Source of the DNA: Chromera velia
Lineage: Eukaryota; Sar; Chromeraceae
Assembly (NCBI GenBank): GCA_018398765.1
Contig: JAHBMJ010000183.1
Location: forward strand, 1-54,514
Direction: 5' to 3'
Length of the DNA: 54,514 nt
Shown: piece after piece, positions 1-54,514 of the stretch
Layout of the letters: each line of letters starts with the position of its first letter
How positions within the stretch are numbered: the first letter of the stretch is position 1
Position numbers and translations under genes: made by a program
Notes under the pieces: generated by a model
What the model was told of the DNA's origin: nothing
Databases searched by the model: none
The model's input: the letters and a program-made list of their open reading frames with translations, nothing else

Positions 1-147
<147 letters not shown>

Positions 148-2400
148 AAGAGAGAGGGGATGCGTGAATTTCGGTTTTTATGGTAGTAGGTAAGTGGTAG
201 TAAGTGAAGGTAACTGAAGGTCATTAAGATTCTCATATTCAAAATATTTATTTCATAAACAGTCATAACCAGTGACTACCGGCAGCTCGGATTGGAGTAT
301 ATTTGATCTATATGTTGGGTTTTATGTGACATTTGTAGGGTAGCCTGGGATGGAGGGGGGCCTGGCTGCCTCAGGGGTCACAGCCTGAGTCTGAGCCTCA
401 AACCCGGAGGCGCCTTCGCCATGGGGAAAGGGGTGGACCCAAAAAAATACCGAAAAAGACTGAGGCGCTACTTGCGGTCGCTAGCGGTCGCCGGCCTCCC
501 TTTCAGGCTCTTTCAGGGTGTTCTAGACCCCGGGCTGCCCCGAGCCCCCCTTAATTGCCTGCCTACCTGCATGGGCCGCCGGGTGGGCTTAGGAAAAGGT
601 TAAAAGAAGGCAACATTGCTTCCTTCACGGAGGAGCAGTCAACAGGTGATGAGTCAGGCACCTTCTCCTAGAGATGAGAAAGGCGGGACGGGAGACGGGA
701 AGCGATGAAAACAAAAAACAACATTTAATTGTCAATTTCTGGGAAATTGAAGGTCGTTTGAAGGTTGATTCAAACTAATCGTCTAAAATTGTTTTCACTG
801 CAGAGATGCACTCCTTCTATTTGCATGCTCGTTAACAGGCACAGGTGTGTTCGTCTCTAGGTTCGTCTTGGCTGTGCAGACTCCTTATGCAGAAGAATCT
901 CTGGCTGGATGAATTCTGGTTGACGTCAGTGAGTGACTGAGTGGAAAATTTGGCAGATAAGTGAACCAGACGCTCCCCAATGCGTGTGGCAGGCAACAAT
1001 GAAACCAAACGGCGGTTCCGTCCTTGAGAATCAGCCTCTCTACATAAAAGGCATATAAAAATTCAACACAATTTGAAATGAAAGAACTTTAAGCTTACAC
1101 TTCAAAGTAGTTTAGTGGTATTTAAATGAATTAAAGTTTTGTTTAAGTTTGTTATGTAAAGGGAGGTTAGAGGAGGGAGGGAAACAGCTAGGGAAGCAGG
1201 AAAAGAATAAAATGAATGGAAGTGGAATTCAAGTTTAAAACTTAGTTTTAAAACTGTATCATTTTTGTGTAGCCTAAAGAAAAATTCAATAATTATATCA
1301 TATAAAAGCTTGTATGAGGCTGTTTGTCTACTACACACACTACAATGTTTAGTTGTTTGCCTGTTTTGAGTGTGTAAACTTTTTACTATAGCTTTTTAAT
1401 TGGAGTTTATACTCTCAATCAAAATTCTAGGGGCTGCACGATAGGCTGCACTATAAAATTCAAAAAAAAAAAAACCTTTTAAGATTTTTTTTTGTTTTGA
1501 AACATATAAACAAACATAATCAAACACATGTTTCCTAGGCTAAAGCTTGCCGCTAAGCATATTTTTCTAAACTTATTGTATAGATTCCAAACTTTTTATA
1601 ATTTAGAAAAGTAAGTTAAAGTGAATTAAATTACACTAAAAATTATAATAATTTAGGTTGCCAGTGTCTCTCATTCCTCTCCTTCTTTAATTGTCCTCTC
1701 CTCTCCCTAAGTGAGCCCTGTGTATGTGCTCGTTCGGATCAAGCATGACCCTGCCGTCCATCACACTGGCTGAGCTCTACACGATCAATACCCTCTCCAT
1801 AGCACCCTCCTCCCTCGCACTCCCGCACATCCTTGTCCCCAGGAAAAGTAACTGTATGGGAAGCCACGCAGTCATGCAATTAAAAAGCCATACAAGGAGA
1901 CAGAAAGGCGACCACACATATGAGCGGCATGCAGGGCTAGACCAGGGGCTGGATTTATAGCAGAGAGTATCCAACGGTGACAAACTTCATGTCTAGTTAC
2001 CAATTTTGTGAAACGATCATTGGTAAACAACACAGGGGGGGGCCCGTGGGGGCATTAAGTAAAGATACAAAGAATGTACGGAGACCCAGGGGGGGCTGAG
2101 TCTTTTCTTACCTGATAAGAAACAGAGAGAGGAAAATGAGGAACCCAAATAGATGAAACATGGAACCCTTCGCTTAGGAGTGAGAAAGACACATGTGCTG
2201 CTGCCTGTGCAAGACCGCACATACAATTGGGTGCAATGAACTGCATGCTGTAATCTTTCAGCCAACTGTCGGTGGCGATTCGTCACTCTGCATCTCTCCA
2301 TCTGTGATCTGATCGGCGTCTCTATCCCTTTACTTCATTCTGCGTTCTTCCTCTCCAAACAAGAAGAGGAAAAGAAAAAAGCTAAGAAAGAGACCGACCT
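148..2400. other. gene-poor AT-rich stretch with a GC island
   Basis: No convincing gene. Positions 330-610 form a GC-rich island (GGAGGCGCC, CCCGGGCTGCCCC) inside otherwise AT-rich DNA with long A and T runs (about 620-1700), which looks like a relic of an inserted element. Around 1743-1843 the minus strand has a short protein-like open stretch containing ECEGGGCYGEGIDRVELSQC, too short to assign. 2017-2300 has only weakly protein-like minus-strand frames. On the minus strand, a possible exon at about 2429-2489 (acceptor GTGCAG, product beginning GLVKLKDPMNEL, donor GAG|GTGAGT) and a possible terminal exon near 2327-2347 may belong to the HNH-like gene just upstream, but the phase does not join cleanly. 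Confidence 0.5.
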
Positions 2401-2624
2401 TCTAATCGGACCGCGTGTCTCCACTCACCTCGCGCTTTTCCATTTGGGCCGTCAACTCGTTCATCGGGTCTTTCAACTTCACCAGGCCCTGCACGTATTG
2501 ATCCATAGATATGACACATAAACATGAACACACAATTTTGGTTGCCTCCTTAATTGGGATCATACGGCCGATCGATTTCACCAACTCAAGGGGGGCCCTC
2601 CTCGTCCATGTGCCGACGTTGTGT

Positions 2625-3674
2625 CTATATTCTTTCCGCTCTCAAAGAAAATCTCTTCCCCCGTTCCTCCGAGGGCCAATAGCGTCGCAAACCTGATATC
2701 AGCCTAGCCTTCAAAAAAAGAAAAGACGGAAAAAGGAGAGCTGCGGAGGTACGTTTTTTTGAAAATACTTGATGACAGAAAGGAGTACCGTAGGCCTTGC
2801 ATCGCCTGACATTCAAATTTCTTTCCTGTAGTACGTGTTCCACCATGTGCGTCACTTTCTCGCGTGACATCTGCGCTGATCCAGTCACCTTCTCTGGACA
2901 TCGAGCGCGGCCTGTGTAGTCAGCGCTGTTGAATTCCCCACAAATCAGCACACAGTTCTCCGGTGTGTAGCCTTTCTGGTTATTCACCCGCTCGATCGAA
3001 ATTCGCCAATCCATATCCCGATGATGTCCGAAAGGGATGTTCGAGTACGCACACCGCAACCCCTGGCTCTCCAGCATTTCGCATATATCCGTCCACTTAA
3101 TTGTGTGAATTCCAGCTACCTCCCGGCCTCGCCACTGCCGACCGCGTGCGTTCAGTCGACTTGAAAACAGCAGGCGGGCAGTTTCTCCCCGCAAAGTTGG
3201 GGCGTCTCTCATCTCATTCTCTCGTACGGGACCCCTAATTCTAAGTTCTTCCCACCCTTCCTCGGCTTCTGGCAATACCAGCTCCGCCTGCTTGCCTGGA
3301 AGGGACCGGACCTTCTCATGAGACCACATGTTGACAGTTTTCAACTTCTTGGACCCACACACTCGGACATACCGGGCAATGTTCAACTCCCGACAGATCC
3401 ACTGTACGTTTCCCACCTTGTATCCTTGGCTGGGGTTCAAACGCTCGAGACTCCCCCCCCAGTGCGTATGCTTTGCCGCTTACATCTGTATGCCTGAGTA
3501 ATTACACCGCTCGTTCTGAGAATGCCACAAATATGGCAGGTAATCTTTATCAAGAGGACATTCAACCAATCCCCACCTCTGTAAGCCGTGTTTCCGATGG
3601 CGGGCCCTCACGTTACTGAATGTCTTTGTCATAAGCATCTTGAACGCTGACATGCTTTGAAGATCCCTCTTCAT
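2625..3674 (-). pseudogene. tandem HNH-nuclease-like protein, interrupted by an in-frame stop
   Basis: Two diverged copies of one module lie in the same minus-strand frame. Module 1 (3674-3378) has CPLDKDYLPYLW, ERCNYSGIQM and later W-GG-SLERLNPSQGY and WICRELN. Module 2 (about 3084-2926) has RCAYSNIPF, then WRIS-IERVNNQKGY and LICGEFNSAD. Both therefore have the pattern C-x-Y-S-x-I-x-x, seven residues, W, then S/I-x-E-R-x-N-x4-GY-x3-N-x3-I-C-x-E-F/L-N, which I associate with HNH/endonuclease-VII-like zinc-finger nucleases. Between the halves of module 1 a TAA (3482-3480) sits exactly in the seven-residue spacer, with the reading frame unchanged on both sides. That is best explained as a nonsense mutation in a decaying mobile or homing-type gene. 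A 33-nt intron starting at GTAAGC is possible but would delete the conserved spacer and Trp. A splice-like CTGTTTCCAG just upstream of the first Met suggests more 5' exons. Family assignment is from motif memory only. Confidence 0.45.
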
Positions 3675-3696
3675 CCCTGGAAACAGTCAAGATTTT

Positions 3697-3993
3697 ATGG
3701 CACTGAGCTGCCAGCAAAAAGTTATGTCGGCAAATTGTCTGCACAGGAAGGTGACGTTCAACTTACAACACAGCGTGATCGTTTCATCTGGATACGTCGA
3801 TATTCACGACCAGTTTGACCCAGCTGTTGCTTGTCCGATGTTGTGTTCAACCGCCGGCATCCTCAAAAGCTCGGGGGTAGATGTTCTCGACGACCTTTCG
3901 AAAACTTGCGAATCAGTGGTTTCCGATCAATCCCTGAAGAAAATTTGCACTCAAGTCATACTCAAGTCTCTCGATCGTTTTGCGACGTCATGA
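3697..3993 (+). CDS. hypothetical 98-aa ORF
   Basis: Open frame from ATG 3697 to TGA 3993, beginning MALSCQQKVMS and ending SLDRFATS. Composition is protein-like, with mixed hydrophobic and polar residues and six cysteines, but I recognise no family. It lies only 22 bp from the 5' side of the decayed HNH-like gene, on the opposite strand, so it could be part of the same element. Further plus-strand open fragments follow at 3980-4246 (Asp/Pro rich), 4229-4330 (ending NENLRKARRRSRFVV) and 4551-4612 (an exon-like piece ending in a GTATGT donor). These may be exons of one degenerate gene. Weak call. Confidence 0.25.
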   Translation: MALSCQQKVMSANCLHRKVTFNLQHSVIVSSGYVDIHDQFDPAVACPMLCSTAGILKSSGVDVLDDLSKTCESVVSDQSLKKICTQVILKSLDRFATS

Positions 3994-4639
3994 CATGCTG
4001 ACAATCACCCCTGCCATGCGGTCAATGGGGGGGTACCCCATTAAAGCCGACGACGATGAGGGCTTTTTGCCGATCAATCCCCCGGCCCTCCCGCGCGCGG
4101 GGAGGGGGGGGGAGTTCCACGACGATGACGGACGGAGCTTCAATGACCCCCCCCCCCATTCAGCCCCCTCTCCATTGACTCTCACTGCCGCCCTCAACTA
4201 CAACGTCCTCTTCTGGCAGGCAGTGCATGAGGATGAGAGCGGATGACCTGCAGCCACTGACCATACGACTGGCCACGGTCAACGAAAACCTGAGGAAAGC
4301 GAGAAGGCGATCGAGGTTTGTAGTCTAGTGAAAGAGACATGCCGTCTCCAGCCGTCTCCTGCAAAGTTCGTGAAGCAAGCCAGACAAACACTCCCAGAAC
4401 TTCATCTTACGATGTACTCTAGCATATCTTTGATAGGTGTCTATTCAAGAGTATCTGTAGGTGGCCGTATTGCGCATGTACACGGGGCCATTTTCGCCTA
4501 CCTCCGTGCCCCTTGCTTCTTCCTGTTTCGCTCTTCTGTCTTCTATCCATGAAAGATGGAGCTCGGGCTCGGGCTTGGAAAGAGGAGATCAGCAATGTGA
4601 CCACCCGGTATGTGAAGCATCAATTTGATAGAGCTTCGC

Positions 4640-5640
4640 CCAGCTCGCTGACACAATGAGTGGGTTTCCTTGTTCCCTTCCTTCCTTCCTTCCTTGCTTC
4701 CTTCGAAATCGTTCCCTTATTCCTTCTGTCCTTCCTTCTCTCTTTTTTCCTCTCTCTGTCCCCCACGCTCTTGGCCCTGTGTTGGTGTGTGTCTGTGTTC
4801 CTCTCGCTCCGCATGTGTATGTGTGTATGTATATGTGTATGTGTATCCCCCCCCCCGATGATGACAGTGGTGTGCCTGCCACTATCGGAGGGGGGCACAC
4901 AAACATGTAGGCACTCAGGGACGCACCACCGAAGGAATACAGGCCAGTGAGTCATTCAGTCAGCCAGCCAGCCAGTCAGTGAATCAGTCAGTCAGTCAGT
5001 CAATCAGTCAGTCAGACAACCAGTTAGTCAGTCAGTCAGTCAGTAAGTCAGACAACCAGTCAGTTAGTCAGTCAGTCAGCCAGCCAGTCAGTCAGTCAGT
5101 CAGTCAGTCAGTCAGTCAAACAACTAGTCAGTGAATCAGTCAGTCAGTCAGAAAGTCAGTCAGTCAGTCTGTATGCATGTATGTATGTATGTGCGTATGT
5201 GTATATGTATCCCCCCCCCGATGATGACAGTGGTGTGCCTGTCACTGTCAGAGGGGGCACACAAACATGTAGGCACCCAAGGAGGCACCAAGGCAGGCAC
5301 ACAGGCCAGCCAGTCAGTCAGTCAACCGCAGTCAGTCAACCAGTCAGTCAGTCAGAAAGTTAGTCTGCCAGGCAGTCAGCAAGTCAGTCAGTCAGTCAGT
5401 CAGTCAGTGATCTCTTCAGTCAGTCAGTCAGTCAATCAGAAAGTCAAAAAGTCAGGCAGTCAGGCAGTTAGCCAATCAACCAGTCAGTCAGCCAGCCAGA
5501 CAACCAGTCAGTCGGTCAGTCAGTCAGTCAGTCTGTCTGTGTCTATTTGTGCGTGCGTGCGTGCATGCATATGTGTGTGTGTATATGTGTGTGTATGTAT
5601 GTGTGTGTGTGCGTGCGTGCGTACTTTCTGTCCCCAGTCT
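4640..5640. repeat. (AGTC)n / (TTCC)n / (TATG)n microsatellite field with a duplicated block
   Basis: From about 4940 the sequence is dominated by AGTC tetranucleotides interrupted by CAGC, CAAC and AAGTC variants. 4670-4760 is TTCC/CTTT rich. A 95-bp block (TATGTGTGTATG, a run of eight or nine C, GATGATGACAGTGGTGTGCC, then GGCACACAAACATGTAGGCA) occurs at about 4818-4917 and again at about 5188-5285, with a few substitutions. Long open frames here encode only QSVSQ-type repeats and are not genes. Confidence 0.85.
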
Positions 5641-6050
5641 CACTGTTCCACTTGTTCTGGTTCAAGAGGTATGCCTGCATGTCTACATATTTTCTTCCTT
5701 CTCTCTGCAGGTAAGTTGAGGGTCCATGGAGGTAGAAGCAGTACGGGTGTTTTGCAGGCAACGTCGCCTACCTGTTGCAAGTGGGGGGGTTCAAGAGGTA
5801 CAAGATGAACGTTTTTCTGCCTCCAGTCTCACTTATCCACTCATTCTGGTTCAAGAGGTATGCCTGCATGTCTGCATGTCTTCTTCCTTCTCTGTACAGG
5901 TGAGTTGAGGGTGCATGGAGGTACAAGCAGTTGGGATGTTTTGCAGGGAGAGATGTCGAATTGGAACAAGTGGGGGGGATCAAGAGGTACAGGATGGATA
6001 GCTTTCTCCCCTTTTGTCTCATTGTCCCACTCGTTCTGGTTCAAGAGTTA
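5628..6050. repeat. 190-bp tandem repeat, a little over two copies
   Basis: The phrase CTGGTTCAAGAGGTATGCC recurs at about 5659, about 5848 and, in a truncated form, about 6038. Each unit contains TTCTTCCTTCTCT, a CAGGTRAGTTGAGGGT junction, GCATGGAGGTA.AAGCAGT, TTTTGCAGG and AAGTGGGGGG. The CTGCAG|GTAAGT-like junction inside each unit mimics a splice acceptor fused to a donor, but no long frame is conserved between copies, so I treat it as non-coding satellite DNA. Confidence 0.8.
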
Positions 6051-6334
6051 TAGGAGCCCACGAAGCTCGCCGCGAGGGCGCGTAGTCCGCCGTCTCCCTC
6101 AACTTGCAGTCTCCCCGATGACCGTACAGTCTTTTTTTTTTTGAAAGCTTCCACCGTGTGCTGACAGATGCTGATAGTGTGCTTCGATTTTCTTCTCGGC
6201 TAGAGGCTGTAGACATACACAGAGTCTCACAGAGGATCAGTCACCCCTTTGAGGCATATTGTTATCTGTGTTGATACTGTTGCCGTTGACTTACATTTTC
6301 TTCCCTCACTCGTGTTATTAATACTGTTCCCCCC

Positions 6335-7478
6335 ATGACCCCGACTGCGTGTTTCTTTCTACTTCTTTCTGTGACCGCCGCGGCGGAGTTTGTTGGTGGT
6401 CTATCACGTCGGCTGCTAGGTGAAGCGGAGCTGCAGCAAGAAAACCATCAGCTTCAGGTGAGGTTGCGGAACAGTGAATTTCATATGTTATGAATGCATG
6501 TGCTCACAGTCGTCCTTTCGAAGGAATAGCTCGTTGTACACCTCATAATTCTTCCACGTCTTTCAGGCGCTTCACACATCCCTCCCCTCCTCATTGTCTC
6601 TGCAGGTGGATAACGACCTGGCCGAACGCCAGAAACGAGTGTGCGATGAGGTGAAGAAGGGGCCGAAATCGACGCGTCACATTCGCGTGCGCGCAATTCT
6701 GGAGGAGACGGAAGAGCCAATGAGTACCCACATGTGGTGTCAGGTGGGATGGTTCCAGAGGGCCACGCCACTTGACTACGCAGCTGCATTCAATGACATG
6801 GCCACTGCTGAAATGTTGCTTGAGCACGGTGCGCTCGTGAATACTGACAGTTTTCGAAACCGCCACCCCCTCTTCAACACGATGGCCGGAGACCCACCTG
6901 CACCCAGTCCAGCGTTCGAACTGGTTGAGCTGCTTCTGGACCACGGGAGTGATGTGAGTAAGACGGACAACTGTCCTCTTTCTGGTGGTCAGACAGCTTT
7001 GCACGCAGCTGCTATGATTGGTCGAAATGATATTGTGGAGTTGTTGTTGAGTGGGGGTGCGGATGTGAACCCTGGAACCAACTCGGGGGGCAGAACACCG
7101 CTTCTGTATGCTATTTATGAGAAGAGCACCGATGTCGCACGGACATTGATTGAAGCAGGAGCGGATGTCAACACAACTGATAGCGATGGCGATACGGCGC
7201 TGCACAACACAGCAATCTATGGTTTGCCTGAGGTCATCGGACTGCTGTTAGAAAACGGTCACCGTGTTGACATCCACCCGCTCAACAACAAAGGGCAGAC
7301 AGCCCTGGACATTGCAGCAGAGGAGTCAACCGATAGGCGCGACTCGCCCTGTACAGAATGTGTGACTCTTCTTGAAGGGGCTGTTGATGCTGCAGAGGCT
7401 GAAGGAGAAGGAGAGAAGGTGTTAAGTTCCAGTGACGACTTCGCGGAGGCGGTTATGATTGGTGAGGGTGGTGAATGA
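6335..7478 (+). CDS. ankyrin-repeat protein with N-terminal signal peptide
   Basis: Two exons: 6335-6457 and 6606-7478, phase 0, 331 aa. Exon 1 begins MTPTACFFLLLSVTAAAEF, a good signal peptide (hydrophobic core about residues 5-17), and ends LQQENHQLQ at donor CAG|GTGAGG. Exon 2 follows acceptor TCTCTGCAG. Residues from about 90 hold five or six ankyrin repeats: ATPLDYAAAF..AEMLLEHGALVN, FELVELLLDHGSDV, TALHAAAMIGRNDIVELLL, TPLLYAIYEKSTDVARTLI, TALHNTAIYGLPEVIGLLL and TALDIAAEE. The C-terminal 50 residues are acidic and end in GEGGE. Ankyrin arrays are protein-binding scaffolds, usually cytosolic; a signal peptide points to the secretory route or an organelle lumen. No TM segment follows. 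The alternative acceptor at 6564-6565 is less likely. Confidence 0.8.
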
Positions 7479-7921
7479 ACAAGATGAGGTGGGTAAGGAG
7501 ATGAAAGTATAACAAGATAAAAGCAGTCTAGAGACTTTATCCCGGGGTAAGAAAGCAGCGGTTGATGTGTGCGAACAGAAGCGAAGAGTGGCAGCAAAGC
7601 GACGAGAAGACTGTATGCAACTCTTTGTTGTGACTATCTATCTGTGACTGTGCTTAGTGCAAATGAATGTGGGGAATGCTCCGATCGAGCATGTCATACC
7701 ATCGAAACCGATGTCGAGGAAGTCTGCATGACTCTGTTGTTTATCAATACTCTTGCGACCCCTTCTCTCTCTTCCCTTTCTTCTTTCTCTTCTGATGTAT
7801 TGCTTGTTCTCCAGACTGCATGTGTGTTGAGATGACGATTTTTGTGGACGAATGATGCATGGGAAAAGGGGAAAACCAAGTTGTGTGTGCAACTCTGTGG
7901 TTGATTTGGTTGTGCCTGTTT
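7479..7921. other. 3' flank of the ankyrin gene
   Basis: No additional gene seen. Short frames are shadows without family features. Presumably 3' UTR and spacer; no clear polyadenylation element stands out. Confidence 0.5.
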
Positions 7922-8167
7922 CTAATCTGACATCTTTTCATTTACAGCTTCGAATGACTTGAGTAGTACGTGCTCTCGTCTTGAATCGTCATTCCTTTTT
8001 TCGTATTGTTTTCGTGCCTTTTTTGTTCGAGCGTCCTCTATAAGACCCCTCTTCTCTTCAGCTCTTTCTAGGGTTCTTTCTGCCGCAAACTTGTTCCGTC
8101 CATGCTCCTGCTGCCTGGGTGCGAACACCGTGTGACCTTTCCGACTAGCTTTCCGAAAAGAAACCAT
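7922..8167 (-). CDS. hypothetical small basic coiled-coil-like protein (81 aa)
   Basis: ATG at 8167 opens a frame beginning MVSFRKASRKGH and ending EAVNEKMSD. The middle is highly charged (ERTLERAEEKRGLIEDARTK) with a likely helical or coiled-coil character. I do not recognise a family. The frame remains open some 100 nt further upstream without a better Met, and no splice signals clearly extend it, so it may be an exon or a chance frame. It is convergent with the ankyrin gene. Confidence 0.3.
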   Translation of the reverse strand: MVSFRKASRKGHTVFAPRQQEHGRNKFAAERTLERAEEKRGLIEDARTKKARKQYEKRNDDSRREHVLLKSFEAVNEKMSD

Positions 8168-8516
8168 GTCTACAACAATGTGCATTGCAAAGCTTGTATA
8201 ACAAGAGTATATAGGAATGATGTTCGTAAAATGAAGTTTAATGAACAAATGTTCAGCTTTTCTTAGCATAGCATAGCATAAAAAATAACAACTTTTCCCT
8301 GTCTAACGTTAGAAGTATCCAGCTAGCTCTGGGTATGGATAACACTGACGCATCATAGCATAGCATAGAATGTGAAGCTTCACTCACTCACAATCAAAAT
8401 ACAATGTATACTCTACATATAGAAGGTTATCACTGTAATTTTAAAAAATGATTGTACATGCATATATTCATGTTTTAATCTATAATAATGCATATCACCT
8501 TCATATAAGAGGCTAA
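8168..8516. other. AT-rich spacer with CATAG runs
   Basis: Contains two short CATAGCATAGCATA tracts (about 8266-8280 and 8354-8368) and otherwise AT-rich sequence with no gene. Confidence 0.5.
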
Positions 8517-9459
8517 TGTCCTGGACTGCCTGGCGGTGCCAGGACGACTCAGGTCAGATGGTGACACCAGCGTAGGCTCAGGCATTCTACACGCACCGAT
8601 GCGACGCGGGCCTTTCTGCAGGTATTTGAGTGCTGGGGTCTTGGTCTTTACGGACTGTGACTGCCTTGCAGATGAATTGGCTCTAGGATATGGATGTTGT
8701 CGTGTAGCTGCTGTCCTATAGCTTGAGTTTGTCCTGTCTCATGAATTCAGTCTGTTTGCATATCACATTTAATTCTTTGTCAAGTACGGGGATGAAAACG
8801 ACTGTTCTGGAGAGAGATTGGATTAGAAGGAATGAGATGTAGATTAGGTTGATCGAGGTATCTTGACGATCTTTACTTGAAACCTTTTGAACCTTCTGGA
8901 GTCAATCAGTTTAGGACAGAGTCTTTCTGCCGCCATCTAGCTTAGCCTCTTAAATGTCATGACTAGCTCGTGACATGATATGGTGACGCCAGGGGGCATG
9001 TGTCTTGGACTGCCTGGCAGCGCCAGGATGGCTCGGGTTGGATGGTAACACCAGCACGGGCTCAGGCATTCTACACGTACTGATGTGACGCGGGCCTTTC
9101 TGCAGGTGTTTGAGTGCCGGGGTCTTGGTCTTTATGTACTGTGACTGTCTTGCAGATGAGTTGGCTCTAGGACATGGATGTTGTTTTGTAGCTGCTGTCT
9201 TGTAGCTTAAGTTTGTCCTGTCTCATGAATTCAGTCTGTTTGCATGTCACGTTTAATTCTCTGTCAAGTACGGGGATGAAAACGACTGTTCTGGAGAGAG
9301 ATTGGATTAGAAGGAATGAGATGCGGATTAGGTTGATCGAGGTATCTTGACGATCTTTACTTAAAACCTTCTGAACCTTCTGGAGTCAATCAGTTTGGGA
9401 CAGAGTCTTTCTGCTGCTATCTAGCTTAGCCTCTTGGATATCATGACTAGCTCGTGACA
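8517..9459. repeat. two 459-bp direct repeats, 484 bp apart
   Basis: Copy 1 is 8517-8975 and copy 2 is 9001-9459, aligned throughout at a constant offset of 484 with no indels. I count about 40 differences, of which about 38 are transitions. Both contain GCGGGCCTTTCTGCAGGT, TTGCAGATGA, GGGGATGAAAACGACTG and end ATGACTAGCTCGTGACA. No frame is conserved. They look like two units of a dispersed or satellite repeat, or paired remnants of a mobile element. Confidence 0.85.
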
Positions 9460-10213
9460 CTAAGTTGTCACTAACTAGTGGACTAATATAGGATCACCGA
9501 TTACGTTGATCACTGCCAGGATTAGAGCCAGAGCCCCCAATTATACCCCCAATTAAAGGTTGCCAAGTTAGGTTGGTTTATCGGCTTAAACCATAGTACT
9601 TGCAAGAACTGTCGATAGGCTCGACGATACTAGACTCGATAACATTCGATAGCCAGGTCAATATGAATCCTAGTATGAATCTAAATAGAGATAAACTAGG
9701 AGATAAATCAATGAGTTATAATTAATTAAGGTGGTTAAAACCGTTAATCGTCATAATAATCGATCAAATTAATATAAATTCCGAGTCTTCAATTTTACTT
9801 TTTCAAAAATTGTAAAAGTGATGTACGGCCTAGCGTGCGGCATACGTTGTACGCCATCGGCCGGGATTCGGCCCATGGTTAAGCGTTTAATGTTCGGTAA
9901 GTCAACACAGGTGGTACAGGTTAAATTGACCAATTTGAATTGATTTCTGCCAAAGAGGCTCAAAACTAATTCTATTTTTAATTACAGCGCTGCACTAGCT
10001 TACCGAAGTCACACGGTTTCTAGCACGGTTTTTATGATTTTCACCACTGGCAGAAGCTGGCCTAAAATATATTTTATAAATAAAGAACTTAAATGTCAAT
10101 AGTTTAAGTAAAAGTCGTGCAATATAACTACGTATATAAGTTTTCATTAATTCTGGATATGTATGGATCATGGAATGTATAGAGATCATTTGTGGAATAA
10201 ACTCGGATTTGAG
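9460..10213. other. AT-rich spacer
   Basis: No gene recognised. AT-rich with a short GC-richer patch at 9825-9880. It probably includes the 3' flank of the large minus-strand gene, whose stop codon is at 10216-10214. Confidence 0.5.
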
Positions 10214-11578
10214 TCATTGACTCTTTGAAGACTTCGTATTCGAGTTTTCTGGAGGTCCGTCTGGATAGCCCGCGGACATCTTGGGCCCGGGAAAACTCTC
10301 CTCACCTGAGACCTGAGTTTTTTCTTCGTCTTCGGGTAAGTATCCAGGATACCTGTCCCAGTTTCGGAAATCCTTCGGTTCTCCCACGTCCCAGCCTTCC
10401 CACAATTCAGACTTTGTTGTGTTATAGGCATCCAACACGACGTCTCCGTCTGGACCTCCTCTGATGTCCTTGATGTTGTTTTGCCATGGGGTTTTGGCCT
10501 TCCTTCTGGGATCAACGAGTGTTGGAAGAACAGGCTCGGAAAAGTAAAAGTCTTCACTTGTGCGATGCTCGGGGACTGCGTGGAGGTAATGATACTCTGG
10601 GTGGTACATGATCGTTTGCACGCTGTCTTGTGGGAACTTGCCGGAAGAAATCCTTTCTGAAGGCACCCACGTCCCACCGGCGTTGCAAAACGAATAGTAG
10701 ACCTCCCGTCCAGTTTCTCGCTTGCCGTCTGAGAGACGTTCAAAGACAACCCAACTTCCCCGGCCCCACCAACGCGAAGAACATTGGTTCTCTGACGGAC
10801 CCCACAACCCCCTCCAGCAATTGGTCGGGTCGCAACACCCGGGCCCCCATATTGCCCAGTGTTTGTACAATGGGATGGTCTCGTTGATGTTTTGGATGAA
10901 ATCAGGGTGTCGTCCCTCCGTTGCGAATTGAGTCTCTTTGTACATATCCTTCAGATCTTCGTCTGTGTTTGTGGAGTCCCCGACTTTCTTTTTCAAGGCA
11001 GCTGCCAGTCTTTCATACTTTTGCCAATTGTAGGTTGATTTCAGATCTCCCGGGTAGTTCCCCTCTCCCAACTCGTACATGGTCCACCATGGGGCGGCCA
11101 GGAGGCCCATAATTCTTCGAGCCTCTATTTTCCAAATCAACGCGGGCGCACGTTCTGCCCTCCCCAGCTGCATCCATCCATCACAAATCATGAAGCAGTC
11201 AGGACAGCAAAGAGAGGGAGCCACGCGGCTTTTTCTGTTTCGGTGCAAAGGAGAACAAAGACATGAACGAATCACCCCGAGGCTTAGAGGGAGGCTGGCG
11301 ATTGAGGAAGGGGGGGCGGGGGGGTAGAAATCAGGAACGAAACAAGAAGAAGGACTGAGGGGGGGTGGGGATCCAGAGCTTTTTTGAGTCTCTGGTCGAG
11401 AGTTATGGAGGGAGAAGGATCGATGGAGAACAATCTGAATAATTCGGGCTCTAGAAGGATGCATGCGGGCATAGAGCTTGGAAGAAGAGAATCATGTGGT
11501 CGAAGCCAACGTGCACATAATGAAGCAATGCGTGGAAATGAGAGGACAGGTACGTCCACATACAGAAAAAAAGACCAG

Positions 11579-11651
<73 letters not shown>

Positions 11652-11675
11652 CACACACGCACACACACACACAGA

Positions 11676-11725
<50 letters not shown>

Positions 11726-11998
11726 CAGAGAGAGAGAGACAGAGAGAGAGACAGAGAGAGAGAATAGAAGAAAACAGAGAGAGAGAGAGAGACGCACCCA
11801 CCGAGTCGTGTGTGTTCACGAAACTCCGCATTTCGTCTGAAGCGAGAGGTCCGTGTATTCTTTTCTTCATGGGTTTGGCGGGCGCCTCTGCCTGCACCTT
11901 CGCCTGGAGTTTGTAGTACTCGAGTCTGTTCTGCGTGAACAAAGGCAGCCACTGATTCTTCATCGGGTCGTAGATGTCGAAGGGTCCTGGGCAACCGC
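10214..11998 (-). other. giant gene last two exons: Trp/Cys-rich C-terminus
   Basis: Exon 11998-11802 ([24 protein letters not shown]) joins in phase 0 to terminal exon 11167-10214 (317 aa). The terminal exon contains [14 protein letters not shown], a Cys/Trp patch ([20 protein letters not shown], then [15 protein letters not shown]) and [17 protein letters not shown], ending in a polar tail. No TM and no GPI-like hydrophobic end is seen, so the protein may be secreted or held only by the N-terminal anchor. Family unknown. Confidence 0.65.
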
Positions 11999-14900
11999 CT
12001 GCATTCATCCATCGATCGATCGATCGATAAGCCACGGAGTGATTTTGTGCCTATACAAGACTCGATGGAGATATACATATATGTGTATAGAATAAGAAGA
12101 AAGACATGAGAAACTCCCAATTCTTTAATTCAGATTCTTCATCGAGTCGTGAAGATTACACGCAGAGACCGAGCAATCGCCCTAGCGAGTCTTAAGAAGG
12201 ACCTGGAGCTAGGCCTAACTTGTGGAAACAAAAACGCAGAATCCATGCGGGGTGTCAGTCAAAGAGGGAGGGCACTTTGGGTGACGGGGGAAAAGCGAGA
12301 GCAAGAAAATACAGACACACAGCTCTCATAGAGAAACGGTCATGGTCGAGAGAGAGCAACTGCGTGCGTCAAACAGAAGTCGGCCGGGGGATGAGAGGGA
12401 TGAAACGAAGGGAATATGGACGAAGTGGAACGACAACATGTCTTGTATCGGAGAAATAAGACAGAACGAAGAAAGAAAGAAACCAATTGCATCAGAGAAG
12501 GAAGAAGATGAAGAGGAAGAAGAAACAAACGACTCACGATCGCACTGAAAAGGAAGCTCGGACCATCTCCCGTCGTTGCACTGGACAGTTCCAACCTGCA
12601 ATCGCCCATCCATCCATTCACGCTTCCAACCGTCCATCCACTCTTCTTTCTTTGCATCGCCACTCGCACTCCCTTTTGCTCTTATTGCAGCTGCTGCGAT
12701 CTGTCATTTTTCTCTCCGTCTGCCTGTTTGTCTACTCGCGTTTCCAATAGACATAGCCTCACGGACATCGGGCCAAAAAGCCGCTTTTGCAACTAAGGGC
12801 AGAGTGTCTTAATTGTTCTTACGGATCGTTTCGCGTGTCATTTCTGTCTGCACCTTTTCCTACAATCTGCCTCTGTTAATACAATCACGCACCCAGTATT
12901 GTCTGAGTGAAAAAATAAATCAAGCAGAGTTGACCGACCGACCGACCGACCGACCGTATCAAAATGGTTCTGCTCGAAGTGGAAGGAATCCATTTGCCTC
13001 CAAACAGGCGAGAAACCCTTGCCGGTGTTGCAGGTGACGATATGCAGGTCGCCGTGCTGCAGTCAGGAGAGGAGTTAGGGGGCGCACAGACAGAGAGAGA
13101 GGGATATCTGATTGTGCCATAGTCGTCTTTTTTGAAACGACTCCACGCGCATACCAGAGATTTCCCCTCCACACTTCATATTCACACGTACATGTTCCCC
13201 ATGTACGGGTATGTATCCACCAGATACACAAAAAGAGCCAATGTACTGACGCGAATGTGTCCTAACTTCCCCTTTTTCTTCCTGATTGCCTGACCAGACG
13301 TGCGCGGTCGAGCATGTCCTCGTCGCCTATGATGGGCCCCCCGAGGGGGTCGAAGGCCGCCGGGTTGTTCCTAAGGATGCTCCTGACGATCTTGTAGGGA
13401 GAATTGTCGTTCTTCGTGCATTGCCGCTCTGCACACTTGTAGATCTGCGTGTCCATCTGCACGCACGTTTGCAGACAGACAGAGAGAGACAGGCAGTGAG
13501 GGAGGGAGGGATGAAGCACAGAGAAGAAAAAGACGACTTACAAGTGAAGACTCTGCAGATGAAATGACAGGACACGGAGCATTCAACGCCCTCCAAAAAA
13601 CAGGGAGCCTGCTCTCGACAGAATCTGCACACCGTCTATTGAAAATGTTCTCCTACAAGCATATTGCCGAGCTGGCTGTGTGTTTCAAATGGTTGGCCAA
13701 TTTTCCCTTGCTGCCCACTCTTCTGCGACACATGCAGAAAAGCAAAAGAAAAATGGGAGAGGGGTGAAATCAAGGAACTTTTCGTTTAGCGTGTCAGAAA
13801 GAATCTCCTCTCATTTTCGACACTTGAAGCCGCTTACTCTTTTGCTCTGCATTTTTGAGCTAGCTGTTTCTCTCTCTACCTTTTCTCGCCGTGGACACTC
13901 ATGCACGTACTTACTTTTGACTTTGAAGTCATTCTGTTGGTCTTGGAGGGCGGCTTGAAACCCTTTTCCTTCGCTTCTTTGTGGAGACTGTTGAGCTGCG
14001 CTTGCTCTGCCCTGATCTTTGACTCGTCTTTCCCTTGGTCAAAATCCTCTTGGTCTTTGATCGCGTCCTCCCATTCGGCTGCGGCATCAAATTCATTCGT
14101 TCATTCATTCATTCATTCATTCATTCAGTCAGTCAGTCAGTCAGTCAGTCATTCAGTCAGTCATTCAATCAGTCAGTCAGTCAGTCAGTCAGGCAGTCAG
14201 GAAGTCAGGCAGTCAGGCAGCCAGGCAGTCAGTCAGTCAGTCAGTCAGTCAGTCTGTTTATTTGTTTGTTTGGGTGTACACATTCTTTCGTTCGTTTGGT
14301 CTGGGTGTGTGTCTGTGTCTGTGACACACTCCATGCACAGCATTCTGCGTTAGCGTCTATGTCGTCGCTCCTGTCTTTCTCTGTTGTGTGTGATTGTACG
14401 TTCATTCTTATTGGATGGCATACGTACGCGGATGGGGCACTGACACTTCTCTCACATGAGGGCACGTTTTGTCTACTTGGGAGAGCTAGAACATTCCTCT
14501 CTCTCTAGGCAAGGCATTCTTTTTTGTATTTCTCGCTGTGTAGCCAGACTAACTGACACGCTGAGTATCTTGAGAGGGCCTTGTTGCAAGGAGAGTGGGC
14601 GTTCTGGGTGTGGTAGTCGATGCATTTGTTCCTCAAAACGGCCGTGTAGGTGGGATTACACCGCCCTGCACGCCACACAGACACTCATAACACAAAGGGG
14701 AATAAAAGAAAATGCTTCTATATTGAGACTGAGGCACTCGTACAGAACACCCGTGTCTGGTCAGTGAAAGAGAAAAGAGGTCTGTCCGTAAACAGACGGA
14801 TCGAGGGGGGACACATCGATGGATGGACAGGACGGCAAGGGTGTTCATGCGTCATTGAGCTTTCTGTGTATGAACACCAAGGGGACTCAAGCAGCTGTGG

Positions 14901-15723
14901 AGAGATGAAATCAGTAATGAAAGCAGGACTCCAACCTTTCTGAGGCTCGGAACACAGAAAGAAGCACAACTCCCTCCCTCGATCCAAACTGACTGAGGCA
15001 GAGAAGAGAAGCCGGACTCCAGTGCCCATCCAGACAAGTGACCTCCTCGAATAGACTGATGTCATGCCGCACCTGCAGGCAGGGAGGCACCATTGGTCGG
15101 TCAACAGAATGACGAGCTAAAAGAAGAAGTCAATCGTCTGAAATATAAGGTCCTCACGACCAAGATGTCCTCTCATGTGGAATGATTGCAATCTGGTGAA
15201 CATGTGTGTGTACCGTTTTTTTCCACAATCAGAATCAAAGATTCGCACTTCTTCTTTCCTTGTGCGCGCGCCTTTTCAGCCAGAGGTCTCCAAAATACAC
15301 CCATTAACGAATGCAGATCAATGACCATGCAATCTTACCAACCATCTGTCTAGCGGCAGCAGGGAAAAATCCACTACGCCTGTTCGTGTCACCCTTGCAC
15401 CTCAACAGTCGCGTTGTGCCATGAAGCACCTCGGGAAAGCTCTTCCCAGTCTCCTCCTGCATGAATCAAGAGAATGCATGCACAGTTTTTTGAACTTTCT
15501 TTTGGGTCTTTTTGGCGTCTTGGTTGCCTTCGCGTGAGTCGGAGCACACATTTTGCGCGTTGATTTGCTCTTGTTCATAGCAATTTATCTCAAAAGATGC
15601 ATGCACACCTGAATAGATGGAGAGATGAGTCAGTGAAAAGGCACACACAAGAGTGCATATCTAAGAATGAACGAAAACTCACAGGCCTTTCTTCCGTGCA
15701 GCGGAACATCAATTGCAAGCATG

Positions 15724-15760
<37 letters not shown>

Positions 15761-18700
15761 ACAGACAGAGATCTTCCTGCACACACGCACACACACACAC
15801 ACACAATCACAGACAGAGACAGAGACAGAGACAGAGAGGCAGACAGTCGCACCGTGAGGTCATCTCCTTTTGGTTCCACCAAATGATTGGTCTGGTACAC
15901 TGCGACGCGGGAGCTGTCGGGTATGTACTCCGGACAAAGCTCTGCATGCAGACACAAAGGGAATCAAGAGTTGACTCGATGCCTTCAATCCACACGTTGG
16001 GTATCGAGTGCGCCCTCGATCGGGTTCACAACTTTCAACAAGAAGCTGGCCGAACATAAAGGGAACGGAAGGTGGCCAACAGGAAAGAAGAGAGGGCAGA
16101 AAGAGTGTGACGGTCTGCAACGGGCCTCACTCGCACACAATGAATTCTCCCATGAATTGATCGTCTGCTTCTGAAAACGACGTACTGCAAGATGGAAGAT
16201 CATGACAAAATGAATTGTGCCGAGCGACTTACGCGATTCACCGTTCAGGGCATTCAACTGCTGTATCGATATCTCGACTGACTTCTGCAGACCATGGTAG
16301 ACCCAATCCACCTGCCCCCATTGCAGACGAGTCTGTCCTTCCAGGGTTCCCCTTCGACTTTCGGATAGAAGGTCTTTTGGACCTCCACGGCTCCATTGTT
16401 CTCCACAGTCATCTGACGGCAATCATCGAATGAATCAAGGGATTCATTTTTTTATTTGTAAACAGACGTGACAAAGGCGCACAAATAAAGGGAGACAGAA
16501 TGTAGAGAAAGACATGGAAATGCGCAAAAAGTGCACATCAAACACAGAGCATGCCAGTGAAAATCGACAAAGAGACAGGCAAATGCTTCCACCCCTCTTC
16601 TCCTAAATGAAATCTCTTACCGGTCCGTAGCCAGGTTTGCATTTCAGTGTCGCTGTCGCTCCTGCTTTAAGATACTCCTCCATCTCGCCATACAGATCAT
16701 ACTCGAGTTCATATTCCTGCATGCAGTTCATTTGATTGTGTACGCAAGTGTACCGAACCATGCAAGAGACTTGAACAGGCGGTGTGCACAAATGAATGAA
16801 GAGATCCACATGATGCACATAGAGAGACTTTCCTGCAATCTGTCTGGGTGATCGATCTTCAGTTAAAAAACAAGGTAGGAGAATAGAGCAATCATTTTGT
16901 GCATCCGCACACAAAGAGACTGAGGGAGGCGTGGGGGAACCCAGGTGGCAAAGAGGCTCCAAAGGAAGACATCAACACAACGACTCAACCGACCAACCTT
17001 CGAATCCACAAGGTGATGAATACCCTCGTCTTCCTCAAAAAACTGGCAAGACTCTGCAAACAATTCAGATAGGGGACAAGCACAGTGTCCTCACTTGCGA
17101 GGGCTGGTGTCATTTGATATCTGGTGAAAGGCTTATCTTGGCTGCGTTATCATTCCTGGAGCAAGGCAACGAAACAAACACTAGAAGATTAACTACTGCG
17201 TCCCGTCCTTTTCTCCCCTCACCAGCTTGAGTATTCACATCCATCAGACACACAAAGAGATGGACTGACTGTCGCAAGCGATTGAGGGAAACTCCCACCG
17301 TCCGTGAATGCAGGTCAACTCCTCGGTGGCGTTCCAAATTGAACTTCTAGAGGAGTACCGACTGTCGATGTTGCACCGAATCTGCAAACGGCCACACGAT
17401 CAATCACGAAAAAACGTGAGCGCACTCACGGCATCCACACCCACAGCATTCATTTTTATTCACAACGTTCTTTTTACTGTGCATCAAAATGAATGAATGA
17501 ATGAATGAATGAATGAGAGCTCACTCACGGCGTCCACACCCACAGACGCTTGTATACACAAGAAACATGTCTTTCACCGACGGCACCCACGGACAGAAAA
17601 AAAAAAAACAAGAGAGAAGCAGAAGGAGAGGATGAGTACAAGGCGGAGAACACGAACAGGAGTTTATGCGAGGGACAGAGAGAAAAACGGGAACAGCAAT
17701 AGAAAAAAAGACTTCCTTCCTCTTTCCGACCGACCTCGACTTTGCTTCCATGGGGGGCTGTGAGTCCCCTTCTCCACTCGATGTCGTCTGGCACAATCAT
17801 TTTGAGTTTGTGAAGTTTCGGATTGAAGTTTCGCCATTGGGTTTCGAAGGGAGGGCACTTGGCTGCACAAACCATGTATGATCGGTAGTACCGATCCATT
17901 GAAGTTTGCTTCACAGACACACGCGCACACACGGAGAGTGAGAGAGAAAGTCAGAGATCCAATTCTCAATATTCAGGCGGACACGTTTCCTTTGTGCGGC
18001 GACGGTGGACAACCCTTTCCTCTCATTGCCTTCTTTTGCTCTTCCTCCCTGTATGCATGCATCTGTGTTTAAGTAGGGGAAAGCAAAGTCGAATAAACTC
18101 CAAAGAAAAAACGAATCAAAAGAATTCACCCCCTCGAGATCCACTCCCCTTACCATTCCATTCCATTACGCGCACGCGCGCGCGCGCGTGTGTGTGTGTG
18201 TGTGTGTGTGTGCACTATGGGAGCAAGAAACAACAGAAGAATGAATTAGCACGAGCTCCTCTCCCCCCCGCTCCCGTTTCTTCCCCTCCCCTCCTCACAC
18301 ACCCATGCACTCCCCTCACCATTGCATTGCAAATCGACTCTTTGCATCATGCCGTTGTTGCACGAGATTTGAACGTTCGAAGGAGAGATGGCCCCGGCAG
18401 ACTGCCCATACCCAGCGGCGCACATCACGTTGACGGTGTGGCCGTGCCGGAGTCCGGTGGGGAACTCTAGCGCCAGGCTGACGGCATGCAGGCGAGCAGG
18501 CAGACAACGGCAAGCAGCATGCACAAACGCTTTAAGCAGAGATGGAGGAAAGAATGAGTCCAGGAAAGAAAAGAAGAACGTGGCAGGCACACGTACATGG
18601 AAATGCAAAGCGACCTCCATTTCACAATTAGACATACACAGTTGAAGGCAGATGGATGGAAGGAAGGGCAACATCTCAATTCAAGCTTTCGCTGCAAATA

Positions 18701-18988
18701 GGTCATCCTCTAGCTGTGGGAGTTGCATTGTCTTTTTCTCTTTCGCCTTTAGTGGAGTGTTTTTCGCACCTCGACACACCGATGGGCACTGCGCAATTGA
18801 GCAAGCAAGCGATCAAATAAGCAAAACTTTGCCTGAGAGTGATGAACTGATGAGTGTTTTTGTGGCAGATCAAGAAAGGGCCTGACAAACGAACCGCGCA
18901 AGTGAGGGGAAGTACTCGTAGCCGAGGCCCTTGGAGACTGGAAGAGGGCACCTTCCTGTACAGACACACAGACACACACAAAAGAATG

Positions 18989-19029
<41 letters not shown>

Positions 19030-20072
19030 ACACACAGAGAGAGAGAGAGAGAGACTGACTGTAGCAGACGATTCTTCTGTCCATCCAGACCCCGTGGATG
19101 CACTCCAGAATCTCATGGTCGAACATCACAGGTGTGCCGTCTGCCAGGGCAGCAGTCGAGAGTTGCTCCTCGCACCTCACGTTGACCATCGACCTTTCCT
19201 GTGTGGTCCCCCCAATCCGCGTGTAGATGTACCCCTCTTCCTGTCTGGAGAACTCGGGACACTTGGCTGCATGCGGAAATAATTATATGAATGAAGCGGG
19301 GCACGAAGAACACGAAAGGCTCTGTGCATAGAAATCAGAACACTAAGGCAAACCGAGGTAAGTCAAAAGCGTCGAGAGACAGCGAAAGAAAAATTGTTTG
19401 CGGCCTGGCGTGCAAAATTCATGCTTTGTGCCGAACCTGAACGCATCTTCTCTCTCTAGCTTTCATGTATGCACTGTTGCAAGTTATCCGACATGTAGTA
19501 CATGGAAAGGCGCCCGTTTCGGCCGAAAGGAATACAAAAAGACAGACACAGGGAGAGAGGGACAGCTTTACGAACAGAAAAGCGAATGGAATCAGAGACA
19601 AGCTTGTGGAAAGAAGCCCCGCGACGTACCTCTACAGAAGATGGAGACCTTCTGAAAGGCGCCATTGAGACACACATTTATTTTCATGCAGAATACAGAA
19701 GAATGCAGAAAAAGAGACGTACCTCTACAGAAGATGGAGACCTTCTGAAAGGCGCCATTGAGACACGAGAGCACTTGAACGTTCTCCCTGTCCAAAGGCT
19801 CCGCGTCGTCTCTGCACTCTACGCGCACCATCCCCCCTGGCTTTGTGGCCTCCTCTACCGTCCCGACAGTTCGAACAATGTACCGCCCTCCCATTTTCAC
19901 CACATCTTGTCTGAGTCCATCTAGGTTGCAGGGGGCTGCAGGGAGACAAGCAGGCAGGCAGGAAGGAAATGAAAGGAAAAGAGGAGACATACATTTGCAT
20001 CATCTGGAATTTCCATCACAGATGAGAGAAGAAGCAAAACCTCAAAAAAGAATCAAAAGGAAAGCGAAGGGA

Positions 20073-20107
<35 letters not shown>

Positions 20108-23100
20108 CGCTGACTGACGGTGGCATCGCAACAGCGGCATGCTGAACGTTCCCCATCTGCACTTCATCTCCCCCATGTTCTCCTCGTTGGCCGTTCCTGG
20201 AACCGGGAAGGTGCCGTCCTCGCACTTCACGTTCAAATCGACCCCATGGGACATCGGCAGGCCCCTCCACTGCATCTCTGGCCCTGTGTTTTCGTATCCC
20301 ACAACGCGCATGTGGGACTTTGAGTGGATTGGCACATCCTCTGGCCGGCAGTCCTCTGTAGGCAGGCAGGAGGCAGATCATCCGAGAGGTCGATAAGTGA
20401 GTGGAATGATTTGCAGGGAACGAGGTCAATATGGAACAAGGGGGCGGTTTGTGGGAAATGCAAGAAAGAATCTGTAAGTGGAGAAATGAGAACCATCAAG
20501 ATGCAATGTATGTATAAGAGAGGAGGAGGGCTAGGAGCAGGGTGAGAAAATTCGCGAGCTTGCGTGTAAGTCAAATGGAAAGGGCGAAGGACACACGCAC
20601 CTGCGCAGACAAGCCAGAGCTTTGAGAATTCGCCGTCGTCGCAGAGGACGGGAGAGGGCTCCGATCCACTCGAAGGACGCCAGCCGTCCGCGCACTCGAC
20701 GTACATCTTGCTTCCATGCGGAATGCGGGCACTGTTGAGGGACACGCGAGGGGGGGTCTCCGTGAGGTTATAGCCCCAAGGGGGGAAGTAGAGGCGGGGG
20801 TCATCATCCGGTCCTGTCGCCTTCTTCTGTTGGATGCAGGACTCTGCAGAGGTAGGGGGAGAAGCAATTTTGCGTGCGTTAATGAACTGTTTTGTTTTCA
20901 GCTTGTACACACAAAGGTTCGCATGGAGCTGTGCCACAGCTGCACAGACGTCGCATCGTCTTCTCTTCTTCGGTGTAGGAAGAGTGGGAAAAGAGGAACA
21001 GAAAATGAATGGCTTTGAAAAGCATTAGAGACGAAAGAGGACGAAGATAGAACGAATCCGCTGGCCATACAGTACCGGAGCAGGCAACAGGGCAAGGTCG
21101 AGAAAAAGAGACAAAAAGTGCTTAAAGCCTCGCAAACAGAGAGAGAGACACATGCAGACTAACTCTTGCACTGAAGGTCAAAACGCATCCACGCGCCGTC
21201 TTCACAAAGCGCAACGCCCGTTTTTTCTTTCGTGATAGGATGCTGGAAGTTCGTCTCATTGCAGACGACGCGGAGGGCGTGACCGTGATGTGCCGTCTCG
21301 TTTGGCCCCACAGGATTCTCAATCACGTATCTGCAGACATCAAAATCAGAAATAACGAGACGAAGAATGATTTTCAGTCACTTCGCCACTATGCATTTCC
21401 ACACAAAGACCGGTCTTTAGTAAATGGCTATAGAAAGTAGGGGAAGTCGTGTCCAAGAAGAGAAGCGTATGGAAAAATGTTCACGGAAAAGAGGAGGGAG
21501 AAAAGCCTGGACGACTCAGAAAGAAGAGGACGGAGACCGGAAAGTGGAAGGCAAATTTACGACGAATCCAAAAGGCAAAAAAGAAACAAAAGGAAAGAAC
21601 AAGAAAGACCCCCCGGAAAGCCACAGACAAACAAACCTGTTGTTTCGGATGTCGTCTGGGAGCATCTTGAAATCCGGGCAGTCCTCTGCAGATAGAGAGA
21701 GAGAATGTGTAAACGCATTTTATTTCATACAAAAAAAAAAAGAATTCCGGGAAGTCCTCTGCAGATAGGGAGAGAGAATGTGTGAAAAGGAGAAACAAAT
21801 CTCAATGTACACAAGCAAGAATGGCCTGGGGATACGAGAACACATGAGAAGCGCAGGCGGTTTCGTCGGGATAAAGCTGGACTGATTGAAGCTCCTTGAA
21901 TCCGGTTGAAGAGGCAAATGTGGAAACAAAATGGTTCAGCTGGTTATCCATGAGAAAGTTGGCGAGGAACCAGGATGGGGCAAGTCAGTTCTTGTGAGGA
22001 GGGGGGAAAACCTTTATTGGAAATGATGCACTATGCGTGTATCCACTGTCACGATTCAATCCGACCCCACTGTTGCCAACGAGCATCGACAATTTGAGTA
22101 CTTACATGCATACCTATACAAGCACACGCTCACATTTTTGTGTGTGCAAGCAAATGAACACACATTGCTGTAAACACCATCAGACGCACTCACTGACTCT
22201 TGCAGACAAGTGTCAAAGGTTCCCACTCTCCGTCTGAGCACGTGAGCGTCTGTTGCTGCGCCACCTTCCCCGTGAGGCTTTTGGGTCCCTCCACTCCGTA
22301 GTGGCCCTCCGTGCACATGACCTTGATGCTGTCTCCGTGCTGCGCGCCTGCGTGGTCCTTGCTGAGTTGGTATCTCACGAGGTCGGGGGCAGGCATTTTG
22401 TTGCATCCTCCTGCACAAATACATCCATCGTGGAATGAAGGGGGGGGGTGCTTTCAATGGTCATGGTTGGGGTGACCTGTCCGGCTGGAAGTTCGGATTG
22501 AGTGCAAAATAAAAGGTCCTTATGACTTGCTTCCGTAAAAAGAGGCCTCTTGGGGAAGTGTGCATGTTGGTGCGCTCTATTTTCAGCATTTCCGCGCAAA
22601 AGAAGGGAAAATGTATGTAAATTTCCACTTGCGTTTTCCAGTGCATCTCAGAAACACTTCAGGAAAGTGCTTGCAATGAGGCAAGAAAGGCCACAAGAAC
22701 ACGAAAAGAACAAAAACAAAAAGGGAAAAGAACCACTCTATTTCCGTTTGTCTGCTTGCTCGCTCGTTACAAAACCGAAAATGTTACGACTGTTTCTCTC
22801 TGTCTGTATAGCTTTCATTTCCTCTTCCCCAGAAGAAGAAAACCCGACTGACTCATGCAGAGGAGCGTCAACGGTGAGAACATTCCATTGACGCACGCAA
22901 CCTGCGCAGTGTTGTACCCCGTGTCTTCCGGTTTGGACTCCTTACACCCCTTTCCCCCGTCGCACTTGACAGGGGAGAACCCTGCTTCGGTGTCACACTG
23001 GAACCTCCAAACCGCTCCGTGGGAGGTGTACGGTCTGTTCGGGTTGCTGCCGTCGTGCACAAGCTCGCGACTGTACCCTCTTCTTGCATTGGGCAGGTCA

Positions 23101-26100
23101 CCCTCGGCGCAATCGCCTGCAATGCGAAAGAAGAGGAAAGGGAAAATGCTTATTCTGGGAGGCAACAGACAATTAAGGGAAAAAAGGGGACAAGGGCGAA
23201 AGAAAGGAAAGAGTGGAAGAAGGGAGAAGGAGATGGATGTGAAAAAGAAGAGGAAAGGAGGGAGTCAAAAAAAGAAAGCAGGACGGAATGACACAAGCGA
23301 GGAAAGCAGCATATTAGGTAGCAAGGCTTCGCACTCTCACTAACGTCGGCAGATGAGGGTCCGTGCCGTCCACAATCCGTTGACGCATCGCACCACCTGC
23401 ACGCGTTCCTCTGTGGCTGATGAGGCCCTGTCTGCGCAGGTGATTTCTCTTTCATTGCCGTGTTCTGTCCCCCTGCCCTTCACCGAGTACTCTGGGAAAT
23501 GTTCCAGCTCTGTGTACTCTGGACACAGCGCTGCAAGAAAACGAAATTATCAGAAAGGTTATTGTGTTGCCTTCTCTTTCATTCACAAAAAAGGGAAAGA
23601 ACAAGGAGCAAGGATGCATCAAAAACATGGAAGACTCAGAAACACAGGCGCCTCCCTAACCAACACACGCATTCATAGTCTCGACTGAATGGGTGGAAAT
23701 CGGAACAACAAACTGCGACAAGCTACCACCATAAGACGTGGTAGTCTCAGTGCAGATATAAATCGGTTCAACGATTAAGTCTAATGTTTACAGAAAGTCG
23801 AATGAAAAGGAACTTACGAGCGCAGGCCAGCGTCCTAGCAGACCATTCCCCCTCAATGCATCGAAGAACGTCAACTGCTGCTGCTTCGTTGGCCACCTCT
23901 GCATCCTCCCCCTCGCCCTGTAGGGACAAGCAAAGGTTGACATGCAGCGTTTGATCTTCGGTGGGTCTCTTCCTCGCTCTTCCTTTTTTGCATCCCTTCC
24001 TTTTGTTTTGTCTCTTCTCTTTTTTCTCTTTTCTTTTTTCTGCTTTTCTTGTCTTCTTTCCGTCTCCGCGCCTCTTGCACAAAGAAAAAGAGAACACAAA
24101 AAAAGGCAGGGAGCAAGCAAAGATAGGGGCGGTCCCATCTGACAGTTTTCTTTTCCATTCCCGCCCTATACTCAGTCTCCTTCTTTCTGAAACCTCCAGC
24201 GACCAGAGAAACGCAGAATGCTAGAAGTAAGGCAACGACGTGTCAAATGGCCCACGTAATTGATCTGTGTCTCTTCTTTTTTGTTCTGTTCATGGCTGCC
24301 TCCCCATTGTCCCCCTCACCCACCTGCAGGAGACTCGAGGAGGAGAAGTTTGCTGCACACACAATGTTGGCCTCTGCGCCCGGATCAAATTTGAGACGGT
24401 CTTTCATTTCCATTGCCGGTGTGAAGGTCTCCTTGCCGGGATCCCGGAAGGCGACCTCGTAGGCTGGACTGCTGAGAATGTCCATGATGTCTTCACGGGA
24501 ACAGACCTCTGCAGGCAGGCAGGCAAGGAGAAGGAAATTGTTGCATACGTGCACAAATGCAGCTATTTGAATATATATGTGTGTGTGCGCGCGCGTGTAC
24601 GCGCGCGTGCGTGTGGATGCAGGAGTGTACGCAATGTCTCGATTTTTGTGCTTTCTGTTGGATACAGGGATGGATGAAGTCCAAAAAAAGATTGAGCACC
24701 GTTCTCCACATCTAAACATGCGTCTGAATCACCCGACGCCCCTCCGTTACTCTGCGGTTGTCTAAGTTTGGCTGTGACAGCTGTCTGTCTTTTCCATGTG
24801 GCCGCATAAGAGCCGTCCATGCACCTTCCTGGAGAAAGGAGAGAGAGACTGACTTTCACATGTGAGGAGCAGTGAAGAGAAGAATGAGAGCTCGACTCTG
24901 TCTGCCTGCTGGAGGTCTGGGTCACCCAAGCAGCTGATCTGCTGCTCCTTCCCGATCTCGCTCTCGATTGCTCGGAAACCCTTCTTTTTGTTGCACCTGC
25001 ACACATGAACACATAAACATGGTTGTATACGTACATGAAAAACACAGAGAGACATACCCATGAACGAGGACTAACATGCACCCCCCCACGTGTACACGTA
25101 ATTTCTGTATTGCACACACACGCATGTACACATGCAGTGGGGTAAACCTCCACGAGCACGCACTCGCATACACCCACCCACACGAGACATTCAAAAATAC
25201 ACGCTCACACACATATATTCAAAGAGGTCACCACATGCGAAGAAAAGTAAATCTGAAAGGGCCTATGCTTCAAGTGTTTATTATGAAACCGCAAAAAACA
25301 AAATCCAGTTGATCGCATATTTTGTCTGTTGTATCTTTCAGTACTCGTATTTGTCAGCTCGACTTTCAGGCACCTTATCCCCGTCTGTGTTTCTTTGAAC
25401 ACCTTCCCCTCTCTCGATCTGCAGCTGACTTGACGTTAATCTTCGTTCCATAAGAGATCTCTCGAGGCAGAGATCCGGCAATGGTCTTTCCCTCCGTGTC
25501 GGTCATCTGGGGGATGTAGGGGCCGTGGCAGCCCGATCCGTCAGGCATGGGGTCGCATAATTTTGCGTAGAGGTCCGTTGTCGGGCAGTTCTCTGCAGTG
25601 TGGAATTTGAAAGAGAGCAGAGATGGGCAGGCAGGCAGACAGGGACGTATGAGATTGGCTGGACTGCCGCAACACAAAAGAACTCCAGCGGGTAACACGA
25701 GAAGGTTTTTGAAGAACGACGACGGATCTCTATCCAGACATGCCTGGCTGGCTTTTCTTTGCAAGAACAAAAACAAGGTCGTTCGATGATTTGTCGCATC
25801 ACTTGGATCCCGGACTCAGTGGAAGTCTCCACAAAGGTTCCTAGAGTGCTATCTTTTCTTTTCCCTTCTGCTGGTCTCCTTTTTCTTTTTCTTTTAGAAC
25901 AGCATGATATGGAATGCTGGTCAAAGATCCTATTTGCCAGACTGCTGACTCACTGACGTTTGCACACGAGCGTCTGCAGTGACCATTCTCCGTCGATGCA
26001 GAGAAGCTTCTCTTTCCGAGAGACCCCCACAGGGCTATATCCAACCTTGCAGCTGATCTCACGAAACGCGTCGGCACCGAAACCAGAGTCCTGCCCACCA

Positions 26101-26419
26101 GATATGTTGTACGCCTTTTTGTCGTCCAACGAGAACATTGGACAACGACCTGCTCGGAGCGACAAAGAAGGAAATTCGAATATTGAGAAAAACACACAAA
26201 TATAAATTGGCCCGTCCTTCGCAGGAGATCAGGAATCCTGCCTAACGCGTCATCGAAACAACAAAGAAAAAGGCAGGCGCTCATGAGAAACAGATTCACT
26301 GAAGAACGAAGATCACACTCGCAGTTGGAAGAAACGAAGTATCGATCCTCCTTACGACCCAACAAACGTGGGCAGACAGTTGACCTCAAGAATATTCCTG
26401 CATCTGATTCATGGACGTG

Positions 26420-26453
<34 letters not shown>

Positions 26454-28492
26454 CGCACACACACACACTCATCAAATCAAGCACAGAGGACGGGAGGGAC
26501 TTACGATGGCAGTCCAACTCGAGGGCTTCGTAGGATCCCTGCAGGCACTGGATCTCTTGGGACTCTCCCTCCTTTCCGTATCCTTCTTTGCACGTGACAA
26601 CGGAGACAGACCCGTGAGCGTTCCCTCCGAACTTCACTTCATACCGATCCGACACAGCGGGCGAAATGGGGAAAGCCTCAAAGGGGGGGCATTCAGCTGC
26701 AGAATCACAGACAGAGTGAGAAACGGAATTATTCATGTGACGACGGACTTCAACACATATCACACGCACAAGGTTAGTTTCTCACTTTTTCTCACTTGTC
26801 TAAAACCCAACCGCCTAGCTGTCCGACTCACCGAAGCACTGCAGTAACAGAAAGTCCCACACGCCTTTATTTTCATACAGAATTTATTTTAGTACAGAAA
26901 AAGAATGCATGCACCGACTCACCGAAGCACTGCAGCAACGGAAAGTCCCACACGCCTTTATTTTTATACAGAATTTATTTTAGTACAGAAAAAGAATGCA
27001 TGCACCGACTCACCGAAGCACTGCAGCAACGGAAAGTCCCACACGCCGCCCCTGCAGTAGACTCTCTCCTCCTTCGGCCGAGTGCGTGTTGATGCAGGAG
27101 CGTACCCTTCTTCACAGACAATGGGGATGAAATCTCCGTAGCGAGTCGCCTTCTGGAGATCTCCAAGACCGAAACCCTCCTGCAGTCTGTAGTGGCCGTC
27201 CGTCGGCATCTCAAATGCCGGACAGTCAAGTTGGCAATCCAGCGTCTGAGCTCCCCATTCACCGTCAGCACACCAGACAATCTGAGGGTCTGTGCCTGTT
27301 GACTTCGAATACCCCTCTGCGCATGTGACGTTGCGAGTTGCCCCATGTCTGAGAGACCCGGCGCCCCTTCTGGGGGACACCACATACGCACCATTCAGGT
27401 CTGTGTACTCTGGACAAAGAGGGTAGCAGGACAGGGCAGGTTTAGTCCACTCCCCGTCGATGCACGCAACCGTGCGAGAGGTGTCGGTAATGCCCTCGGC
27501 AGGCGCCGTTCCCCCAGGGCAGACGACCTGCAGCTGGGTGTTGTGCCTCCTCGACTCTGTGAAACCAGCCACGGCTAGCTCGGGGGGAGGAGAGTACATC
27601 GTTGTGCAGTCAGCTGCAGAGATAGATGAGGATGTTGCAGACAGGCCAAACATAAAAAGAAGAAAATGCAGGAGACGAAAATAAAGTGACAGAAACGCAG
27701 AAAGTGAGACAGGACAACCCGCAGTATATCATTTACACAGACATAAGAGTAGAAAGCAGAATGCCTCACTGTTGGACCGACTGGCAGAAGCTTTTTCTCA
27801 TTTTCCACTGCGTGACGCAAGCAGGCCTCTTCTATAATTGAAGTTCATGCAGCACCAGGCCCATTCAAGGCTTCTTATGCACCTGGCCATCCGGGCTTTC
27901 CCATGTTCTTCCAGCAAGTCCTGAAAAAAATGTCCCTACACATACAATCGCACACGATTGCCCACTCCCACAAGAGCTCATCTTTTTCAAACTCACCCAT
28001 GCATTGAATTGTGGGGATTTCCCACTCTCCCTTTCCCTTGCACATGACGACCTCGTCCTCCCTCGCCGGATCGTTTGAGGAGAATCCCTTCTGACAGGAG
28101 ATCCGTCTCCAGTCTCCAAACCCATTCCCATCACTTCCCCCCACCAACAGATGCCTTGAGAACGTCTGGAGGTACTCCTCGAACATCGGGCACTTCGAGT
28201 GACACGTGCACGAGCAGAGGTTCTTCGGGTCGTTCAAGGGATCACAGTCCTCCCCTCCCTCCAACTGCCCGTTGCCGCATGCAGTTGTCCTGCCTGCAGG
28301 CAGCAGTAAGGGAGGGGAAAGGATGGGAGCCATCCCGTCCAATCCAAAGAAAGTCATTCATTCATACGGAAAAGGCAGAAGTGAAGAGACTGCTTCTTCG
28401 TCTTCTTCTTCTGCCCCTGTCCTCGCTGTATGCATTTACTTTTATACAGAATTCTTTCATACGGTAAGAAAACAAAAAAGAAAGACTTCTTC

Positions 28493-28524
<32 letters not shown>

Positions 28525-31500
28525 CTTCTTCTGCCCCTGTCTTCACTGTAACGTCTCAGAAGCAGACTTGATCATTCATTTGAAGACGCAAGCCGACCTA
28601 GATCCATGCATGCATCGATGATGCATCACACAGGCTTGTTCTAATTTGTTCACATTTCTTTTCTTTTTCTCTTTTCCACACAGCTTCGACGAGCAACAGA
28701 GCTTCGATCTGCCAGAGAGAATAGCGGGCTCTCGTTTAACCCCCCTTCTCCCATTTCTCTACCAGCGAAAACGCACAAGTCTATCCTTGTAGAACCTAAG
28801 CATGGATACCCCCCGACTGACGCACGCACGCACCTGCCAGACCGTCCAGGCCGTCTATCGTCTGTGCGACCTGCACAAGGGAATCTGCCTGAGACTTCAT
28901 CACAAACTTAGCGGCGTAGAGGAGACCTGCATGAGGGAGAGATGAGACAAGAGAGACAGGGCCAAGCAAAGTGAATGAAACATGTACGTTGGATTTATTC
29001 GCGTCTCATGTATCGTGTAAGAACATGTTTATTCATCCACCTGCAGAGGAACAAACGACAAATATTCATTCTTGCTTGCCCACTATCGTTGTTTGTGACT
29101 TGGTGACTTCAGTCATAGAAACACAAAGGAAGGCACATAATCTCACCGTCCCCCAACCAAACCCACGAACCCTTATTAAAAAAAAAACACGGACCGTCAA
29201 AGCAATGCTTGGCCTCCACTCCACACCCGAGCACCCACTGGCCCTCCTGAGCAGGCTTGGACCCCTCATCTCCCGAGAGATGGGGATCCGATGCCGTCTG
29301 CTTGAATCCCCCCCCGATCTCAAAGGCGCTCCCTGCCAATTGTTCTTTGTAGATTGAGAGCTGCATGCATCGATGCCAACAAGGATCAATGGGTCAACTG
29401 ATGTGAATGAAGCCACGCAACACAAAGAGAATAATGAGATTCGAGAAGAAATCAAGTCAGAGGCGTAAATCCTCGAAGAAGCAAATTTCAAACCTCTTTT
29501 GTTCGCGTTGATGCACGATGAGACCGATTGAAGATGCAAGGTCATCATGTGGTCTTCAATGAACTCTCCTACTTCCAAATGCACATTCCTCTTCTGGTCC
29601 TTCCTACCCACCCTCATCATTCCTCCAGCAGTGTATCCCGAGAAGACAAAACTCTGCACATGGCCAAAGCAGGTTTCCACAAAGTACCCTCCCCCCCCTG
29701 TGTCTGCGCCTGCTTGTGTCCCCCCCTCCTCTCCCTCCTCCGAACTGGCCGAGTCCCCTTGCCAAAGAAAACCGACACGGAGACCGGTCAGCTCCTTCTT
29801 CAGGGATGGAAGCGCAACAATCTGCATTCATTCATTCATTGGCAAGTGAAGGCGTCGGTGGGGTCAGTAAGTGTACGTGTTTATTGAGTATGGGAGTGCT
29901 TTTTGTTCTGCTCCTCTGTTGTGCAAATGCAGAAAGAAATCAGTCATGGAAAGCGTTCGGAAAAGAAGAAAAACTCCGATGCCATCAAAGAAGGGGCAGA
30001 CAACGAGCAAAAAGACAAAAAAAAGTCATGAATCGAGAAAGACGCTGTCATGACGACAAAGAGAAACCAATGCACCCAGAAACCTCAAGAGAGAAAAAGG
30101 CGAACAATCAGGAAATGTTTCCAAGGGGAACCTTCACAAACAAGCAAAGAAGATTGAAAGACTGAAGCACGAAGCAAATATCCGGCTCAGGGGGGTAAAT
30201 TTGTCCCCCGACGGTTCGCAAAGAGCCCTTTTTCTTTCTTTTACGAAAACCTTTCGACTTTCCAATTTCGTTGTCCTTTTCACTCATCCTTTTCAGACCT
30301 CACCTGAAAACCGTGTCCGTTGTCGAAGAGCACCTGTTTTCTTTTTCCCGCCGCAGAGGCAGCAAACTTGAGGGTGAGGTAAATAGTGAAACCGTTCGCG
30401 AGCCCGTCTCCCCTGCGGGAATAGAACAGACCCGTGAAAGAGTGGAATAGGAGGAATGCCGTTGCGAGTCCTATCCCATGCGCAACCACAAACCATATAG
30501 CCACCTATATGCCCGCTTTGCCGTTCTCTCCCACCGTGCATACACGCATACGTTTTCCGGTGTTGTTCTTTCCAGATTGGGACTCTTCATCCATTTGCAT
30601 GCAGAGACAATCAGCGATTGCGTGAAAGAAAAAGAAATGATTTTGGCTCTTTCGACAGAAAAGCATTTGGGTCAAAATGGGAAGAATGTCTTTAAAAGAA
30701 GGCACGAGACACACAGAGCTATCACATCGTGGAGGAGCGAAGAAAGGCGAGAAGGAACAAAAACAAAAATATATGGCGCCTTTTGTCTCTTTTTTTCTCT
30801 TCTCCTGTCTTCCGTTTTCCGAGTCTGACCTTATCAATGGAGGCATCATCCCATGAATCCTCAGAGCCCCCCCGTAATGGAAGAGGACTCCTTTGGCAAA
30901 CGAGACGCGACCCCCCAAAGGTTGGACGAATGAGAGCTGGTCGGGGAGAGTGCCTTCCTCATTCGGCCAGGTCTCAATATGATTAAATCCTGTACGCTTG
31001 ACGGATGTGAAACCGAAAGTGATCTCTTCAAAAGCTCCAACAGGGACAGAAGTTATAGAGTCGTCTGACTTCGTGTCATCTTCCCCCTTGGATGACTTTT
31101 GTTGTAGAAAATCCGTAAAATACCCCCCTGGCTCTCTTCTTCGTCTGCGTTTTTCTCTTCTTTTCTCTTTTGTTGTATCTTTTGTATCTTCTGACGACAC
31201 ATCTGTCTCCTCACTAAAATTTAAACTTGGAGGCCCCGGCGTGCCTCTGTGAAGATGAGAGGGATCCTCTTCCTCCTCTTCCTCTTCTGAATCACTCAAA
31301 TCTGAATCACCTTCCTCCTCTTCCCCCTCCTCCTCCTTCTCCTCCATCTCAACAAAAGAAGACCCCCCTAAACTTCCCCCCCCCTCTCTCCTCTCATCCG
31401 TCTCCCTCCCCCCCAGGTCCGATTCCCGACCCCGGGAGGAAGAGAGACCCCACGACTCCATCAAGTCAGGCCCCAAAGAGACAGACGCATCGTTGCGAAG

Positions 31501-32294
31501 CACAGACTCCCTCAGTGCAGCAAAACGCATCGAGGCACTCACCCCCACCTGCTGCTGTTGGTGTCTCTCCTGAAAAAGAGGATGAGTCTTCTGGGGTGCG
31601 GACGGAGAAAAAGAAACCGCCCCTTGACTCTCCTGGTTCGAACTGCTTACTTCCTCATTCTCACTTTCTCCCTGCCGGGCTGTATGAACTGCATCTGCGG
31701 TCTTCCGTCGATTTCGGGCCTTTCTGTGACTCTCTTCATTTCCACCTGCACACAGCGGCACATAGAAGGTGAGCGAGCGAGCGAGCTACTGAGTGAGTCA
31801 GTGTACGTCTAGATAGAGAAACCGTGGGATATTGAGGTGCGGGAGCGGGGAAGAAGGGGAAGTGGAGCACATATGCTGTCATACAGACAAGCTCAAATTC
31901 GATCGAGCAGGGAACTGCAAGATATTGACAAGCCAGTATCAACCATTTGCTCCTCCTTTGTCTTTTCCAATACTCTCCTTCCTCTCCCTCCCTCTCTCTT
32001 GGTCTGCCTCTTTCTTTGTCAACCATTGTGCTCGTCAGTTAGACAAAAGACTCGGACGACAGAGGGGGGGGAAGTGAAGGATGGCGGGAAAGATTAAAAA
32101 AAGCTGAGAGAGTCTCCGTACCTTTCTGCCCCAGAAGAATTCCGTCCCCAACTCCCAAGACACCCTGCAGAATGCGGGTGCATTAAAAATGCAGTGAGAA
32201 AGCTCTTTATGCTAATGTCCGCAGAATCATATTCATATACAAGTGTGCACTTGGAGAACCTTCTGTGTCGAAATGGGCTCTCTCCCCTGTGCCT

Positions 32295-32326
<32 letters not shown>

Positions 32327-32649
32327 TCCTGCCTGCCTGCTTGCCTGCCTGCCTGCCTGCCTCAGAAGGCAGGGCCAGAGAAGCGCATGCTTTTGCGTCA
32401 AAGACACGGTTTTTTCTGTCACGCAGGCGTCCATGCAATAAAACCACGTTGAATTGCATGCATGCAAATTCAGGACAGCGTCTCGATTACTTCAACGAAA
32501 AGCAATTAATTGCATGCAGAGCCGAATGAGGGAGAAGCAGGCAGAGAGAGAATCAGACTCACCTTGTTCTGCCACAATAAACAAATCGCCACCAAACAAA
32601 TAAAGGGAAAGCGCCCCAGACCCGTGACAAGTCGAGGTCGCCTCCTCAT
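10214..32649 (-). CDS. giant multi-module extracellular protein: LamG-like domain plus about 20 sushi (CCP)-like domains
   Basis: One minus-strand gene of about 46 exons, about 8.5 kb coding, about 2,830 aa. ATG at 32649 opens a signal anchor (hydrophobic [13 protein letters not shown], residues 14-26); the stop is at 10216-10214. In order: a short exposed region; a 305-residue acidic/Ser region; a laminin-G/concanavalin-like domain; a [13 protein letters not shown] motif; about 20 modules of pattern C-Pro..Y..G..V.C..GY..C.(D/N)G.W..L.C, typical of sushi/complement-control domains; Cys-rich exons; and a Trp/Cys-rich C-terminus without TM. Sushi modules mediate adhesion and ligand binding, so a secreted or surface role is inferred. 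Intron phases join in frame at nearly every junction I tested, mostly phase 1, which supports one gene. Three junctions are unresolved: near 15,683-15,720 (acceptor not found), 14,554 to 14,078, and 13,540 to 13,456. The possibility of two adjacent genes split near 14.3 kb remains. Exons are listed in the block entries. Confidence 0.75.
11576..11800. repeat. (CA)n/(GA)n/(CAGA)n microsatellite in an intron of the giant gene
   Basis: In the sense (minus) direction the intron begins GTGGGTGCGTCTCTCTC and runs as (CT)n then (GT)n, (GTCT)n and (GT)n. It lies directly downstream of the donor at 11801. Confidence 0.9.
12538..14665 (-). other. giant gene Cys-rich exons and last sushi half-modules
   Basis: Exons 14665-14554 ([27 protein letters not shown]), 14078-13915 (charged helical: [17 protein letters not shown]), 13635 to about 13540 ([21 protein letters not shown], a C-x2-C cluster), 13456-13295 ([19 protein letters not shown]), 13056-12955 ([17 protein letters not shown]) and 12595-12538 ([18 protein letters not shown]). 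The last two together form a sushi-like module. Phase between 14554 and 14078 is off by one and the end of the 13635 exon is ambiguous, so a small exon is missing from my model or an indel is present. Confidence 0.5.
14098..14253. repeat. (ATTC)n and (AGTC)n tetranucleotide array
   Basis: Seven or eight TTCA units are followed by many AGTC units with AGGC and AAGTC variants. In the sense direction of the giant gene this is (GACT)n(GAAT)n, placed just upstream of the acceptor of exon 14078-13915. Confidence 0.9.
17418..17546. repeat. boundary-type duplication: 28-bp direct repeat around an A/T-rich linker
   Basis: CTCACGGCRTCCACACCCACAG with flanking bases occurs at about 17418-17446 and about 17517-17545. 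Between them lie CATTCATTTTTATTCAC, GTTCTTTTTACTGTGCATC and (AATG)n. In this case the duplication lies inside an intron of the giant gene, although each copy carries a decoy donor (GCCGTGAGTG, minus strand). Confidence 0.8.
19622..19766. repeat. boundary-type duplication spanning a 5' splice site
   Basis: A 51-bp segment containing the last coding bases of exon 19935-19723 plus its donor (GTACGTC) occurs at 19716-19766 (in use) and again, identical, at 19622-19672 inside the following intron. The 43-nt linker between them reads, in gene sense, TCTTTTTCTGCATTC then TTCTGTATTCTGCATG and AAAATAAATG. Confidence 0.95.
21674..21787. repeat. boundary-type duplication spanning a 3' splice site
   Basis: About 40 bp containing acceptor CTATCTGCAG and the first coding bases of exon 21685-21637 occur twice: 21674-21713 (in use) and 21747-21787 (upstream in gene sense, three substitutions). 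The 33-nt linker in gene sense is AATTC, eleven T, then GTATGAAATAAAATGCG. Confidence 0.95.
26823..27047. repeat. boundary-type duplication, 91-bp unit, three copies of a 5' splice site
   Basis: A 43-bp segment with the last 34 coding bases of exon 27613-27014 plus donor GGTGAGTCGG is present at 27005-27047 (in use), 26914-26956 (identical) and 26823-26865 (two substitutions). The copies are separated by two 48-nt linkers that differ at one base. In gene sense the linker is TGCATGCATTC, TTTTTCTGTACT, AAAATAAATTC, TGTATRAAAATAAA. Confidence 0.97.
28405..28550. repeat. boundary-type duplication in an intron, with (CTT)n
   Basis: CTTCTTCTGCCCCTGTCYTC + RCTGTA occurs at about 28405-28430 and about 28525-28550. 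The intervening DNA has TGCATTTACTTTTATACAG, AATTCTTTCATACGG and a (CTT)n run. It is intronic, not at a used splice site, but the linker carries the same ATTCTGTATAAAAGTAAATG (sense) end. Confidence 0.75.
28834..30412 (-). other. giant gene exons 5-8: laminin-G/concanavalin-like domain
   Basis: Exons 30412-30304, 29821-29525, 29360-29195 and 28926-28834. Concatenated, they read [70 protein letters not shown] and [13 protein letters not shown]. This matches the strand order of LamG-like jelly rolls, where the ligand-facing strands end with the FDG-x-L strand. The donor of the second exon (TCG|GTCTCA) is weak but is the only one found that keeps frame. Glycan or protein binding is inferred. Confidence 0.5.
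30830..32649 (-). other. giant gene exons 1-4: signal anchor and acidic Ser-rich region
   Basis: Exons 32649-32563, 32164-32122, 31914-31807 and 31745-30830. Exon 1 (29 codons) is the signal anchor. Exon 3 encodes [20 protein letters not shown]. Exon 4 carries a low-complexity stretch with runs of Glu ([13 protein letters not shown]), many Ser and basic [13 protein letters not shown], then an ordered-looking segment with [13 protein letters not shown] and [13 protein letters not shown] that may begin the LamG-like fold. A hydrophobic open stretch just upstream of exon 5 (about 30504-30413) is intron: it is the pyrimidine tract leading to acceptor TTCCCGCAG, and only that acceptor keeps the frame. 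Confidence 0.65.
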
Positions 32650-33641
32650 TTTTTCAAAACCAAAACTTGTCTGTTGACTCTTCTGCCAATTCTCGTTCAA
32701 TTCTTTGAGACAACGATTAAATAATTGAACTGGACGTCTTTGCCCAATGAACGCCTTAATTAGTACAGAAAGTCTTTCGTCCACCGTCGGACTGCACTTC
32801 AAGCACCCCCTCTGTGGAAAAGGAGCCGTCTACGCGTGGCAGACTTGGACATTAAATTTCGATTCGGAATTAGATTGGTTTTTTGAGCACAGCGTGTCAG
32901 AACTGAGCAAGAGAAAGGCTGACGGTTCCGCGACCAAAGAACCTATGTGCATTAAGCGGGAGGTCAAAGGACTGACAACATCCTCTCCTCGTCTGTCTGT
33001 CTGTCGGTCTCCCAATGAAAGGCGTTGGCCGACACTGTACACTTACGTCGATCCTATATAGCGCTAGCTAGCTGTTTGAATGCATGCGGTGTAAGTACCG
33101 ATCGACCTGCGTCTGCATGTATCTGCATGCATTGCATGGGCCCCGCCGTACTTTTTTTATCATTGCTGTGAGCGATTGGTCCCGGAAAGCGCATGCAATC
33201 GCTGTTTTTCACCGAAAATCGATTTTTTGTTCGAAATGAGGTAAAAAAACTCGATCGATCGAGTTTTTACGGCTTTTGAAGCTGTAGAAAAATTCGAATT
33301 CTTGGATTTTTATACGTGTGTGCAGTGAAAAATTTACTGCTTAATTGAGCAGGTTTAATTAAATTGAGCTTTCCGGGGCCATCATCTGTATGGACACTAA
33401 TTTAATTTGTGCATATATGCATGGAATTTAAAGAGAAAATCATTCCATGCATGCATGCATGCATGCAATTCATGTACTGAGTCCTCTGCATGAACTTTCC
33501 TCTCATTCGACGCACTTTGAAGAGCCCGCTCCCGGTATGCCCTGTGCGCAGCTTTCTCTGAGACCTCGTCTGATCTGTACGTAAGAAAAAGCACGTGGAA
33601 CTTTTATTCTTCCAAAGAACCCAAGGTGCCCGGGAAGCAAC
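32650..33641. promoter_or_regulatory. divergent intergenic region with a TGCATGCA cluster
   Basis: It separates the start codons of the giant sushi gene (32649, -) and the GPS/multi-TM gene (33642, +), 992 bp apart. 33060-33470 is packed with TGCATGC/GCATGCA words: about 33080, 33116, 33128-33140 and 33190, and a tandem (GCAT)n from 33446 to 33468. There are also CGATCGATCGAG at about 33252 and a short palindromic GCGCTAGCTAGC near 33060. TGCATGCA is a known target of apicomplexan AP2-family factors. A bidirectional promoter is inferred from layout only. Confidence 0.55.
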
Positions 33642-36600
33642 ATGCAGATTCGCTGTGTGTTGCTCTGGGGCTGCACAGTCTCTCTTCTACCTCAGCTGGT
33701 AGACTGTGCGCTCGGTGAGTACTTCATTTTCTCTTTGTTCATTCACTCACGACCTTCAGACTCTGTCCATATATTGGTGTACATAATTGTTTTTGCAAAA
33801 ACGTGTGCGTATGTGGATTTGTGCGTGCAGATGAATGCTCCCTGCTGACACACAACTGCGCAGAAACGGCGGCATGTAGCGACACTGTGTCGTCCTTCAC
33901 ATGCTCTTGTAACAACGGGTACAGTGGAGATGGGATCACTTGCTCAGGTCTGTCTTTTGGGTCTTACAACTGAAGCGCGCTCCAAGATTGGATCAGAAAC
34001 AGTGTACGACAGACAAACCTTGTCTATTCAGGTGCGAGGGCCTGATTCGCGAAACCAAGATATTTGCACGTATTTTTCTCTCAATTTGCCCTCGATTGTG
34101 TGCAGACATTGATGAATGTACTACCGGAGTTCATAACTGCGCTGCCGACGTCATGTTCCCTTTTCGGTACTGCGAGAACTCAGTCGGATCCTTTATTTGC
34201 GACCTCCCGTCGGCGGGGGATCAAGACGCCGCCAGGGCAGATCCCGCGGCATCTGCTGCTGCGATTCTGCTCGCAACAAGCGATGAAGACATTCTACAGG
34301 GTCTGGAAACAGTCGCAGCCACCTCAGATTCTTTTGTATCTTTGCCTGACGAGGTCATAGCGGTTGTCGATAAGGCAGTCGGGGCGACAGAGAATGTGCT
34401 GACAAGTCTGGAAACGAGCATCCCGCCAACGTTTGAGCTTGTCAACTCAGTAAATACAAAAATCACCGCCATGGGCAAATTGACCAAGCAGGCAGGGGAG
34501 ACACAGGCAGCCTCTCTCTCCCCAACCTCCGGCGACACCTCATCGAAAGTCGCGAGCACATCCAAAACACTTACTCGGGTCGGTAGACTGTGGTGCTCTC
34601 ATAGGACACTGCGTTTACTCATTCATGGGTGCAATTGACTATTTTTCTCAACGACGCATCTCGTCCTTTCGTGGGGTGGCTGCCGGACTTGAATCTCTGC
34701 GGTTCCAATGAAAAGAGGCTCCACGATTTGTCTGTAGTGGGTTTTCAAAATAAAAATTGAATCCTTCTGTTTTGTGTCTCTCAGGTTGGGGGCACAGTCG
34801 CCCGCATGGCCACTCTTCTGAAGTCCACTGTGGGGGACGACGACGACGCATTTGACCTCCTCTCAGGGAGCACGGAATCCCTTGCGGGCCTCACACAGAC
34901 ACTCACGAGAATGGGCATTGCATCTGGGACTGCGAAGGCTTTCGAGGGGGTACGTCAATGGGGGATTCTGAGATTAGGCAGAGTGTGCACTTTTGAATAT
35001 CGAAACAAACTCCCCGGATGTGGGAAAAGACGGCGTCTGTTTGTGTTTTCTTTCTTTGTGGGGTTCCTTAGAGAGAAGACTCCGTCTTTCCGTCTGGCGA
35101 TGTTTGGTAATTCACAACAACAAAGACACTAAGGCTTAATTTCTCTCGATTTCCATTTTTCGATTCTATGCCGAGTTGAAAAGATACTGAGATCGAGAGT
35201 GAATGCCCGTCCATTCCTCTCTCTTTCGGCCTCGCTTTGGAGTGATTCACAGCTTTTATCTGTCATTCCGATTTCCTTCGATATTTCTCTTCCCACTCTT
35301 ACCCCTTCCCTGTTTGTGCATTGTTCATGTCTCATCTGACGGCGTGGATGCCTTTTTTTCCCTGTAAATGTATCCCTGTTTGTGCATTGTTCAGGTCTCA
35401 TCTGACGGCGTGGATGCCACAGAGCTTGCCAACAGAGAGACAGAGATGAAGGAAGTCTCAAAGGCAGTCATCAGCGGAGCAACGCAACTTTGTGAGTCGA
35501 CCGACTATGCATCGGACCATCAGACCATCAGATTTTTTATTCGTTCTGCAGCAGCGTGTTTTTTACTCCCTTCTTCTGCCCGCCAATCTGAAAAGAAAAC
35601 AGACACAAGAAGGAAAAGAAAGAGATAGACAAAGAATTCCAGTCAAGTGGTGGACAGATACAAACGCCGAATGTGCATCGAAGAAACTGTTACAGAGCCT
35701 TGTGCATGCAGCCCGGCCTTCCAACCGACGGCAAGACGGAAACATTCACAGCCATGCTAACTCTGAACGCGAATCCCCCGACCCCATAGGGAAAGTTTGA
35801 ATAGACACGAGTCTTCTCGAAGTGCTCTTTTTATTTTTATTCCAGTCTCACAGACACAATGCCCCACTTTTTCATGTCATTAACAATCAAATGTGCTTCT
35901 CTTTTCTGCAGCTGCTGCTATGGGTCGGACCCTTCCCGCAGGATCCCAACAGGTGATCTCTCCAGACGGTGCGGGCCTCTCCATCGCCACACAGACCCTC
36001 AACCCCATCGTAGACATTGTGGCAAAGGGGTACTTAGAGGTCCAACTCGGGCGAATCAAGTACAAGGTGGTGTTCTCAGAAGCCCAGAAGACCCGACTGA
36101 TGGAGATCGGCGAGGCAGGGTGCTCAGATGCGAAGTTGGCGTCCCTGTCTGTGGGGAGTTTCGATTGGGACTCGGGGCCGCATGATTACTCTGAAGCGAG
36201 TGCGAACCTGAAGGGGGGGTCAGTCGATCGGTGTGGAGACATCTCTCTCTCCCCCCCCCCCCCCCNNNNNNNNNNCCCCCCCCCTCTCTCTCTGTGTGTG
36301 TGTGTGTGTACTTTTGTCTGCTGTGTGCAATAAAGACATCCATTCGGCTGAATACACCTGTAGTCGTTTGCTTTCCCACTCTATGTGCGTGCATCTAACT
36401 GCATGTCTTTCCTCTCTTTTCTGTCTTCATGCATGCAGGTCCGCTTCTCTCCGCTGGTTCTACTGCGGGAATGACGTGGGGAAGAGCATCTTCGCAGATG
36501 ACTCTGTGATTTTGGAAGTGACTTTGCCCACCACAACGAAGAGCACTCTAAACCTGACGGGAAGACGGAGACGGCTGCAGGACTCCAACAGCACAGAGGA

Positions 36601-38237
36601 GGAGACCGAAGGCTCCGGGTGCGGGTATTGGGAGGATTCAGAGAGGAGGAGAAGGAGACTGACAGCACTTCCGAATGAGACCGCAGAGGGGGCGGTGCGG
36701 AGACTCGAGGAGGAAAGTGGATGGTCCCAGGGGTGTGGGAAGTTGGGAGAAGCCTCGGGAAGTGTGAGTTGCTTCTGTTCTGGTATCGGGAGTGAACTTG
36801 CAGAGACAGAGTTTGGAGAATTGGCCTTGGATGTCATTGATGTGATTGCAAATTTGAACTTTGACACCTTGTGGAACTTCACGAAGGCACTTGACAACAT
36901 CAAGATCGACAACATCATTCTCTGGCTCGTGGGGGTCCTTTTCCTCGTCTTCATCGTCAGAATGATTACGTGAGTTTGTTTCCTTTTCTTTAGGCATTGC
37001 AAAGAAATGCTTTGGTTTTTTGAAATTGGACTTGTGCTTCTGTGTGTACTTTTATATCAGTGTATCTCTCTCTCTATTTGTGTGTGAGTGGGTTTGTGTC
37101 TGCGTCCGATGTCTTCAAATCTGTCTCTGCTTACCGACAGATCCCCCCCCCCCTCTTTTTTTTAGAATCCCCTTTTTCTTGGTACGATCGATCGAATGCA
37201 TTGCGTTGGCTGGATCATTCGTTGAATAGATTAATTCAATCTTCCTTCTTTTTCGATTTCTGTTTCTCTTTCTTGTTTTCTGATCTATCGACGTGCAGCG
37301 CAATCATTCTGGATGAAAGGGACCCCATCGTAGACCGCAAAAAACTAGAGATGCTCTATCTCTCTAATCGGTGAGCGGGGTCGGGTTGTGTCTCCTGCTC
37401 TGTCTGAAACCTGAAGACTAGTCTCTTTCGGGAGACTGTTCCAAATTGGGTTCTTTAATTTTCCCAATGTGATAGGAGAGGAACTCTTGCATAAAGAAAG
37501 TAAGAAGTGGAGACCGATTGTTGCATGATCGCTTTCTCCGATACCCAAGTTTCGCTTTTTTCTCTTTCTCCTGCATACAAATTCCCACTGCAAATGCGGT
37601 GCGACGGCAGGATTATGACTTTGTGTATCCACATCTTTTTTCTTCCCCACCCCCCCCCCCCACTCCCTTTCTCTGTGTGTGTGTGTGCGTGTGTCTGCCT
37701 GCCTGCCACGTTGTTTGATTGTTGGTTCTGTTCTTTTGTCTTTGTTCTTTCTTTCTTTTTGTCTGTTGAGAACATGGAGAAAAGAAGGGAGAAGAAGAAA
37801 CATACAGTCTGTCTGTCTGTTTGTGTGTGTGTTTGCAGTCCTATTTTGGCCAGAGTCGTGGAGGGACCCCCTCCTGCCTGCTCGTGCTCTGCGTGCTTCG
37901 CGATTTTCCAACTGGCAGAGCTCGCCAAAGCCTCACAGAACCGATTCCAAAATAACTATTCGTCTGCGGCAGAATATCCTCTTTTTACGTCAGTCGAAAT
38001 CCTTTTGTTTGTTTTTCCTCTTTTCCTTTTCTTCTTTTACTTCTTTATACTCTTCTTCGTCTTGCGTCTCTCACCGCCTTTCTTTCTCTTGGTCTTTTTA
38101 ATTCGCTAGGTTAAGCGCGTCATTTGATCTAAAGGCCTTTCTGAACGTTTTTGGGATTCGTTCTTTTTTCTCAATGCAACCAAGGAGGGAGCGCTGATTC
38201 AAGACAGCTTTATCATCTCTCCCCCCCCCCCTCTCTC

Positions 38238-38276
<39 letters not shown>

Positions 38277-41200
38277 ACGAGACAGGAAAGACGTTGTTGA
38301 CACTATCGAGGTCGACACTACAGGCACTGCCTTCCGTCACGCAGACCTCGTGGAACTCTTGGAGGCATTCGCGACTGCTGCCGTTCTCTCCGGAGTGACG
38401 GGGGACGAAGCTTCGGATGACAAGAAACTCTTCTTCCTCTGTGGGGCGTATCCGGTCAGTCAGTCAGTCAGTCAGTGAGCAGATGCAAAGCCTATGTGTA
38501 TCTTTAGATGCGTTCTGCGTGGAAACGAGAAGATTTTTAAGGACTTGAAACAGGAAAGACATAATGAGAGCATCGTTTCCTTTGGTTGAGTGCAACCAGT
38601 GTGTTTCCATGGGACTTGGAGTGTCCTGTGGGGTTCTTCCTCCAAGTTGCCGAGTCTCTTATCTGGACTCCAGGTGTTCTTTTACAGTACTCCTCCCGCT
38701 GCTGGGAGACTCACATACATTCTCTCATACATTTTTGAGTGCTTTTGATTCTTGAAGAGCGCCGTAGAAATGCTCGCAGAGGCCCCCTTCAGACTCGTCT
38801 CTTTGATCGGATGTTCTCTCTCTCTCTCTCTCTCGACTGCATGCCTGATTCATTGCAGCTGATTGCTTACGAGTCCCGCAAAGCAGCGATGGAGGCCGAA
38901 ATCCCTTTCGACAAAAACGTCCGGAACGCAAAATGGCTGGAACTTTTCGGCAGATGCAAGAGGAAGATGCCTCTCTCACTCGAACCCACAAAGGTCAGTC
39001 AGTCCGTCAGTCAGCCAGATAGGACGTCTCATCATTTGATGCCGATCCCAGTCTTCCAAGTCTCTCTCCCCATGTTTTTCCCAAAACGTTCGTTCAAGTT
39101 TCAAAGACAAACCTGAGTGTGCCATGCTGCCTCTTGTGCTTTCTTGCATACTCGACTTACGTATATGTGTATGCAGATAGGGCATCAGAGAGACGCATGT
39201 ATGTATGTATGTGTGTATGCAGATAGGGCATCAGAGAGACGCATGTATGTGTGCATGTGTGTATGCAGATAGGGCATCAGAGAGACGCATGTATGTATGT
39301 ATGTGTGTATGCAGATAGGGCATCAGAGAGACGCAGAGATCGATCCAGTGGATGAAGACGAGACCGCAGACATGGTCCGTGAGTCAGTCAGTCAATCGGA
39401 GCATGCATTGGGCAAATAGATAGACAGAAGGGGTGATGAGAAAGTCTAAAGAAGAGCGTTGTGCGGAAGAACCATACGTGTGTATCTGTTTTGGGAGAGT
39501 GAAGGGTGGTGCTCAGGAAAGAGTGAACAGCAGGACAACTCTTGGGTGCCCACTCAATTGTAAAGAGCTTTTTGTCTTTGTTTCTTTTCGTCTTCGCTTC
39601 TTTTTGTCTTTGCTTTTGAAGAGTCCTCCCCTTTTTCTGCTTTGCTGCTGCTACTGTCACTGTTGCAGGTGAAAGTTCTGATCAAGTGCGGCGCGTTCAA
39701 GCAGAGTCTTACCCTGCTTGCGGAGGCACAAGTAGCAAGAGAGAGAGAGCTGCGTGCTCATCTGTTCAGAATGCTGGGAGGGAGGGGAACAGGAGGTGTG
39801 GCAGTTGGTTTTCCTGTCCATCAGCAGCCTTCTCAGGAAGAGGAGGAGAAGCCCCTGAAGGGAGTCCCTGCATTGATTGCAGAGGAGGATGAAGGAGAGG
39901 AGGCGCAAGGATCCCCTCAGCAGCAGAATCGGTACGGCATCCGTCTCTCCTCCCACGGGACTGAAAGCATTGAGCATATAGTGCAAGGAATGGGGGATGT
40001 GCTTCAAGAACTTGACTCGAAGAGCGTGCAGGAGGAAGAGGAAGAGATGCATGAAGAAGAGAGAGAAGAAGAAGAGGAGGAGGAGGAGCAGGAAGAGCAA
40101 AACTCAAGATCACGACCAGAAAGTAGAAGAGCATGGGAAGATGCAGAACAAGAAGAAGAGCAAGAGAAAGAAGAGGAGGAGGAGGAAGCGGCAGAAGAGG
40201 AAAGTGCAGGTCCTCAAAGTGCCGAAATGGAAAATCTAGCAGACGAATTACGAGATGAAGTGGGGGGACAAGAGAACCAGCACGCCAAGCTCAGTCTATC
40301 TGACGGTGTAGCATCCCGCTTCCTTGAAGAGATGGGGTCGGATTTCGTAGATGAACTCCAAGCGGACCTCGAGGATGACCCCCCGGGGAATGTCGACGGT
40401 CAAATCGAAATCAATTTTGATGGAGAACACGAAGCACCTCCCCCCCCAACTGTGGGAGGAGATAGTGAGATGGGTTCGGTTGATGGTGAGGTAGGCAGGT
40501 CCATGACTCGGGGCGTCGCCCCCCCCTCCTCGTTTTTGGGCCCCAATCCCGGCCCTGGTGTGTCTCAGTACGGCCCTCCTCTCGGCAGTTCGGAGGATCA
40601 CGAATCGAATCTGGAGGCTTTCCCGAAATCCCACTGGGCCCATATCTCAAGTCGCAGTCAGAACATGAAAGAGGAGATTCCGGAAGAGGCAGAAAGGGAT
40701 TTGGGATCTGAAAAGGCAGAGGTTGCGGAGGCGGGGGCAGGAAAGGCACGTGTGATTTTGCTCCCTCCCAATCCCGCTCTCCGCTTTCGTGCACGAATGC
40801 GGGTGTGGGAGCTTCCAAAGGGGAGGCGCGCAGATGACGAGGAAGAAGAAGAGGAAGAGAAGGAAGAAGAAGGAGAGGAGGAGGAGGAGGACAGTAAAGA
40901 AAGCGAGGAGGGATCAAATGCCCCCCAGGTGGCTGGCAAAGGAGGAGAGGAGGATGAGCTGAGATCGTCCTCATCTCGCTCTAACAAGAGTGGAAAGAGT
41001 GGAAAAAGTGGTGGAAGTAAGGGAAGTAAGGGCAAGGGTAAGAAGAAGAGAAAAAGTCTGTTCCGTGCAGGCAGCTCCACCGAATCACTAGGCACAGATG
41101 GAGTTCCCCAAGTGCCCATCCTCCTGACCATCTTCCCTCACTTCATCATGGTCAGTGGGCTCTTTTGTCTCGTCGGCTTGTCTGCATACACACCTCTTTT

Positions 41201-44200
41201 GTTTGTTCGTCTGTTCCTTGATTTGTCCCTCCGTCTTTCTGCTGTGGTCTGTCTTCTTCTGATTTCCTCTGCGTGGATCACTTGGGCAGCCCCCAGCGTT
41301 CCGTGTCTGTCTTTCGTTTTGAAACGTTTTGTTTCTTTTTCCTGTGCAAAGCCGCTCTCATCTCTGGTCCACTTCATCAAGACGGTTGCGTGCGCTATCC
41401 GCCGAAAATATACGGTTAACTCCTGAATGCAACACATGTTGAAAAGGAAAGGTGCTTGCGAATCCGTGTGCATCCAAAAAAGCTTACTGCGTTTCTTTTT
41501 TTGCTTTCCGTGGAAATGCGAGAGTGAATGCAGGTGGAGACTGAAGTGGCCTCAGAGGTCCAATCTGTGACAGAGGCCAAGAGGAGTGCCAAGAAGTTTA
41601 TGGGGGCACTGCCTGAGGCCCTCAAAGAGCGTGTGTTCTCTCGGACAGAGCGGCTGTCCCCCCAGACCCTCAGGAGTCAAATGTGGCGTCTCCAGACCGC
41701 AGTCTCCTCCAAGGCGGGCAACCTGCTCGCCTCAGTACAGGACGAGAATGAGGCTTCAGAGGGAGACGAAATGGCATCGCTGAGTGAGGTCGGAAATGGA
41801 AAGGGGGAAGGAGAAGAAGCAAACGGAAAAAATGAACAGGAAGCAGGAGGGGATTTTGGGCCCAGAGTCACGCCCGGTCGGCAGGCCCCCCCCCAGCTGT
41901 CTGTGAGTGACTACGACGACGGTGGTGGTTTCCCCGAAGGCTCAGACGGAGGGGGGGAGGGTAAATTGGGGGCTAAGTTTCTTACAGCTGCCAATGCGGA
42001 AGCTCCCAAAGGTGTAAGGCCTGAAGGGAGAAAGATGTCTGTGGCCGACTCAATCCTATCCTCCCAGGCGCCCGAGGGGTTGATTGCCAATCCCTTTCTC
42101 CTCCTACCGACTAACTCCGTCAAACTCGCTGAGATCATCAAAAAAGAGCCCAAGCCCGAGAGACGCAGAAGTATTCTTCAGGTGGTTTCGGATGAGGTCA
42201 ACAAGATCGCAACCAAGGTCAAGCACTCAGTCATGAAAAGAAAGTCCGAAGCAGCAGGCGCAGAGCAATCTCCCCATTCAGCAGGGGCAGAGCAGAGCCC
42301 CCAAACCCCACTGCAACAGTCACAGCCCGCACAAGCCCTCGCAGACCTAGGAGAAGAAATCGACCCCCTTGCCCCGTCTCTAGCAACAGCACTAGGGCCT
42401 GGACAACTAGGAGAAGAATGGGATGAGGACACTCTTCGCGTCTACCTGCGTACTGAGGGTGTCTTCTTCGCCTTCGATTTCCAGCCGACCGAGGAAGATG
42501 CGTCTAGCAGTCTCTTCGGTTGGCCTCAACTTTCCGAAGAGGCCCGCGAGCTCTTCAATAAGATTGCCAACGCACAACACGAAAAACTCCAAAATGACCC
42601 TGCATGGGCCCCCAAAGCGAAGCAAATTGAAGAGGACATGGAAACGTGAGCGCGTCTCCATGCTTTTTGTTTTGTCCTTTTCGATTGCTTGTTTCATCCT
42701 TTTCATTTTTTGTCGAACATCTTTGCGTGTTGTGGACAGTGCAGCAACGTTTTCGATCAAGAGAGAAGCAAAGAGAAAAGCAAAAACAAGGTGGAGAAAC
42801 GCATCACCAAGAAGAATGTTTCACGGTGATGAAATTCAGCCATGTAGGAAACCTCAGGACGCTATCTCAGCGGCTCTGCATATCAGCATTTCACTTCAAA
42901 GAGCGGATCTGAACTCTGCCAACTTGACCTTTATTTGATAAAGGCAAGACCCATACACGTTGTCTCTTTCTTTCCCTCTCTTCCCTCAGGGTGGAGTTTC
43001 TCTCTTGGAGCAAGCCTCGGCTGATCTGGAAGGCGGTGGTCCGGGGGTTCTCGAAGAAGGAAATCCCCACTGGGCTCTCTCGTACAGTCTTCTGCATCTC
43101 CAGCTGGGCCAACATCTTCACAGTGGTGATGACCCTAGGGCTCTTCTATGGTGTTGTGCCTGCCGCCGATGAAGAAGGGGGGGACGAGAGTGTGCTCCAA
43201 GTAATCATCAACACCATCGTTTTCTTCGACAGACGGGTTGGTTTGGGGTCTACAGGGACAGGGGGCTAGAGACTTCAAAGGACATGTGTCTGTTTCATTC
43301 TTCTCTCTCTGGCCCCAAGCCCGCTTTCCTCTCTGCTTGCACATTGGTCAACCAACACATGTGTAATTTGCATATTTATTATCCCGACGCGCATGCATGC
43401 AGGCTCTCCTGGCCGTCTTCCTCGCCGACCTGATGGCTCTGCCCATCATCCTACTCCTCGATTGGCTTTTCTACCCCCACACCCCCTACGCACAGCAGCT
43501 GAGACCCCTGGCTCGGTTCGCGAAGGCGGGGGCGAGAATTACCCTCGCGATGGTGCGACGATGCATCGACTACGAGCAACCCACAATGTTCGCAGAGAAG
43601 AAACGGCTGCTGTACACAAAGCTCGTGGAGGTTGACAAGGGAGAGAAAGCCCGCATTGATGCGTCCGAGAAGAATCTAGAGGAGATACAGATAGCAAAGA
43701 AGAATGGAACAAAACCCCCCAAACGCATCCACAGAGTCAGGTACCCCGATTGCCTCCATTGTTGCCTCCGTCACCGAATCCGACGAGCACGCACGTACAC
43801 AGAGATGCCTCTACAGAATCTGAAAGTCGATGAAGACGAATATGGGGAGAAGGGCGCCTCGATTTTCCAGCCCACAAAGAAATTCATTCTACCCGAAGCA
43901 TACAGAGCACAGTGGCAGCACGACAGAGAGCGACGGACTCTCATCGGTTTGTCCATTGCAGGCGTGTGGATTTGTTTCTGTGTCTTCTATCTGTTCACCT
44001 TCTCCCTTTGTTTCGCTGCCACCCCCTCCGAAATTGGATCCATGTTTGCATCCGGTGCCATCTCCGGGATCATCAATGGCCTCCTGAGGCCCCTCATTGC
44101 CGCCATCCTCGCGGCACTGCTGATCGTCACCAGTGTGCGCACACGTAGGGACCCCCAGACAGCCGCGTTCAGCACCGGCGGCACAAAGGCGGCAACGATC

Positions 44201-44401
44201 GAGGACGAAGAGGACAAGAAGAAGGTCAAAAAGCCAAGAAAGAGCGAGCAGGAGAGGGGAGATAAAGACAAAGACCAATCCGCTTCCAAATTCATGCAAG
44301 TAAAGGACGCCAGCGGGAGATCGGTCTTGAATGAAGAGTCGAAGAAAGAGGAGAAAGAGATGGAGGTCAAGGGCGGTGAGGGTGGGGAAATGGCTGTATA
44401 A
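33642..44401 (+). CDS. EGF/GPS-containing five-TM receptor, polycystin-1-like
   Basis: Sixteen exons that join in frame throughout (6,198 nt, 2,065 aa): 33642-33714, 33831-33947, 34106-34578, 34785-34949, 35395-35491, 35912-36218, 36439-36969, 37299-37370, 37839-37988, 38277-38454, 38859-38993, 39315-39374, 39669-41150, 41534-42645, 42990-43236, 43403-44401. There is a signal peptide (residues 1-23), an EGF_CA-like module (DECSLLTHNC..CSCNNGYSGDG) and a second start (DIDECTTGVHNC). A GPS-like motif lies at about 472-524 (C-x2-W, W-x3-C, then SCFCSG). TM1 is at about 568-588 (IILWLVGVLFLVFIVRM). Then comes a loop of about 1,090 residues with Glu-rich low complexity, followed by TM2 1683-1707, TM3 1734-1757 (LADLMALPIILLLDWLF), TM4 1913-1937 and TM5 1948-1977 (SGIINGLLRPLIAAILAALL). 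GPS-TM1-large loop-TM2/3 with ALP..LL..LF is the polycystin-1/REJ layout. No PLAT domain and no channel pore are visible. A mechanosensory or adhesion role is inferred. Confidence 0.75.
35307..35418. repeat. boundary-type duplication spanning a 3' splice site (plus-strand gene)
   Basis: A 46-bp segment with acceptor TTGTTCAG and the first 24 coding bases of exon 35395-35491 is present at 35373-35418 (in use) and 35307-35352. The upstream copy is identical except that the acceptor AG has become AT, which silences it. The 20-nt linker is TTTTTTTCCCTGTAAATGTA. Confidence 0.95.
36266..36275. other. assembly gap (10 N) in a poly-C tract
   Basis: Ten N flanked by C runs inside the intron after exon 35912-36218. 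Its true length is unknown; it does not affect the coding model. Confidence 0.99.
39163..39340. repeat. fourfold tandem 3' splice site, 46-bp period
   Basis: TGTATGCAG|ATAGGGCATCAGAGAGACGCA occurs with exon-start positions 39177, 39223, 39269 and 39315, exactly 46 bp apart, linked by TGTATGTATG-type DNA. Only the last copy gives an open frame: 46 and 92 shift the frame, and using the first copy (138 nt, in frame) meets a stop just before the genuine exon. Confidence 0.95.
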
Positions 44402-44485
44402 GGAAAACCCAGGGCGGGGAAATGGCTGTATAAGGAAAACCCAGGGGGGGGAAATGGCTCTATAAGGAAAACCCAGGGGGGGGGG
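44384..44485 (+). repeat. 33-bp tandem repeat carrying the stop codon of the GPS gene
   Basis: Three copies of GGGGAAATGGCTSTATAAGG + AAAACCCAGG. The first copy encodes the last residues EMAV and the stop TAA (44399-44401); the other two repeat the same context downstream. Confidence 0.9.
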
Positions 44486-46554
44486 AAAGCCAACAGTCTT
44501 CATTTGTTTCTGTCTTCTCCGTTTGTTCTTCTTGTTCTTTCTGCCCGATGTCTCGCCTCGGTTGACGGTCAAAGTTTTTCGCAACAAAGAGGCCAGACAA
44601 AGGAAAGAAGGGACTGAGGAGCCACACACACATATACACACACAGACACACTTGTTGCGGACTAAAAAGTGGGCATGTATTGCGTAGACGGAGCAGAAAA
44701 AAAGAAAAGAGATCAGAGGGGAAGGAAAGGGAAGGGATTGGAAGGGGAGGGGGAATGTCTTGCTTCTTTCCCGTTTCACTCCGTCGATTCACTCGCTGCA
44801 GGTCCACGTCAAACAGAAAGAAATCAAAACACATTAATACAGCAGATCGACAAAGAAATAGACGAAAAAGCGAAGATTCAAAAGGACGTGGATAGGTGGC
44901 TGGAAAGATGGGTGGTTATCTCAACTGCTTCCTTCTCTCTCTGTAAGATGGTGTTCCGGTATTCATCATCTCTTCTTCACTTGACCTCATCAAAAACTTT
45001 CTCCTCCAACGCAAGAACGAGCTCACGACGGAACAAATGCATATGAATGACTTCAATTCGATCAGAAAAAAATGACCGATCTAAATTCGAGGAGTTTCTC
45101 CTTCCCTCAATCCATAGGATTGTGACCCTTGCTTCTTCATTTTGCGTCCGACATCGAGGAATGAAGTCGCATTGCCCGTGTTCCTCCCATCTCTTTCTCT
45201 CCCCCCCTCTTCCCCTCTCCAGCACTCTTCTCCTCCGCCTTCCTCTTTCCCTCTCCGGCTTGACATATTCCCTTCACATCCTCCCCCTTTTTCCTTCCTC
45301 TTCGTTTTTCCTTCCTGTCCCGACGGTCCCGCCTCCCCCCCCTGTTTCCTCTTTGGCTTCCTGTCTGTCCGTGTCTGTCGACTCGAACTGGGAGGAGAGG
45401 AAGGTGAATTGAGGAAGCGCCCGTCGATGCCGACGCAGATGCAGGGTTGGGGGATGGGGGGACTGAAAAGAGAGAAAACGGCATTGTCTGAAGTTTCATG
45501 CACCTCCGTGCGTGCAGACACTCCTTGTGCCGAAATGAGAGAGAGAGAGAGAGAGAAACAGACGCGTTGTCAAACAGACGGAGAAGGGGGTCGCGTGCGG
45601 ACAGAAAGAGAGAATGCAGATAAGCAGAGGGAGAGAGTCGGTGACATCTGATCACTTTGTCTACTTCCACTTCGATCACAATCGGGCACGCATCAATGTC
45701 TTTTTCCTTCACTTCGTTTATCTTTTTCAATCCGCCTTTTTTTTTTTTTGCTGTCAGTGGATCTGTCTGTCTCCATGGATGGATGGATCTTCGCCCGATT
45801 TGATTTTAAATTTCAAAATTCAGCTTCGTCCGTCTTTCCTACAAACACTCTGGCTTAAGCATCCATTCATCTGAATTAATGCTGTCTTAGGCACTCGATC
45901 ATTCCATCACATGCCCTCCCATGCAAACAGACAGAGAGACCGACAGACAGACAGGCAGACAGGCAGACAGTGTCTCTGTCGTGTGGTGTGGTCTGAGGGG
46001 TTGAATCCACTCGACCGATCACACATTTGGGAAAGAAAATTGACAACAAGACCTAGACCAGGCAGATCGACATGGAAGTGGAGAGAAAGAAAACGCCTCT
46101 CGGAGCAAAAAGGAATCTACTGCAGAAATGTCAGGCTACTGACGAATAGAAGGAGAAAAAAAGAGTGACAGAGGAAAAGTCGTTTCAACAAGGCTGAATT
46201 TGAAGAAGCGCTGAGACGTTCTAATCAAGGACAAAGGGATTTCTTTGGAAGGAAGGAATAAGAAGACTCTTTAACTCAAAAAGTTACGAAGAAAAAAGGG
46301 AGAAGACGAATAAATGAATCTGAGTCACGCCTATTGTAAAGCGCCTTAGATACATTCAGAACTCAGAGACAGTGTCTGAGCGGCTGAGCCACACGTTATT
46401 CCAAGTCTTTCTTGTTGTGGAGTCTACTACTCAGTAATATCTGAGGTCGTTCAAAAATCACTTTTCATACAATATATAATCAAATAATCCGATTCAAATT
46501 TACAATAATTATTACTCATCTATGAGCTTCTTTTTACCTCCTTAACATACTACC
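44486..46554. other. gene-poor stretch, possible short exons on either strand
   Basis: No firm gene. The plus strand at 44830-44945 has a protein-like helix (LIQQIDKEIDEKAKIQKD) after an acceptor GCTGCAG. The minus strand at 45225-44977 encodes CDFIPRCRTQNEEARVTI and ends ELVLALEEKVFDEVK, and minus 45720-45650 reads KINEVKEKDIDACPIVIEVE. These could be exons of small unknown genes, but I could not join them. The remainder holds CT-rich and (GA)n tracts (45535-45560) and AGAC repeats near 45935. Confidence 0.4.
44977..45225 (-). CDS. possible 3' exon of an unknown protein
   Basis: Open to a TGA at 44979-44977. The C-terminal 60 residues (from about 45165) look protein-like, with ILWIEGRRN, DRIEVIHMHLF and ELVLALEEKVFDE. 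The upstream part is low-complexity Arg/Gly/Glu. There is no family match and no secure start. If real, the gene is convergent with the GPS gene. Confidence 0.25.
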   Translation of the reverse strand: MLERGRGGERKRWEEHGQCDFIPRCRTQNEEARVTILWIEGRRNSSNLDRSFFSDRIEVIHMHLFRRELVLALEEKVFDEVK

Positions 46555-46664
46555 GAACACTTGATCGTGGAATTAAGTTGCTGGGGCGGCCCGACTTAAT
46601 TACCAGTGATATTCCACGCCGGATGACTCCGGGACGAGTTGATAGCTCTTCAGTTCAAGTGTCC
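46555..46664. other. structured element with closing 8-bp inverted repeat
   Basis: ACACTTGA (46557-46564) pairs with TCAAGTGT (46655-46662). Inside are AATTAAGT/ACTTAATT (46571-46578 with 46594-46601), alternatively GTGGAAT/ATTCCAC (46567-46573 with 46611-46617). A perfect CCGGA-TGAC-TCCGG hairpin (46619-46632) and GAG/CTC (46636-46648) follow. The result is a multi-branched fold of 106 nt. It is not a canonical tRNA or hammerhead by motif. It could be a small RNA or a MITE with short terminal repeats. Confidence 0.4.
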
Positions 46665-47680
46665 TATAGTATGAAGGAGATTTATCATCACCATACGCCA
46701 TTATTATTATTGATTGGTATATAGGCCATCATGCAATGCATGACTTGGCAGCATGAGTCTAGGACACTGCATGTTGTATTGCCCCTTTGCAATGAACTGG
46801 GAAGAGGGGTGGAGGGTTCTGGAGGCAAATAGCTTCCGTCAAAAGGAAATGCCGCATACAAACATAATCAATCCTATAAAACTAAGTTAAATTCCCCGGG
46901 AATTTAGTGGAATTTAATGCAATTTACCCTTAAAATTTAGTGGAATTTGGTGGATTTTAGTAGAATTCACCATAATTTTGACTTACGATTTTTGATAACC
47001 GGGTCGACATTTTTTTTATTTATAAAAAAAAAATGTCACAGGCCTTTAAAACTAGCCTTTAAAAGTTAATGTTTGCTTTTAGGCGTTTTAAGCCCGCTTT
47101 GTATACAAATTTCTATACAAATTTTCAACTTCATACTCCATATACTTCTTGAGATCCACTAAGCAGACTTTTTCAAAATCGTAAGTTGACTTTTCAAAAA
47201 GGTAAGCTAGAAGGTAAGCCAAAATGTCTGATAACCAGACTTTTTTGTTCTAGTTTTCATCAGACATTCTTTAAGATGTGACCAAGCATATAGCTTATAA
47301 AGATTAGTACTAGGAAAAGGTTCAAGGTTCAATGTTCAAGTTTCACTTCAAAGTAGTGAACCTGAATCAGGTTTAAATTTCAAAAACAAGTTCAAAAATA
47401 GGTTTACTTTTAATTAGCGCAAACTTGCAGTTTAAATTTTGATACTGCATTTTAACTTTTTATATGTTTGTTTAACGTTTTACTGCTAGTTTTAGTGCTT
47501 TAAACACTGCTTTTTAGTGCTTTTATTTTGTTTTTTAAACAAAATTTCTTTTAAAAAAGATATAAAACTATTAAATCTAAAGATTGTGAAACTTAAAAAG
47601 AAAATGTAGGTTTGAGCTAGGCGTATCATAGCAAACCCCTCTGACACTCCAATCTGTCTTAAAATGGATTTTTCAATGCT
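46665..47680. other. AT-rich spacer with GTTCAA-type repeats
   Basis: AT-rich DNA with many short recurring words (GGAATTTAGTGGAATTTA near 46910; TTTTCAAAAWGGTAAGC near 47180; GGTTCAAGGTTCAATGTTCA near 47320). No gene seen; it looks like old repeat material. Confidence 0.5.
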
Positions 47681-47850
47681 GGCCGTGCCTGCAGCGCGGT
47701 TCTTTCAAGACTCTAGTCAAGACTGTCTGCGCCTTTCACAAAAAAATTTAAGTATACTTTATTTTGGCCATGCCTTCGGCGCGCTACCTTCAAGTTAAGC
47801 CGAGCCTGCGGCGCAGGCGTTTCAAGTATGGCCGCGCCTACGGCACGGCG
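47681..47850. repeat. cluster of four GC-rich palindromes
   Basis: 47681-47699, 47766-47784, 47799-47819 and 47830-47850 each fit GCCRNGCCTNCGGCNC + GGC, a hairpin with the loop around CCTNCGG, set in AT-rich DNA. The last two are each followed by GGCGTTTCAAGT. Members differ by compensating changes in both arms. Confidence 0.75.
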
Positions 47851-48409
47851 TTTCAAGTTTACTAGAGTGTCAGGGAGGTTTCACAGAAAAAAAAAAAAAG
47901 TAACTGGAAAATGGTCTACATTATTTTTTTATTTTTTTTTTTCATATCCTACACCTTAAACTAGCGTGCTAAAAAAAAAATAATGATGATCCCTAGTGAT
48001 GATCTATAAAATATAGTATATGTGAAGCGTTCGATCAAAGGAGGCCTGGTCCCTGACCTAGTCCCTAACCAATGTGTGCAACGGTGTGCAATGTTATATA
48101 ATAATGTAAATACGTACGAAAAAGGGCAGGAAGTCCCTCTAGAAGTCCCTTTTCTTCTTCCTTCTCAGAGAGATGGCCGACTCCGCTGTGTCACTCCTAT
48201 GTAGGAGGGAAGAAAACTATGAAAAAGAGTTGTCTCGATCGGTTTTGATCCCATCAATCTAGATATTATTAATGGAGGGACGAGGCTGTATGTAGGATGC
48301 CATTGGAAGGAAGAAGAGGAGCATGCATTGGGAACAAGAAGACGAGGGAGAAGGAGACGAAGAAGAAAGCGCTAAATAGTTACGCCTGGCTGGCACAGGC
48401 CTCGTCGAT

Positions 48410-48841
48410 TTGGAGAAGACTGACTCGTTGAACGACGTGCTTCAGTTATCAACGTTTCGGGATGAAACATTGTATGACGATGAAGACTCTGATGGTGATA
48501 ATGACAGTAAGCAGGAAAACAAACGAAAGAAAATGTTTGAAAGTAAAAAAGAAGCTATGCCTAGAGAAGGAAGAAACGAGTCAGACGAGAACGTTGGAGA
48601 GGAAGGTAATAACAAAGAAAAGAGAAGAGGGCGTCAGCAAGTTCAGTTGCCAATGGGTAGGAAAGAAGACCTTGTTTCTTTTTTTATAAAGAAGCTTTGG
48701 AAGAAAAAAGAAAAGTGAAAAAAAGTTGGGAGCACAAGCTCAAATCTTGCAAGGGAAGGAGACTCGTCTCCATGATCACGTTCAGGCAGGATCTTCTAGC
48801 TCTAGTTCCAGCTTTGCAGACCCGGCAGATGATGGTTTGCT
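48410..48841 (+). pseudogene. charged, low-complexity ORF relic with a frameshift
   Basis: Open frame from about 48410 encodes an acidic/basic segment (YDDEDSDGDNDSKQENKRKK) to a TGA at 48718. A second frame then continues with KLGAQAQILQGKETRLHD and SSSSSSFADPADDGLLG to a TAA at about 48846. The shift falls in A-rich DNA around 48700-48722, suggesting one protein broken by an indel. No known domain; AT-rich surroundings suggest an element-derived gene. Confidence 0.25.
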
Positions 48842-48849
48842 TGGTTAAA

Positions 48850-51800
48850 AGCTTGTGTGCAAATCTTTAAAAATCTTTGAAAGCTATAACGTTTACACGT
48901 TAGTAGAAGCCCTAGCTAGAGCCTAGCGAGAGCTAGAGCCGGCTAGAGTGAGAGCTTAAGACTTTTTAACTAATGATTTTTTTTTTTCACTTTAAGTTTT
49001 CTACTAGGTTTTCTAGTCGCAAAAAAAAAAATAACTGAACATTGGCTTTAATTATTTTTTTTTTTTCTGTGATAGGCCTAAGGTTTGAGTACCGTTCAAT
49101 GCTTGGTCCGATTTATTAACTGGTCCGGCTGGCCTAGGGTCCGGCCTAACTGGCTCTAGAACTGGCCTTCCTGCCGGCTTGGCCTAGCCGGGCCAGGCCC
49201 GCCCTAGCGGCCCTGCCCGGCCTTGTCTACCCCCCGGGCCCCCTTCTGGCCGGCAGCCACCTCTGGCTCCCTTGTCTAACCTCATCTACTCTTTAACTCC
49301 ACCGTGCGTCCGGCCTATAACCTAGTCTGGCCCCTAAGTCGGCGCTTTTATGGTTCGCTTTAGGGTTTGCTTGACTCCAATTACCCGGACCCGGCCAGAA
49401 AGCGCAGCCATCAATAGATTAAAACAGTTAAAAACAGTTGTTATTTAGTAAATTAACTTGCTAGACACCCAACTCCGGCTCTTTATTTCTCTTAAGCCGC
49501 GGACGGCGCGCGCCAGCCTGGTTAGGCTTGTCCTAGTGGCGCCGTGCATGCATAGTCCTAGCCATGGTCTCGAAAACAGGTTCAAAACAGGTTCACCAGG
49601 TTCAACAGGTTCAAATCAGGTTCAACAGGTTCACTTTTTCAAATTTGAACCTTTTCTAAATAAACCTTTTCCCAGTCCTAATAGAGATAAATTTAATATA
49701 AATTCTCTAGTTTTTTAAAAAACAAAATGAATAGTTTATCAACTTGATCATCATGAGTCATTGCTAGCTTGATTGGTCGAGTTTTTCACTAGAGTCACCT
49801 CTAGAGTCACCCAACCTAGCACCCAACGCTATATAGGAAGTCTTGTTTACATTTGACTTTGTAGTTTTTTGCAGAGACAAGCGTTGCCTGCGGTCCGAGC
49901 TGACAGCTAAAGAATCAAGCCACTTTTATCCGCCATGCAGTTGTTTGCCCTCACCTCCTTCATCACCTCCCCCTGTCTGTCTCGGCGACGCTGAAAGACC
50001 AAAAGAGATCTTCTGCTTCGATCCGTCTCCAATGCATGCATCAATCGTGCAACACTTTGATCATGTCATGAATCACGCACTGCAATTTGAACACGGGATC
50101 ACAGCAAACATGCATGCATGCAATAAACGAAGCATTAAAATTTACGCACACAATCCCAAAACGTGAACCCCAACAAGAAATGCACATGCAAGATCAATTA
50201 ATTGATCCGTCACTTGAATTGACCCCAAATCATCATGCACTGATCGACGCACCCCCCCTTCAGCTTGCGTACATGCACGCACGCAAAGCAACCGACTCTC
50301 TTCCACGGGAGTGCATGCATGCTTTGCGTGGACGGAGGATGCGTAAGGAAGAAAATGAAAGAAAGTCTCGCGAGCTCGGTGTGTCAATCTCTTTTGAGCT
50401 GAACAATCTACGAAAAAAGGACGTTGAAGAAGGAAACAGCGACGGTGGGAAGGAAGGAAAGAAGGAAGGAAAAAAGGAGGGCAGTGAAGAAGAAAAGAAG
50501 GAAAGAAGGAAGGCAGGAAGGAAGGAAAGAAGCAAGGAACGAAGAAAAGTAGAGGACTGATCGAATGAATTTTTTCTTTCTGTCTCTCAACGAACAAAAA
50601 AGAGAAAAGAAGAGAAGAGAAGGATTACAGGTGAGGCGAGATTGATTGAATGATACACTCACTTGCCTTTTCACTTTAATTACTGATCTCCTTTTTGCCG
50701 CCGTTCTTTCTCGCTGTCTCTCTGTCTGTACGATATGATCTATCTCTTCCTCCCGCCCCCTCTCCGTGCAATTAATGAATTTTGGTCAGCAGATTCTATC
50801 GCTGAGACCATTACAGTGAGAAGGGGAAGAAGGAGACGAAGCACGAGGGCAAGGAAACAAGATCAGTTGGTCGGTGGATTTTGGCGCAGATCGTTTAAGT
50901 CCAAATCCATCCACCGTCGTATGCCTCCGAGATGAAGAAGAAAGGAAGAGCCTGCAGGAATTCGGACTGCCAAGTGACTTGGCGATCTTCTCCCAGTTTC
51001 CTCTGTATGCAGGTCTTCTTCCCTTCCAAAGACCAAACAGATCGACAGGCCAGACAGACAGCTCGACTGACCCTCCTGCTCTGTCCAAAGATACCGAATG
51101 TCTGCATGTTCTCTCTTTCTGTGACTCTCTGCTCCTTTTTGCGTTTGAAAACGGACGTCAGAGGGAGTCCTCTCTCCCCAATTGCGCGCGATTTCCCCAA
51201 ATCAAACAGAAGAGGGCGAGACAATCGGATGACAAGAACAGACACGCAGGCAGGTGGACAGCAGGAATGCCCATGTGAAGAGAGAAAGGCAGGCAGGCAG
51301 GCAGGGAATTCGACTGACAGGACCACAGGCAGGGAAGAAGAACGACAATAAGACGGAGACAGATAGGCACACAACAATGGGGAGGGGGAAAAAAAAAAAA
51401 GCAGTCAATCAATCAATTGACAGAGAAATCAGCCCATCAGTTCGACAAACAAGACCGTCTATCTTCATTTTCCCCATACCTGCTCTTGGTTTCTCTTCAC
51501 ATGAGTGAATCTTCCTGTCTCTCTTTTTCTGCAATTGAGTTGTTCTGCATCCCTCCCCCCCTCCTCCCTTCCTTCTTTCCCACCCCCTGAGTTTGCCTTG
51601 AGCAAGCAAGAAAGAAGAGAGAAAGAAAAAAAGAGAAGCAAAGGGACGCAACTAAGAAAGGAGCTTGCAGGATCGATTCGAGAAAATTCGATTCGAGAGG
51701 ACAAGTTGACAAGGATGAAAGGAGGAATGAAGAAAGGAGGAAAGAAGGAAGATGGAGTGAATGGAATGCACTTGCGAGAGCAGGCAGGAAAGAGGAAGAG

Positions 51801-52619
51801 AAATTCCCACTTAGAGCCAGACAGGGGAGGAGAGGGAGAAAGGGAGGGAAGGAGGGAGCACACCAGCAGCAAGACAGCCAAGCCATCACTTTAATTCGCA
51901 TGCCGCCTTTCCTTTCAGTCGCTTCCGTCGACCTTGCAAAGACTACCGGTCAAAACGAAGCTTCTTTTTCACGCCTGTCTCTCCACCTTTGAAAATCGGA
52001 TTAACGGTAACAGCTGCTCCATGCAAATATGAATGCAGTGAAGCCCTACCTTTTCTTCAAGCGCCCCTTTCACTTTCAGTCCAGAACGCAAGAGAGAATA
52101 AAGATTCAGCTGGCTGCTGTAGATCTAGAATTAAAGACGAACTTAGGGCTTGCCAACAGAGCATGTTGTGTGAGCAGACAAACAAAGGGGAGGGACAAAA
52201 TGACGCTAGGAGACAAAAAATAAAAATGAGACAAGGAACGATTATTCTCAAGCAGAAGGAAAGCTCATGCAAAAAAAAGGCAAAGAAGGGACGGTCGGGC
52301 AAACAAGATGCATGCATCCTCCACTTCTTCCGGAAAGACACACAAGCACCGTCCTCTCTTGAACAAGCTCCGTTTAACCTCTTCTTTCTCCATTCATTCA
52401 TCGAAAGAGAAGGAGAAGAAGACAATTTGTTTTTTTGTTTGTACATTAATCGATTGGTCGAGGACGTCACTCTGCTGTAATCATCCATCCATCCAACCAT
52501 CCATCCCTCCATCCATCAAGTCGATCTACGTGCATGTGTCGATTTATTCCAACCACACAGAACCGCATGTCAGGAAAAGAGCCCCCACAGACTGGCCCCC
52601 GCATTCTCATATTCAAATT
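48850..52619. other. gene-poor spacer
   Basis: 49120-49270 is very GC-rich with GGCC/CCGGC words. 49573-49640 has about seven AGGTTCA words. 50030-50130 and 50290-50320 have TGCATGCATG. 50430-50560 is (GAAGGA)n. 51250-51310 has CAGG repeats, and 52480-52520 has CATC repeats. Long frames here are low-complexity and I find no supported gene. Confidence 0.5.
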
Positions 52620-54295
52620 TTATCGTGGAGGTGGGGGCGTTCTGACAGGGGGGCTTTCGCTGGGCCTCACGGCCCGACTTCCTGTTGAAACCGTACAAGC
52701 AGCAACAGCAACAGGAGGAGGGGGAGAAGAAGAAGAGTGCAACAGAGCTTCGCCACCGACACCCCCGGCAGCATCCCCACCAGAACCCGAACCCCTGAAT
52801 CCCTCAACCCCCCGCGTCTCCATTGCAGGGGGCGAAGCTGTGGCTGCAGAAGAAGCTGCAAAGGAAGAAGACGAGGGGTAGGAAGGGACACAGGTCGACG
52901 CGACAGCTGCACCCCGCAAAATGTTCCTTTCATTCTTCACTTTCTCTTTAACGTTCTCTTCACAAAGCAGCAAATCCTCTTTTCTTCCTGTATCCTTTTC
53001 ATGGGGTGCGAATTGCCCCTCCGAGAGATTTTGCGGTTCTCCTGAAGCATTCGATGCAGGAGGAGGGGAGGAAGAAGACGAAGAACAAAAGGAAGACGAG
53101 GGCACTTCTTTTTCTCCTCTGCACACATCCCCCTCTTCCGTCTCCCTCTCTGTCTTATCACAACCAGAGACAGAGACAGAAAAAGGGACCCCCAACTCTC
53201 CTACACGAGACTGAGCCTCACATTCTGCAGGAACCTGTCTCTCTCCTTCCTCCTCACCGTCCTTCTCCTTCCTCATCCCCCTCTCTCTTCCCTCTGCTTC
53301 CCCGATTCCCTCCACCTCTGGAGACGGCTCCTTTCCCCCCAACGGAGGGGACTCTGAAGGAGAAGAAGACACACACACAGCCGCCCCCCCTTTTCCCTTT
53401 CCGTCTTCGCCTTCCTCTCTTCCACTGGCAGGAAGAGAGTCAGGACCGGAAGAAATCGTGCCGCCAGAGAGCACCGTGAAGACGTCGGACAAAAAGGACA
53501 GGACCTCCTTAGGATCAGACAGGATGTGGGAAGCCGCAGTGGGTCTCTCCTCTCGGGACACCAACACCGACAGCACGTTACTCGAGTGCACTCCCGAAGA
53601 ACTCCTCAAAGCTCTGAATGCGTCTTCGTCTGTCACATCGTCCCCTGCATGCATACGTGCGTGCGTCAATGGATTAATTCAGTGATTCTGTGTACAAGCA
53701 TTGAAGAACGAAATGAGAAGTCGGTCTCGACAAGGGTGGAGGGATCTTTCTTTTCTTTGCTTTCTTTCCCTTGCTTGCTTCCCTCCTGTTGGAGGGATGC
53801 GTCGGATATGATCATTTATTCACCCGTCTTTGTGAGGGGTGTTTTGTCTTTCTTCGGAATCTGCTGGCCTTTTCAGAGTCGTCACGGTAAGGTATCTTCT
53901 GCCGACTCTTGGCTGTCACAGAATAATCTTGTGATTCCGAGAAAGAAATGGAGAAAGGAAGGAAGGACATTTCCTTTCCTGGTTTCTTTGCTCCTTCATT
54001 TCAGGCACAAAACTCGAAACGGTAGAAAGAAATGCATCTTTGTCTGGTTTATCCTTCCCCTCGGATCACCCGTGCACCCACCCACGGACCTGCATATACC
54101 AGAAAGACAGAGTCGTCATAAGCAGAGACCCCGGAGGCCTCCAAGAGCCAGAGGACCGCCCTGCCCTTGTCCCAGTTGACGTTGATGCGCAGTTCGAACA
54201 CACACTTCCCGAAGGACTTCTTCAGACAGGGGTAGCGAGCGATCACCTCGTCAACGCACGACTCCACGAACGGAACTTCTGAAGGATCTACATTT
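52620..54295 (-). CDS. trehalose-6-phosphate phosphatase domain, 3' part of gene (partial)
   Basis: Exons 54295-54090 and 53644-52620 (phase-1 junction); more exons lie beyond the window. The first encodes CVFELRINVNWDKGRAVLWL, the K-G segment typical of trehalose-phosphatases. The junction restores VFLVYAGDDVTDEDAFRAL, the GDDxTDED motif (HAD motif IV, Mg2+ ligands) of the trehalose-6-phosphate phosphatase family. It is followed by SVLVSREERPTAASHILSDP and the end of the domain, SFLSDVFTVLS. The enzyme removes phosphate from trehalose-6-phosphate. In many protists this domain follows a synthase domain in one protein; that part would be outside the window. About 280 residues of Ser/Glu/Gly low-complexity sequence follow to a TAA at 52622-52620, an unusual tail that could include an unrecognised intron. 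Confidence 0.8.
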
Positions 54296-54413
54296 CTGCA
54301 TCATCCACACATCAAGGTGCATGCGTTCATTTTTTCTGTATGAAAATGAATTCGTATGAAAATGAATGGATCTACATTTCCGCTTCATCCACACAATCAT
54401 CCATCAAGGAACG
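54283..54413. repeat. boundary-type duplication spanning a 3' splice site of the TPP gene
   Basis: GGATCTACATTTC.GC.TCATCCACAC and flanks occur at about 54283-54316 (in use; acceptor GATGATGCAG on the minus strand) and about 54369-54413, where the acceptor reads GAAGCGG and is dead. The linker, here on the plus strand, is TTCATTTTTTCTGTATG, AAAATGAATTC, GTATGAAAATGAAT. Confidence 0.9.
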
Positions 54414-54418
54414 GATTC

Positions 54419-54442
54419 ACCACACACACACACACACACACA

Positions 54443-54514
<72 letters not shown>
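54419..54514. repeat. (CA)n microsatellite with ACCACA breaks
   Basis: Three blocks of about 30 bp of pure CA separated by CACCACA. In the sense of the TPP gene it is (TG)n, presumably in the intron upstream of exon 54295-54090. Confidence 0.95.

What the first reader, a model, noticed from the sequence alone, without database searches (positions are those of the whole stretch)
17418..54413. Recurrent duplications, mostly of splice sites, around a related short linker (possible new micro-element)
At seven loci (26823-27047, 19622-19766, 21674-21787, 35307-35418, 54283-54413, 28405-28550, 17418-17546) a 26-51 bp stretch is directly duplicated, with a linker of about 20 to 95 nt between copies. 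Five of the seven straddle a used exon-intron boundary. Linkers from different genes align: T-run, CTGTAYN, AAAATRAATTC, (T)GTATGAAAATRAA. Those at 26866-26913 (gene sense) and about 54325-54368 (plus strand) match over about 42 nt, and 19673-19715 and 21714-21746 share the second half; the other three match only part of the core. Flanking duplications of this size plus a shared insert look like insertion of a tiny element with long target duplications, or templated repair. I know of no named element like this; compare with introner elements, which create introns instead of doubling one splice site.
Basis: seen in the sequence. Interest (0 to 1): 0.9.

Follow-up and report, generated by a model that had tools for sequence, protein, structure and literature searches.

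The report
Tiny two-armed inserts doubling splice sites
A large eukaryotic (probably algal) genome carries many roughly 60-letter insertions, each built from inward-pointing copies of one 28-letter unit and flanked by a duplicated stretch of about 40 letters that often includes an exon-intron border, and they fit no known kind of mobile element cleanly.

Summary
All seven duplications are there, and the linker is a genome-wide repeat: a 15-base core has 1086 exact matches, 0 for the reversed control. Of 75 distinct core loci, 67 have flanking direct repeats (score at least 16), against 15 of 221 control positions; in a second set 20 of 20 do. Duplications are 16-67 bp, mean 39, in 78 sites. 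Five of seven window sites straddle a splice site (one by motif only); two look intronic. A paralogous gene in the same genome is empty at three of these sites and has its own insert where the window is empty, so these are insertions at existing introns.

New anatomy: the linker is made of copies of U (TGCATGCATTTAYTTTCATACAGAATTC) pointing inward from each junction (50 of 51 two-armed linkers). Both arms carry the same U variant (24 of 27); middles differ in the cases compared; junction positions vary, with microhomology or extra bases.

Best reading: each insert is made on site, by templated extension of both 3' ends of a staggered break, then fill-in and joining. A foldback/MITE-like transposon with long variable duplications is the main rival. 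Polymerase and template are not identified.

The parts
26823..26865 (-). duplicated segment, copy at intron side (third in gene sense); exon end + GTGAGTCGG
   Evidence: paralogue has one copy..CTTTG|GTGAGTCAG, no U core
26866..26913 (-). linker 2: U units
26914..26956 (-). duplicated segment, middle copy
26957..27004 (-). linker 1, near-identical to linker 2 (tandem amplification of segment plus linker)
27005..27047 (-). duplicated segment, exon-side copy continuous with the sushi-type exon; 5' splice site
   Evidence: (Sushi domain in the ORF)
19623..19673 (-). duplicated segment, intron-side copy
19674..19715 (-). linker with U arm
19716..19766 (-). duplicated segment, exon-side copy, ends GAG|GTACGTC; paralogue empty
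21673..21710 (-). duplicated segment, exon-side copy, TGCAG|AGGACTGCCC; paralogue has one copy, TGCAG|GAGACTGCCC
21711..21745 (-). linker, one-armed U
21746..21783 (-). duplicated segment, intron-side copy (GACTGCCC changed to GACTTCCC)
35307..35352 (+). duplicated segment, intron-side copy; AG of the proposed 3' splice site lost (CATG)
   Evidence: boundary by motif only
35353..35372 (+). linker, 20 nt, partial U
35373..35418 (+). duplicated segment, exon-side copy, TTCAG|GTCTCATCTGAC
54284..54311 (-). duplicated segment, exon-side copy, TGCAG|AAATGTAGATCC
   Evidence: Trehalose_PPase at 2-71 of the ORF, 25.4 bits, cut-off 27
54312..54367 (+). linker, two-armed U (arms read by eye)
54368..54395 (-). 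duplicated segment, intron-side copy; splice AG lost (GCGG)
17418..17446 (.). duplicated segment copy 1 (looks intronic)
17447..17516 (.). linker, two-armed, TTCATTTT-type U (read by eye)
17517..17545 (.). duplicated segment copy 2 (looks intronic)
28405..28430 (.). duplicated segment copy 1 (looks intronic)
28431..28524 (.). linker, one-armed U (TGCATTTACTTTTATACAGAATTC) plus CTT run
28525..28550 (.). duplicated segment copy 2 (looks intronic)

Best explanation
A dispersed family of micro-insertions, each made at its own site. SHOWN: a stretch S of 16-67 bp is duplicated; between the copies lies a linker whose left end reads U (TGCATGCATTTAYTTTCATACAGAATTC, one or more copies, sometimes cut short) and whose right end reads the reverse complement, so that U points inward from its junction; both arms usually carry the same U variant; the middles differ wherever compared; junctions show microhomology or a few extra bases; three window sites have empty counterparts in a paralogue and the paralogue has a reciprocal insertion. 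INFERRED: a staggered break with overhangs of about 40 nt; both 3' ends are extended by a polymerase that begins at the end of a short template (RNA or DNA, about 28-34 nt; tandem U means repeated or jumping synthesis); the overhangs are filled in, which duplicates S, and the ends are joined with filler. Insertions in coding exons survive mostly when S carries a splice site, so the undamaged copy is still spliced correctly and one splice site is doubled. Later unequal exchange makes tandem arrays.
For: Inward polarity: of 51 linkers with U matches in both directions, 50 have all left-type before all right-type; among two-segment linkers 26 read >< and 0 read <>. Middles: 37 interiors of at least 10 nt match one another little better than shuffled ones (mean best score 10.0 against 8.8; the top pair, 17, is a TATG run). 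The nearest genome-wide candidates for two whole linkers (one for L129, three for L127) align in the arms but differ in the middle. Same variant in both arms: 24 of 27, 9.9 expected. Junctions: of 92 scored, 33 have U directly at S, 34 have 1-4 extra bases, 25 more; in 29 informative junctions S-U microhomology averages 1.41 nt against 0.36 expected. Ten loci with identical copies of S still differ in where the linker starts. S length mean 39, s.d. 11, n=78. Empty and reciprocal sites. Passages of PMC8355091: paired nicks giving 43-49 nt 3' overhangs yield tandem duplications by CST-Pol alpha fill-in.
Against: No template RNA, polymerase or break-making enzyme was found or searched for. Arm concordance is also what a transposon with matched terminal repeats would give. 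Interiors are short (median 19 nt of those at least 10 nt) and low in complexity, only 73 linkers were compared, and the two genome-wide searches scored only 40 of 73 and 40 of 106 candidates, with partial matches up to 86% over 83 of 87 bases and 90% over 66, so small sibling groups could be missed. Microhomology rests on 29 junctions. One linker (L082) breaks the polarity rule, and 22 of 73 show U in one direction only. Eight of 75 clusters, and one of four late-fetched loci (L138), show no clear flanking duplication.
Confidence: 0.5

Rival explanations
1. An ultra-short foldback or MITE-like DNA transposon (terminal inverted repeats of tandem 28-nt subunits) moved by an unknown transposase that makes long, variable target duplications.
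For: Inverted terminal repeats, flanking duplications, three U subtypes matched between arms, 1086 exact core matches, tandem subunits as in foldback elements (recalled).
Against: Duplication length varies from 16 to 67 bp; ends are not fixed, with extra bases next to identical duplications; middles differ where compared; 87 of 95 loci examined have the duplication close to the core, so no longer version was seen, though 8 stay unresolved.
Confidence: 0.3
2. Twin-primed insertion of a very short RNA by a LINE- or Penelope-type retrotransposon machinery: each nick primes reverse transcription from the RNA 3' end and the two cDNAs join.
For: Same polarity and junction features; non-templated bases and microhomology at junctions are described for R1/R2 (passages of PMC2718515). 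It is a specific form of the best reading.
Against: Normal insertions are one-ended and long; none seen in the loci fetched. R1 target duplications in the passages seen are 2-17 bp, with rearranged duplications of 16-27 nt.
Confidence: 0.12
3. Introner family: the insert is itself a new intron.
For: Splice sites lie in S in many cases; inverted repeats and direct repeats occur in introners (passages of PMC9860276 and PMC7789003).
Against: At 26823, 19622 and 21674 the paralogue keeps the same boundary without the insert; at the SDHA locus L116 the conserved exon ends at the duplicated 5' splice site. Other loci were not tested.
Confidence: 0.05
4. Ordinary patch-mediated break repair with random filler, or chance similarity of A/T-rich DNA.
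For: Duplication plus filler is a known repair product (listing only).
Against: The filler is the same unit at hundreds of places, with 0 control matches.
Confidence: 0.03

Closest known systems
MITEs and foldback (FB) DNA transposons
   Same: terminal inverted repeats (tandem subunits in FB, recalled), flanking direct duplications, many dispersed copies
   Different: duplication length not fixed (16-67 bp), ends not fixed, middles differ where compared, no coding partner seen (not searched for)
Introner elements (Gozashti 2022, Amoebophrya 2021)
   Same: short inserts in genes with inverted repeats and direct repeats near splice sites
   Different: duplications in the passages seen are 3-9 bp or 3-5 nt and the insert becomes an intron; here existing splice sites are doubled (shown at three sites)
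Interstitial telomeric repeats added by telomerase at breaks (PMC2246262)
   Same: repeat unit added at a break with microhomology; occasional target duplication
   Different: the unit is not TTTAGGG, which forms arrays at contig ends; two inward arms; duplication is the rule, whereas there it was 6 of 130 (rodents) and 4 of 25 (primates)
CST-Pol alpha tandem duplications at 3'-overhang breaks (PMC8355091)
   Same: duplication size matches the 43-49 nt overhangs used there
   Different: no shared insert between the copies is mentioned in the passages seen
R1/R2 non-LTR retrotransposons
   Same: non-templated bases, microhomology and variable duplications at junctions
   Different: long one-ended elements; target duplications of 2-17 bp in the passages seen

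Membership tests
MITE / TIR DNA transposon | terminal inverted repeats | tested here: met
   51 of 73 linkers two-sided, 50 of them in order
MITE / TIR DNA transposon | target duplication of fixed length | tested here: not met
   16-67 bp, s.d. 11, n=78
MITE / TIR DNA transposon | element ends fixed against the duplication | tested here: not met
   92 junctions; ten loci with identical S copies
MITE / TIR DNA transposon | interior shared between copies | tested here: not met
   37 interiors compared; nearest candidates of two linkers differ in the middle; candidate lists were capped
MITE / TIR DNA transposon | coding partner with a transposase | not tested
   no transposase search was made
Introner | insert creates a new intron | tested here: not met
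   same boundary without insert in the paralogue at three sites; other loci not tested
Introner | many similar introns in the genome | not testable with these tools
   no gene models or RNA-seq
LINE/SINE by target-primed reverse transcription | variable target duplications | tested here: met
LINE/SINE by target-primed reverse transcription | one-ended insert with longer, 5'-truncated copies | tested here: not met
   two inward arms in 51 of 73; no long copy seen in the loci fetched, 8 of 95 unresolved
Telomerase-healed interstitial repeat | inserted unit is the telomere repeat | tested here: not met
   TTTAGGG arrays lie at or near ends of contigs
Telomerase-healed interstitial repeat | microhomology between break and unit | tested here: met
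   1.41 against 0.36 nt, 29 junctions

The most novel reading that the evidence does not exclude
A dedicated enzyme carrying a short non-telomeric template adds its 28-nt unit to both 3' ends of staggered breaks in genes, so that these breaks are sealed by a written-in tag; the tag family is not inherited by copying from site to site but is written anew each time, and about 40 bp, often an exon edge with its splice site, is duplicated in the process.
Probability: 0.33. Interest if true: 0.93.

Novelty: new variant of a known kind. Interest (0 to 1): 0.8.

Why it matters
It is a source of local duplications, some with identical copies and so recent, that gives genes a spare splice site, raw material for alternative splicing and intron sliding. 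If the end-extension reading is right, a genome has a polymerase that marks its breaks with a fixed non-telomeric sequence, and the hundreds of marks are a readable record of where breaks occurred and were repaired. Empty sites inside the same genome make the mechanism testable at once.

Tried and rejected
Telomere repeat as the unit: rejected, TTTAGGG arrays sit at contig ends. Known RNA family: no Rfam match in the window at gathering scores. Viral or phage source: no exact match to the core in viral contigs, no match of one element in phage records. Larger elements with long target duplications in the window and the drawn stretches: none clear. A codon-usage profile around the sites was too weak to place exons, and open-frame lengths across S were like those of control windows. 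The 5' splice-site score was not clearly enriched in S (the weights were recalled, approximate values), and GTNNGT is not enriched in set 1 (10 of 56 against 130 of 871) but is in set 2 (5 of 17 against 25 of 224). I first read 17418 as straddling a 5' splice site; the paralogue comparison did not support it. An empty site for L068 was sought and no clean one seen in the capped list. Organism: the only protein hit is 56% identical to a EukProt entry GHVR01166519; Chromera velia is my inference from genome size, base composition and gene style, not shown (published assembly 193.66 Mb in 5953 scaffolds; here 177.8 Mb in 4040 contigs).

Rows dropped: of 75 clusters 56 entered the later statistics (score at least 16, S 15-70 bp, linker 20-130 nt). 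Of 20 set-2 loci, L113, L118 and L132 were left out of length, linker and motif counts because nested or arrayed copies confuse the boundaries. The 78 sites are 56 + 17 + 5 window loci; 28405 is not among them, 26823 is there as L029.
Full report
Observation. The seven duplications are present at the stated places. The window is contig C182 of a 177.8 Mb eukaryotic assembly in 4040 contigs. Short linker patterns are strongly over-represented genome-wide: 349, 627 and 1086 exact matches for three patterns, with 0 matches to the same patterns read backwards; 312 for the full 28-mer with up to two mismatches, again with 0.

Flanking duplications. Loci came from the first 30 places and from the rest of the 100 places listed (contigs C1-C441), plus the one element of the drawn stretches. 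Of 75 distinct clusters, 67 have a flanking direct repeat scoring at least 16, against 15 of 221 control positions; at score 10 the counts are 74 of 75 and 28 of 221. An independent set of 20 loci, all but one chosen by the TTTACTTTC variant of the unit, gave 20 of 20, with alignment scores from 18 to 73. Twenty stretches of randomly drawn contigs (91,757 bases) held one element, with a 35-bp duplication and a 32-nt linker. So the window, with seven in 54 kb, is unusually rich. Of four places fetched late for another purpose, three show flanking repeats and L138 does not in its 250 bases.

Anatomy. With U = TGCATGCATTTATTTTCATACAGAATTC as yardstick, 73 linkers break down into 169 matches (score at least 8), against 16 in shuffled linkers and 14 in 73 A/T-rich genomic windows; at score 10 the figures are 147, 1 and 1. 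The loci were chosen by a core motif, so at least one match each is by selection; the second arm and its direction are not. Fifty-one linkers have both directions and in 50 every U points inward from its own junction; L082 is the exception. Tandem U copies occur head to tail, as in L112. Three U subtypes (TTTATTTTC, TTTACTTTC, TTCATTTTC) are matched between the two arms in 24 of 27 scorable cases, 9.9 expected. Middles: 37 interiors of at least 10 nt give a mean best score to another interior of 10.0, against 8.8 with shuffled partners; the highest, 17, is a TATG run. Whole-linker searches with L129 and L127 gave, outside the locus itself, at best 79% over 94 of 106 and 86% over 83 of 87 (or 90% over 66) bases, with 40 of 73 and 40 of 106 candidates scored. 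The nearest candidates were fetched (one for L129, three for L127): their arms align and their middles differ, being other arrangements of U pieces and T-runs.

Junctions. Of 92 scored junctions, U begins directly at S in 33, after 1-4 extra bases in 34 and further in for 25; in 29 junctions where U begins inside its sequence, S continues in register with U for 1.41 nt on average against 0.36 expected. Ten loci with identical S copies differ in linker start and several have extra bases on one or both sides. S length has mean 39.1, s.d. 11.1, n=78, range 16-67.

Insertion, shown by empty sites. The sushi-type gene of the window has a paralogue on contig C3972 with colinear exon matches mostly 74-86% identical. 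At 19622 the paralogue has one copy of S ending GCAGAG|GTAGGGAGG and no U. At 21674 it has one copy, TGCAG|GAGACTGCCC. At 26823 it has one copy, CTTTG|GTGAGTCAG, and no U core. Conversely the paralogue has three copies of an exon start with two U linkers (L133 about 560-849) where the window has a single copy near 18432-18480. At these sites the boundary is older than the insert, so the inserts double existing splice sites and did not create these introns.

Splice-site link. Five of seven window sites straddle a boundary (35307 by motif only); two look intronic. In the genome-wide sets TGCAG, a common intron end here, lies in S at 23 of 56 sites against 84 of 871 flank windows (set 1) and 9 of 17 against 23 of 224 (set 2) (one search gives 93 of 980 with more flank windows). 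A 3' splice score of at least 6 occurs in 20% of 56 S and 7% of 1938 control windows (recalled weights). 5' splice motifs are enriched in set 2 only. By eye, 14 of the 20 set-2 loci read as boundary-straddling (seven 5': L116, L117, L118, L119, L120, L123, L127; seven 3': L121, L122, L124, L126, L128, L130, L131), six are unclear; this reading was not blind. Homology supports it for L116 (succinate dehydrogenase flavoprotein; the match ends at the duplicated 5' splice site), L131 (DRY_EERY, below cut-off), L106 (CitMHS), L068 (EGF_CA) and L109 (MTHFR_C). Of 40 set-1 frames scanned with Pfam four matched a family above its cut-off (L106, L010, L068, L109); L010 reads by eye as lying in an intron between kinase exons. 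Of 10 set-2 frames one did (L116); of nine window frames and L091 one did (Sushi).

Mechanism. A staggered break of about 40 nt, U added to both 3' ends, fill-in and joining gives S-U-filler-U'-S with the features above. Paired nicks giving 43-49 nt 3' overhangs are known to end as tandem duplications by CST-Pol alpha fill-in (passages of PMC8355091). Microhomology at break sites is reported for telomerase-added repeats (passages of PMC2246262), and non-templated bases and microhomology for R1/R2 (passages of PMC2718515). The polymerase, the template and the source of breaks are inferred, not shown. The concentration at exon edges may be survival: an insertion in an exon is harmless if S carries the splice site. 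This was not modelled.

Literature. Ten searches listed no paper that, by title and start of abstract, describes such an element; only the top rows of each were shown and the library lacks most subscription journals. Seen: passages of PMC4501334, PMC9860276, PMC7789003, PMC2246262, PMC2718515, PMC7776569 and PMC8355091, and the abstract of PMC11782384.

Noticed in passing
G000 contig C3972, 66801-79600 (L133-L136): A colinear paralogue of the window's multi-exon sushi-type gene (window about 17-29 kb).
   Followed up: partly
L017 1329-2429: An array (period 120) of segment plus U linker is one open frame of 367 codons, so it might be translated.
   Followed up: no
unit U: By eye, U reads open in all three forward frames and two of three reverse frames; the arms also resemble a 3' splice site (TTTTCATACAG) and a GTATG 5' splice site, so an element could exonise its own interior.
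   Followed up: no
contigs C182 and C280: Elements are clustered: seven in this window and core hits at seven places of C280 (51 kb), against one in 92 kb of drawn stretches.
   Followed up: no
window 8517-9459: A 484-bp unit in about two tandem copies, 91% matching.
   Followed up: no
window 39161-39335: A 46-bp minisatellite of almost four copies.
   Followed up: no
window 6594-7478 (+): Open frame of 294 aa that looks like ankyrin repeats (read by eye).
   Followed up: no
window 46001-48000: A stretch of low G+C (36.5%) with several short tandem repeats, unlike the rest of the window.
   Followed up: no
window 35307-35352 and 54368-54395: The intron-side copy of S has lost its splice AG (CATG, GCGG), as if the spare splice site decays; at 21746-21783 it is kept.
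   Followed up: partly
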